Assembly: GCA_026387795.1 (NCBI GenBank)
Contig: JAPLLA010000053.1
Coordinates: forward strand, 1 to 43,768
Origin: Candidatus Saganbacteria bacterium
GTDB taxonomy: Bacteria > Margulisbacteria > WOR-1 > JAPLLA01
Direction of reading: 5' to 3'
Length of the DNA stretch: 43,768 bases
Shown here: in pieces, positions 1 to 43,768 of the stretch
Layout of the letters: the number at the start of each line of letters is the position of its first letter
How positions within the stretch are numbered: the stretch's first letter is position 1
Made by a program: the position numbers and the translations under genes
The notes under the pieces: generated by a model
Seen by the model: the letters and a program-made list of their open reading frames with translations, nothing else
Told to the model about the DNA's origin: nothing
Database searches by the model: none

Positions 1-1829
1 TTAGAAAGATGCTTTTGGCCATGGGAGAAGATCTTCGCATTATTATTGTTAAATTGGCGGACCGTCTCCACAATATGCAGACCTTAAAATATCTACCGCT
101 CCCCAAACAAAAAGAAACAGCCCTGGAAACCAGGGAGATTTTTGCTCCATTGGCGCACCGCTTGGGAATGTGGCGGCTGAAATGGGAGCTGGAAGATTTA
201 AGTTTCCGTTACTTGGATCCGGATAAATTTGAGGAAATGCGGGTAAAGGTGGTAGAAAGCAGGAAGCAGCGCGAATTGTACGTAGCAGATTTTATCCAGA
301 AGATAAAAGAACAGCTTGCCAAGGTAGTGGTAGATGGGGATGTTTATGGCAGGCCAAAGCATTTTTTCAGCATTTACCGGAAAATGGTAGACCAAAACCT
401 GGAATTTGACGAGCTATATGATTTGTTGGCAGTTAGGATTATTGTTTCTACTGTTAAAGATTGTTATGCGGTACTGGGGATTATCCATGCGGTTTGGAAA
501 CCGATCCCAGGCCGGTTTAGGGATTATATTGCTATGCCAAAAAGCAATGGTTACCAGTCTTTGCATACTACGGTGATTGGGGTAGGCGGAAAACCTGTAG
601 AAGTGCAGATCAGGACCAAAGAGATGCATAGCGTGGCAGAATATGGGATTGCCGCGCATTGGAGATATAAAGAAGGGGAGACAGATAAGTCCCTGGATTT
701 GAAAATGTCTTGGCTCAGGCAGATGATTGAGTGGCAAAAAGACCTCAAAGATGCCAAAGATTTTATGGAGAATTTTAAGATCGATCTTTTTACTGACGAG
801 GTTTTTGTTTTTTCTCCAAAAGGTGCGGTGATTGACTTGCCGGTAGATGCTACTCCGATTGATTTTGCTTATCAAGTGCATACCGAAGTCGGACACCGCT
901 GCGTAGAGGAAAAAATAAACGGCAGGATTGTTCCTTTGGAGCATAAACTTAAAAACGGCGATATTGTAGAGATTATTACCGGAAAATTAAATAACCCCAG
1001 CTTAGACTGGCTGAATATTGTTAAAACCTCTTCTGCACGAACCAAAATAAAGAGCTATTTTAAAAAGCAAAAAAGAGAGGAAAATATCGAGCGCGGTAAA
1101 AAATCAATCGAGGAAGAGCTAAGAAAACTGGGGTTGCCGATTAAGAATTTGATGGAAGGAGAAGCCTTTGAGCGGATGCTAAAAGAGTTCCGCTTTGGTT
1201 CCCCTGAAGAAATTTTGGTCACGGTTGGTTACGGAGAGCTTTCACCTTACCAGGTAGCAAAATTTTTAGGTAAACACTGGCAAGGTAAAAAAGATTTGTC
1301 CGCAGGCAAAAAAGAACCCACTGAAGTAAAAGGCCGTGTTCGGTCAAAGAAAAAAGGCCAAGCAGTTAAAGTAACCGGTTTAGACAATGTATTGGTTCGC
1401 TTTTCCAAATGCTGCTGGCCCATTCCCGGAGATGCGGTAATCGGGTTTGTAACCAAAGGTAGAGGAGTGGCAGTGCACAGGCTGGATTGCCTAAATGTTG
1501 TGAATGTAGCAGCAGGCAAGGAAAAAAAAGTACAAGTAGAATGGGATGCGCTTATGGATCAGTCTTATCCTGTAGAAATAGAGGTGGAATCTTTTGACCG
1601 GGTAGGGGTTTTTAAGGATATTTTGGCCCAGATTGCGGAAACAGGGACCAATGTGGTTTCCGCAAACGTAAAGAGTAAGAGGGGTAGCAAGGCTTTTATC
1701 AGTTTGGTTCTGGATTTAAAAGATACGGAACACCTTGCCAGGGTACTAAAATCAGTGCGCAGTGTTTCCGATGTTTACGATGCTTACCGGAGCGATATAG
1801 CTCGAGGCAAAAAAAGAACTGTGTTATAA
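1..1829 (+). CDS. rel: RelA/SpoT-family (p)ppGpp synthetase/hydrolase, 5' partial
   Basis: Bifunctional alarmone enzyme family that makes and/or degrades (p)ppGpp from GTP/GDP and ATP in the stringent response. The reading frame is open from the first codon of the window (RKMLLAMGEDLRI), so the N-terminal part of the HD hydrolase domain, including its HDxxED motif, lies outside. Counting from the first internal Met: HD tail 1-30 (KLADRLHNMQTL), synthetase domain about 105-215 (GRPKHFFSIYRKM, then YDLLAVRIIV and the RFRDYIAMPKSNGYQSLHTTV region), TGS domain about 265-325, a Cys-containing RIS/CC region about 455-500 (FSKCCWPIPGD) and a C-terminal ACT domain about 515-595. This is the long Rel architecture. 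Whether hydrolase activity is kept cannot be judged here. holB begins 19 nt downstream. Confidence 0.95.
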   Translation, partial: RKMLLAMGEDLRIIIVKLADRLHNMQTLKYLPLPKQKETALETREIFAPLAHRLGMWRLKWELEDLSFRYLDPDKFEEMRVKVVESRKQRELYVADFIQKIKEQLAKVVVDGDVYGRPKHFFSIYRKMVDQNLEFDELYDLLAVRIIVSTVKDCYAVLGIIHAVWKPIPGRFRDYIAMPKSNGYQSLHTTVIGVGGKPVEVQIRTKEMHSVAEYGIAAHWRYKEGETDKSLDLKMSWLRQMIEWQKDLKDAKDFMENFKIDLFTDEVFVFSPKGAVIDLPVDATPIDFAYQVHTEVGHRCVEEKINGRIVPLEHKLKNGDIVEIITGKLNNPSLDWLNIVKTSSARTKIKSYFKKQKREENIERGKKSIEEELRKLGLPIKNLMEGEAFERMLKEFRFGSPEEILVTVGYGELSPYQVAKFLGKHWQGKKDLSAGKKEPTEVKGRVRSKKKGQAVKVTGLDNVLVRFSKCCWPIPGDAVIGFVTKGRGVAVHRLDCLNVVNVAAGKEKKVQVEWDALMDQSYPVEIEVESFDRVGVFKDILAQIAETGTNVVSANVKSKRGSKAFISLVLDLKDTEHLARVLKSVRSVSDVYDAYRSDIARGKKRTVL

Positions 1830-1848
1830 TATCATAAAGGAGTTTAGG

Positions 1849-2667
1849 GTGTATTGGGTAGATTTACAGGGTGGGACAAGAGCAAAAAAGATTCTACAAG
1901 GGATCCTTTTTTCAAAAAGGATTGCCAATGCTTATCTTTTTACCGGATTTGATACGGCAGTTAAATTAAACCACGCACGTTTTTTTGGAAAAACCCTCTT
2001 ATGTCTAAAACAAGGGGTCCAGCCCTGCGGCGAATGTATTGCTTGCCAAAAGTTTGAAAAAGGGGTGCATCCTGATTTTATTTCTATTGAGCCCGAAGGT
2101 GCTTCTTTGAAAATCGAACAGATCAGGCAGCTTAAAAAGTCTCTTAATTATGGCCCAAACGAAGGAAATTATTTGGTGGTTTTGGTTGATGCTTCCGATA
2201 CCATGACCCCTGAAGCGGCCAATGGTTTTTTGAAAGGTTTGGAAGAGCCGGTAAAGGGTGTGGTTTTTATTCTTTTGGCTGCCAGGGAAGAAGGCCTTCC
2301 TTTAACTATTGTCTCGCGTTGCCAAAAAATAGTTTTTGGCGAAGAAGTGGCAAGTAGTGTTTTGGGTTGCGATTTTATTGACCAATTGGAAGCAGTAGAG
2401 GCAAAAGGGGTTGTTGCTAAAATGGATTTATCGGAAACACTTTTGCAAATAGAAGCAGGCCCAGGAGAAGTTATTTTAAGCCTTATTGCCGAGCAAGGTA
2501 AGCGGTTGCGTAGAATAACGGACCAGCAGGATTTATCCCGTGGGATCAGGAATATGAGATTGTTGTTTGATGCTTTTAGAAAAACAAATTTACATCTTAA
2601 TAACCGCTTACTCCTAGAATCAGTGGTTTTAAAGTGGGGGAGAGAATATGAAACATTTAGCAATTAG
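1849..2667 (+). CDS. holB: DNA polymerase III delta' subunit (clamp loader)
   Basis: Clamp-loader subunit that helps DnaX and HolA open the beta clamp. The GTG start at 1849 is set by AAAGGAG at 1836-1842, 6 nt upstream. The 272-aa protein has the AAA+ N-terminal fold with a Cys4 zinc module (C-x8-C-x2-C-x2-C around residues 52-66, ending PCGECIAC), a Walker B-like stretch (YLVVLVDASD) and the clamp-loader SRC motif (IVSRCQKI). The Walker A region is degenerate (GFDTAVKLN in place of GxxGxGKT), as expected for a delta' subunit that does not hydrolyse ATP. It overlaps ricT by 20 nt. An adjacent holB-ricT pair is known from other bacteria, including Bacillus (holB-yaaT). Confidence 0.88.
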   Translation: MYWVDLQGGTRAKKILQGILFSKRIANAYLFTGFDTAVKLNHARFFGKTLLCLKQGVQPCGECIACQKFEKGVHPDFISIEPEGASLKIEQIRQLKKSLNYGPNEGNYLVVLVDASDTMTPEAANGFLKGLEEPVKGVVFILLAAREEGLPLTIVSRCQKIVFGEEVASSVLGCDFIDQLEAVEAKGVVAKMDLSETLLQIEAGPGEVILSLIAEQGKRLRRITDQQDLSRGIRNMRLLFDAFRKTNLHLNNRLLLESVVLKWGREYETFSN

Positions 2668-3316
2668 ACTCCGGAAATTTGGAAGGATTTGTCCGATTGC
2701 GGGATATAAGGAAGAAGCGATCAAAATCGGGGCGCTTGTTATTGTCATGACAGACAGAGGAGAAGAGATCGGCCAAATTATCGGTTTTGAGCGTGGGCTT
2801 CCTCATACTGTATCCAAAGATGTCCGCTTGAAAAAGGTTTTACGTTACGCTACCGAACAAGACGTGTTAAAGGCCAAAGAGCTAATTGATCGGGAAGAAC
2901 AGGCGCTAAAACTTGCTTTTCAAAAAGTCCAGGAATATGAAATTCCGGTTAAACTGGTCAATGTGGAGATTTTGTTTGACGGCCAAAAAGCGATTTTTTA
3001 TTATAAGCTTCAGCAAGAAAAAAAATCCCCCAATTTAAAACTAATCAGCAGGGACATATCCGATCAATTAAAAATACGCGTTGATTTTAAACAAGTCAGT
3101 CCCAGGGATGAAGCACGTTTTATCGGCGGACTGGGACCTTGCGGTAGGCCGCTTTGCTGCGCGACTTGGTTGGATAAACCCAAACATATCACGGTTAAAA
3201 TGGTGAAAGAGCAGGGCTTTTCCCTTAGCCCGCTACGTACTTCGGGTATTTGCGGCAGGTTAATGTGCTGCCTGGGATACGAACATGAAGGTGGGGCAAA
3301 AGAGGAGAAAAAATAA
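2648..3316 (+). CDS. ricT: PSP1-domain protein RicT (YaaT-like)
   Basis: PSP1 C-terminal domain protein of the RicT/YaaT family. In Bacillus, RicT acts in the RicAFT complex that carries Fe-S clusters and influences RNase Y-dependent RNA processing; the role here is inferred from homology. The 222-aa protein carries the two diagnostic cysteine clusters, GGLGPCGRPLCCATW and GICGRLMCCLGYE near the C terminus, both C-x4-CC. ATG 2648 is inside the holB 3' end (GGGGGAGAGAAT upstream acts as ribosome site), and the stop overlaps the HIT gene start as TAATG, so translation is probably coupled through holB-ricT-HIT. Confidence 0.9.
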   Translation: MKHLAIRLRKFGRICPIAGYKEEAIKIGALVIVMTDRGEEIGQIIGFERGLPHTVSKDVRLKKVLRYATEQDVLKAKELIDREEQALKLAFQKVQEYEIPVKLVNVEILFDGQKAIFYYKLQQEKKSPNLKLISRDISDQLKIRVDFKQVSPRDEARFIGGLGPCGRPLCCATWLDKPKHITVKMVKEQGFSLSPLRTSGICGRLMCCLGYEHEGGAKEEKK

Positions 3317-3660
3317 TGCCGGACTGTCTGTTTTGTAAAATCGCAAACAAACAAATTCCATCGGAAGTGGTTTATGAGGATGACCGGGTCTTGGCATTTA
3401 AAGACAGTTCTCCCCAGGCACCGGTACACATTCTTTTAATCCCAAAAGAGCACATTGCTTCTACGACTGAGTTGGGAGAGAAGTTTAGCCATGTTGCAAA
3501 GGATCTGTTTGCGGCTGTTCCGAAAGTTGCAAGTAAATTTTCTTTGTTGCCAAAAGGTTTTAGAGTGGTGATTAATCAGGGTCCCCATGCAGGTCAGGCG
3601 GTAGACCATCTTCATCTGCATATTTTGGGTGGTAGACAGATGCATTGGCCGCCGGGATAG
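3316..3660 (+). CDS. HIT-family nucleotide hydrolase (HinT-like)
   Basis: Histidine triad protein of the HinT/PKCI branch, which usually hydrolyses adenosine phosphoramidates. At 114 aa it has the family length. The N-terminal zinc-type motif is present (DCLFCKIANKQIPS), as is the catalytic triad near residue 100 (DHLHLHILGG, pattern HxHxHxx). It starts on the TAATG overlap with ricT and stops at TAG, followed by a short A/T-rich inverted repeat (3663-3714) before rpsU. The exact substrate cannot be predicted. Confidence 0.92.
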   Translation: MPDCLFCKIANKQIPSEVVYEDDRVLAFKDSSPQAPVHILLIPKEHIASTTELGEKFSHVAKDLFAAVPKVASKFSLLPKGFRVVINQGPHAGQAVDHLHLHILGGRQMHWPPG

Positions 3661-3662
3661 GG

Positions 3663-3714
3663 AAAATGACCAATGACTAACATTTGTCATTTTTAATTTG
3701 TCATTTGACATTAT
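3663..3714. repeat. A/T-rich inverted repeat with TGTCATTT units
   Basis: Between the HIT gene and rpsU, AAATGAC/AATGAC on the left can pair with two GTCATTT units on the right. It resembles the low-complexity inverted repeats at 9764-9843, 16199-16283 and 37650-37773 in style but not in sequence. Confidence 0.5.
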
Positions 3715-3735
3715 TTTAAGAGGGGAGGGATAGAG

Positions 3736-3930
3736 ATGGCAGATGTTGAAAGAAGACAAGGGGAATCGATTGAAAAGGTGCTGCGCAAATTTAAAATGAG
3801 TTTGCGTAAAGAAGGGCTTTTGGATGAAATCAGGAAAAGGGAGTTTTACGAAAAACCAAGCCAGCGTCGCAGGAAAAAAGAAGCGACGGCAAAGATGAAA
3901 GAACATAAAAGACAGCAAAGCGATTTTTAA
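3736..3930 (+). CDS. rpsU: 30S ribosomal protein S21
   Basis: Small-subunit protein bS21, located near the anti-Shine-Dalgarno end of 16S rRNA. The 64-aa product has the family layout: an acidic/REGESIEK-like start (VERRQGESIEKVLRKFK), a helix with KEGLLDEIRKREFYEKPS, and an Arg/Lys-rich tail (QRRRKKEATAKMKEHKRQ). A strong purine-rich ribosome site (GAGGGGAGGG) precedes ATG 3736. The stop codon overlaps the start of lptF as TAATG, so rpsU appears to be co-translated with an LPS export gene. Confidence 0.95.
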   Translation: MADVERRQGESIEKVLRKFKMSLRKEGLLDEIRKREFYEKPSQRRRKKEATAKMKEHKRQQSDF

Positions 3931-5021
3931 TGCGTTTCCCTTTAAAGTTTAAAATCCTGGATAAATATGTTTTATGGGAGCTCCTTGGCCCTTTTGCGGT
4001 TGGGATCTGCGGATTTCTAATGGTTATGATCACGGATTTTCTTTTTACTTATACGGACCTCATCATTAACAAGGGGGTCCCTTTTATGGCAGTGCTTAAG
4101 CTGCTGCTTTTTAAAATCCCGGCTATTTTGGTTTTGACCTTTCCTGTAGCCACTCTTTTTGCTACTGCGATGGCTTTGGGCCGTCTCTCTTTTGACAATG
4201 AAATCATTGCTTTGCGTACCAGTGGCACAAGCTTGCTTAGGTTGAGCCTGCCGATTTTCTGTTTTTCTTTGCTGGTAAGTGGGGCCTCTTTTGTGTTAAA
4301 CGAAAAAGTAGTGCCCTACAGCAATCGCATTTCGGAAGAAATTGTCCAGCAAGTAGTTTTACAAAAACCCATTTTACAGATAAGAGAAAACGTTTTTTTT
4401 AACGATAGCCAAAACCGTTTTTATTATGTTAAAAATGTGGATGAAAAAAATAATAGCATGGAAGGAATTATGGTCTATGAGGTTGGCCCCGATCTTTTTC
4501 CGCGCTTGGTTTTGGCCAATAAAGGGACATTTAAAAACCTGCTATGGACGTTGGATGAAGGGAAAATCCATCAGTTTGATCAAAAAGGATTCGTGGAAAA
4601 AGAGATCGCTTTTAGTAATCTAAAAATCCGTGTCAACCAGGACATACTGCGTCCAGGATCACAGAAGAGTACCGAACAAATGAACGCTGCGGAACTGGGA
4701 AAAATGATTGCAGATTTTAAAAATAGCGGCTTAAAGACTTCTGCGCTGGTGGTAGACTTGTATATGAAATATTCTGTGCCGCTTACTTGTTTTGTGTTTG
4801 CTTTAATAGGAATTCCCTTGAGTTTGGTTGGAATCCGTAGTAACCGTACTTGGGGAATGATATTATGTATTGTGTTGATGTTTACTTTTTATGTTTTTGC
4901 TTCGGTCTTTCGTTCTTTTGGCAGAGGAGATTTTATTCTCCCATTTTTTGCGGCTTGGGGGCCGCAGCTGCTTTTTGGTGGATGGGGTGCAGGGTTATTG
5001 TGGCTTAAAAACGCAAGGTAA
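3930..5021 (+). CDS. lptF: LPS export ABC transporter permease, LptF/LptG family (YjgP/YjgQ)
   Basis: Inner-membrane permease half that pairs with a second LptF/G protein and LptB to pull lipopolysaccharide out of the inner membrane. The 363-aa product has the YjgP/YjgQ layout: three N-terminal membrane helices (residues about 15-115, with FPVATLFATAMALGRLSFDNEIIALRTSG as the conserved cytoplasmic coupling stretch), a periplasmic beta domain about 120-270, and three C-terminal helices. The partner permease is on the other strand at 14411-13314. Assignment to F rather than G is arbitrary. It starts on TAATG with rpsU and is followed 4 nt later by the TPR gene. Confidence 0.9.
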   Translation: MRFPLKFKILDKYVLWELLGPFAVGICGFLMVMITDFLFTYTDLIINKGVPFMAVLKLLLFKIPAILVLTFPVATLFATAMALGRLSFDNEIIALRTSGTSLLRLSLPIFCFSLLVSGASFVLNEKVVPYSNRISEEIVQQVVLQKPILQIRENVFFNDSQNRFYYVKNVDEKNNSMEGIMVYEVGPDLFPRLVLANKGTFKNLLWTLDEGKIHQFDQKGFVEKEIAFSNLKIRVNQDILRPGSQKSTEQMNAAELGKMIADFKNSGLKTSALVVDLYMKYSVPLTCFVFALIGIPLSLVGIRSNRTWGMILCIVLMFTFYVFASVFRSFGRGDFILPFFAAWGPQLLFGGWGAGLLWLKNAR

Positions 5022-5025
5022 AAAC

Positions 5026-7428
5026 ATGGATAATTTAGAAAAAATTCAGAACCAGCTTAAGAGCCGTCCCTATGATCCGGTACTGCTCATGTCCTTGGGT
5101 AGAATTTTGATTGGCAGGGGAGAGTTTAAGGCTGCCAAGAACGAATACCGCTTAGCCGTACTTTATAACCCGCATATAGAATCGGAAGTGTTGCTTGATT
5201 TTGAAAGCCAAATTAAAGAAAAACCGGGCCAAAACGGACTCTGCATGGCTTTGGCGGAATTTCTCTTGTCTTTGGGCAGTGTGGATTTGGCGGTTTTGGA
5301 ATTGGAAGAGTTGTTGGAAAATGTGCCGCAGTTATCAGAAGTTTATAACCTCTTGGGGAGACTCTACATTAAACTTGACCGTATTGATGATGCGATTATT
5401 CTTCTAGAAAAAGCATTGGAATTAAAGCTCCGGGATGTGTTTTTGGTGGAGCTTTTAGCAGGTGCATATGTGGAAAAGGGGAGGTTGGAAGAAGCAGTAG
5501 ATCTTTACGAAGAAGTTTTGTCTGAGACACAAGGAAATAAAAGGATTTTACGCACTTTAGGGGAACTCTATACCCGACTTTCCAAGTTTGAAAGAGCTGC
5601 AGACCATTACCATACCATGCTAACGGATGATTCCCAGGTAGTATCTGAAGTTATTCAGCATTTGGAAGAATTGCTTAGAAAATGCGGAGAGAGTGTTTAT
5701 ATCCGTGAAATATTGGGTGATGTTTATTTGCGTGCGGTTAAACCGGATGAAGCAGTTAAACTCTACAGGGAGATCGTGGTTTTAGAGCGGGGACGTAGGG
5801 ATGAAATTATTGCAAAATATCGCAGGATTTTAAAAACTTATCCGGAGCATTTTAATGCTTCGGTAGGTTTGGCCGAGGCTCTAACAGTCAAGGGGGAATT
5901 TAGTGAAGCGGTTAAAATTTACGAGTCTTTACTGAAGAAGCATCCGGAAGAAACAGATCTATTGGTGGATGAGTTAAAGATGGTATTAGAGGCTTGTCCT
6001 GATCAGGTATTGGCGCATCATGCTTTGGCAGAAGCTTATTTTATAAAAGGCCTTTTACAGGAAGGGACAGCAGAGCTGGCTTGTGCCCTGGCATTGGACA
6101 GCGAATTAGCCGACCAGGTCATAAAAAAGTGTCGGGAAGTATTAAAGACCTATCCGCATCTTTTAAATGTAAAAGTGGTGTTGGGGCAGGCTTACTTGCG
6201 CAAGGGAGAGGCCAAAGAAGCAATTAACATTGCACAAGAGACCCAAGTTTTAGAACCCCAATTTGCCGCGGCCAGTGTTTTATTGGGAGATGCATATTCT
6301 TTTTTAGGAGAAACCCAGCCTGCAGAAGAAGCATTTTTATCTGCGTTAAAATCCACTCCTTATGACTTGAAAATCCAGGCAAAATATAAGGGATTAAAAG
6401 AAAAGGAAATTGAAAAAGAAATCCAAGGCCTTAAAAACAGGATTATAGGTGATGAATGGAGGATTTCTTTGCACTTGGATTTAGGCAAACACCTTTTTAC
6501 GCTTGGCAAAATAGAAGATGCTGTGGAAGAGCTGCAACTGGCGGCCAAAGACCACAGTCGCAGCGCTTTTGCTTATAATTTATTGGGGCTTTGTTTCAAG
6601 GAAAACGGACAATTCCATATTGCTTTGGAGCAGTTTAAAAAAGCCTTAGAAAACCTTCCCCCAGAACTTAGGGAGTTTGGCAAAATTGCCCAGCTCAATA
6701 TGGGGGGGGCTTACGAAGCCTTGGGGTTACTCATGAAAGCAGTTTCAACCTACGAAGGAGTGATGGGAGAGGATGTTCGTTTTGTAAGCCTTAAAGAAAA
6801 AATCCGGGATCTAAAAACCAGTAAGCTTTCTACTTTACGCAGCCGGTGTTTGGTTTGCATTTTAAGTAACCTGCAAGATAAAAAAATTATTGCGTTCTGG
6901 GGTAGAAGAACCAGGGTCAATAGCTTAAAAAAAGAAGAAGAACTAAGCATCTCGTTTGGCCAAGAACACAATAATAACGGTTTTGATCTTTTTATGAAGG
7001 GTATGTATGAAGGGGCAAAAGAAGAATTTTCTCTGGCAGTGCAGCTGGATGCCGGTTTTGCTACGGCTTTAAATAATTTAGGGGTAGTTTATTTGTTGGA
7101 GGGAAAAACCGAAGATGCACACGTTTGTTTTACAGGCGCACGGGAAAAAGAGGCGGACGTGGTTATTGCTTTAAACAATATTGGGGTCGCACATTTGATT
7201 AAAGGAGACTATGAAAAAGCCCTGAAGAATCTTGAGGCGGCACGTAAATTGGCAGGGCCAAACTCTGCTCTCAGTATAAATTTAGGGGATACCTACTTTT
7301 TGCTTGGAAGGGTGGAAGAAGCTTTTAAGGCTTATAAAGAGGTTCCGGATTTGGATGTATTGTCTGATTTTGTCTCACGCCGTCTAATGTTTCGTACTCC
7401 TCAAGGGCCTATTCATGTTCCCCAATAA
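5026..7428 (+). CDS. TPR-repeat protein
   Basis: An 800-aa protein made almost entirely of tetratricopeptide helices, for example AYVEKGRLEEAVDLYEEVL, ALNNIGVAHLIKGDYEKALKNL and LGDTYFLLGRVEEAFKAYKEV. No signal peptide or catalytic motif is visible, so it is probably a cytoplasmic or membrane-associated scaffold. The ATG at 5026 (MDNLEKIQNQ), 4 nt after the lptF stop, is preferred to an in-frame upstream start inside lptF. Residues about 605-640 break the TPR pattern with a basic, Cys-containing stretch (RSRCLVCILSNLQDKK). Its 3' end overlaps lptD by 14 nt. The position suggests a role in envelope assembly, but that is only context. Confidence 0.85.
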   Translation: MDNLEKIQNQLKSRPYDPVLLMSLGRILIGRGEFKAAKNEYRLAVLYNPHIESEVLLDFESQIKEKPGQNGLCMALAEFLLSLGSVDLAVLELEELLENVPQLSEVYNLLGRLYIKLDRIDDAIILLEKALELKLRDVFLVELLAGAYVEKGRLEEAVDLYEEVLSETQGNKRILRTLGELYTRLSKFERAADHYHTMLTDDSQVVSEVIQHLEELLRKCGESVYIREILGDVYLRAVKPDEAVKLYREIVVLERGRRDEIIAKYRRILKTYPEHFNASVGLAEALTVKGEFSEAVKIYESLLKKHPEETDLLVDELKMVLEACPDQVLAHHALAEAYFIKGLLQEGTAELACALALDSELADQVIKKCREVLKTYPHLLNVKVVLGQAYLRKGEAKEAINIAQETQVLEPQFAAASVLLGDAYSFLGETQPAEEAFLSALKSTPYDLKIQAKYKGLKEKEIEKEIQGLKNRIIGDEWRISLHLDLGKHLFTLGKIEDAVEELQLAAKDHSRSAFAYNLLGLCFKENGQFHIALEQFKKALENLPPELREFGKIAQLNMGGAYEALGLLMKAVSTYEGVMGEDVRFVSLKEKIRDLKTSKLSTLRSRCLVCILSNLQDKKIIAFWGRRTRVNSLKKEEELSISFGQEHNNNGFDLFMKGMYEGAKEEFSLAVQLDAGFATALNNLGVVYLLEGKTEDAHVCFTGAREKEADVVIALNNIGVAHLIKGDYEKALKNLEAARKLAGPNSALSINLGDTYFLLGRVEEAFKAYKEVPDLDVLSDFVSRRLMFRTPQGPIHVPQ

Positions 7429-9760
7429 AATTAAGCCGATAAAAATTTTCTGCTGGCTTTTTTTGTTTTTTTCCGTCTTAGGCGGAGGCTTTTCTTCTTA
7501 TTGTTTTGCAAAAGAGCTCCCTGTGCATTTGGATGCGCAGTATCTTAAATATGATGAAGACGAAGAGATTCTTCTTGCTACCGGTGAGGTAAAGATCGAA
7601 ATGGAAGACTTTGTTTTACGTGCGGACAGCTTAAAATTTGATGTAGCGGCTAATATCCTTACTGCGGAAGGAAGCGTCCAATTTGAAGTTAAAGACCGGT
7701 ATTTGGCACAGGCAGACAGTTTGTTTTATGATGTTACCTCGGGGGAGAGCGAGTTTCGTAATTTTCATACGATCCTGACTCCGTCTAGGATTAAAGGAAA
7801 ACTTTTCTTAAGTAGTGATACTTTACGTGACGAAGGGGAGATGCTGGGGGGCAAAGACGGGAAAATGACGACTTGTGATTATAGCAGTCCACATTACAGG
7901 ATTATGGCCCAAAGAATGGAAGTTTATCCGGGAGATAAAGTAGTGGGCTACAATGTTACTTTTTGGGTAAGTAGGGTTCCCGTGCTTTGGACCCCCATAT
8001 ACATATATTCCCTCCAAAAGAAAAAGCAGCATTTTCCGGAATTTGGGCATAATGATGTGGAGGGAGATTATTTAAAGACCACTTGGGATTATTTTATCAA
8101 TAACCAGGAGTTGGGGGTAGTGTTTTTGGATTATATGTCCAAAAAGGGGTGGGGTTACGGTTTTGCACATGAATACCAATTAGATTCCAGGCAATCAGGA
8201 GAGCTTTCCCTCTACCATGTGGATGAAAAAGATACCGGCATTCCGGATTGGGTAACCGGATTAAAATATAAGTATCAGGTTAATCCCAAAGCGGGAGTGT
8301 CTTTGGATCATAAATATTCTTACCGTTACCTGGTTCCTTCCGGCAGAAGCGATTATACTGATAACACCATCGGTTTTTCAGACCAAAATGACGGATCCTT
8401 GAACGTAAAATATCACCAGCGAATCAACCGTTATAATGCCCAGGGAGAAGATAATTTTAATTTTTCCCGCTCCACAAAGAATGTAAATAGCACTTTTTCC
8501 TATACCAACTATCGTCTCTTTTCCGGATATTCCTATGATACCGGAAATTTTGCTTATGGAGATCAAGCCTTTTTTATGTCCAACTTGAGCATGTCTACTA
8601 ACATCAGTTATTTAAAAAACATAGCCACCCTCGGGGCAATTCCAGATGAAAGAGCGGATCCGGCCTTAGCTTTTGTTTACAAAGGGCCTTTTTATACTGT
8701 AACCGAAGCCCAAAATTGGTATTTGGATTTGGACGGAGACCGTTTTGTGACAGATGCAAATGTTGAATATGTGACTAAACAGCCGGAAATAACATTGGCT
8801 TTTAATTCCCTCAAATGGCAAGGAATAAATTTTAACCCTTCGTTTGGGGCAGGGTGGTTTACAGAAGCAAAAATGGTTCCTTCTTTGGGGATCATGAGAA
8901 GATTTTCTACGCATCGGTATTTTATGAACATGAGTGCTGATCGGACCGATGATATTGGCTTGGGTTCAAGGTTAACCCTAACTGGAAGTGCGCAGCAGTT
9001 GATGTATGATCCGGGGGATGCTCAATATACTTTAAGCGGTGGAACGGTTTTAGGCAGTGATTGGTTTTCTTTTGTAAAAAATAGTTTTGAGTATAAAAAA
9101 GTAGATACCGATGGGGGCTCCCCGTTTTTCTTTGATAAATTAGGGGCATATTCCAATTACTGGAAAGAAGCACTCACTTTTTATTATTTACAGTTGTTTA
9201 CCTGGAATTTTACCGGTGGTTATAATTACCTGATCAATGATTACGAAGATGTTTTGACCAAGATGGTTATCAAGCCCGCAGAGAATTTCAATCTCCAATT
9301 CGACACTGGTTACAGAGTGGAAGAAAGGCAGTACCGTGATTTGGCTACTACGCTTCACTGGGAGCCGCTTAAAAAATGGCAGTTTGATTTTAGGGAAACA
9401 CAAGACCTCAACTATGGACAGGTTAAAACTGCAAATCTTATGTCGGATTTGGAGTTTGGGGATGAGGGCAATTGGCAAAGGCATTGGCACCTAAAGATGT
9501 ATAATGAATATGATGTTTTTGCCCAACAATTTTTTCTGCGTGACCTGATGATTGTAAAAGACCTGCATTGTTGGGACTTTAAATTTTCTTATTCCGACTA
9601 CAGGAAAAGCTTTAGTTTTGCTTTTACTTTAAAAGCTTTGCCGGATGAACCCATGGGCTGGGCTCCTGAAAAAGGTTTTTATATGGAAACTTTTGAGAAA
9701 GAAAAGTCTGCATTTATGAAAGACATCCCTTATAATAAAGAAGCGGAAGGAAGACAATGA
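7415..9760 (+). CDS. lptD: LPS-assembly protein LptD (OstA/Imp family)
   Basis: Outer-membrane barrel that inserts lipopolysaccharide into the outer leaflet. The 781-aa product starts with a signal peptide (KIFCWLFLFFSVLGGG, cleavage probably after CFA), followed by an OstA/LptA-type periplasmic beta-jellyroll about 30-140 (repeated VHLDAQYLKYDEDEEILLATG and LRADSLKFD units) and a long beta-rich C-terminal barrel with many aromatic residues. The motif region MTTCDYSSPHYRIMA is typical of the LptD barrel entry. No separate lptA or lptC gene lies in the window. It overlaps the TPR gene upstream and shares ATGA with the following lipoprotein gene. Confidence 0.88.
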   Translation: MFPNKIKPIKIFCWLFLFFSVLGGGFSSYCFAKELPVHLDAQYLKYDEDEEILLATGEVKIEMEDFVLRADSLKFDVAANILTAEGSVQFEVKDRYLAQADSLFYDVTSGESEFRNFHTILTPSRIKGKLFLSSDTLRDEGEMLGGKDGKMTTCDYSSPHYRIMAQRMEVYPGDKVVGYNVTFWVSRVPVLWTPIYIYSLQKKKQHFPEFGHNDVEGDYLKTTWDYFINNQELGVVFLDYMSKKGWGYGFAHEYQLDSRQSGELSLYHVDEKDTGIPDWVTGLKYKYQVNPKAGVSLDHKYSYRYLVPSGRSDYTDNTIGFSDQNDGSLNVKYHQRINRYNAQGEDNFNFSRSTKNVNSTFSYTNYRLFSGYSYDTGNFAYGDQAFFMSNLSMSTNISYLKNIATLGAIPDERADPALAFVYKGPFYTVTEAQNWYLDLDGDRFVTDANVEYVTKQPEITLAFNSLKWQGINFNPSFGAGWFTEAKMVPSLGIMRRFSTHRYFMNMSADRTDDIGLGSRLTLTGSAQQLMYDPGDAQYTLSGGTVLGSDWFSFVKNSFEYKKVDTDGGSPFFFDKLGAYSNYWKEALTFYYLQLFTWNFTGGYNYLINDYEDVLTKMVIKPAENFNLQFDTGYRVEERQYRDLATTLHWEPLKKWQFDFRETQDLNYGQVKTANLMSDLEFGDEGNWQRHWHLKMYNEYDVFAQQFFLRDLMIVKDLHCWDFKFSYSDYRKSFSFAFTLKALPDEPMGWAPEKGFYMETFEKEKSAFMKDIPYNKEAEGRQ

Positions 9761-10416
9761 TGAAAAATCCCAAATCCCAAATCCTAAATCCTAAATTATT
9801 AATATTATCCTTATTGGGATTTTGGATTTTGTCGTTTGGATTTATTACTGGGTGTGCAAGGACCGTTACCCCGGTGGTGGTTTTTGGAAAAACTGCAGTG
9901 GTAGAAGTGACTTTAAGGGGGAATGCGGATATTTCCCATAATAAGTATTATATGCTGGTCGGTTCCAGCGAGAGCTACCAGATACCAGTTTATCCTTACG
10001 AATTTATTGAACCGGGGCAAGCACCTACAGACCCTACTTTTAATCCGCAACCTTACCAAGCCACTTGGTATAGTTATGTGATTTTAGATAATAGCGCTAT
10101 GTTTATGAGGGTTCCGGGACCGTTTACTGCTACGCAAGAAACCTATACCCATGCCCAAATCAGTACCTTTACTCCGCCAGCTACGGTTTTGCGTTTTAAT
10201 TTGCCCTTGGATGAAGTTTTTCCATCAGGCATCCCACAGCGGGTTTATTTTAACTTTATTACCGTTGACCAGACCCGCTATTTAAAAGACCAATTAGCAA
10301 CCAAATCCAACAGTCTTTTGACTTACACTAATACGGAAGTTGTGGGTAGTGATGATGAGGATTCGGGGATCAATGCCAGTTTAGATGTTATTAGTTGGAG
10401 GATTTTAATTCAATAA
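9757..10416 (+). CDS. Predicted lipoprotein of unknown function
   Basis: A 219-aa lipoprotein: hydrophobic signal (LLILSLLGFWILSFGFITGC) ending in a lipobox-like ITGC, so Cys33 is the likely lipidation site. The mature part is beta-rich with many Tyr, Pro and Thr residues and is not recognised. Its position between lptD and lnt could suggest an LptD partner, but I see no LptE similarity. The first 28 codons lie on an A/T-rich AAATCC inverted repeat (9764-9843), so the signal peptide itself is made of repeat DNA. It starts on an ATGA overlap with lptD and ends on TAATG with lnt. Confidence 0.8.
   Translation: MMKNPKSQILNPKLLILSLLGFWILSFGFITGCARTVTPVVVFGKTAVVEVTLRGNADISHNKYYMLVGSSESYQIPVYPYEFIEPGQAPTDPTFNPQPYQATWYSYVILDNSAMFMRVPGPFTATQETYTHAQISTFTPPATVLRFNLPLDEVFPSGIPQRVYFNFITVDQTRYLKDQLATKSNSLLTYTNTEVVGSDDEDSGINASLDVISWRILIQ
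9764..9843. repeat. AAATCC-type inverted repeat inside a coding region
   Basis: Left arm 9764-9796 has AAATCCC and AAATCCT units; the right arm 9813-9843 carries TTGGGATTTTGGATTTT, an approximate reverse complement. It encodes KNPKSQILNPK and the following hydrophobic segment. The same units recur in proS at 28054-28110, also in frame, and in reverse complement near 16260. Confidence 0.75.
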
Positions 10417-11903
10417 TGTCTTTGTTTTTAGCTGTTATATCAGGGTTGTTTTTAGCAGTATTGTTTCCCAAGTTTAATTTGTTTTATTTGGCTTGGGTGG
10501 CCTTAATACCCTTTTTTCTTGCAGTTTACTCTGCACCGCATTATAAGAAAGCACTTTTATATGGTTTTATTACTGGAATCGTCTTTTTTGGAATTAACTT
10601 GTTTTGGATAACAGCATTGCAGGAATTTGTGGGGTTTTGGGCTTATTTGGCATGGTTTGGAGTAGCACTTTTACAAACCGTTTATTTTTTACTGTTTGCA
10701 GTTTGGGTGTGGTGGGCAAGAAATGCATCTTTGGAACATAAATTATTGGCCCTCCCTGCGGGATATGTCGCAGTAGAGTGGCTGAGATCTTTGGGTGCAT
10801 ATGGGGTTACGGCGGGTGGGTTGGGTTATAGCCAATCCCTATTTTTACCTCTTCTTCAGCTTGCTAGCATCTTTTCCGTGTACGGGATCAGCTTTGTGTT
10901 GGTTATGGCCAATGTTTTTCTGGCTGAAGCGATCTATAAGAGGAAGGCTAGCTGGAAAACAGGGGTGGGCTTAGGATTACTTTTGCTTTTGGTCTTAATG
11001 TTTGGTTTATATACCCTTGGTTCCAAGGTGTGTCACTCAAGCCCGGCAAAAAAGATTTTTCTAGTACAGGCAAATATTCCGCAAAAAGAGAAGATGGAGC
11101 CCAGCCTGGTTTTAAAACATTTATTTAAACATTTGGAACTTTCCAAAAGTATAGCCAAAGAAAAACCGGATTTTGTGGTTTGGCCTGAAACCGCGGTTCC
11201 TTTTTATCTGCTCAATGATTTCAATCTAAGCGGTTTTAGGCAGGATTTTTTTGCTGTCGTAAAAGAGGGGAATTTTAACTTAATCTTAGGAGTTCCGACT
11301 TATTTAAATATGAATGTTTATAATTCCATGGTTTTAGTTGATAAATCGACAAATCTTTCTCAATATAATAAAGAGAAATTAGTCCCTTTTGGCGAATATT
11401 TGCCTTTTCGGCCGCTACTTTTTCCTTTACTTTCAAAAACAGGGTTTTTGGAAGGGGATTATATACCAGGTAGAGATTTTGATTTACTTCAAGCAGAAGG
11501 GGTTAAAATAGGAGGAGCCATCTGTTTTGAGTCTACTTTCCCGGGACTAATCAGAAAAAGGGTGGTAAAAGGAGCAGAAGTCATATTGGTCATTACCAAT
11601 GATGCTTGGTTTTTTAATTCGGAAGCCCCTTACCAGCATTTGCAAGCCGGTGTGCTAAGAGCGGTAGAAAACCGGCGTTATTTTATCCAATCAGCCAATA
11701 CCGGTATTTCTGCAATTATTGATCCTTGGGGTAGGGTGGTTAAACAAACACAATTAAATGAACAAACAATTCTTAAAGGGGAGTTTTATCCCTGTAGAGC
11801 AAAAAGCGCGTATACGGTAACCGGAGATCTATTTGTCTTTTTTTGTTTGGCGATTGTAGCAGCTTATGGGGCAATTTTAAGAAAACGCTCCGCCAGGATT
11901 TGA
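10416..11903 (+). CDS. lnt: Apolipoprotein N-acyltransferase
   Basis: Integral inner-membrane enzyme that adds the third acyl chain to lipoproteins. Start ATG 10416 overlaps the lipoprotein stop (TAATG), with GGAGGA about 12 nt upstream; an in-frame TTG further upstream is less likely. About 495 aa: six or so membrane helices in residues 1-200, then a nitrilase-fold periplasmic domain with the catalytic Glu (FVVWPETAVP), Lys (YNKEKLVPFGEYLPF) and Cys (GGAICFESTFPG), and a last helix near the C terminus (LFVFFCLAIVAAYGA). Following a lipoprotein gene fits. Its last 40 nt overlap the convergent yqgF-like gene. Confidence 0.93.
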   Translation: MSLFLAVISGLFLAVLFPKFNLFYLAWVALIPFFLAVYSAPHYKKALLYGFITGIVFFGINLFWITALQEFVGFWAYLAWFGVALLQTVYFLLFAVWVWWARNASLEHKLLALPAGYVAVEWLRSLGAYGVTAGGLGYSQSLFLPLLQLASIFSVYGISFVLVMANVFLAEAIYKRKASWKTGVGLGLLLLLVLMFGLYTLGSKVCHSSPAKKIFLVQANIPQKEKMEPSLVLKHLFKHLELSKSIAKEKPDFVVWPETAVPFYLLNDFNLSGFRQDFFAVVKEGNFNLILGVPTYLNMNVYNSMVLVDKSTNLSQYNKEKLVPFGEYLPFRPLLFPLLSKTGFLEGDYIPGRDFDLLQAEGVKIGGAICFESTFPGLIRKRVVKGAEVILVITNDAWFFNSEAPYQHLQAGVLRAVENRRYFIQSANTGISAIIDPWGRVVKQTQLNEQTILKGEFYPCRAKSAYTVTGDLFVFFCLAIVAAYGAILRKRSARI

Positions 11904-12265
11904 GCCGCAAAATCGTCTACGGGTATGGGGGGGACTCTTAACGAGGTGGGGATTAATCTCCAAAGCCCTTTTGGCTTATTGGCTTCCCAATAATACTTGC
12001 GCGCTTCCATAGAAGAGTTTTGCTCCGGTACAAAAATAATATTGACCGGCAATTCCAGTTTAGCCACTTCTTTTTGCACCGGTTTTGAGTTGGTCCCGTT
12101 GCCGATTAAAATGATGGAAATCTTGTATTGGGCACAAATAGAAGCAATTTGGCTTCCCAGTTCTGTTAATAAGCAAGGTTTGCGCACCACGCATTTTTTT
12201 TCTGGGGAAAGTACGGCTAGGCCGCATTTTTCCCTGCCCGGGTCTATGGCTAATATGTAATCCAT
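11864..12265 (-). CDS. YqgF/RuvC-like RNase H-fold nuclease domain protein
   Basis: A 133-aa protein with the RNase H-fold signature of the YqgF (pre-16S rRNA nuclease)/RuvC-like group: first catalytic Asp in LAIDPGREKCGLAVL (residues 5-19), second-strand acidic region after FVPEQNSSMEARKYYWE, and a C-terminal acidic pair in PVDDFAAQILAERF. In cyanobacteria and others, small YqgF-like genes sit beside DUF3084 genes, exactly as here (10-nt gap). The substrate is not known. It is the last gene of the leftward operon and converges on lnt with a 40-nt overlap. Confidence 0.75.
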   Translation of the reverse strand: MDYILAIDPGREKCGLAVLSPEKKCVVRKPCLLTELGSQIASICAQYKISIILIGNGTNSKPVQKEVAKLELPVNIIFVPEQNSSMEARKYYWEANKPKGLWRLIPTSLRVPPIPVDDFAAQILAERFLKIAP

Positions 12266-12275
12266 CTTTCCCCCT

Positions 12276-13313
12276 TTAGATCAAATTGAGTTTAAGCGTA
12301 ACGTCTAATGGTCCAATGGCGTAAATGTCTTTTTTTGCAATTACGGTGACCTCCGCTTTTTGTTTGTAAAAGTAGATCTTTTTAGCCACTTTGCTGATTT
12401 CTTCATAAGGGATACTGCCAATATTTCCTTTTGCATCTGGCATTACCCCCTGGGTTTTAGCTGTTAGGTTTACTTTTTCCAGCAGAGAAAGGATCTGTTG
12501 TTCTATTTCCGGCATAGAAAGCATGCCGTTGATTTCCGTATACTCGATTTCTTCCCCTTTTTTGAAAACCAGGGTATTTGGCAGAACATTGAAAGAGGTA
12601 TAAATGGTTTCTCCCCAAAAAGTATTTCGGTCCGCAATCAGCTGTACTATACTGTTATTTTGTTCTTGGGAGAGTCTTGCAATGGTTTTTTCGAATTCTA
12701 CAGGAGAACAGTAAATAAGATGCTGGTCGCTTTTAATCCCGTAGCTTCTTATTTTTTGGTCTGCAGCAGAAAGAATTTGTTTTAGAATTGTTTGTAGGTT
12801 TGGGTTTTGGTGCGGATCTGTTACCAGGGTTGTAATCAAGGTGTCCCCTTTCCCAAAGAGGAGTGTTCCTTGACGGCTGGCGACTACTTGTTTTTCCAGT
12901 AAGTTCTTGGTTAGGGAAAGGGAGTTAATTTGTTCGCGAGCTTCTTTGAGGTTGGTTTGCAGGGTTTGGAGTTCATTCTCTAGTTTAATTTTTTCTTTTA
13001 ATTTTTTGTCTAATTCATCTTTTTCCGTGTTTAGTGTCTGGTGTGTGATGCGTAGCTCTGTTTTTAGATCGTCCAGCCCAAACAATGCGGTGCGCAAGTT
13101 ATCTGAAATAAGGCTGGCAAGGGTAAGGGTGACAAGGGCAACCACTATCCCGCCGATAATGGTAAAAGTGGTGGCAGTGTAGCGGGGCCTTAAGCGGAAG
13201 AAAGAGAGACGGTTTTTTCCCATATACCTGCCGACAAAATTGCCGATAAAAGCAATTATGCCCCCAAGGAGTGCAATGAAGATTATTGTTGTTATACCGA
13301 AATAGTTTTGCAT
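12276..13313 (-). CDS. DUF3084 membrane-anchored coiled-coil protein
   Basis: A 345-aa protein of the DUF3084 type. Two N-terminal membrane helices (residues about 5-28 and 48-70, with FIGNFVGRYMGKNRLSFFRLRPR between them) are followed by a coiled coil about 80-145 (rich in LKEKIKLENELQTLQ heptads) and an alpha/beta C-terminal domain about 150-345. Function is unknown. It starts directly after the lptG stop (TAAATG) and is followed by the yqgF-like gene. Its place in an lpt operon suggests an envelope or DNA-envelope role, but that is inference. Confidence 0.8.
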   Translation of the reverse strand: MQNYFGITTIIFIALLGGIIAFIGNFVGRYMGKNRLSFFRLRPRYTATTFTIIGGIVVALVTLTLASLISDNLRTALFGLDDLKTELRITHQTLNTEKDELDKKLKEKIKLENELQTLQTNLKEAREQINSLSLTKNLLEKQVVASRQGTLLFGKGDTLITTLVTDPHQNPNLQTILKQILSAADQKIRSYGIKSDQHLIYCSPVEFEKTIARLSQEQNNSIVQLIADRNTFWGETIYTSFNVLPNTLVFKKGEEIEYTEINGMLSMPEIEQQILSLLEKVNLTAKTQGVMPDAKGNIGSIPYEEISKVAKKIYFYKQKAEVTVIAKKDIYAIGPLDVTLKLNLI

Positions 13314-14411
13314 TTATCCCTCTGCCGCTTGTTTTAAAAAGAACCAGCCTATGCCTGCGGTAATAAGGTTGGGTGACCAGGCTGCCAGCCAAGGTGGGAG
13401 TACCTCTAATTCCCCAAAGCTCATTCCTATAAACATGGCAATATAATAGAAGAAAATAATAATAATAGAAACACCAAGCCCAACCGAAGAGCTGGCGCGT
13501 CGGGGGGAAAGACCCAGCGGAGCCCCCAGTAGAGCAAAAACCAAACAAGCAAAGGGGATGGCGATTTTCATGTTGAGCTGGATTTTATAATCCGTAACTT
13601 TTGCTCCCATTTTTTGTTTTAAATCTATGTATTTTTTTAGCTCCCTGGTATTCATTCCTTCTGGGTTGCGGTCTCCAATATAAAAATCCTGGGGAGTGTA
13701 CTTGATAGAGATTCTTTCTTCATCAAAACGGATAATGTGTTTATATTCCCCATTTTCTGAAAGGAGATAAATAATACCGTTCTTAAAAAGCCAGCTGTTT
13801 TCCTCTTTTTGCCAAAGAGCCTGGTTGGCGTTGATGATTTGGTTTAGTTTTCCTTCGTTAAATTCTTGTACAATGACCCCTTCCATTTGCGGGCCTTGCA
13901 TCTTGCGGCAATAGAAGATTCTTTTTAGCGCTCCGCGTTCAAATTCAGGGACAAAAACATCTTGTTGTACGCGGGTATCTTTTTGTGTGGCGTTTTCCAT
14001 GAGCAGGTTTTTAGCTGCTTCGTTGGATTGTGGCACTACTACCTCATAGAAGCTCAGGGTGATAAGGCTGATGATAAAACCGATGACAAGAATGGGCATG
14101 ACAATACGATATAGACTAATACCCGAAGCCTTGAAAGCGGTAATTTCGCTGTCGTGTGAAAGCCTGGAAAAAGCTAAAAGTACCCCCAAAAGTGTTGCCA
14201 TGGGAAATATATAGACCATGACCCCGGGGAGCTTAAATATAAAGAGTTGGAGCGCTACCAGCATAGGCATTCCTTTGAGCACTACTGCGCGCACCAGTTC
14301 AAACATGATCATGGAAGCAGAAAGAATAGCTGTAAAAGATCCCAAGCCAAAAAGGAAAGGGTCTATAAATTCTCGGGAAATATAACGGTCCAGGGTTTTG
14401 ACCATGCTCAT
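13314..14411 (-). CDS. lptG: LPS export ABC transporter permease, second LptF/LptG protein
   Basis: The second YjgP/YjgQ permease in the window and the likely heterodimer partner of the one at 3930-5021. 365 aa: N-terminal helices with the conserved FPMATLLGVLLAFSRLSHDSEITAFKASG stretch, a periplasmic beta domain about 120-265 (with YIGDRNPEGMNTRELKKYI near its end), and C-terminal helices (IAIPFACLVFALLGAPLGL). It starts on an ATGA overlap with the lptB stop, so ATPase and permease are translationally coupled. The helix-loop motif before the last helices (GLSPRRASSSVGLG) is the usual LptG-like one. Naming it G rather than F is a guess from the operon with lptB. Confidence 0.9.
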   Translation of the reverse strand: MSMVKTLDRYISREFIDPFLFGLGSFTAILSASMIMFELVRAVVLKGMPMLVALQLFIFKLPGVMVYIFPMATLLGVLLAFSRLSHDSEITAFKASGISLYRIVMPILVIGFIISLITLSFYEVVVPQSNEAAKNLLMENATQKDTRVQQDVFVPEFERGALKRIFYCRKMQGPQMEGVIVQEFNEGKLNQIINANQALWQKEENSWLFKNGIIYLLSENGEYKHIIRFDEERISIKYTPQDFYIGDRNPEGMNTRELKKYIDLKQKMGAKVTDYKIQLNMKIAIPFACLVFALLGAPLGLSPRRASSSVGLGVSIIIIFFYYIAMFIGMSFGELEVLPPWLAAWSPNLITAGIGWFFLKQAAEG

Positions 14412-15133
14412 AGAGTAAACTTGTCTCCCAGATAGAGTTGTTTTGCTTGTTCGTTTTGAGCAATTTCTTCCGATTTTCCGGACATGAGGACTTTTCCTTT
14501 ATGAACAATATAAGCACGGTCAGTAATTGCCAGGGTTTCTCTTACGTTGTGGTCTGTAATTAAAATCCCCAAGCCTTTTTGTTTTAAGTAGCGAATAATG
14601 TTTTGCAGGTCTGTAATGGTTTTTGGGTCAATGCCGGTAAAAGGCTCGTCTAAAAGCAAGAAGAGGGGATTAGTTGCCAGTGCCCTTGCGATTTCTACTC
14701 TTCTTTGTTCTCCGCCGGAGAGGGTATAGGCTTTTTGTTTTCTTAAAGCAGTGACCCCCAATTCGTCGAGTAGGGCAGTGAGTTTTGATTCGTATTCTGC
14801 TGGCTTAATGTGGGGATTGAGTTCCCAGAGGATTTTTATGTTTTCTTCTACTGTGAGCTTTCTAAAAATAGAAGCTTCTTGCGGCAAGTAACCGATTCCC
14901 ATTTGAGACCTTCTGTGCATGGGGAGTTTGGTGATTTCATTTTCTTGTAAATATACTTTTCCTGCAGTTGGTTTTACCAGTCCCACAGTCATGTAAAAGG
15001 TAGTGGTTTTTTCTGCACCGTTGGGACCCAAGAGCCCTACAATTTCTCCGCGTCTTACTCTAATAGAAATTTCGTCTACTACCTTATTCTTTGCGTATGT
15101 TTTAACTAGTTTGTCTGTGCGTATTTCTTCCAT
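14408..15133 (-). CDS. lptB: LPS export ABC transporter ATP-binding protein LptB, with altered Walker A
   Basis: Cytoplasmic ATPase of the LPS exporter. 241 aa with all ABC landmarks: Walker A region at residues 36-44, Q-loop (GYLPQEASIF), signature YTLSGGEQRRVEIARAL, Walker B FLLLDEPFTGIDP and H-loop ITDHNVRETL. The Walker A reads GPNGAEKTT where the family has GPNGAGKTT: Glu41 (codon at 15011-15013) replaces the invariant glycine before the catalytic lysine, a GGA to GAA change. If real, this should badly impair nucleotide binding; it may be a sequence error or a mutated cell. Coupled to lptG by ATGA and 2 nt after trpD. Confidence 0.93.
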   Translation of the reverse strand: MEEIRTDKLVKTYAKNKVVDEISIRVRRGEIVGLLGPNGAEKTTTFYMTVGLVKPTAGKVYLQENEITKLPMHRRSQMGIGYLPQEASIFRKLTVEENIKILWELNPHIKPAEYESKLTALLDELGVTALRKQKAYTLSGGEQRRVEIARALATNPLFLLLDEPFTGIDPKTITDLQNIIRYLKQKGLGILITDHNVRETLAITDRAYIVHKGKVLMSGKSEEIAQNEQAKQLYLGDKFTL

Positions 15134-15135
15134 GG

Positions 15136-16161
15136 CTAACGATTGGTCTCCTTTCTGATCTCTTCAAGTTTTTTCCAGGCAGCGCCTGAATCGATAGCTT
15201 TTCTAGCTGTTTCTATTCCTTCTCTAAGGTTTCCTGTTTTTCCGCCTACCAGGATTGCGGCAGCGGCGTTGATTAAAACAATATTTTTGCGGGAATCCTT
15301 TTCCTGGCCTTGCAGTATCCGGATGGCAATTTCTGCGTTTTCCAGGGCGGATCCGCCTATTAATTCTTCTTTGCCAACACGTAATATCCCAAAGTCTTCG
15401 GGCTTAATAAAATAAGTTTCAATTGTTCCATTTTTTAGGTGGGAGACCTTGGTTTTTTCGGAAATCGATATCTCATCTAATCCGTCTGCTCCATGTACTA
15501 CCAGGGCTTCTTTGGCTCCCAGGTTTTTTAAGACTGCAGCCATAATGTCTGTCAGGTCCTCGTGAAAAACACCTAGAACTTGGAATTTTGCACTAGCTGG
15601 GCTTGTTAACGGTCCTAAGATGTTAAATACGGTACTAATGCCAATCTCACGTCTTGTGGGCATGGCAAAGCGCATGGCTTTGTGGAAATTTGGGGCAAAA
15701 ATAAAACCAAAACCGACTTTATCTATGCATTCTTCTACTTTTTTTGGATCCAAGTCTACTTTGACTCCCAATGCTTCTAATACATCTGCAGAGCCGCATC
15801 TGCTTGATATGGAGCGATTGCCGTGTTTTGCGATAGGGACTCCTGCTGCAGCAGCTACGATTGCAGAAACTGTTGAGATGTTAAAGGTGTTGGAATGGTC
15901 TCCGCCTGTTCCGCATGTATCAACAAGGTTTGGGGTATGCGGATAGATGTTGGTTGCATGTTCCCTCATTTTTTCTGCAAAACCTGTGATCTCGTCAATA
16001 CTTTCACCTTTGGTATGCAGAGCAACGAGTAGGGCTGCAATCTGAGACGGAGTAGCATTTCCTTGCATGATAAGGTCCATGGCAAGGCCAGCTTCTTCCC
16101 TGGTTAGGTTATGTCCTTCAACTACTTTTTTGATATGGGGTTTTAGGGATCCCGCACTCAT
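15136..16161 (-). CDS. trpD: Anthranilate phosphoribosyltransferase
   Basis: Transfers the phosphoribosyl group of PRPP to anthranilate in tryptophan synthesis. 341 aa, the usual length, with the PRPP loop DTCGTGGDHSNTFNIST (residues about 80-96), KHGNRSISSRCGSADVLEALG and the metal-binding region VHGADGLDEIS. No other trp gene is in the window; instead trpD heads a leftward operon and lies 2 nt before lptB, an unusual neighbour. Thymidine phosphorylase was considered, but the CGTGGD and NRSISS motifs favour TrpD. The stop is TAG. Confidence 0.93.
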   Translation of the reverse strand: MSAGSLKPHIKKVVEGHNLTREEAGLAMDLIMQGNATPSQIAALLVALHTKGESIDEITGFAEKMREHATNIYPHTPNLVDTCGTGGDHSNTFNISTVSAIVAAAAGVPIAKHGNRSISSRCGSADVLEALGVKVDLDPKKVEECIDKVGFGFIFAPNFHKAMRFAMPTRREIGISTVFNILGPLTSPASAKFQVLGVFHEDLTDIMAAVLKNLGAKEALVVHGADGLDEISISEKTKVSHLKNGTIETYFIKPEDFGILRVGKEELIGGSALENAEIAIRILQGQEKDSRKNIVLINAAAAILVGGKTGNLREGIETARKAIDSGAAWKKLEEIRKETNR

Positions 16162-16198
16162 TATGTTATATTTTTTAATAATAAGGAGCGGGACAATC

Positions 16199-16283
16199 TC
16201 AAATCACCAAAATTCAAAAGTTTTAAACATTGGAATTTGATAATTTGAATTTGTTTAGAGTTTAGTTTTTAGGATTTAGAGTT
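16199..16283. repeat. A/T-rich low-complexity inverted repeat
   Basis: Between dedA and trpD. The left half has CAAAATTCAAAA, the centre TTTGAATTTG, and the right half TTTAGAGTTTAG and TTAGGATTTAG, which is the reverse complement of the CTAAATCCTAAA unit seen at 9764 and 28054. Its extent is approximate. Confidence 0.55.
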
Positions 16284-16898
16284 TTACTTAGTATCCTGAA
16301 AGTAGTCCCAGATAATTTTACCGATTAGCAGCAGAATAAAGATCCCAACAATAATATCCAGGATATGTCCATATTTACGGATCAGCATCCAGTTGCTGCC
16401 AAGCATAAAACCTATGTAAGTAAGGGCAAAACACCAGGGGATGGAACCGAGAAAAGAATAAATGGCGAATTTTGGAAAGTTCATTTCCGCCACTCCTGCA
16501 GGAAGGGAAATAAAGGTCCTGATGATCGGCAGGTTCCTTGATAGGAATACTGAAAAATCTCCCCACCTTTCAAAAAACTTTTCTGCATGGTGCACTTCTT
16601 TCTCTTTTACGAAGAAGTATTTGCCGTATTTTAATATAAAAGGCCTGCCGCCGTAATAGCCAATGGCGTAAGTAATGACTGCTCCTATAAGGTTGCCAAA
16701 AGCTCCTGCTAAGGTTACCAAGATCAGATTAAGTTTGCCGGCAGAAACAAGAAATCCTGAAAAAGGCATGATGATTTCAGAAGGGATGGGGATGCAAGCG
16801 GACTCAAAGGTCATTAGAACCGTGATGCCAATATAGCCGATTTGGGAAATAATACTGGTTACCAGCTGGACCAGTAAATCAATAATTTGTGTGACCAA
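16284..16898 (-). CDS. DedA-family (SNARE-associated/VTT) membrane protein
   Basis: Inner-membrane protein of the DedA family, members of which flip or transport undecaprenyl phosphate or other lipids. 204 aa with the family motifs: FESACIPIPSEIIMPFSGFL (residues 28-47, the E-x-P-x-P-x-E re-entrant region), AIGYYGGRP, and the arginine segment FLSRNLPIIRTFISLPAG, followed by C-terminal helices. The TTG start (16898-16896) is chosen because GAAGG lies 7 nt upstream and the reading begins at the first helix. It is 15 nt after the zinc-ribbon gene and probably cotranscribed with it. The exact lipid substrate is unknown. Confidence 0.88.
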   Translation of the reverse strand: MVTQIIDLLVQLVTSIISQIGYIGITVLMTFESACIPIPSEIIMPFSGFLVSAGKLNLILVTLAGAFGNLIGAVITYAIGYYGGRPFILKYGKYFFVKEKEVHHAEKFFERWGDFSVFLSRNLPIIRTFISLPAGVAEMNFPKFAIYSFLGSIPWCFALTYIGFMLGSNWMLIRKYGHILDIIVGIFILLLIGKIIWDYFQDTK

Positions 16899-16913
16899 AA
16901 TTTAACCTTCTTT

Positions 16914-17156
16914 TTAGTGTCCCGAACAGCTTGAACAGACTCCGCCGCTGCATTTGCCGCAAGAACCGCTCTGTTCTGTTGCCACATCATTAAAAGCAAT
17001 TCCTTCCGGCCGGATCTGTTTTATCCCTGTAAAAAGCCGGAAGACATTATCCGAGAGACAGTTTGGACAATGTAAATCCGGGATGTCTTCGTTCATCCCT
17101 TTTTCGATCTCAAAAACTGTTTCGCACTTTTTGCATTTGTAATCGTAGAATGCCAT
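16914..17156 (-). CDS. FmdB-type zinc-ribbon protein
   Basis: An 80-aa putative regulatory protein with an N-terminal CxxC...CxxC zinc ribbon (YDYKCKKCETVFEIEKGM and LHCPNCLSDNVFRLF) and a Cys/Gly/Ser-rich tail (SCGKCSGGVCSSCSGH), the FmdB/CxxC_CxxC_SSSS pattern. ATG 17156 is preferred to a start 16 codons upstream because the family begins MPxYDY/MAFYDY and because TATAAT (17168-17163) lies just 6 nt before this ATG, which would make the mRNA leaderless. It heads the leftward genes. The function of the family is not established. Confidence 0.85.
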   Translation of the reverse strand: MAFYDYKCKKCETVFEIEKGMNEDIPDLHCPNCLSDNVFRLFTGIKQIRPEGIAFNDVATEQSGSCGKCSGGVCSSCSGH

Positions 17157-17168
17157 GCCTGAATTATA
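17157..17168 (-). promoter_or_regulatory. -10 box giving a probable leaderless mRNA for the zinc-ribbon gene
   Basis: TATAAT on the minus strand at 17168-17163, with 6 nt to the ATG, places the expected transcription start at or next to the start codon. I see no clear -35 match. No ribosome site precedes this ATG. The tsaC gene has the same geometry. Confidence 0.55.
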
Positions 17169-17189
17169 ACAAAGAATTTGTACGGTTGC

Positions 17190-17217
17190 TGAAATTTTTA
17201 CCATAAAGAAGCGATAG
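17190..17217 (+). promoter_or_regulatory. Sigma-28-like promoter element, copy 1
   Basis: TGAAATTT (17190-17197), 12-nt spacer, AGCGATAG (17210-17217), 40 nt before the ATG at 17257 of the histidine-kinase-type gene. It matches the elements at 22116, 38365, 41966 and 43303 in both boxes and in exact spacing. Confidence 0.55.
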
Positions 17218-17256
17218 TAAAGATGTAAGAATCAATAAATGGTTAGGAGTGGAAAA

Positions 17257-18501
17257 ATGGGAGAAGTATCTGCTGCTAGACAACTGAAGGCAATCGCTAG
17301 GGAAGCGGACCGGCAGGCGCTGGCATATGGTCAAAAGATTCGTGCGCAGTTTGGGAAGTTGCCTGTTAAAGAACAAATTCAGGGTTTAGCGCAACTAGTC
17401 AAAGAATATAAAAAAGGGGTATACGGTGTTGAAGGGCGGCTTTTCGAATTATATAGGGAAAATTATGCGGGTAGACAAAAACCAGGGGAGCTAGACTGGC
17501 AGTCAATAATGCTTGACCTTGTGAACCATGATTTGGCGCATTTGAGGGATCATATTTCTGGTCAGCTTGCATATGGGGCAAAGAAGAGGGGGAGCGAACC
17601 AATAGATTTTAAAATACAGCAAGCAGTAGGAGAGTTAGTAAAACGTAGCGGTGAATATTTGGTTTTTGCCAATTATCCTTTACGGATTATAGCAACACTG
17701 GCAGCCCAGCAGGAGTGTTTAGCTCCTGCTTATGCGCATTTTAGCCTAGAAAAGATGTTTGAATTAATCGCTTTGAGTGGTTTTTTTCGGTCGCTTGTAG
17801 AGGGAACCTGGAATACTAATTTTCAGGTTGGAACATACAGCAAAGAAAAAGCGGCTGACCCTGCTTATGCAGGGATATTGACCCATCTTGAGCCAGGGTT
17901 GAAATTAAAAACAATTGAACCGTATGTAGTTTCCATTTTTTATAACCTGATAAAAAATGCATTCAAAATCATGCTCTGGGATCCAGATGGAGAACCTGTG
18001 CCTGGAGCAAAGGTTGTAGTTTCAGCTTTGACCCATCCAACCTATCCTTCCGTGGCAGTGGTTGAAGTGATTGATAACGGGCCAGGGTTTGATCTAAGGA
18101 CAATTTCACAGCAAGCACTTCGCATTAAGACGTCCTCACCTGGATCTGTTGGTTTATCAGCAGAGATTCAGGATGCTATAGAGCGGCTGAACGGGTCGCC
18201 TTATGCATATTCGATTGATGTTAATGAATTAATGCGTTTGGTTTTTCTCTATCGGTTAACTGCTAGTGCCGGGGGAGGGCTTGGATCGGGTTTAGGGTTG
18301 TATGGGGCAAACCAGCTTTCAACGCAGCTCCATGGAAGTTATGTGGTGGGTATGAATCACCAGAAAACAGAACCTTTTACTACTGGAGCGCGTTTTATGT
18401 TTTTCTTGCCCAAAGATCCCTATGCTTTTATGCCGGACCTTTCTCTGTTGACCAAAGATGTTCAGTATGGAGCATTGGAAACGCCAATTTTTAGGGGATA
18501 G
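17257..18501 (+). CDS. Soluble histidine-kinase-type ATPase (HATPase_c)
   Basis: A 414-aa cytoplasmic protein with a GHKL/HATPase_c domain: N-box FYNLIKNAFKIM (about residues 230-245), G1 box EVIDNGPGFD, and G2 box GSGLGLYGANQL. An upstream helix contains LVNHDLAHLRDHI (about residue 90), which looks like a dimerisation/phosphoacceptor H-box. There is no signal peptide, membrane helix or recognisable sensor domain, and no response regulator nearby, so the partner is unknown. ATG 17257 (MGEVSAARQL) has AGGAG 7 nt upstream and is preferred to ATG 17239. It is first in an operon with the two module-repeat proteins, behind promoter copy 1. A non-kinase GHKL ATPase remains possible. Confidence 0.75.
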   Translation: MGEVSAARQLKAIAREADRQALAYGQKIRAQFGKLPVKEQIQGLAQLVKEYKKGVYGVEGRLFELYRENYAGRQKPGELDWQSIMLDLVNHDLAHLRDHISGQLAYGAKKRGSEPIDFKIQQAVGELVKRSGEYLVFANYPLRIIATLAAQQECLAPAYAHFSLEKMFELIALSGFFRSLVEGTWNTNFQVGTYSKEKAADPAYAGILTHLEPGLKLKTIEPYVVSIFYNLIKNAFKIMLWDPDGEPVPGAKVVVSALTHPTYPSVAVVEVIDNGPGFDLRTISQQALRIKTSSPGSVGLSAEIQDAIERLNGSPYAYSIDVNELMRLVFLYRLTASAGGGLGSGLGLYGANQLSTQLHGSYVVGMNHQKTEPFTTGARFMFFLPKDPYAFMPDLSLLTKDVQYGALETPIFRG

Positions 18502-18542
18502 AAATTATCCGGTTTACCAATTTTCAGCAATGAGGTTTTATT

Positions 18543-19409
18543 ATGGGAACAAGAGCAGTAGGACAATTGGACATAATGCTTGCGCAGGCAAGGAGTCTTT
18601 TGCCGATGAATGCAAAAGCAAAAAAAGCAAGGGGATTGGCGTGCCTTTTGGAAATACGCCGCATAGCACCAGAAAATCCCGCTGCTTTTGCACTAGCCAA
18701 AGTTTATTTCCTGGAATTCGCTTCTATTGCAAGGCAACGTAGAGAGTGGGGGGAAGAGGCAGAAGCCCGCAGTGCTTGTGAACAAGCGCTTTCAATCCCT
18801 TTTACTAGAGCGGAGTTAGGGAGAGATATTCAAATTGATGGAGCAATAACAGCAATGGAAGAGATGTACGGTGCGCAAAGAAAAATAGCTCCTAGTGTTC
18901 CGTATACGCCGGTAGTTGCTCCTCCAGTAGCTCCAGCAAAAACTGCACATTCTTCTCAAGCTCCTTGTATGCCATCCGCAGTTTTAGCCCCTTCTGACTC
19001 TGATCAGGGTCTCAGTGAGATTGCAGTTTTTTGTAATGCTTATTTAAGTATGTTGCGCAGGGATTTTCCTTTTTTGAATGAGCCTCTCAAGGAAGGTCGT
19101 ATTAAAAGGGTTGGACATGGAGATGAAAAGCGAGTTGTTAGAGCAGCAAGACGATTGGAACAGCGGCTACAAGTTATACGGTTTTTAAGAGGTCATTCGG
19201 AGATGAAGAGTGCGGGCATAAAACACAGTAATCGTCCAATATTTAGTTTGATTACTGGTCAGGAGGAATATAGGGTGTTTGGAAAAAGAGCGGCTACTGC
19301 TTTTCTTGAAGCAAGGGTTGCCGCAGGACTTGAACACAACCCTGCAGCTTTAGAACGGATTAAAACTGCGATACGAGAAGAATATGAGGCAGCAGTAGCT
19401 AAGGAGTAA
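18543..19409 (+). CDS. Unknown protein with one copy of an RDYPFL/FSLITG module
   Basis: A 288-aa protein not recognised as a known family. Residues 1-110 are helical; 115-155 form a Pro/Ala/Ser linker; from about 160 to the end it is one module: CNAYLSMLRRDFPFLNEP, an Arg-rich helix (RAARRLEQRLQVIRFLRGH), PIFSLITGQEEYRVFG and FLEARVAAGLEHNPAALERIK. This module is close to the last part of the next protein (residues about 755-885), so the two genes are paralogous there. It follows the HATPase gene by 41 nt and precedes the next gene by 8 nt. No signal peptide or catalytic motif is visible. Confidence 0.7.
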   Translation: MGTRAVGQLDIMLAQARSLLPMNAKAKKARGLACLLEIRRIAPENPAAFALAKVYFLEFASIARQRREWGEEAEARSACEQALSIPFTRAELGRDIQIDGAITAMEEMYGAQRKIAPSVPYTPVVAPPVAPAKTAHSSQAPCMPSAVLAPSDSDQGLSEIAVFCNAYLSMLRRDFPFLNEPLKEGRIKRVGHGDEKRVVRAARRLEQRLQVIRFLRGHSEMKSAGIKHSNRPIFSLITGQEEYRVFGKRAATAFLEARVAAGLEHNPAALERIKTAIREEYEAAVAKE

Positions 19410-19417
19410 TCACGACA

Positions 19418-22081
19418 ATGTTTGAGCTTAGTAGAAGGGTTTGTTTTTATAGGGATGGAGGATCTTCTCCTTCAAAGCCTGTGGCACCAAGGAGAATTAT
19501 TGTAAGGCTTCAAGCGCCAGTGGTTCAGCCTGTGCCTGCGTCAAAACCATCTGCATTGTCTTCTGCAGCAGCAAAAGCAGCGGAAAGAGCAGATCGGAAA
19601 AGATTAACAGCAGAAACAGGCAGAATGGAAAGACTGATGGAAATGGGAAGGCACATCCTTGAAAAAAAAGATCTTACTGTAGCGGATCTTGATATGGCTT
19701 TGGGTATTTTTGCCAGGGTCTACAGAGACGATCCTTCTCATGTGGAAGCAGCCAGAGCAGTTGTGGATATCTTTTACCGTGAAACAGGATTAGCTGCGGA
19801 AGTGTTTACGGCTGACGATGTGGAAGTACCGGGTTTAACTCCTCCGCAAAAAGCATCAATAGTTACTGCTTCCAGAAGTTTATATGTGGCCAGAATTTTA
19901 TCCGAGATTCCTCCCGCACAAATGACCGAAGAAGGGATTCGCAGCGCAGCACCGGAAATCGTACCTTTTATTTTTGGCATACCAGAAAAGCCTGTTCCAG
20001 ATGGATTGGCCGCAGCACTGGAATTTATGTATTTGTGTTATCCGGAAACGCGACCCGTAGTAAAAAAGAGGGCGGGGGGGGGAGAGGAAGGAGCGGATTT
20101 GCGGTTGATTGTAAAAAGGGTTGAGATTGGAGAGGCATTATTAGAAGCAGCAAGGAAGAGTTTTGATGCGGGGCGATATGCAGAAGCAGCAGAAGGGTTT
20201 AGCCATGTTTTACCATTGGAACCTGGTAATGTAGAAGCTCTTTGCTCTTTCCATTTAAGCGCACTTAGAAGAGATTATCCTTTTTTGGTGGGTGCAGAAC
20301 CCGAAGTTACTATGCACCGTCCGGTAAGAAGGGTAGAACATTTACTCTTGGCAAAGCTGGAAGGAGTCAGGGTAAAGCCTCGAACAGCAGGAAGTAGAGA
20401 AATTGAAAGGATAGAAAGGGAAGTGGCACAAGCCAGAGAGGTTAGGTCTTTAGAAGAATTGGTTGCCAGCGGAGAGTTGTTTGCAAAACCTATTGCAGAA
20501 ATTAATCGTCCTGGCCGTTTAGAGCTTGAAATTCAAGCCCAAAAAGATGAACTACTAGTAACAGCAAGAGAGTGTTTTGAACGTGGTGAATATGCGCAGG
20601 CAGCAGAAGCATTTTACTCTGCACTGGAATTGGACCCTGTTGACGGAGAAATGTTTTTTAGGTTTCATCTAAGTGCATTACGCAGAGACTATCCTTTTTT
20701 GCTAAATCGTGAGGAGAGAAATATTGAACAGATCAGGGTTTTTCTTTTGGAAGAGAGATTTGAAAAAACATTAAAAGTAATTCCGTTTTTAAGGGAAAGG
20801 CCGGCAGTTTCTATTGATGAGATCAGGGCCGGAAAAGAAGGAGATCCTCTTTGTGCGGAAATTTTGCGTTATGTGGATCACAGGGCTTGCTCTAGGGTGG
20901 TAGGGAATTTTTATGATGCGCAGGTTGTTTCAGGTGTGGTTTTAGATTTAGAAGCTTGGGATCAGTTCAAAGTAGAGATAGAAGCAGAAGCAGCTTCTCT
21001 TGCAAATGTATTATCCCTAGAAAAATGTCATGAGAAACATGCGGTGCTGGCAGAAGCAATGGAATGTTTTGGAAGGGCTGAATATGAGCAGGCAGAGAAT
21101 GTTTTTGGCAGAGTGCTGGAGATTGACCCCAACGATATTTGGGTTCTTTGCCATCTGCTTATTTGTAGGATGGAACAGGCAAATGTGCTATTTCCCGAAA
21201 ACGGGGCCAAGAGTGTTCAAAATAAAGGGACTGCAATAGTGCGGGTTTTGAAGCATAGTATACAAGTACTGGATTTTATAAGAGCACATCCATTGTACAG
21301 TACAACAGAAATACTTGAAGCAGATAGTGTGGTTTTTAATTTAATTACAGGGGGTTCCGAACGAAGCATGTTTTCATGCATTTCTGATGCAAGGGTATGT
21401 GCGGGTGTAATTTATGATCCCACGGTGCTGGAAAGTATGAAAATGCATATCCAGGAGAGAGTTGCTAGTACCCGTAACGAGATTACAACATATGTTCTAC
21501 CTATGCCTGTTCCAAAAGAGCGTCAGGCGCGTACTTTTACTCCTGTTCCACCACTTCCGGCTGATATTAAAACCCGAAAAGATGCTTTGGTAGCAGAAGC
21601 TCAAATGGCATTTAGGGAAAAAAGATATGCAGAAGCTGTTGCTTCTTTTCACTCTGCAGCTGAACTGGATCCCAATGATATTGAAGTTTTCTGTAATGTT
21701 TATGTAAGTATTCTGCATCGGGATTATCCATTTTTGGATGTGCCCCCTAGAGAAGGGTGGGGTAAGAGAATCGGACGTGGTTATGAAATGCGATTTTTTA
21801 GGGCAGAGCGAAGATTGAGGCAGAGGCTGGAAGTAATCCGGTTTTTGGGTAGTCATGCAGGTATGAGATATGTGGATTTAAGAAAAGAGGGTGGACCAAT
21901 ATTTAGTTTAATTGTTGGTCAAGAGACTTTTCGGGTGTTTGGAAATGGAGATGCTCCTGCTTTTCTTGAAGCAATGGTAGCTGCAGGACAGCATTATGAT
22001 CCAGCAATTATTGCAGGGATAAAAGAGGATATTGTTAAAGAATATAGAGCTGCTACAGGTGAAGCTAGAGACGAAGCGTAA
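19418..22081 (+). CDS. Unknown large repeat protein: four TPR-plus-RDYPFL modules
   Basis: An 887-aa protein of unknown function. After a Pro/Ala-rich start (1-65) and a helical region, a unit recurs four times: a TPR-like helix pair (ARECFERGEYAQAAEAFYSA and relatives) followed by a module whose start is LRRDYPFL near residues 283 and 421, a degenerate copy near 585, and LHRDYPFL near 766. Fuller copies continue through an Arg-rich helix, an FNLITG or FSLIVG motif and a DPxxLExxK helix. Copy 4 is nearly the same as the module in the preceding protein; copy 1 lacks the second half. AAGGAG at 19401 overlaps the upstream stop. The architecture suggests a binding scaffold, perhaps partnered with the HATPase. 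Confidence 0.7.
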   Translation: MFELSRRVCFYRDGGSSPSKPVAPRRIIVRLQAPVVQPVPASKPSALSSAAAKAAERADRKRLTAETGRMERLMEMGRHILEKKDLTVADLDMALGIFARVYRDDPSHVEAARAVVDIFYRETGLAAEVFTADDVEVPGLTPPQKASIVTASRSLYVARILSEIPPAQMTEEGIRSAAPEIVPFIFGIPEKPVPDGLAAALEFMYLCYPETRPVVKKRAGGGEEGADLRLIVKRVEIGEALLEAARKSFDAGRYAEAAEGFSHVLPLEPGNVEALCSFHLSALRRDYPFLVGAEPEVTMHRPVRRVEHLLLAKLEGVRVKPRTAGSREIERIEREVAQAREVRSLEELVASGELFAKPIAEINRPGRLELEIQAQKDELLVTARECFERGEYAQAAEAFYSALELDPVDGEMFFRFHLSALRRDYPFLLNREERNIEQIRVFLLEERFEKTLKVIPFLRERPAVSIDEIRAGKEGDPLCAEILRYVDHRACSRVVGNFYDAQVVSGVVLDLEAWDQFKVEIEAEAASLANVLSLEKCHEKHAVLAEAMECFGRAEYEQAENVFGRVLEIDPNDIWVLCHLLICRMEQANVLFPENGAKSVQNKGTAIVRVLKHSIQVLDFIRAHPLYSTTEILEADSVVFNLITGGSERSMFSCISDARVCAGVIYDPTVLESMKMHIQERVASTRNEITTYVLPMPVPKERQARTFTPVPPLPADIKTRKDALVAEAQMAFREKRYAEAVASFHSAAELDPNDIEVFCNVYVSILHRDYPFLDVPPREGWGKRIGRGYEMRFFRAERRLRQRLEVIRFLGSHAGMRYVDLRKEGGPIFSLIVGQETFRVFGNGDAPAFLEAMVAAGQHYDPAIIAGIKEDIVKEYRAATGEARDEA

Positions 22082-22115
22082 GTTGCGCCTCTTTTTCCTC
22101 TTTCCTCTTTCTAAG

Positions 22116-22143
22116 TGGGATTTACAGCGCATTTTAACGATAG
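22116..22143 (+). promoter_or_regulatory. Sigma-28-like promoter element, copy 2
   Basis: TGGGATTT (22116-22123), 12-nt spacer, AACGATAG (22136-22143), 24 nt before the ATG at 22168. Two substitutions from copy 1 in the first box; the spacing is the same. Confidence 0.5.
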
Positions 22144-22167
22144 ATATATAGGGGGAATAATATTTCC

Positions 22168-23148
22168 ATGCAAGCAGAAAGAGTATGTTGTGCAAGGCAT
22201 CCTGAATTTGTGTATCCGCATTTTGCAAAGGCACAAGCGCCAACTAATGGGGTTTTTAAAGAAACTCCTCCGCCCGGGACCACCCATTATTACCGCGGAA
22301 TGAAGGACGAAAGGGATTTACCCTGCTTATTAAAGGAAAGGTATCAAATTGGTCCGCATGATACAGATCCTGTTGCAGCATCAGGATACAATCAGACTGT
22401 CATGGGCTTTTGGTTTAATGGGGGAGAACATGAACACGCAACGGGTCATGATGAAGATCTTTATCCTATGGCATCAGGGCTTACTCCTGAGCATTTAGAT
22501 TTTAGATCAAAAGTGGTAATGGTTAGAAGATTTGGCTTGGATCCAACTACTTCTGCATGGAGACCGCATTTAGGGACAGAATGGAATAGGGCTTTTACTG
22601 AATTAAGAGACAATCCTGCGGTTTCAACCATGTTACAAGCAGAAGATCTTTTGGGGGGATTAGGTGTATCCAAGGATGTCATCTTCCCGTTTCTTGCTCA
22701 CTTGGATCCAAAAACCGTAATTGATGATTTAAAGTTTATCCAGGCACAACTGGGTGCACTAAGATTAACCGCTTCTGAGGAAGAACTTAGTCCGGAAAAT
22801 CCCAAGTTATATTCTCCTGAACGCCCTCTATTTGAAAGGGAACAGCAGGCAAGGCGCTTTAAAGATGAAATTGCAATAACTGCTTTTCTACCAGTACCGG
22901 AAACACCCGGTACAACGGTTACTGTAAATCGTGTTAACTTAGAAAGAGTAAGGCTATTGCTCCAGGAATTGTCTTGTAAGCCAGATCAAGCTACATTATA
23001 TAGACTGTTATCAAATAATCCTTCATTAGTAGAGTTTTTTAAGTCTTATTTAGAAAAGCCAGAACCCATGTTAGCAAGACCGGGTTTCCCGCTTCCAGAT
23101 GCATATGCCTTTGCATTGCCGGTACACACTTACAAATCTAACCTCTAA
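22168..23148 (+). CDS. Orphan protein of unknown function
   Basis: A 326-aa soluble protein that I do not recognise. It has a His/Tyr/Gly-rich first third ([33 protein letters not shown]), a helical middle ([22 protein letters not shown]) and a Pro-rich end. The [10 protein letters not shown] cluster could bind metal but matches no motif I can name. There is no signal peptide or membrane segment. AGGGGGA lies about 12 nt before ATG 22168, and promoter copy 2 sits just upstream, separating it from the preceding operon. glyQ follows 38 nt later behind its own promoter. Confidence 0.65.
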
Positions 23149-23149
23149 G

Positions 23150-23179
23150 TTGCGGTCTTCCCCTTTTTTGTGTTAGTAT
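23150..23179 (+). promoter_or_regulatory. Probable glyQ housekeeping promoter, leaderless
   Basis: TTGCGG (23150-23155), 18-nt spacer, TAGTAT (23174-23179), then 7 nt to the ATG of glyQ. No Shine-Dalgarno sequence precedes the ATG, so the mRNA may begin at the start codon. Confidence 0.45.
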
Positions 23180-23186
23180 TTCCTTA

Positions 23187-24071
23187 ATGGCAAAAAAGAT
23201 CTTAACCTTCCAGGAAATTATTGCGAATCTAAATAATTTCTGGGCAAAACAAGGATGCATTATTCAGCAGCCTTATGATATGGAAAAAGGTGCAGGGACC
23301 ATGAATCCTGCAACCTTCTTCCGTGTTTTAGGCCCAGAGCCTTTTAATGTTGGCTACGTTGAACCATCCCGCAGGCCCACAGATGGCCGCTACGGTGAAA
23401 ACCCAAACCGCCTCTCCCATTATTATCAATATCAAGTGATCCTTAAGCCTTCTCCTTTGGAAGTCCAAGATATCTATCTTGATAGTTTAAGAGTGCTGGG
23501 AATAGATCCAGCTAAGCACGATGTCCGTTTTGTGGAAGACAACTGGGAATCTCCAACCTTGGGAGCAAGCGGTGTGGGCTGGGAGGTGTGGGCAGAGGGT
23601 ATGGAAATTACTCAGTTTACCTATTTCCAGCAATGCGGGGGATTGGAACTAAAACCGATCAGCGTAGAAATTACTTACGGTTTGGAACGGATCGCTATGT
23701 TTATCCAAAATGTAAAAAGTGTTTTTGATTTGCAGTGGAACGATAAAATTAAATATGGCGACGTCCACCTTCAATCAGAAAAAGAGCATTCCAAATATAA
23801 TTTTGAGCTGGCAAATGTTGAGATGCTTTTAAATCTTTTTAATCAATTCGAAAAAGAGTCTTTAGCGATTATTGAACAAAAACTTCCTTTGCCTGCATAC
23901 GATTATGTCTTGAAGTGCTCACATACTTTCAATCTCCTTGATGCTAGGGGAGCGGTTTCTGTTACAGAGAGGATGGCGTACATCTTAAGGATCCGCAAGC
24001 TGGCACAAAGGTGCGCGAAGCTTTATTTGGAGAGCAGAGAAGAGCAAGGATTTCCCTTATTAAAACGTTAA
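23187..24071 (+). CDS. glyQ: Glycyl-tRNA synthetase alpha subunit
   Basis: Catalytic subunit of the bacterial alpha2beta2 glycyl-tRNA synthetase, charging tRNA-Gly. The 294-aa product has the full-length class II core typical of Gly[31 protein letters not shown] near the N terminus, [19 protein letters not shown] (motif 2 region), [21 protein letters not shown] and [15 protein letters not shown]. It is preceded by a probable leaderless promoter and followed after 19 nt by glyS, its partner subunit. Confidence 0.97.
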
Positions 24072-24090
24072 AGATGGTTAAAGAGGGTTA

Positions 24091-26216
24091 ATGATGGTTA
24101 CTAAAAAGTTAAATGCAATATTGGAGATTGGAACCGAAGAGATTCCTGCGCGTTTTGTGCGGGAGTTTTTGGATGACCTAAAGAAGAAAGCGGAAGAAAA
24201 ACTGGCTGCCAACCGCATTGAATATCTATCCGTACGAACCCTTGGGACCTATCGCCGCCTTACATTATATATAGAGGGAATTGCCCCAAAACAGATTGAT
24301 CAAAGCTTTGAAGCAAAAGGTCCGTCCAAAGAAATTGCTTTTGATAAGGAGGGTAAACCTACGGGGGCAGGAATTGGTTTTGCCAAATCCCGTGGGGTGG
24401 AGGTTAAGGATCTAATCATTAAGACCGAAGGGCCCAAGGAATATGTTTTTGCACGCGTGTTTAAAAAAGGACAGCCTACAGAAAAGATTTTACAAACCTT
24501 GTTTCCGGAAATTATCACTTCCCTTTATCTTCCGCTATCAATGAGGTGGGGAGAAGGGGACTTTAAGTTTATCCGTCCGATCCATTGGCTTCTTGCTTTA
24601 ATCGGTAACAAGCCGGTTAAATTTATGTTGGCAGGGATCACATCTTCAAATAAATCTTTTGGGCATCGCTATATGGTGCCAAAAAGCGATGATGGCCATC
24701 ATCGCTTTTTGGCCTTTGGCAAACAGCCGATTGAATTATCAACTTATCTTAAAGCCTTACAAGCCACAAAGGGGTTATGGTTGATCACGAGGAGAGAAAA
24801 GCAAAGATCAAAGCTGCAATCTCTGCTTTAGCTGCAAAACAGAAAGGACAGGCCGTGATTGAAGAAGATTTGCTGGAAGAGGTTACATTCCTGGTTGAAT
24901 ATCCCTCTTTTGCTGTTGGCAAAATCAATCCAGATTTTCTTAAACTTCCTTCCGCGGTACTGGTTACAAGTCTAAAGAAAAATCAGAAGGCTTTCCCTGT
25001 TATTGGGGCAAACGGTAAACTTCTTCCTTTCTTTATAGTAGTTGTGGACAATCAAAAATCATTGCCAGTTGCAGGCGGTAACGAAAGAGTTGTTACTGCA
25101 CGGCTTTCGGATGCAGCTTTCTTTTTTGAGGAAGACAAACAAGTTCCCCTTGGTAATAGAGTGGCAGAACTTAAGCATGTTGCGTTTCTAAAAGATTTAG
25201 GGACCATGTTTGATAAAAAAGAGAGGGTAAAGCACTTGGTTGCGTGGCTTGCAAAACAATTAAAGCTTGATGGCGGGATAGAAGAAAACATGGTGCGTGC
25301 TGCTGAACTGTACAAAGCAGACCTTGTTACCAAGATGGTGTTTGAATTTGGTGCGCTTCAAGGAATAATGGGTAAAGAATATGCTCTAATAGCCGGGGAA
25401 AAGAAAGCAGTGGCAGAAGCTATTTATGAGCACTATCTTCCACGTTTTACCGGAGATAAGCTTCCCCGTACTAAAGAGGGGATAGTTTTATCTTTGGCTG
25501 ATAAGATTGATACTTTGGTTGGCTGCTTTGCATTGGGATTGGTTCCCACTGGCTCTGCGGATCCTTTTGGTTTAAGAAGAGCTGCGCAAGGGTTAGTGCA
25601 AATTGTACTTACAGAACGCATTGATTTGGATTTAGAAGAGTTGTTTGAAATATCTTATAAGTCTTATAGTGGCCTATTAAAGGACAATAAAAAGAAGAAA
25701 GAGTATGCAGAAGTTAAGAGTACTCTTTTTGATTTTATTAAAACCAGGGTAAAGAATATTTTGCTTGAAGATGGTTATCGCCACGATGTGGTAGAAGCTG
25801 CTCTGGGCGGGTTCAACTACATCTGCGATGCGTATGCTAAAGCCCGGATTGTAAGTGAAGTTGCGGATACGGATTGGTTTAAAGGAATATTCATGTCTGC
25901 AGACAGGGTAATTCGTTTGGCAGTTAATGCAAAAAGGGAAAACGTTATTCCAGAAGACTTGGTTGATCCGGAAGAAAAGGTGTTGCATGAGTTATATCTA
26001 AAAGTTAATTGGGAAGTAGAGGAGAAAATTAATAAGGATGATTTTAAAGGTGCTCTTGAGATTTTAACCGGGTTTACGGCTCCGCTGGAGGAGTTTTTTA
26101 ATAAAGTAATGGTGATGTGTGATGATGAACGCCTTAAAGCCAACCGCTTGGCCTTACTTAAGACCCTTGAAAGAATGTACCAAAACCTGCTAGATTTTAC
26201 GAAATTCACAATATAA
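24091..26216 (+). CDS. glyS: Glycyl-tRNA synthetase beta subunit, interrupted by a -1 frameshift
   Basis: tRNA-binding subunit of glycyl-tRNA synthetase, partner of GlyQ. The coding region is split between two frames: 24091 to about 24774, ending at TAG 24831 if unshifted, and a continuation in the -1 frame to 26216. Re-reading one G at the run AAAGGGG (24768-24774) gives TKGVMVDHEERKAKI, exactly the family sequence at this place, and restores a protein of about 708 aa, close to the usual length. A_AAG_GGG fits the X_XXY_YYZ slippery pattern, but a missing G is the simpler explanation. Residues about 197-209 (KSDDGHHRFLAFG) lie on a 36-bp perfect palindrome and look like an insertion in the loop after GHRYMVP. 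The C-terminal part includes the HD-like domain (TGDKLPRTKEGIVLSLADKID). Confidence 0.88.
24678..24713. repeat. 36-bp perfect palindrome inside glyS
   Basis: The arms GCCAAAAAGCGATGATGG and its exact reverse complement meet at GGCC (24694-24697) with no loop. It is read in frame as part of GlyS, about 55 nt upstream of the frameshift site. Confidence 0.9.
24768..24774 (+). other. Frameshift point in glyS (AAAGGGG)
   Basis: Zero-frame codons are ACA AAG GGG TTA; moving back one base after GGG continues GTT ATG GTT GAT CAC and matches the GlyS family. It is either an indel in a G run or a -1 slippery heptamer. Confidence 0.8.
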
Positions 26217-26249
26217 ACATTACTGTAGCAAATTGTTTTATAATAACAT

Positions 26250-26277
26250 GCAACTTTTTTGTCTTTAAACTCGATAA
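26250..26277 (+). promoter_or_regulatory. Weak sigma-28-like element, possible copy 3
   Basis: GCAACTTT (26250-26257), 12-nt spacer, CTCGATAA (26270-26277), 24 nt before ATG 26302. The -10 half matches well; the upstream half matches 5 of 8 positions of TGAAATTT. Confidence 0.35.
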
Positions 26278-26301
26278 TAGTAGTAATTGGAGGATACAAT
26301 C

Positions 26302-27168
26302 ATGGTTCCTATCACATTTGATTCCCCTGCTTTTACTGCTTGGGCTGGTAGTGCCTTGTTGGATGGTAAGGTTTCGTCCAAGGAAGCCAATGCTTTGTTG
26401 GAAAAAGTGATTGAGGATGGGAATGTTTCTTCGGATGAGGTGTATGATTTAGCAAGGTTATTAAAAACAGAAGAGCTTGATCTTTCCGGCATTACCAAGT
26501 CGGACAAAATAAAATTAGGATTACTGGTTTCAATTTATGTCAATAATAATATCAGGGACAAAGAAGTGCTTTATAAAGCAGTGCCTAAGGCATTGGTTAG
26601 GGAAGCGGAAAATGGTTTATGCGAAGTGGATTTAAATCCACGAGGCGTTTTTCAGAATCCGGATTTAGCGGTAGCCCTGGATGGAGAAATTATTGTCAAT
26701 TATTCAACCATTGTTTCGGATCAGGCAAAGTATCAGCGTTATTTGGATGATTGCGGGTTAATAGAGAAAAAAGGTGCGAATGGGGTTTACCGGTTTTATG
26801 CAAAAGAGACAGGCAAAGAAGTTTCTACATTAGAGGCTTTTGTCGAAATTCAAAGAGCCAGGTTTTTGGATACGACCTTCAATCCCCCCTTAACCAGTGG
26901 CCAAAAAGAGGAATTCCTGCAATGGTTTAAAGATAAAAAGTTTATTCCGGTTGAAACTACTCCAATCTTGAAAGGAACCGGGCCGGTTGCTTTAGAATTA
27001 TACGATATAGAAAGTAAGCGTGCTTATGCGATTTTTATCCCACTTATCCAAGAAGAACATAATGTGGCTGACCGTAATCGTATTGGTGGAATGGCTTTGC
27101 TTTTCTTTCCTTCTACTTATAACGAATATCGAGAGGGCTTTAATAATTTTCGGGTCTACTCCCAATAA
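26302..27168 (+). CDS. Orphan protein of unknown function with N-terminal DGxVSSxE repeats
   Basis: A 288-aa soluble protein not recognised as a known family. Near the N terminus two related segments follow each other, LDGKVSSKEANALLEKV and EDGNVSSDEVYDLARLL, giving a helical pair loosely reminiscent of TerB-like or calcium-type helical repeats. The rest is mixed alpha/beta without a visible active site. ATG 26302 with TTGGAGGA about 6 nt upstream is the start; an in-frame TTG at 26287 falls in the ribosome site and is rejected. A weak copy of the shared promoter element lies 24 nt upstream, grouping this gene with the other orphans. Confidence 0.65.
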   Translation: MVPITFDSPAFTAWAGSALLDGKVSSKEANALLEKVIEDGNVSSDEVYDLARLLKTEELDLSGITKSDKIKLGLLVSIYVNNNIRDKEVLYKAVPKALVREAENGLCEVDLNPRGVFQNPDLAVALDGEIIVNYSTIVSDQAKYQRYLDDCGLIEKKGANGVYRFYAKETGKEVSTLEAFVEIQRARFLDTTFNPPLTSGQKEEFLQWFKDKKFIPVETTPILKGTGPVALELYDIESKRAYAIFIPLIQEEHNVADRNRIGGMALLFFPSTYNEYREGFNNFRVYSQ

Positions 27169-27191
27169 CCCCGTATTAACATTGTTTTTGT

Positions 27192-27265
27192 TATAATATA
27201 GCCAAAAAATAACGATTTTAGGCGTAAAAATACCTCTTTTATTTGCCATCTTATTATAGTATAAT
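27192..27265 (+). promoter_or_regulatory. Candidate -10 boxes upstream of proS
   Basis: Two TATAAT hexamers occur in the 171-nt gap before proS, at 27192-27197 and 27260-27265. Neither has a convincing -35 partner at 16-18 nt. The second lies just before the TCCACC palindrome. The gap holds no other feature I can support. Confidence 0.35.
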
Positions 27266-27285
27266 CCACATGTTTGTTTCCGGTG

Positions 27286-27311
27286 TCCACCGAAGCTTTA
27301 GCGAAGGTGGA
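27286..27311. repeat. TCCACC...GGTGGA palindromic element
   Basis: TCCACC-GAA-GCT-TT-AGC-GAA-GGTGGA forms a hairpin with two paired blocks separated by facing GAA/GAA. On the opposite strand it would encode FAKASVD, a peptide I recall from hypothetical proteins of several candidate phyla, which suggests a widespread mobile repeat. It lies in the proS leader, 28 nt before the start. Confidence 0.7.
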
Positions 27312-27339
27312 TTTTAGGTGGAGGAGGAAAAGGTTATAG

Positions 27340-29052
27340 ATGAGGATGTCGAAGCTTTTGGCTCCCACGCTCCGTGAGGACCCAAAAGAGGCAGAGGTTA
27401 TTTCCCACAAATTAATGCTTCGCGCAGGTTACATCAGGAAGCTCGCTGCAGGCATATACGAATTTTTACCCCTTGGCATCAGAGTAGTCCTGAAAATCTC
27501 CCAAATTGTAAGAGAAGAGATGAACCGTGCCGGTGCACAAGAGCTCTTCTTCCCGGTAATACTTCCTGCGGAATTATGGAAACAAACCGGACGCTGGGAT
27601 ATTTATGGTGACGAATTGTTTCGGATCAAAGACCGCCACGATCGAGATTTTTGCCTTGGTCCTACACATGAAGAAATCGTCACCACTCTGGTAAAAAACG
27701 AGATTAAGTCTTATAAACAACTTCCGATAAATCTTTATCAAATACAGACTAAGTTTAGAGATGAAATACGTCCTCGCTTTGGTGTTATGCGTGCCAGAGA
27801 ATTTCTAATGAAGGATGCATACAGCTTCCATGCATCAGAAGCAGACCTGGACCTTGAATATAAGAATATGTATGAAACTTACTGCCGTATCTTTAATCGC
27901 TTGGGACTTAAATACAGGGTAGTAGAAGCAGACCCAGGAGCAATTGGCGGAGGCTTTTCCCAGGAATTTATGGTCTTGGCAGATAGCGGCGAAGAAGAGA
28001 TATTTTATTGCGATAAATGCAATTACGCTGCGAGCAAAGATGGTGCAGCTATCAAAATCCTAAATCCTAAATCCGAAATCCTAAACAATGTTCCAAATTC
28101 TAAATTCGAAGAAATACATACGCCAGAACAGAAGACAATCGAACAAGTTGCTTCTTTTTTGAAAGCCAAGCCGGAACAGATGATCAAGACCATGATTTAC
28201 GAAGCAGGAGACAGTGCGGTTGCGGTTTTGGTTAGAGGCGACCATGCTATTAACGAGGCAAAAGTGAAAAAGTTTTTAGGTGCCCAAAATCTTGCTTTAG
28301 CTTCAGAAGAAGTAATTAAAAAAGTTACCGGTGCTCCAGTAGGCTTTGCAGGTCCGGTTGGACTCTCTGGTGTACGCATTATTGCTGACCAGGCAGTTGC
28401 GGCAATCGAATCAGGGGTTACTGGTGCAAACAAAAAAGATTATCATCTTAAAAACGTGGTCTTTGGCAGAGACTATGAAGCAGAGCTTTCCGACCTTCGC
28501 TATGCAGCAGAAGGTGATGATTGTCCCAGGTGCCAAGGCGGCAAGTTTGGGGTCTGCCGCGGTATAGAAGTAGGCCATATTTTTAAACTCGGGACAAAAT
28601 ACAGCAAAGCTTTGGAAGCTACATATCTGGATGAAAACAACCAAGCGCAAAACTTTATCATGGGTTGCTATGGCATTGGGGTAAGCAGGATTGCTGCGGC
28701 AGCTATAGAGCAAAACAATGATGACTTTGGAATCATTTGGCCAATACCAATGGCCCCTTATCAGGTAGCAGTAATCCCTGTGAGGATTGATGATGAAAAA
28801 CAGGAAAGTGCAGCCTTAAAAATCTATGAGGAGCTGCAAGGAGTGGGGATTGATGTGATCCTGGATGACAGGGATGCTTCGCTTGGGGTGCGGTTAAAAG
28901 ATATTGATTTAATGGGTTTTCCGGTCAAGATTATAATTGGTCCCAAATCCCTCCAGGAAAACAAAGTAGAAGTCAAAATGCGCACTGAAAAAGTTGCGGC
29001 ATTGGTTCCGGTTTCGGAAATATTGTCTTACATTCAAAAAATCTTAAAATAA
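27340..29052 (+). CDS. proS: Prolyl-tRNA synthetase, bacterial type with editing domain
   Basis: Charges tRNA-Pro and hydrolyses mischarged Ala-tRNA-Pro. The 570-aa protein has class II motifs (PLGIRVVLKISQIVREEMNRAGAQE; FRDEIRPRFGVMRAREFLMKDAYSF; the motif 3 region MGCYGIGVSRIAAAAIEQN), an inserted YbaK-like editing domain about 265-380 (GDHAINEAKVKKFLG, TGAPVGFAGPVGL) and the anticodon-binding C-terminal domain. ATG 27340 (MRMSKLLAPTLRED) fits the family N terminus and has GGAGGAGG upstream. Residues 239-257 (KILNPKSEILNNVPNSKF) are encoded by the AAATCC repeat and form an in-frame insertion just before the editing domain. Confidence 0.96.
   Translation: MRMSKLLAPTLREDPKEAEVISHKLMLRAGYIRKLAAGIYEFLPLGIRVVLKISQIVREEMNRAGAQELFFPVILPAELWKQTGRWDIYGDELFRIKDRHDRDFCLGPTHEEIVTTLVKNEIKSYKQLPINLYQIQTKFRDEIRPRFGVMRAREFLMKDAYSFHASEADLDLEYKNMYETYCRIFNRLGLKYRVVEADPGAIGGGFSQEFMVLADSGEEEIFYCDKCNYAASKDGAAIKILNPKSEILNNVPNSKFEEIHTPEQKTIEQVASFLKAKPEQMIKTMIYEAGDSAVAVLVRGDHAINEAKVKKFLGAQNLALASEEVIKKVTGAPVGFAGPVGLSGVRIIADQAVAAIESGVTGANKKDYHLKNVVFGRDYEAELSDLRYAAEGDDCPRCQGGKFGVCRGIEVGHIFKLGTKYSKALEATYLDENNQAQNFIMGCYGIGVSRIAAAAIEQNNDDFGIIWPIPMAPYQVAVIPVRIDDEKQESAALKIYEELQGVGIDVILDDRDASLGVRLKDIDLMGFPVKIIIGPKSLQENKVEVKMRTEKVAALVPVSEILSYIQKILK
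28054..28110. repeat. AAATCC-type repeat inserted in frame in proS
   Basis: AAAATCCTAAATCCTAAATCC followed by variant units GAAATCC and CCAAATTCTAAATTC. It is translated as ILNPKSEILNN, nearly the same peptide as NPKSQILNPK in the lipoprotein at 9757, so both copies sit in the same reading frame. Confidence 0.8.
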
Positions 29053-29068
29053 AGGCGGTAAACAAAAC

Positions 29069-30373
29069 ATGTGTGGTATTTTTGCGATTGCTGCAAAAGA
29101 GAATATTATTGACGATTTGTTTCTGGGTACATTCTATTTGCAACATCGCGGCCAGCAGTATTGCGGGATTTCTACTTGGGGCGGGGATGGGGTGAGGATC
29201 CGTACGCACCGCGGGATGGTTAGAGAAACTTTTTCCAAGGATTTGGTAGGACTAGAAGGGACTATGGGGATTGGCCACACTTCTTTAAAAGACCGCCAGC
29301 CGATCAAGCTAGATTCTAAAATGGGAGAATTTACGGTTGCGTTTGAAGGAAACATTGTCAATGCCAAAGAGATCATGGATGACCTCAAAAAGCAGGGACA
29401 TTCTTTTTATTCCGATGCGGATATAGAGATCATTGGAAAATTAATTGCCCAGGGTGATGATTTTATTGATGGGATTAAAAGAATGGCTGCCAAGATTCGG
29501 GGTGCTTATGCGCTGGTCCTTTTATCCAGGGGAAAGATTTATGCGGCCAGGGATAAACACGGTTTTAGGCCAATGATCATAGGTCAAAGAGCGGACGGGG
29601 CAGTGGCAATAACCTCTGAATCATGTTCTTTTGTAAACCTTGGTTTTTCTATTTTGAGAGATGTAAAGCCCGGAGAAATCCTGGAGGTAGAGGATTCAAC
29701 CGTAAAAACCGTAGAGATTTTGCAAAGCAATTTGGTGCAGTATTGTACTTTTGAATGGGTTTATACTGCCAGCGTTGCTTCTACTATTGACGGGATGTCG
29801 GTAGATATTGCACGCAGGAATCTGGGGGCAGCGCTTTCTAAACGCTATCCTGTTAATGCCGATGTGGTATGTGCGGTTCCAAATTCAGGAATTGGGCATG
29901 CTATTGGTTATGCACAGCAGTCAAAGATCCCTTTTGACCATGTTTTTGTGAAATACGATTATGCGAGCCGTAGCTATACCCAGCCTACCCAGGCTGAACG
30001 CGACCGTGAAGCCAAAGTTAAATTAATTCCTATTCCCGCAAAAATTAAAGACCGCAGAGTGGTTATTTGTGATGATTCTATTGTACGCGGTACGCAAATG
30101 AAAAACGACCTGATGGTAAAACTCCGGAAAAACGGGGTCAGAGAAGTACACGTCAGAGTGGCTTGCCCGCCGCTTAAAGCTCCTTGTTTATATGGAGTAG
30201 CAACACGTTCAAAAAAAGAATTGGCTGCAAATGAAAAAACCGTTGAGCAGATCAGGGGATATATTGGCGCAGATGGTTTGGGTTATGCCACAATTGAGGA
30301 CTTGGGCCAAGCGATTGGAAAACCTTTGGACCAGCTTTGCTTATCTTGCTGGACAGACGTTTATAAGGTGTAA
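29069..30373 (+). CDS. PurF-like amidophosphoribosyltransferase paralog with altered glutaminase site
   Basis: 434 aa, homologous to PurF (Gln + PRPP to phosphoribosylamine). Class II glutaminase with N-terminal Cys2 (MCGIFAIAA, no propeptide) and LQHRGQQYCGIS, and a PRTase domain with the PRPP loop VVICDDSIVRGTQ. Fe-S ligand positions of the Bacillus-type enzyme are kept (QYCTFEWVY, APCLYG, LCLSCW). It differs from PurF where glutamine is held: GHTSLKDRQP replaces GHVRYSTTG, and FEGNIVN replaces HNGNLIN, so the usual Arg and the oxyanion-hole Asn are missing. It stands directly before a canonical PurF (2-nt gap). It may be a specialised or regulatory paralog. Confidence 0.82.
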   Translation: MCGIFAIAAKENIIDDLFLGTFYLQHRGQQYCGISTWGGDGVRIRTHRGMVRETFSKDLVGLEGTMGIGHTSLKDRQPIKLDSKMGEFTVAFEGNIVNAKEIMDDLKKQGHSFYSDADIEIIGKLIAQGDDFIDGIKRMAAKIRGAYALVLLSRGKIYAARDKHGFRPMIIGQRADGAVAITSESCSFVNLGFSILRDVKPGEILEVEDSTVKTVEILQSNLVQYCTFEWVYTASVASTIDGMSVDIARRNLGAALSKRYPVNADVVCAVPNSGIGHAIGYAQQSKIPFDHVFVKYDYASRSYTQPTQAERDREAKVKLIPIPAKIKDRRVVICDDSIVRGTQMKNDLMVKLRKNGVREVHVRVACPPLKAPCLYGVATRSKKELAANEKTVEQIRGYIGADGLGYATIEDLGQAIGKPLDQLCLSCWTDVYKV

Positions 30374-30375
30374 AA

Positions 30376-31764
30376 ATGAAAGAAGAATGCGGAGTTTTTG
30401 GCGTTTATAGTTTTAGCGACGAAGCAGTAGCTAAAACTACTTTCTATGGCCTTTTTGCCCTGCAGCATCGCGGCCAGGAATCTGCGGGTATTGCTGTTTC
30501 CGATGGCGAAGAGATTAAAAACTATAAGGCCATGGGACTGGTAAACCAGGTCTTTGACGAAAAAATACTGCAAAACCTCCCCGGCAAACTTGCGATTGGC
30601 CATGTCAGGTATTCCACCACCGGTTCTTCTACAATAGAAAATGCCCAGCCGATTAAAATGGACATGAAATACGGTCCCCTAGTGATTGCACACAACGGTA
30701 ACTTGATTAATTCCGGTGATCTTAGGCAGGAATTAAAAGATAAAGGGATCAGTTTTGCAGGGGACACGGATTCAGAAGTAATGGCAGCCATGATTGCGAC
30801 TTCCACCAAACAAGATTTGGAAGATGCGATTGTTGATACGCTTAAACATTGTAAAGGCGGATTTTCTGTGGTCATCTTAACCAAGGACAAATTAATTGCA
30901 GTAAGAGACCCAAATGGGATTAGGCCGTTGGTGGTGGGAAAACTTCCGGATGGATATGTATTTGCATCCGAAACCTGTGCACTGGATATTGTAGGCGCTG
31001 CTTTTATGCGTGACGTGGGAAATGGGGAAATGGTTGTTATTGATAAAGAAGGGCTGCATAGCCGTACCTGGAGCAGGGGAGAAAGAGAAGCACTTTGTGT
31101 TTTTGAGTTTATTTATTTTGCCAGGCCGGACAGTGATTTGGACGGCAGAAATGTCTATGAAGCCAGGGTGCAAATGGGAAAATATCTGGCCAAAGAGCAT
31201 CCTGCGGATGTAGATATGATTATTGGGGTCCCTGATTCCGGTATTGCAGCTGCAATTGGGTTTGCAGCAGAAAGCGGGATCCCTTTTAGCGACGGCTTAA
31301 TTAAGAATCGCTATGTAGGCCGTACTTTTATCCAGCCGACACAAAAGATGAGAGACCTTGGGGTAAAATTAAAACTTAATCCTTTAAGAGAGACCTTACG
31401 TGGGAAAAAAGTTGTGGTTATAGATGATTCGATTGTTAGAGGTACAACCAGCAGGCAGATTATTAGTTTACTTAGAGAAGTCGGAGTGCGTGAAGTGCAT
31501 ATGAGGGTATCTTCTCCTCCAATTACGCATTCTTGCTTTTACGGCATAGATACTCCAACGCGCGCAGAGTTAATTGCTTCAAACTTGAGCATAGAAGGAA
31601 TTAGAAAGTATTTGGACGTAGAAAGCCTTGGTTATTTAAGTCTGGATAGTTTAGTGAAAAGCATTGGACTTGGACGTCGCGGCCATTGTCTGGCGTGCTT
31701 CAATAGCGAGTACCCGATCAAGGTACCAGAAAAACTAAAGAGTCTTAAGTTAATATTTAAATAA
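30376..31764 (+). CDS. purF: Amidophosphoribosyltransferase (glutamine PRPP amidotransferase)
   Basis: First step of de novo purine synthesis. 462 aa with a short propeptide (MKEE) before catalytic Cys5 (CGVFGVYS), the glutaminase motifs LQHRGQESAGIAV, AIGHVRYSTTGSS and AHNGNLINSGDL, the acidic DTDSEV site, and the PRTase loop VVVIDDSIVRGTTSRQI. Cysteines matching the [4Fe-4S] ligands of the Bacillus enzyme are present (ALCVFEFIYFARPDS, HSCFYGID, HCLACF). It follows the divergent paralog by 2 nt and leads into the zinc-ribbon gene, purM, purN and purH. Confidence 0.96.
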   Translation: MKEECGVFGVYSFSDEAVAKTTFYGLFALQHRGQESAGIAVSDGEEIKNYKAMGLVNQVFDEKILQNLPGKLAIGHVRYSTTGSSTIENAQPIKMDMKYGPLVIAHNGNLINSGDLRQELKDKGISFAGDTDSEVMAAMIATSTKQDLEDAIVDTLKHCKGGFSVVILTKDKLIAVRDPNGIRPLVVGKLPDGYVFASETCALDIVGAAFMRDVGNGEMVVIDKEGLHSRTWSRGEREALCVFEFIYFARPDSDLDGRNVYEARVQMGKYLAKEHPADVDMIIGVPDSGIAAAIGFAAESGIPFSDGLIKNRYVGRTFIQPTQKMRDLGVKLKLNPLRETLRGKKVVVIDDSIVRGTTSRQIISLLREVGVREVHMRVSSPPITHSCFYGIDTPTRAELIASNLSIEGIRKYLDVESLGYLSLDSLVKSIGLGRRGHCLACFNSEYPIKVPEKLKSLKLIFK

Positions 31765-31781
31765 CAAGGAGGTGAGTTGAA

Positions 31782-31976
31782 ATGGGAGAGAGTGGTTATC
31801 CAAAATGCCAGAAATGCGGGAAAGCAGATTTAGTGCCGCTTTCGGATTTCAGCAATAATTCCGTTGCAATCCGTTATAAAGCATGGGCTTGTACAAATCC
31901 CAATTGCAGGTTTTTTATAGTACTGCGCGGCGGTGACGTTTATTACGGTACTGCTTCTGCAGAAAGCGCCAGATAA
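31782..31976 (+). CDS. Small zinc-ribbon protein in the purine cluster
   Basis: A 64-aa protein with one predicted zinc ribbon: YPKCQKCGKADLVPL (CxxC) and WACTNPNCRFF (C-x4-C). It has a near-perfect ribosome site, AAGGAGGTGA, 6 nt before ATG 31782, stronger than that of its neighbours, which implies high translation. It lies between purF and purM in the same direction. No known purine function fits; the zinc ribbon may bind nucleic acid or protein. It is not a shadow of another frame. Confidence 0.7.
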   Translation: MGESGYPKCQKCGKADLVPLSDFSNNSVAIRYKAWACTNPNCRFFIVLRGGDVYYGTASAESAR

Positions 31977-32003
31977 ATTTTAATTGCAAAGGGTTAAGCT
32001 TAT

Positions 32004-33032
32004 ATGAAAAGAATGACCTATAAAGAAGCGGGTGTGGATATTGAAGCGGGTTACGAGGTTTTAAAACGCGTCAAAAAGCTTGGCCGCGGTTTTAAAAAAG
32101 ACCGTTTTATCGGCGGGATTGGCGGTTTTGGCGGAGCATATTCCCTAAAAGGATTCAATTATAAAGAGCCGGTTTTGGTTTCCGGGATGGATGGGGTAGG
32201 GACCAAAATTAAATTGGCTTTTATGATGAATAAACACGATACCATTGGGATTGATTTGGTAGCCATGAATGTGGATGATGTGGTGGTGTGCGGAGCAAAA
32301 CCTCTTTTCTTTTTAGACTATATTGCCTGCCACAAAGTAGAACCGGATGTGATCGAAGATATCCTAAAAGGGATTGTAGCAGGTTGTAAACAAGCCGGGT
32401 GTTTACTGGTAGGAGGGGAAACCGCAGAGATGAGTGACCTCTATTCGGAAGGGGAATATGATTTGGCTGGGGTGGCGGTAGGCATTGCAGACCGGAAAAA
32501 GCTTTTAGATAGAAAAAACATAAAAGTTGGGGATCAATTGATTGGACTTGCTTCTTCAGGCCTGCATAGCAATGGATACACATTGGCGCGTAAAGTGTTA
32601 CTTGATGTAGCGGGGCTGGAACTTGGAGATAAAGTAGACGGGTTAAAGCGTACGCTTGGGGAAGAGCTTTTGGAGCCAACGCGTATTTATGCTGGTATTA
32701 TTGTAAAATTCTTGGAAAAATTTCATCCGCGGGTGATTAGCCATATTACAGGAGGAGGATTTCCTGAAAACATTGGAAGGTTACTTCCGCAAGGCTTTGG
32801 AGTGGTGGTTCAAAAAGGTACTTGGCCCATTCCTCCTATTTTTGGTTTTTTCTAGAAACTTGGTAATGTGGAAGAAAAAGAGATGTATAAGGTATTTAAC
32901 ATGGGGATTGGGATGGTCTTGGTAGTACCCAAAAAAGAAGTATCTGCCATGCTTAAATTTCTTAAGCAAAACAAGGAAAAGGCGTTTGTAATCGGAGAAA
33001 TAGTTAAGGGAAATGGAGTGAAAATAGTTTAA
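32004..33032 (+). CDS. purM: Phosphoribosylformylglycinamidine cyclo-ligase, interrupted by in-frame TAG
   Basis: Fifth step of purine synthesis (FGAM to AIR). The N-terminal 283 codons are clearly PurM: FGGAYSLKG, VSGMDGVGTKIKLA, GIDLVAMNVDDVVVCGAKPLFFLDYIA, GGETAEMSDLYSEGEYDLAG and SHITGGGFPENIGRLLP. At 32853-32855 an in-frame TAG occurs where the family usually has Gln (IFxxLQxxGNV). The same frame continues with KLGNVEEKEMYKVFNMGIGM to TAA at 33032, completing a normal 342-residue PurM. A single CAG to TAG change explains it: nonsense mutation, sequence error or readthrough. TAG is used as an ordinary stop elsewhere (HIT gene, aldolase), so general recoding is unlikely. Confidence 0.88.
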
Positions 33033-33043
33033 TGTTACAGCTC

Positions 33044-33131
33044 ACTGGAAACCTGCGACTAAATGTCGCGGTTTCCAGTAAGTTTTAAGCGAGCTATTTG
33101 GAAACCGAGGCATTCAGCCTCAGGTTTCCAA
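33044..33131. repeat. Inverted pair of GGAAACC bulged hairpins (REPIN-like), copy 1
   Basis: Hairpin a (33044-33079): ACTGGAAACC pairs with GGTTTCCAGT, inner stem GCGAC/GTCGC, single T bulge on the 5' side. Hairpin b (33098-33131): TTGGAAACC pairs with GGTTTCCAA, inner stem GAGGC/GCCTC, single A bulge on the 3' side. The bulges show that the two units lie in opposite orientations, 18 nt apart, between purM and purN. Confidence 0.88.
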
Positions 33132-33152
33132 CCTTTAGGAAGGATAATCTTG

Positions 33153-33758
33153 GTGTTAAAAATAGGCGTCTTAATATCCGGCCGAGGCTCTAACCTGCAA
33201 GCCATCATCGATGCTTGTGAAAAGGGAGAGGTCCCGGCACAAGTGGCTGTGGTGATTTCTAATAAGGCTGATGCATATGGTTTAGAACGCGCTAAAAAAC
33301 ACGGGATCCCAGCTGTGGTTTTAGAACCAAAGGATTTTAAAGATAAAGATGCTTATGAAAAGGAAATTATAGGAGTTTTTGATAAGGCTGGGGTTGGATT
33401 AGTCTGCTTAGCAGGGTACATGCGGATTGTGGGACAAGAGCTGCTAAAAAAGTATCAAGGTAAAATGATCAATATCCATCCAGCGCTTCTCCCTTCGTTT
33501 CCAGGACTGCATGGACAGAAGCAAGCGTTAGATTATGGAGTTAAAGTCTCAGGTGTTACAGTCCATTTTGTGGATGAGGGTTGTGATACTGGTCCTGTGA
33601 TTCTTCAGACCGCGGTTCCTGTTCTAGAAAATGATACGGAAGGTTCTCTTTCGGATCGTATTTTAGAACAAGAGCATAAGCTTTACCCAATGGCAGTGAA
33701 ACTCATTGCCGAAGGGAAGCTTAGGATCAAGGGAAGAAAAGTACAAATTCTTAAGTAA
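33153..33758 (+). CDS. purN: Phosphoribosylglycinamide formyltransferase
   Basis: Third step of purine synthesis: 10-formyl-THF-dependent formylation of GAR. The GTG start at 33153 (VLKIGVLISGRGSNLQAI) has AGGAAGG 8 nt upstream and gives about 201 aa, the family length; an in-frame ATG at 33063 would run through the palindromic repeat and is rejected. Diagnostic segments: GRGSNLQAIIDACEKG, VCLAGYMRIVG, the catalytic Asn-His-Asp set in NIHPALLPSFPGLHGQ and VHFVDEGCDTGPVI. The GGAAACC hairpins lie just before and after the purN-purH pair. Confidence 0.95.
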   Translation: MLKIGVLISGRGSNLQAIIDACEKGEVPAQVAVVISNKADAYGLERAKKHGIPAVVLEPKDFKDKDAYEKEIIGVFDKAGVGLVCLAGYMRIVGQELLKKYQGKMINIHPALLPSFPGLHGQKQALDYGVKVSGVTVHFVDEGCDTGPVILQTAVPVLENDTEGSLSDRILEQEHKLYPMAVKLIAEGKLRIKGRKVQILK

Positions 33759-33770
33759 GGGGTGATCTGT

Positions 33771-35393
33771 ATGGTAAAAAAAGCAAAGAAATCAAAAAAA
33801 GTTGCGGAAAAAGCTCCGGCAGTAAAGAAAGCGGCAAAACTGCTCAAGAGCCTGGTTTTGATGAGCGTTTCGGATAAGAGTGGTTTGGTGAAGTTAGCAA
33901 AGAGCCTTAAAAAACTTGGTATGGATATTGTTTCTACCGGAGGGACTGCAGAAGAATTAAAAAAAGGAAAGATCAATGTGATTGGTGTCTCCAGTTTGAC
34001 TAAATACCCGCAAATGTTGGGTGGCAGGGTAAAAAGCTTGCATCCCATCATACATGCCGGGATATTGGCAGATAGGGATAAAGAAGATCATGTGGCTGAT
34101 CTTAATCGGTTTAAGGTGCGGCCGATTGATATTGTAGTCTGCAATTTATATCCGTTTGAAAAAGTGATCAGTAAGCCCGAATTTACCCACGAAGAAGCAA
34201 TTGAACATATTGATGTCGGAGGACCGACCATGCTGCGTGCCGCTGCAAAAAACTATAAGCATGTAGCCATTGTTGTGGATCCCAATGATTACGATTTAAT
34301 TGTAGACGAGTTAAAAAGACAGGGTACGATTTCTTTGGACACTAAGCTCCGTTTAGCGCTTAAAGCTTTTCGCCATACCAAAGAATACGATGCTTTAATT
34401 TCCCGTTACCTGACTTCCAAGGTAGAAGTGGGAGAAGCTTTTCCTTCTGAGATGGATATTGCCATGCGCAAGGTCCAGTCCCTGCGCTACGGGGAAAACC
34501 CGCACCAAAGAGCTGCGTTTTATAAAGAAAAAGGGGTCAAAGGAGAAATCGGGATTACAGAAGCAAAACAGCTCCACGGCAAAGAACTCTCTTTTAATAA
34601 TATTGCGGACCTGGATGCGGCTTGGAATATCGTCAATTATTTTGCCGATCCGACTGTGGCGATCATTAAGCATATGAATCCTTGTGGTGTAGGCACTGCA
34701 AAAAACATCTCTGAAGCATATAAAAAAGCTTACGAAGGCGATCCTGTTTCTGCCTATGGAGGGATTATTGCTTCTAACCGGGAAGTGGATGCAAAAATGG
34801 CGGGAGAAATCAGTTCCCTTTTTGTGGAAGCGATTATTGCTCCTGGTTTTGATGCCAAGGCACTCCAAATTCTCAAAAAGAAACAGAACCTAAGACTACT
34901 GGAGATGCCCAAAGAAGCGCTCCGCAGGCCGTGTAAAGGTTTTGATATTAAAAGAGTAGGCGGAGGGTTTTTAATTCAGGATCCGGATATCCAACAGCTT
35001 GGGATCAGTGATATTAAGATTGTATCCAACAACCAGCCCACACTGGGTGAAATGGAAGACCTCTTCTTTGCTTGGGGAGGAGTAAAACACGTTAAATCCA
35101 ACGCGATTGTAGTGGCAAAATCCGGTAAATTGCTTGGGGTGGGAGCAGGGCAAATGAGCAGGATCGATTCTACCAAAATTGCGCTGGAAAAAGCAGGGAA
35201 AGAGACTAAAGATGCAGTACTTGCTTCTGACGCATTTTTCCCGTTCAGGGACGTGGTAGATTTAGCGGCAAAATCCGGGATTAGTGCCATTATCCAGCCT
35301 GGGGGTTCTATCCACGACCAGGAATCGATTGACGCTGCAAACGAACACGGGATTGCACTTCTCTTTACCGGCAGGAGACATTTTAAGCATTAA
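33771..35393 (+). CDS. purH: Bifunctional AICAR formyltransferase/IMP cyclohydrolase
   Basis: Last two steps of IMP synthesis. ATG 33771 with AAGGGGTG 6 nt upstream gives 540 aa. Residues about 28-170 are the IMP cyclohydrolase (MGS-like) domain (LMSVSDKSGLVKLAKSLK, STGGTAEELKKG, GGRVKSLHPIIHAGIL), the rest the transformylase (RYGENPHQRAAFY, KHMNPCGVGTA, SDAFFPFRDVVDLAA, IIQPGGSIHDQESIDAANEHG, and LFTGRRHFKH at the end). An unusual basic Lys/Ala-rich tail of about 23 residues (MVKKAKKSKKVAEKAPAVKK) precedes the normal start of the fold. The stop overlaps the next ATG as TAATG. Confidence 0.95.
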   Translation: MVKKAKKSKKVAEKAPAVKKAAKLLKSLVLMSVSDKSGLVKLAKSLKKLGMDIVSTGGTAEELKKGKINVIGVSSLTKYPQMLGGRVKSLHPIIHAGILADRDKEDHVADLNRFKVRPIDIVVCNLYPFEKVISKPEFTHEEAIEHIDVGGPTMLRAAAKNYKHVAIVVDPNDYDLIVDELKRQGTISLDTKLRLALKAFRHTKEYDALISRYLTSKVEVGEAFPSEMDIAMRKVQSLRYGENPHQRAAFYKEKGVKGEIGITEAKQLHGKELSFNNIADLDAAWNIVNYFADPTVAIIKHMNPCGVGTAKNISEAYKKAYEGDPVSAYGGIIASNREVDAKMAGEISSLFVEAIIAPGFDAKALQILKKKQNLRLLEMPKEALRRPCKGFDIKRVGGGFLIQDPDIQQLGISDIKIVSNNQPTLGEMEDLFFAWGGVKHVKSNAIVVAKSGKLLGVGAGQMSRIDSTKIALEKAGKETKDAVLASDAFFPFRDVVDLAAKSGISAIIQPGGSIHDQESIDAANEHGIALLFTGRRHFKH

Positions 35394-36721
35394 TGAAAAA
35401 ACCTTGTTTTTGGAAACCTGAGGCTGAATGCCTCGGTTTCCAAAATAGTTACTTAGAGATGAATGAGGAAACCGCCCCGGTTCACCGGGGCAGGTTTCCG
35501 AAATATTCTTTTGTTTTCTCTGTATTATTTATTATGCTGGGATTGTTATTGGCTGTTTCTGCTTCTGCAGAAATAGTTACTACTACTTTAGTTCAAAACA
35601 ATGCTTCTTCTTCCATGAAAACCAACTTTACCAATGGACTGAGTATTGGTTATGTCAAAGATGGCACCCAGGAAGTAGGGATTGTTTCTTGGCAGCCGGA
35701 TCTTAAGTACGGTCCATTTGGAATGGGGATTAATTTTAATGTTCCGCTTGGAGACAAGCGGCCAACCGGTTTTCAGGAATTTGTTTTCCGGTATGTGGAA
35801 TATGACGATGCTATGCGTGGACTGCGTTACGGAGTATTAACCGATATTACGCTTGGTTCAGGGCTTTTGATGGACAAATATTCTACTTTGGGCAATGCTT
35901 CTACTCTTTTAAACGGTACCCAGCTTGGTTTGAGAGGATATTATACTTTTGAAGATGTTATGAACCTGGAGTCTTTAAAGCTTTTTGGTATGCGTACTTA
36001 TTCCAATTTGTATGCGGTAAGGCTGGAAGAAAAGGTTTATCCATGGCTGATCCTTGGCCAAAGTTCTGTTTGGGATACGGATGGGACCACCATTAAAAAA
36101 CCGGATGGTACTTACCAGTCTTTTGCTCCTGAAAGCGGATATGGCTTGGATCTTACGATTCCTCTGATTTGGGATGCGGATTATTATTTGGAAGGAGCAA
36201 AGCTTGCCAACCATGGAGCAGGTGCTTCTACAGGGATCAAATGGATTAAAGATTATTTTGTGGCGGATTTTTCTTTTAATGTGGGACTCCGTTATATGGA
36301 ACGCAACTTTATCCCCGGATATTTTAACGAAGGATATGAAAACGACCCGATTGATATGGTGTCAGTTGAAGCACGCGGCGGTGGACCGCGTTCGGGTTAT
36401 TTTTTAGGATTAAATGGCCGTGCACTTGGGATGTTGGGTGTGGGAGTTGGCTTGGAAGGGTACAACAATGAACCCGGGGTATTGAATGCGGATGTGTGGG
36501 CAAATTTCCCTTTCGATATTTTTCTGGCAGGGTCTTACAAACAGCCTACGTTCAATGATTTTCGTTCTTTGAGTTTTGAACAAGGGGCCATTGCCGAAGG
36601 AAAGATCGGCTACAAAATCAACCCCAAAACCACCTTTATTACGCATTACAAAAGGGCATATAATAGGTTTTCGGGAACGGTCGAAGATTCTCAGTATTAC
36701 GAGTTTCAAATTGCACTCTAA
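35393..36721 (+). CDS. Predicted outer-membrane beta-barrel protein of unknown function
   Basis: A 442-aa exported protein: signal helix FVFSVLFIMLGLLLAVSASA ending in an AxA cleavage site, then a glycine/aromatic-rich beta protein with alternating strands (LRYGVLTDITLGSGLLMD, VADFSFNVGLRYMER, FLGLNGRALGMLGVGVGLEGY) and a final strand SQYYEFQIAL typical of barrel C termini. Family not recognised. The start is uncertain: ATG 35393 overlaps the purH stop, but the codons up to the signal peptide run through two palindromic hairpins (35410-35499); ATG 35459 would give a shorter N terminus. Its end overlaps the lipid kinase start (TAATG). Confidence 0.78.
   Translation: MKKPCFWKPEAECLGFQNSYLEMNEETAPVHRGRFPKYSFVFSVLFIMLGLLLAVSASAEIVTTTLVQNNASSSMKTNFTNGLSIGYVKDGTQEVGIVSWQPDLKYGPFGMGINFNVPLGDKRPTGFQEFVFRYVEYDDAMRGLRYGVLTDITLGSGLLMDKYSTLGNASTLLNGTQLGLRGYYTFEDVMNLESLKLFGMRTYSNLYAVRLEEKVYPWLILGQSSVWDTDGTTIKKPDGTYQSFAPESGYGLDLTIPLIWDADYYLEGAKLANHGAGASTGIKWIKDYFVADFSFNVGLRYMERNFIPGYFNEGYENDPIDMVSVEARGGGPRSGYFLGLNGRALGMLGVGVGLEGYNNEPGVLNADVWANFPFDIFLAGSYKQPTFNDFRSLSFEQGAIAEGKIGYKINPKTTFITHYKRAYNRFSGTVEDSQYYEFQIAL
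35410..35499. repeat. Inverted pair of GGAAACC bulged hairpins (REPIN-like), copy 2
   Basis: Hairpin c (35410-35443) is the exact reverse complement of hairpin b at 33098-33131 over all 34 nt. Hairpin d (35467-35499) has the same outer arms with inner stem GCCCCGG/CCGGGGC, loop TTCA and the single A bulge in the same place as b. They are 23 nt apart in opposite orientation and lie in the 5' coding or leader region of the barrel gene. Confidence 0.88.
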
Positions 36722-37647
36722 TGAAGCCTAAACCTTATTTTATTGTTAATCCGCATTCTGCGGGAGGAAAAACTGCCAAGCGCTGGCCGGGGATTAAGGC
36801 ATGTTTTGAATCTGCGATAGGGTCGATTGATTTTGATTTTACCAAAGGGAACATCCACGCTTCTTATCTTACCGGCAAAGCACTCTATGATGGATATAAA
36901 AAGATTATTGCAGTAGGTGGAGATGGAACGCTTAACGAAGTTTTGAACGGGTTTTACGATGCGGACAAAAAAATAGTAGAAGATGCAGTGTTGGGATATT
37001 ATCCCAGCGGCACTGGCCAGGATTTTTCCCAGACTGTAGGCATTGATCATGATTCCATAGAAAAACATGTGGAGCGGTTGCTGGGAGATCGGCATTGGCA
37101 GATAGATGTTGGGCAAGTCACTTTTTGCAAAGCAGACGGTACAGTTACTACGCGCAAGTTTATAAATGAATCAAGCCTTGGTTTTGCGGCTGCCGTAGCA
37201 AAAAGGACCAGTCATCCTTCCAAGCTTTTGGGTGCCAAGCCGACTTATATTTTAGGCATTCTTAGATCTCTCTTTTTTATTCAGCACCATCACTTAAACA
37301 TAGAAGTAGATGGAAGGAATTTTCACCAGGGCCGCTCTTTAATTGTTACAATGTCTAACGGTCGTTTTTTTGGCGGGAGCCTCATGATTGCGCCTCACGC
37401 AGAGATTGACGACGGGCTTTTAGAAGTAATAGCAGTAGGAGACATGGGCCGTATCGAGGTCTTGGCAAATATCCGAGGGATTTATTCGGGCAAGCATCTT
37501 ATGAACCCCAAAGTTAAGTATACTCGCGGAAAAGAGATCCGGATTAATTCAGATGAAGAAGTTTGGATTGAGATGGATGGAGAGATTGTGGGAATGGTCG
37601 AGGCTATTTTTAGGGTTTTACCGAAAGAGATAGGGTTTATATTGTAA
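36721..37647 (+). CDS. Diacylglycerol kinase-family lipid kinase (YegS/BmrU-like)
   Basis: A 308-aa cytoplasmic lipid kinase of the DAGK catalytic-domain family. The nucleotide-binding region has FIVNPHSAGGKTAK at residues 7-20 and the signature IAVGGDGTLNEVLNGF, then GYYPSGTGQDFSQTVGI and ISNESSLGF-type segment FINESSLGFAAAVAK. The beta-sandwich C-terminal half includes SNGRFFGGSLMIAPHAEIDDGLLEV and VWIEMDGEIVG. The true lipid (diacylglycerol, undecaprenol, sphingosine-like) cannot be read from sequence. Start ATG overlaps the barrel gene stop; the gene ends facing tsaC across a long inverted repeat. Confidence 0.92.
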   Translation: MKPKPYFIVNPHSAGGKTAKRWPGIKACFESAIGSIDFDFTKGNIHASYLTGKALYDGYKKIIAVGGDGTLNEVLNGFYDADKKIVEDAVLGYYPSGTGQDFSQTVGIDHDSIEKHVERLLGDRHWQIDVGQVTFCKADGTVTTRKFINESSLGFAAAVAKRTSHPSKLLGAKPTYILGILRSLFFIQHHHLNIEVDGRNFHQGRSLIVTMSNGRFFGGSLMIAPHAEIDDGLLEVIAVGDMGRIEVLANIRGIYSGKHLMNPKVKYTRGKEIRINSDEEVWIEMDGEIVGMVEAIFRVLPKEIGFIL

Positions 37648-37649
37648 GA

Positions 37650-37773
37650 GTTGTGTGTTGTGAGTAGTGTGTTGTGGGTCGAGTTTTGAGTTGTGAGGGT
37701 GAGGAGAAAATTATATCCCCATAACCCATCCCCACAACCCGCCCCACAACCCAAAACCCACAACTCACAACAT
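37650..37773. repeat. Long GT/AC-rich inverted repeat between convergent genes
   Basis: The left half (37650-37706) consists of TTGTGAGT, GTGTTGTGGG and TTGAGTTGTGAGGG units; the right half (37719-37771) of CCCATAACCC, CCCCACAACCC and CACAACTCACAAC, so the halves pair into a long imperfect hairpin. It fills the gap between the lipid kinase and tsaC and could act as a bidirectional terminator. Confidence 0.75.
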
Positions 37774-37776
37774 TTT

Positions 37777-38328
37777 TTATATCACTAGGCTTCCCTGTCT
37801 CAATATCTTATAAGGCTCTTCAGTAACATCTACTACAGTTGATGCAATTCCAATTGTTGCCTTGCCTCCATCCAGTATCAAATCTATATCTGGAAAAATC
37901 CTTGCAACCTCGTCAGCAGTCAAAGCATCTGGTTGTCCGGAGAGATTTGCGGAAGTAGCAGCAATTGGTCCGGTTTCTTTTAGGAGTTTTTGTAGTAGTG
38001 GATAGTTGGGCATGCGTATGCCGACTTTGCCGGTCCCGTCTTTTTTGTAAAAGATCAAAGTCAAAGGTCCGGGCCAGTATTTAATGAGTTCACATTTCTG
38101 GGGCTCGATTAGATTTTTTAATTGCTCAAAGTCTGCGATAAGAATTTGCAGAGGCTTATTAAATTCTCGTCCTTTTAATTGATAGATTTTTTTTATCGCT
38201 TCCGCATTTTTAAAGTCAATCCCAATGCCGTAAACGGTTTCTGTAGGGAAAGCAATGATGCTTCCTTGTGAAAGAGCCTTTTTGGCTGTTTCAATGCTTT
38301 TTTCTTGAAAAACCAGTTTCTTTGGCAT
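37777..38328 (-). CDS. tsaC: Threonylcarbamoyl-AMP synthase (TsaC/Sua5/YrdC)
   Basis: Makes threonylcarbamoyl-AMP from Thr, bicarbonate and ATP for t6A37 modification of ANN-decoding tRNAs. 183 aa, the single-domain length. YrdC-fold motifs: ALSQGSIIAFPTETVYGIGIDF, IYQLKGREFNKPLQILI (KxR..KPL), YWPGPLTLIF, VGIRMPNYP and GPIAATSANLSGQPDA, ending VDVTEEPYKILRQGSL. ATG 38328 is preferred over an upstream in-frame start because the fold begins here and TATATT lies 6 nt before it, implying a leaderless mRNA. Divergent from tal. Confidence 0.94.
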   Translation of the reverse strand: MPKKLVFQEKSIETAKKALSQGSIIAFPTETVYGIGIDFKNAEAIKKIYQLKGREFNKPLQILIADFEQLKNLIEPQKCELIKYWPGPLTLIFYKKDGTGKVGIRMPNYPLLQKLLKETGPIAATSANLSGQPDALTADEVARIFPDIDLILDGGKATIGIASTVVDVTEEPYKILRQGSLVI

Positions 38329-38340
38329 GTAGATAATATA
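38329..38340 (-). promoter_or_regulatory. -10 box giving a probable leaderless tsaC mRNA
   Basis: TATATT on the minus strand at 38340-38335 followed by 6 nt and the ATG. It has the same geometry as the zinc-ribbon gene at 17156. No Shine-Dalgarno sequence and no clear -35 are visible. Confidence 0.5.
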
Positions 38341-38364
38341 CAGCAAAAAAAAATCACAAAAAAG

Positions 38365-38392
38365 TGAAATTTTTGAAAATAAGAGGCGATAA
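38365..38392 (+). promoter_or_regulatory. Sigma-28-like promoter element, copy 4
   Basis: TGAAATTT (38365-38372), 12-nt spacer, GGCGATAA (38385-38392), 30 nt before the tal ATG. Nearly identical to the copy before fba: TGAAATTTTTGAAAA is shared in full. Confidence 0.65.
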
Positions 38393-38422
38393 AGAGTCGA
38401 GAAGATCAAGGAGGGAAAAATC

Positions 38423-39541
38423 ATGACTATGGCAAGATTGACGGGGATTACAGGTCCGGATTTTAGGGCTCAATTAAAAAAGGGAGGAAAACCCGACCCA
38501 GCGCATGCTGCTGACAGGTTATTTATGTTCGGTCCAGGGACAGTCCATACTTGTGCAGATACATCAGTAGCAGCTGAGGTAAGAAGAATTCAGGAACAAT
38601 TAAAAATGCTGGATCCTAATGCAAAGTTAGGTAAAGGGACCACAAATCCTACTTTGTTGAAACAATATATTGAAAAAAGAGGGCCGCAAGCCATATTGCA
38701 GGATTTGTTCTGTTTTGAAAATAGGCTTGATCCAAGTGCTCCAATTGATATAGCAGCTTTTGCTGTTTTTAAAAGAGATGCTGCCCAAGGTTCAGCCCAG
38801 GCTTATCTTCATAGAGTTAAAACTATGGTTTATTCCCAGTTATTAAATGCTCTGGAAGGAGCTCCATTATCAGCTGAAGTGGATTATGTCCCCGGAACAA
38901 CTACTGCTGATGATATTGTGAGCCAAGCAGTTGATATTGCTAGAATTGCCCCTGAACACATAGTTGTAAAAGTGCCGGTAGCAGGTCCTGCGGAAGTTGA
39001 AGTGATCCGGGTACTGGAAAATGACTATGGAATTCGGGTTAACGCAACTTTAGTTTTTACCCAACAGCAAGCCCTTGATGTTGCTCATGCAGACGCAACT
39101 TTTATCAGCCCTTTTGCAGGCAGGGTAGATGACCATATGGCAGGACTTGCAAAAACTAGAGGCGGGCAAGAAGCTGTTACCACTAGAGTTTTAAGTACAG
39201 GGATGGATTTTGTCCAATCAGTTGTTGCTCAGCTTGGTTATCAAGGACTAAGCTCAATGGTTATACCAGCCAGTGTTCGGGGAGTGTGGAAGCAAACTGG
39301 TGCGCCTACCGATCACTTGGAGCGGATTTACGCAATGTCGTTAAGTGCTTCTGCTCCGCTGGTCCCGACTATTCCAACTAGCGTAATTTTGGATCCCAAA
39401 AGTGCAGAAATGCTCTGGTTGTTCCATCAATCAACTCAAAACAGGGGATATTCTCATCCTTTACTTGCGTCAGGACTCGCCGGGTTTGATAAAGATGGGA
39501 CTGCATGGCAGGAAGTAGCGTTAAAAGGGTTAGAAGGATAG
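38423..39541 (+). CDS. tal: Transaldolase
   Basis: Transfers a dihydroxyacetone unit between sugar phosphates in the pentose phosphate pathway. 372 aa with transaldolase landmarks: GKGTTNPTLLKQYIEKRG (about 70-87), LSAEVDYV, the Schiff-base lysine at about residue 183 (EHIVVKVPVAG), and GIRVNATLVFTQQQAL then ATFISPFAGRVDDH. It is divergent from E. coli TalB, with an extended C terminus (LLASGLAGFDKDGTAWQEV). AAGGAGGG lies 7 nt before ATG 38423. It stands behind a strong copy of the shared promoter element and is followed by a terminator before pgk. Confidence 0.87.
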   Translation: MTMARLTGITGPDFRAQLKKGGKPDPAHAADRLFMFGPGTVHTCADTSVAAEVRRIQEQLKMLDPNAKLGKGTTNPTLLKQYIEKRGPQAILQDLFCFENRLDPSAPIDIAAFAVFKRDAAQGSAQAYLHRVKTMVYSQLLNALEGAPLSAEVDYVPGTTTADDIVSQAVDIARIAPEHIVVKVPVAGPAEVEVIRVLENDYGIRVNATLVFTQQQALDVAHADATFISPFAGRVDDHMAGLAKTRGGQEAVTTRVLSTGMDFVQSVVAQLGYQGLSSMVIPASVRGVWKQTGAPTDHLERIYAMSLSASAPLVPTIPTSVILDPKSAEMLWLFHQSTQNRGYSHPLLASGLAGFDKDGTAWQEVALKGLEG

Positions 39542-39567
39542 TTTGGATTCTTGATCGATAAGTAAAC

Positions 39568-39608
39568 AAAAGCCAGAGAGCTCCAAAGAGTTCTTTGGCT
39601 TTTTTGTT
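39568..39608 (+). terminator. Rho-independent terminator after tal
   Basis: Stem of 16 pairs including two G-U pairs: AAAAGCCAGAGAGCTC (39568-39583), loop CAAA, GAGTTCTTTGGCTTTT, then a T run. Only 25 nt separate it from the pgk ATG, so pgk must be expressed by readthrough or the hairpin acts as an attenuator. Confidence 0.85.
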
Positions 39609-39633
39609 TTATTTAAGAGAGGAGTTGAGAAAA

Positions 39634-41013
39634 ATGGTTGGAGGATTGGGTCCCCTGGGACCAGGGAGCGGAGTTCGGTATGCGGCTTCTGGAACTGAGA
39701 CAGGATGTAAGGTGGTAGTGGCCTCTTCATTTAACAAACAGACGATTCGTGACATTGGAAACCAATTTAGAGGAAAGAAGGTTTTAATCCGGGTTGATTT
39801 TAACGGCACAGCCAAAGACGGGAAAACAAAATCAACTGGTAGGATCGATGCAGCGCTTGAAACTATCCAATATGTTTTAGATCAAGGTGCAGCACAGGTT
39901 ATTTTGATTTCTCATAATGGCAGGAATAAAGATATAGCCAAAGATGGGGCAGAGGTTTATTCCCTTGCTCCAGTGGCTTCCGCGCTTCAGGAAAGATTGA
40001 GTGCACAAATTGATCGGGTTGATTTTGTTTCCAGTTGCACTGCCCCTGTAACTTCAACTGCACGAGTAGTTTTAATGGAAAACACGCGGGTAGATGCCAG
40101 AGATGAAAAAGGTGATATTACTTATGCACAGGAAATTTTAGCAGCAGTCAGTCCGGACATTTATGTTTTAGATGGTTTTAGCGTTGCGCATCGCGACCAG
40201 GCTTCTGTAACTTTGCTGGCGCGTTTGATGAAAGATCAAGGAAAACCTGCAGTAGCAGGTGCGCTCCTAGCCAGGGAATACGAATTTTTTATAGACCGGG
40301 TTATAAAAAATCCCGCAAAACCATTTCTTGTATTTTTGGGTGGTTCAAAAGTTGGGGGAAAGGGAGGGAAGCTTCCTATTCTCACTGCGCTTTTGCCGGA
40401 AGTTGACAGGTTGGTGGTTGGAGGAGCAATGGCGTTTCCGTTTCTTTTGGCACAAGGTTTGGCTGTTGCTGAAATGGATCCGTTTAAAACTAAACCTGGG
40501 CGTAATGAGGAATTGGCAGAAGAGGTTAGACAAGCCAGAGCGATTTTAGAAGGGCCATATGGGTATAAGGTTTTGGTCCCTACTCAGGTAGTAGGTGTAG
40601 ATAAAAGCGAGATCGATGTTAGAACCACTGCAGTTCCTGCTGGTTTTGTAATGAGAGACAGCTTGATTTCTGGGCTTATGCCCCAGCTTAGTGTTGTTTC
40701 TTATGGAACGATCTTTTTTAACGGTACCTTTGGTGCGTACGAAGAAGATTTAGGGGGGCACGTAAAAGGTACGCACGAGGTTTTTGCTTTTATGGCCAGA
40801 GCTATTGCTACAGGAGCCATGACTATTCCTGGGGGAGGAGATACTGCGGAGGTTCTGAAAGGATTTAAAAAGACACCCGACGGCAATGGTGTCAAATTTG
40901 GGCATGAAACTACGGGTGGAGGTGCAAGCGGGGATCTTATTACACTTGGCTTTGCAGGACGTGCAGAAGAATTGGCTGGGTTCGCATGTTTAACGGATAG
41001 AATGGCTGCTTAA
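39634..41013 (+). CDS. pgk: Divergent phosphoglycerate kinase
   Basis: Glycolytic/gluconeogenic interconversion of 1,3-bisphosphoglycerate and 3-phosphoglycerate with ATP. ATG 39634 with GAGAGGAG about 10 nt upstream gives 459 aa, some 60 longer than usual, with a Gly-rich N-terminal extension of about 45 residues. Substrate and nucleotide residues are recognisable: KVLIRVDFNG, ILISHNGR, LMENTR, VAHRDQAS, FLGGSKVGGK, FFNGTFGAYEED, IPGGGDTAEVL and TTGGGASGDLI. Many surrounding consensus positions differ (SHLGRP to SHNGRN, DAFGTAHR to DGFSVAHR, NGPMGVFE to NGTFGAYE). It forms an operon with the TPI gene 19 nt downstream. Confidence 0.88.
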   Translation: MVGGLGPLGPGSGVRYAASGTETGCKVVVASSFNKQTIRDIGNQFRGKKVLIRVDFNGTAKDGKTKSTGRIDAALETIQYVLDQGAAQVILISHNGRNKDIAKDGAEVYSLAPVASALQERLSAQIDRVDFVSSCTAPVTSTARVVLMENTRVDARDEKGDITYAQEILAAVSPDIYVLDGFSVAHRDQASVTLLARLMKDQGKPAVAGALLAREYEFFIDRVIKNPAKPFLVFLGGSKVGGKGGKLPILTALLPEVDRLVVGGAMAFPFLLAQGLAVAEMDPFKTKPGRNEELAEEVRQARAILEGPYGYKVLVPTQVVGVDKSEIDVRTTAVPAGFVMRDSLISGLMPQLSVVSYGTIFFNGTFGAYEEDLGGHVKGTHEVFAFMARAIATGAMTIPGGGDTAEVLKGFKKTPDGNGVKFGHETTGGGASGDLITLGFAGRAEELAGFACLTDRMAA

Positions 41014-41032
41014 TAGAAAGGACGGGATAAAA

Positions 41033-41947
41033 ATGGGAGAAGTATCATTAGGTTCGGTTCAAACAGCTTGGAGGGCAAAGGCAGGGCAAAGGGGTTATAA
41101 TTTTGGATTCAATTTAAAAACATTATTACCAAGGCATTTAGATGTTTTTATTTGGGCTCAAGGTGCCAAGGATAATAAGGTTGCTCCAAGAGAGGGATTA
41201 GCGGTTACTGCTTTTTTCCCGCCTGTACAGATTCATTCTGCTGATACGCAAAGATTATTTGAAGGGAATGTGGGAGTGCAGGAAATTCACTGGGATAAGC
41301 CCGGTTCTCATACTGGGGCAGCTCACGCAGAAACTGTATTGTCTGATTTCCCGAGAATAAATGCCGTATTAGTAAACCATTCGGAAGTAATTGGTGAACA
41401 TGGAAGAACACTGGAACAAGCAGCAGGACAGCTAAAACAAGCTCTGCGTACTACAGAAAGTGGCAGAACTTTTAAGTTTATTACCATTTGTGTTGGGGAA
41501 GACCGTGCTACCTATGACAAAGGGACAGAAGCAGCAGCGGCTTATGTTCAAAACCAAGTCAGAACAATCTTGACCTTGGCTGGAGTTACTGAAGAAGACA
41601 TGGCTAGGATTGGAATTGCTTATGAACCGCGGTTTGCTATTCAAGTTGGAGATGTACCAGGAGTTCCGCCAACAGATGCGCATATTGCAAAAATGGGTTG
41701 GGCAATTCTGCAAGCAGCTGCAGAAGCAGTAAGCGTAGAAGGAATGTCTCAGATGTTTGCTTTGCAATACGGCGGAAGCATGAAAGGTCCGGACGATAAA
41801 ACCGCACCGGTCCAGCGCTTTGTGGGTCCGGGAAATAGTGTAGATGCGGATTTATATAATGGCGGTTTAATTGGAACTGCAGCAAAAGATCCTAAAGTTG
41901 CAGCTGCCATTGTAAATAGGGTTGTTCCGGTTCCAGTACAAGCCTAA
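41033..41947 (+). CDS. tpiA: Divergent triosephosphate isomerase
   Basis: Interconverts glyceraldehyde 3-phosphate and dihydroxyacetone phosphate. 304 aa, about 50 longer than typical TPI. Catalytic residues are in place: Asn27 and Lys29 (FNLKT), His116 (VNHSE) and Glu198 (IAYEP), with CVGE and YGGSM. Departures: HSERR reads HSEVIG, the loop-6 motif WAIGTG reads FAIQVGDVPG, and the phosphate-binding end is NGGLIGTAA after an extra segment (TAPVQRFVGPGNSVDADLY). It begins MGEVS, with the same first 14 nt as the HATPase gene at 17257, probably chance. In an operon with pgk; fba follows behind its own promoter. Confidence 0.85.
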   Translation: MGEVSLGSVQTAWRAKAGQRGYNFGFNLKTLLPRHLDVFIWAQGAKDNKVAPREGLAVTAFFPPVQIHSADTQRLFEGNVGVQEIHWDKPGSHTGAAHAETVLSDFPRINAVLVNHSEVIGEHGRTLEQAAGQLKQALRTTESGRTFKFITICVGEDRATYDKGTEAAAAYVQNQVRTILTLAGVTEEDMARIGIAYEPRFAIQVGDVPGVPPTDAHIAKMGWAILQAAAEAVSVEGMSQMFALQYGGSMKGPDDKTAPVQRFVGPGNSVDADLYNGGLIGTAAKDPKVAAAIVNRVVPVPVQA

Positions 41948-41965
41948 AAAACATTTGTCAAAAAA

Positions 41966-41993
41966 TGAAATTTTTGAAAACAGGGTGCGATAA
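41966..41993 (+). promoter_or_regulatory. Sigma-28-like promoter element, copy 5
   Basis: TGAAATTT (41966-41973), 12-nt spacer, TGCGATAA (41986-41993), in the TPI-aldolase gap. The leader to the aldolase ATG would be about 110 nt, the longest of the set. Confidence 0.6.
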
Positions 41994-42037
41994 GTAGGCA
42001 GCGGAGACAAATATACATTATACAGAATAATAAGGGG

Positions 42038-42109
42038 GTGGGAAGAATACAAGAAAACTTATGCACTTATGACTTAAGACTTAAGCATTTAATTAAAGGA
42101 GGAAAATAA
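42038..42109 (+). CDS. Possible 23-residue leader peptide before fba
   Basis: GTG at 42038 (MGRIQENLCTYDLRLKH...) runs to TAA 1 nt before the aldolase ATG and ends across its ribosome site. TAAGGGG just upstream is a weak ribosome site. It could couple translation to fba or be chance; length and composition give no further support. Confidence 0.25.
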   Translation: MGRIQENLCTYDLRLKHLIKGGK

Positions 42110-42110
42110 A

Positions 42111-43208
42111 ATGGATTTTGCAGTATTAGCACCGTTATCAGCGCATCCAACCCTAGGAGCAAGGAAAAATGGTAGAAATATTAGAACTATGGGTTTTGGC
42201 GAAATGTATAGGGTTCCGGTTGAAAAAGGGAATTTTGCGGTAGTTGCTTTTAATGGCCGAAATGTTCCTTTGCCTATGCCAGGTGGTTATGAAGAAGGTT
42301 ATGTTGGGCCTTCAACAGTAACGCCGGTTTTAAAAGCAGCTAAAGTATTAGAAGCTCCGGTTATCATCGAAATCGCCAGTAGCGAACTAGGTAAACCAGG
42401 TAAGTCATATACAGGTGTTTTGTCGAGGCATGATTTTGATTTAAGAGCTGGTCTATCTGCTTTTGTTAACCATGTTTTTGCAGAATATCAGAGGCTAGAC
42501 ATGGCTGGTATCCCTATAGGTATTCATTACGATCATGGCGACAAATTCGATGTTGCTAAAGCATGCGTTGAGGCAGGTTTTACTTCAGTGGCTATGGATG
42601 GGGGCAAGATAGCAGATTTTGCAACTTTGAAAGCCGAAGCGCGTAAATGGGTAGAGCATTTCCACCCATTAGGGGTTGGGGTTGAAGGAGAGATTGAAAC
42701 TGTGGGAGGAGAAGAACCAACAGATCCGCAAAAAGCTGTTGAGTTTGCTAGTGCAACAGGAGTAGATGTGCTTGTGGTTACTTTAAGCAAAAATCCTCAT
42801 GGTGGAATGCCAGGTACTTCGGTGATGGAATCACCACGATTGGCAGCTGCAAGACAAGCATTGCCTCAAATGCCGGTGAATTTGCACGGCGGTTCCGGAT
42901 TTGGGTTAGAAGTATTAACAAGGGCTTCAATGCAAGGTTTGTTCCAAAAGCTGAATTATGCTACGGAATTATTTGAAGCTATCGTTGGTGCTGTACCTGG
43001 ATGGCCGCAAGTTTTAAAAATGGCAGCTGGAAAACCTCAGGGTTCGCGTATTAAGGATTCCCGCGATGCTTTAGCTATGACGGACTTTTTGCTAAAGCTT
43101 ATGCCAAAAGAGGTAGTTGAAGCTGCTGAGCAAGCTGCCTATGCAAAAGCATTCGCAGTAATGCGGGCAGTTGGGAATGAAGGAACTGCTAAATTCTATT
43201 CTGCTTAG
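42111..43208 (+). CDS. fba: Class II (metal-dependent) fructose-bisphosphate aldolase-like protein
   Basis: Cleaves or forms fructose 1,6-bisphosphate. 365 aa with a 40-residue N-terminal extension before the usual start (GNFAVVAFNGRN). Class II signature residues: IHYDHGDKFD (catalytic Asp141, zinc His142), TSVAMDGGK, VEGEIETVGGEEPTDPQKA (zinc Glu region about 192-202), LSKNPHGGMPG (zinc His230) and NLHGGSG (zinc His259). The phosphate motif KxNxDTD reads KLNYATEL, losing one Asp, so the exact substrate (FBP, tagatose-BP or another ketose) is open. AAAGGAGG lies 8 nt before ATG 42111. Followed by a strong terminator. Confidence 0.88.
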   Translation: MDFAVLAPLSAHPTLGARKNGRNIRTMGFGEMYRVPVEKGNFAVVAFNGRNVPLPMPGGYEEGYVGPSTVTPVLKAAKVLEAPVIIEIASSELGKPGKSYTGVLSRHDFDLRAGLSAFVNHVFAEYQRLDMAGIPIGIHYDHGDKFDVAKACVEAGFTSVAMDGGKIADFATLKAEARKWVEHFHPLGVGVEGEIETVGGEEPTDPQKAVEFASATGVDVLVVTLSKNPHGGMPGTSVMESPRLAAARQALPQMPVNLHGGSGFGLEVLTRASMQGLFQKLNYATELFEAIVGAVPGWPQVLKMAAGKPQGSRIKDSRDALAMTDFLLKLMPKEVVEAAEQAAYAKAFAVMRAVGNEGTAKFYSA

Positions 43209-43220
43209 TTAGTTTGTTTA

Positions 43221-43263
43221 AAGGGGCGCTTCTTGGGATTTTTCCTGAGAAGCCCCCTTTTTC
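43221..43263 (+). terminator. Rho-independent terminator after fba
   Basis: AAGGGGCGCTTCT pairs with AGAAGCCCCCTT (one mismatch), inner TGGGA/TCCTG pairs around a T loop, and a T run follows. It lies 12 nt after the aldolase stop. Confidence 0.88.
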
Positions 43264-43302
43264 TTGGATTAAATAAGAAGCAATAAAAAAGTATCTAAAA
43301 AC

Positions 43303-43330
43303 TGATTTTTTTTATTGTTTCTATCGATAA
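43303..43330 (+). promoter_or_regulatory. Sigma-28-like promoter element, copy 6
   Basis: TGATTTTT (43303-43310), 12-nt spacer, ATCGATAA (43323-43330), between the fba terminator and the last gene, 48 nt before its ATG. Confidence 0.5.
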
Positions 43331-43378
43331 AAGTATAGGGAAAGTAATAAGTAAAAAATAAAAATAGGAGGGGTTAAA

Positions 43379-43768
43379 ATGGGTGATTCTATAGGACAGG
43401 GTGTTTTGGTTAGACCAGAGGCAAGAATTCCGCAAAGTTTATTGGCTTCAGCAACCAGATATTCTCGTACAGCCAGAATGTTGGGCAGGGATGCGGTTGC
43501 GCATTGGAATGCAGTAAATAGAAAAATATTAGATATGTTTGGGTTGAAAATCATTGGTGTAGAAGAAATGGAGCTAAAACCAGCAAGAGGGGCGGAAGGG
43601 GAATTGGAGGTTCTTTTAGGCCAGAGGGTTTGTCTGTCTATGGCGCTTTCTGCTTTGGCTGTAGCGCTAAAAGGACGAGGCGATTTGCTGGTGGTTCCCC
43701 AAGATAGACAAAAAGGATTAAAAGGTGCTTATAAGGAAATGGCAGACCTTAGAGCATCGGCAACCGAA
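43379..43768 (+). CDS. Unknown protein, 3' partial (runs off the window)
   Basis: An open frame of 130 codons without stop to the end of the window. ATG 43379 has AGGAGGGG about 5 nt upstream. The visible protein begins MGDSIGQGVLVRPEARIPQS, has a basic helix (RYSRTARMLGRDAVAHW) and a more hydrophobic segment (CLSMALSALAVALKGRGDLLVVPQD). No family is recognised. It stands alone behind a terminator and a copy of the shared promoter element, so it is probably part of the same regulon as tal and fba. Confidence 0.65.
   Translation, partial: MGDSIGQGVLVRPEARIPQSLLASATRYSRTARMLGRDAVAHWNAVNRKILDMFGLKIIGVEEMELKPARGAEGELEVLLGQRVCLSMALSALAVALKGRGDLLVVPQDRQKGLKGAYKEMADLRASATE

Follow-up and report, generated by a model that had tools for sequence, protein, structure and literature searches.

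What is the role of a short DNA element that stands ahead of orphan genes and of divergent sugar-phosphate enzymes in a genome of the Saganbacteria (WOR-1, Margulisiibacteriota)? The question arises from a stretch of 43,768 nt (the window), for which a preliminary description had listed six copies of a sigma-28-like element and proposed an alternative-sigma regulon. With a matrix trained on 87 genome sites other than the window's own, five of the six sites ranked 1, 2, 3, 4 and 6 when every position of the window was scored on either strand (29.3, 24.1, 24.0, 16.3 and 13.8 bits; the reversed window reached 9.8 at most). Within the window, the exact form TGAAATTT-N14-CGATAR occurs only at 17190, 38365 and 41966, the sites at 22116 and 43303 being variants (Table 1). 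The sixth site, at 26250, was rejected, as it has little beyond CGATAA in common with the element. In the window alone, matches with up to three mismatches showed no excess over chance (13 found, 15.8 expected), so that the significance of the element rests on the whole genome. A scan for TATAAT/TTGACA boxes did not clearly separate window genes with the element from those without it.

Table 1. Element copies and associated genes in the window (window positions), and sigma factor genes of the genome (contig, with positions where given)
Feature	Position	Strand	Remarks
Exact element TGAAATTT-N14-CGATAG	17190..17217	+	before HATPase gene
Variant element TGGGATTT-N14-CGATAG	22116..22143	+	2 mismatches, 16.3 bits
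Site of the preliminary description (weaker copy)	26250..26277	+	rejected; -0.7 bits, rank 18
Exact element	38365..38392	+	29.3 bits, window maximum
Exact element	41966..41993	+	24.1 bits
Variant element TGATTTTT-N14-CGATAA	43303..43330	+	2 mismatches, 13.8 bits
HATPase_c protein (PF02518), operon gene 1	17257..18501	+	start by RBS; listed ORF start 17239
288-aa protein, HATPase operon	18543..19409	+	no Pfam match
887-aa TPR protein, HATPase operon	19418..22081	+	
326-aa protein, upstream of glyQ	22168..23148	+	no Pfam match
Divergent transaldolase/F6P-aldolase-family protein (PF00923)	38423..39541	+	~49-aa N-terminal extension
472-aa ORF between transaldolase and TIM	39595..41013	+	transcript probably shared, judged by position only
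Divergent triosephosphate isomerase-family protein (TIM; PF00121)	41033..41947	+	
Divergent class II fructose-bisphosphate aldolase-family protein (PF01116)	42111..43208	+	
ORF after the 43303 element	from ~43379	+	RBS, then ATG; continues past window end
212-aa sigma behind flhA	C1:89609-90238	-	sigma2 + sigma4
239-aa FliA/WhiG-family sigma	C34		flgI-flgB-flgC-fliE-fliF cluster
RpoD	C2		
ECF sigma	C36		

Genome-wide pattern searches, in which sequence was taken only as stretches around the sites, returned 37 exact copies in the 2.04-Mb assembly, the reversed pattern giving zero; when as many as two mismatches were allowed, 167 element matches were found against 43 controls. Leaving the spacer free between 6 and 22 nt gave 14 nt in 37 cases, 13 nt in five and no other length. 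The exact sites are mostly intergenic, with a same-strand ORF starting 0 to 200 nt downstream (33/37, against 2.5% of random positions), and the same placement was found for 50 of the 62 one-mismatch sites, all five N13 sites and 36 of the 40 sites of the relative G001. The claims that the element lies just upstream of same-strand genes and is enriched there throughout the genome are thus borne out. Judging from its sequence context, the repeated element is probably a real promoter, with more than 100 copies in this genome. The binding site of a repressor or activator, or a repeat without promoter function, would also be compatible with the strong conservation and with the divergent pairs that occur (e.g., C58:3096-/3157+), but the strict orientation, the two blocks at fixed spacing, the nearby gene starts, the A/T-rich tract ahead of the element and the set of apparently leaderless genes are all promoter-like, and we find this explanation hardly credible.

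The logo of the putative promoter reads aaG-TGAAATTT-N14-CGATA(A/g)-aaat, and the DNA 12-19 nt ahead of the element is rich in A and T. The E. coli FliA consensus is TAAAGTTT-n11-GCCGATAA, that is, 17 nt from TAAA to CGATAA (PMC2859248). The element had been described as having one extra spacer base compared with FliA, a difference that vanishes once GAAA is aligned with TAAA: the AAA-containing -35 core then lies 17 nt from CGATAA in both. While the CGATAA core and its 17-nt distance to an AAA-type -35 are those of sigma-28 promoters, the TAAA -35 is replaced by GAAA and the GC-extended -10 is missing, the two bases before CGATA showing only a weak GC preference (G 31%, C 36%). The start codon lies 4-10 nt from the element in 20 cases and 15-40 nt in 73, with only two cases at 11-14 nt. 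Such a gap is expected if the mRNA begins 6-8 nt after CGATAA, being either leaderless or provided with an RBS; transcription would accordingly start about 6-8 nt past this block and produce leaderless or short-leader mRNAs.

The preliminary description suggested looking for a sigma-28-family gene, and two FliA/WhiG-like sigmas, of 212 and 239 aa, were indeed found. Sigma70_r4 matches on C43 and C53 were discarded, being 94- and 79-aa frames with a short r4 and no r2. The 212-aa protein, whose relatives are annotated as Saganbacteria, WOR-1 or Margulisiibacteriota, has FliA and WhiG as its best PDB matches and resembles them in sigma2 and sigma4; its recognition helix reads SESQVSR (SESRVSQ in FliA), and its region 4 scores 46.6 bits with PF04545 and 23.9 with PF08281, the latter below the cut-off of 25.7. 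No sigma3 (PF04539) was detected in it by Pfam, and the ~40 residues between r2 and r4 form a single low-confidence helix in the predicted model; this absence matches the weak GC preference before CGATA. Both sigmas remained below the TIGR02479 cut-off of 189.6 bits (82.4 for the 212-aa and 145.6 for the 239-aa protein). The short sigma gene is linked to the flagellar export gene flhA, as it is in the sister-class genome G034 (by translation), and the short sigmas of sister classes are 34-40% identical.

In the genome studied here and in G001, an exact element is followed by a gene of 125-133 aa and then by the 212-aa sigma. An element of 12.6-32.3 bits stands upstream of this operon in about 7 of 28 class loci, scores elsewhere being mostly negative, and about 20 of the 28 class genomes lack a good copy directly ahead of the sigma. 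With regard to a FlgM-type anti-sigma, a conserved protein of ~130 aa that precedes the sigma in 14 of the 28 loci gave no Pfam or NCBIfam match. In one class genome (G028, 69% complete), genes other than the sigma come after flhA. On these sequence grounds, we consider it probable that the element is the promoter of an alternative sigma of FliA/WhiG (sigma-28) descent, the 212-aa protein being the likeliest candidate. The regulon reading of the preliminary description gains support from the genome-wide counts, spacing and placement as well as from the presence of a sigma-28-family gene.

It could also be that the 239-aa sigma reads the element and the short one serves some other purpose. The longer protein has a full sigma2-3-4 and is similar to the FliA/WhiG family over its entire length, with WhiG and FliA as best PDB matches; moreover, it occurs in 29 of 30 class genomes, including G018, which has the most sites of the class (65) and no detectable 212-aa sigma in its assembly. 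However, its recognition helix (SRPKVCR/SRSKVNR) is unlike that of FliA, and a good same-strand element directly upstream was found in none of its 30 loci, against 7 of 28 for the short sigma, and we regard this alternative as unlikely. The flhA gene of G018 lies ~650 nt from a contig end, where an assembly gap is plausible. Since nearly every class genome has both sigmas, their co-occurrence with site number is uninformative, and for this reason, together with the case of G018, the assignment to the 212-aa protein is probable rather than established.

Much less likely still is an ECF-type system. TGAAAT-N16-CGATA is similar to ECF promoters (TGAAAC-N16-CGT), and the two-domain layout of the short sigma is that of ECF sigmas; this protein also exceeds the TIGR02937 cut-off and has ECF sigmas among its weaker fold matches. 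Its sigma4, on the other hand, is FliA/WhiG-like, a sigma-28 origin is indicated by the CGATAA -10 and by the TAAA-type promoters of sister-class flagellin genes, and the one clear ECF gene that was detected (C36) has no link to any listed site.

The element was present in all 30 class genomes sampled, with 2 to 65 exact copies each; genomes of other classes had 0 to 3 copies (n = 7). In all 17 class genomes examined, it was found directly before rpoD, between dnaG and this gene. The rpoD element was identified by translation in the genome studied here, G015 and G023, and by coordinates in G013, while in 13 of 13 further class genomes an element with zero or one mismatch lies directly ahead of the rpoD RBS, the spacer of G006 being 15 nt long. 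Comparison of the regulons of G000 and G001 gave five gene matches, three of them close. Both regulons contain the sigma operon, an RNA-binding protein of the RRM type (79% identity) and a zinc-ribbon protein of 69 aa (67%). Together with rpoD, these make up the conserved core, and nearly all other members in the two genomes are lineage-specific. The promoter network is class-wide and sigma-28-like, and larger than first stated.

Proteins encoded directly downstream of the element include a ROK kinase, phosphofructokinase, transaldolase, class II aldolase and PRPP synthetase; further downstream proteins are a glutamate-type dehydrogenase, proline dehydrogenase, a PTS enzyme I/HPr-like fusion, protein kinases and a LacI regulator, and many regulon proteins have no Pfam match. 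TIM is the third gene of the transaldolase group. Divergent phosphofructokinase, transaldolase and aldolase belong to the regulon, but the proposed link with central carbon enzymes is lineage-specific: among 37 relatives no full-length counterpart of the transaldolase was found, only two weak partial matches. The divergent enzymes of the regulon are extended at the N-terminus: in phosphofructokinase the Pfam domain starts at residue 94, and in proline dehydrogenase at 236. Among N-terminal trends selected after inspection of the data, the first ~30 residues of the regulon proteins are, as a set, basic and Arg-rich (p~2e-11 in G001, 6e-5 in G000 and 3e-3 in G013), as also seen in single proteins from other class genomes (p 8e-5), and a hydrophobic segment is rare (4/92 and 1/36; the comparison sets gave 18/71 and 38/80, the latter set being enriched in membrane genes).

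Flagellin (PF00669) was found in none of 31 class genomes, including the one studied here, and in three of seven sister-class genomes, where its promoters are TAAA-N17-CGATAA (L275, L274) and TAAA-N17-CGAAAA (L276). The Saganbacteria form, (T)GAAA-N17-CGATAA, has an identical layout. The genome studied here encodes FlhA, FlgB and FlgI, and the complete genome G002 has FliF, FliI, FliK, a FliM/FliN protein, FlgH and hook/rod proteins; for the class, we infer FliPQR and FlhB from gene order only. The N-terminal trends are compatible with flagellar export, and action inside the cell fits them equally well. A rather doubtful possibility is that the flagellum turned into something other than a propeller, in which a flagellin-free basal body and export gate would export fast-evolving soluble proteins with basic N-termini, driven by the short sigma-28, with the divergent sugar-phosphate enzymes among the substrates.

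According to the mechanism that we propose, RNA polymerase carrying the 212-aa sigma would touch GAAAT at -35 and CGATA at -10. The targets of the sigma would be rpoD, in all class members that were checked, the operon of the sigma itself, in a quarter of the class, and over 100 further genes, mostly fast-evolving ones for lineage-specific soluble proteins. It would represent the flagellar sigma of the phylum, with a -35 preference shifted in Saganbacteria, where flagellin would have been lost and the sigma redeployed, while sister-class flagellin keeps TAAA-N17-CGATAA. An uncultured bacterial class thereby gains a large sequence-defined regulon with a candidate regulator, and a sigma-28 system appears to have been retained and enlarged where flagellin vanished. 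The function of Saganbacteria orphan genes becomes testable through their common promoter and unusual basic N-termini. Additionally, a short sigma that occurs throughout the phylum and is devoid of domain 3, combined with a -35 that shifted from TAAA to TGAAA, may offer a natural case of drift in promoter specificity. If the flagellar-export reading were true, the sugar-phosphate enzymes would be export substrates and not housekeeping enzymes.

A literature search, with most subscription papers outside its scope, found no earlier description of the element or regulon, and the principal genome study of these lineages is silent on motility, sigma factors and secretion (PMC6349859). Among known systems, ECF (group 4) sigmas also combine sigma2 and sigma4 without sigma3 and activate themselves; the Saganbacteria sigma differs from them in its FliA-like sigma4 and -10, and no adjacent membrane anti-sigma was recognised. 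WhiG of Streptomyces is a FliA-family sigma that runs a non-motility programme and is among the closest solved structures to the 212-aa sigma, but it is full length, with sigma3, and has no flagellar linkage. Chlamydia is non-motile. The papers that the search found on sigma-28 in bacteria lacking a flagellum deal with this group, where the sigma is likewise reported to be kept and used for other genes (PMC10597470, PMC12282069); the Saganbacteria regulon differs in that it has more than 100 promoters, includes rpoD, is class-wide and comes with retained basal-body genes. The likeness to FliA/SigD lies in the CGATAA -10 core, the 17-nt gap and a sigma gene beside flagellar export genes. The differences are that TGAAATTT replaces TAAAGTTT, that the GC extension is weak, and that the Saganbacteria sigma lacks domain 3 and flagellin is absent. 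Moreover, nearly all Saganbacteria sites lie ahead of genes, whereas in E. coli 30 of the 52 FliA sites are intragenic (PMC4183435). A sigma-28-descended sigma for non-motility genes is of a known kind; what is apparently unusual here is the absence of domain 3, the control of rpoD, and the loss of flagellin together with an expansion of the regulon.

Relative to other proteins, regulon proteins, the products of genes directly downstream of the sigma-28-like element, are basic and Arg-rich in their first ~30 residues and seldom carry a hydrophobic segment at the N-terminus. This holds in this genome (G000), the class relatives G001 and G013, and others. One gene behind an exact element encodes a fusion of mannose-1-phosphate guanylyltransferase-like and phosphoglucosamine/phosphomannomutase-like domains. 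Elements also occur in divergent pairs, spaced about 50-70 nt in the four pairs listed for this genome. The high-scoring minus-strand copy in the window lies antisense within the gene at 32004-32855, and is probably a chance match or an antisense promoter.

The small protein encoded between flhA and the short sigma, which had no match in Pfam or NCBIfam, has homologues at 14 of 28 class loci and is a candidate regulator or anti-sigma. The second FliA/WhiG-family sigma carries an unusual recognition helix, SRPKVCR. Flagellin (PF00669) was found in none of the 31 sampled class genomes, despite the flagellar basal-body, hook and export genes encoded in the class; the filament protein may be absent or of another kind.

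Coordinates of the features discussed (C, contig of this genome; L, extracted stretch)
Feature	Position	Strand	Remarks
820-aa fusion protein	L037:2523-4982 (C60)		exact element upstream
Conserved small protein	L003:1067-1465	minus	between flhA and short sigma
Divergent element pair	C58:3096-/3157+
Divergent element pair	C23:7270-/7333+
Divergent element pair	C24:8234-/8304+
Divergent element pair	C50:68315-/68366+
Element TGAAATTT-N14-CAATAA	window 32698-32725	minus	15.9 bits
Second sigma	L072:940-1650 (C34)		flgI-flgB cluster; further loci L122-L151

Follow-up and report, generated by a model that had tools for sequence, protein, structure and literature searches.

What are the two neighboring proteins of this locus, which share a repeated helical module, and are they tied to the histidine-kinase-like gene that precedes them? 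The window, that is, the whole 43,768-nucleotide stretch of DNA analyzed here, comes from a genome of 2.04 Mb in the WOR-1/Saganbacteria class and contains four co-directional genes at 17239-23148, named H (420 aa), A (288 aa), B (887 aa), and D (326 aa). The successive gaps between them are 41, 8, and 86 bases, and glyQ starts 38 bases after D. The open reading frames of A and B were found exactly where the initial annotation had placed them. The same annotation put a GHKL ATPase gene in their operon; this gene, H, is found upstream of A, outside the region 18543-22081 to which that statement was attached. The block and its genes are as follows.

17205-23186, no strand assigned: H-A-B-D block of ~6 kb between fmdB (minus strand) and glyQ (plus strand), two genes that adjoin in several relatives by tblastn.
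17239-18501, plus strand: H, soluble GHKL (histidine-kinase-like) ATPase of 420 aa, with a Pfam HATPase_c match (E 2.6e-9), invariant motifs, and no hydrophobic segment.
17527-17532, plus strand: His97-Asp98 of H (NHDLAHL), candidate H-box-like phospho-acceptor, invariant in five homologues.
18543-19409, plus strand: A, 288 aa, with a degenerate helical N-terminus, a linker, and a single C-terminal module (open reading frame, self-BLAST).
19418-22081, plus strand: B, 887 aa, with four TPR-plus-domain units (open reading frame, Pfam, self-BLAST).
22168-23148, plus strand: D, orphan protein of 326 aa and final gene of the block, with no family match and one homologue in 69 genomes of the phylum.

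In the module, a TPR hairpin leads into a helical domain of ~105-125 residues (LRRDYPFL ... FSLITG ... AAG). In line with the earlier claim that A ends with one module and B holds four, the C-terminus of A matches B four times by self-BLAST (E 7e-39, 2e-9, 9e-7, and 3e-4), the best pair being A and B copy 4, with 51-53% identity at E 7e-39. A profile of the domain places the copies of B at residues 267-298 (partial), 404-528, 569-688, and 749-882, and in the DNA the copies are distributed as follows.

19002-19403, plus strand: module copy in A, 51-53% identical to B copy 4.
20114-20533, plus strand: B copy 1, with TPR and LRRDYPFL intact and the remainder eroded (profile, shuffle test).
20534-21025, plus strand: B copy 2, with its domain at about 20627-21001 (self-BLAST, profile, shuffles).
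21026-21577, plus strand: B copy 3, domain about 21122-21481, RDYPFL lost and FNLITG kept (self-BLAST, profile, shuffles).
21578-22078, plus strand: B copy 4, nearly intact, domain about 21662-22063 (self-BLAST, profile, AlphaFold model).

This similarity is not just that of TPR helices, because the parts from LRRDYPFL onward are significantly similar on their own. With the TPR helices removed, the pairs A-B4, A-B3, A-B2, and B2-B3 reach z scores of 49, 20, 10, and 11, each beating 500 of 500 shuffles, and B copy 1 without its TPR part is marginal (z 3-4 over 500 shuffles). Moreover, A, B2, B3, B4, and a relative from another genome (G009, described below) are mutually alike beyond 500 of 500 shuffles once the sequence before LRRDYPFL is cut off. 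The module had thus been correctly described as coupled to TPR helices, and its copies as ranging from nearly intact (B4, 53% identical to A) to degenerate (copy 1). The proposed motifs need correction in three copies: LRRDYPFL is absent from copy 3 (which keeps FNLITG), FSLITG is lost from copy 2 (which keeps RDYPFL), and only TPR and LRRDYPFL are recognizable in copy 1 (residues 267-298 of B). A further diverged copy considered at residues 50-109 of B was discarded, since its score was no better than that of shuffled sequence. The dN/dS value between A and B4 is 0.39 (bootstrap 0.23-0.65; dS 0.87), so these copies are maintained under purifying, though loose, selection.

The domain from LRRDYPFL to AAG is undescribed and matches no known sequence family, as had been supposed. 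Searches of Pfam, NCBIfam, PHROGs, and PADLOC gave nothing above cut-off over it, the best hit of a PDB sequence search had an E value of 0.9, and no enzyme, defense, or phage family matched A or B. The TPR part of B is recognized by TPR_14 (8.6e-13) and TPR_11 (1.7e-12), with three B units passing on their own; A matches no TPR model. AlphaFold models, fed by only 5-6 sequences, are confident and all-alpha both for TPR plus domain (B copy 4, 21560-22078; pLDDT 87.1, pTM 0.84), where the domain packs after the TPR pair, and for the domain of A alone (pLDDT 83.9, pTM 0.79), with main helices at residues 6-21, 40-64, 70-76, 78-85, 97-107, and 114-132. Foldseek with the whole unit returns mainly TPR structures at E 0.1 or worse. 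With the domain, no PDB structure matches at E ≤ 0.001 (best E 1.2, listed TM-scores <0.4), a result to be read knowing that the novelty of small helical bundles is hard to prove by fold search. The predicted small fold is possibly undescribed as well.

The domain is present in only two of 74 genomes of the phylum, this one and G009 (candidate division WOR-1 bacterium RIFOXYB2_FULL_42_35, same class), where it occurs in a stand-alone protein of 243 aa. The profile E-value of this protein follows by construction, and independent support comes from its single-sequence match with A (E 2.5e-8, 27% identical). It has no TPR detectable by Pfam and carries a C-terminal truncated copy of the second half of the domain (z 6.6), a unit with similarity to the C-terminal end of a contig C18 TPR protein of the present genome as well (z 8.1). 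The small C-terminal unit common to the two proteins (WRI..., LFxGGIxEA) lies at L014:9076-9981 and L013:9943-10107. Scans of about 85,000 species genomes, which reach close relatives only, gave no match with B and only its own record with the G009 domain; viral contigs and phage records searched for A gave nothing. Weak profile matches in G023 and G017 were rejected, being antisense to lon and to a long orphan open reading frame, respectively, and a match of the C18 C-terminus in G012 was rejected as a 69-aa frame outside any long open reading frame.

On this evidence there is about an even chance that A and B are cytosolic protein-binding adaptors, or scaffolds, of one WOR-1/Saganbacteria lineage. 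TPR repeats are established protein-binding modules, and each unit would be a TPR hairpin capped by the all-helical domain. The unit would have been amplified by duplication, most recently giving the pair of A and the last B copy, with divergence or decay of the older ones, and its repetition would make a multivalent protein able to hold several partners at once. The units would bind proteins, and presumed co-transcription with H would make H a possible client. The significant repeats, the TPR at three B units, the all-alpha model, the dN/dS of 0.39, and the absence of membrane segments and enzyme families in the searches made all favor the adaptor reading. Against it, divergence or degeneration has affected three of the four B copies, a pattern equally in line with decay, and the domain must have a separate role, because the G009 relative carries it without detectable TPR.

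A reading only a little less probable than an even chance is that no functional relation joins H, A/B, and D, which would be lineage-specific genes gathered at one permissive site between fmdB and glyQ. When the flanking genes were compared by tblastn with 30 glyQ loci of the class, the fmdB match was found 6-19 bases from the glyQ match at L060, L063, L064, L067, and L083, and trpD adjoined glyQ at L062, L071, and L082. Since fmdB and/or trpD lie directly beside glyQ in several relatives, H-A-B-D would be a lineage-specific insertion or would have been lost elsewhere. The closed junctions agree with mere neighborhood, as do the sporadic distributions of all four genes in the class, which do not track each other, and the homologues elsewhere, which stand alone among housekeeping genes. 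The D homologue (39% identical) is in G004, adjoining two phosphofructokinase-like genes, in a genome with neither an H homologue nor the module; D matches no known family. Against mere neighborhood stands the arrangement of the four genes, which run in the same direction at short distances and include two that share the module. No mobile-element gene was seen beside the block and no RNA family or tRNA within its region, its codon usage is close to that of other genes of the window, and promoter-like sites in the region are below chance expectation. The adaptor reading may be compatible with H as a passive neighbor, as these explanations are not all mutually exclusive. Two other features of the window were recorded. 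The LptB-like ABC ATPase at 14408-15133 (minus strand) has GPNGAEKTT as Walker A, the usual form being GPNGAGKTT, which is either a sequencing error or an altered nucleotide-binding site. Also, glyS (24091-26216) is split into two overlapping frames of 246 and 479 aa, probably by a frameshift, real or assembly-derived.

A signaling complex, in which binding of A and B would set the dimerization or activity of H as a soluble histidine kinase passing phosphate to a stand-alone receiver, is rather unlikely. H matches HATPase_c (E 2.6e-9), and its GHKL ATPase domain shows the N, G1, and G2 boxes (DNxxGF and SGxGL motifs). Five WOR-1 sequences keep His97-Asp98, a pair usual in the H-box of histidine kinases, Lys239-Asn240, Asp279-Asn280-x-x-Gly-Phe, and Ser350-Gly-x-Gly-Leu invariant. 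From this invariant His-Asp pair and the ATPase boxes, the members of the family would probably be soluble histidine kinases rather than bare ATPases. The intact boxes and invariant His-Asp pair accord with a signaling role, as do the common direction of H, A, and B, which are separated by 41 and 8 bases, and the 17 receiver domains above the Pfam cut-off in the genome, several of them in stand-alone open frames of 129-154 aa. These receivers also qualify the earlier statement that the ATPase has no regulator partners, which is right for the neighborhood and not for the genome. However, no HisKA-type Pfam model and no dimerization-domain family matches H, and the other full-length homologues have a different, longer N-terminus. 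In the longer homologues (L025:6748-8316, L026:6839-8464, and L027:3436-4944), this N-terminus shows G(W/Y)P(T/N)YP(T/A) and then an RP-containing stretch; GWPTYPT was considered as a targeting tag and set aside, and a class-wide pattern scan for it matched the H homologues and one other (G016). H has no hydrophobic segment, plasmids searched for it gave nothing, and no literature on kinases of the WOR-1 lineage was found.

Genomic distribution weighs further against a signaling complex. H homologues form a sporadic WOR-1 family, present in G006 (two), G024, and G026 (near leuS in the last two), all without the module, whereas G009 has the module and no H homologue. As G006 is 99% complete, the absence of the module there carries weight; completeness is under 80% for G024 and G026. 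The co-occurrence of module and ATPase gene that the initial annotation had named as a check is therefore not seen in other genomes, and the signaling part of the unusual signaling or scaffold system that it proposed is left weak. Coupling of H to A/B is possible, but the chances are against it. That a new helical fold would dock a soluble histidine kinase, with B gathering several kinases and possibly receivers on a TPR scaffold in a receptor-free complex, is very improbable.

Nucleic-acid binding, with the short helices (EIR.., FSLITG, ..EAxxAAG) as a helix-turn-helix-like unit on DNA or RNA and the Arg-rich helix touching the backbone, is unlikely: A (pI 10.2, net +9) and G009 (pI 10.4, net +10; whole protein +20) have a basic domain, whose second half recurs as the small C-terminal unit of the G009 and C18 proteins, but in B2 and B3 the domain is acidic or neutral, and no helix-turn-helix appears among the best Foldseek hits or as a Pfam match.

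The analysis adds an undescribed protein domain, whose small fold is possibly undescribed too, from a deep-branching uncultured relative of the Cyanobacteria, and it delineates in WOR-1 a sporadically distributed family of histidine-kinase-like proteins that are soluble and receptor-free. Its general weight is limited by the narrow range of the domain (two genomes among 74); if the kinase link were true, this would be a scaffolded signaling system without a receptor. Compared with known systems, H resembles GHKL histidine kinases in its HATPase_c domain, its N, G1, and G2 boxes, and the conserved His-Asp that precedes the ATPase domain, and differs from them in having no detected HisKA-type domain, sensor domain, membrane segment, or adjacent receiver. 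The 243-aa protein of WOR-1 RIFOXYB2_FULL_42_35 (MEUC01000039.1) differs from A and B by its undetectable TPR, the absence of a kinase gene beside it, and its truncated second copy of the C-terminal half, and has the same domain (27% identical, E 2.5e-8). Finally, each B unit starts with a TPR hairpin as in TPR proteins (Pfam TPR_14, TPR_11, TPR_1), and unlike them continues into a domain absent from Pfam and lacking a PDB fold match, which in G009 stands free of TPR.
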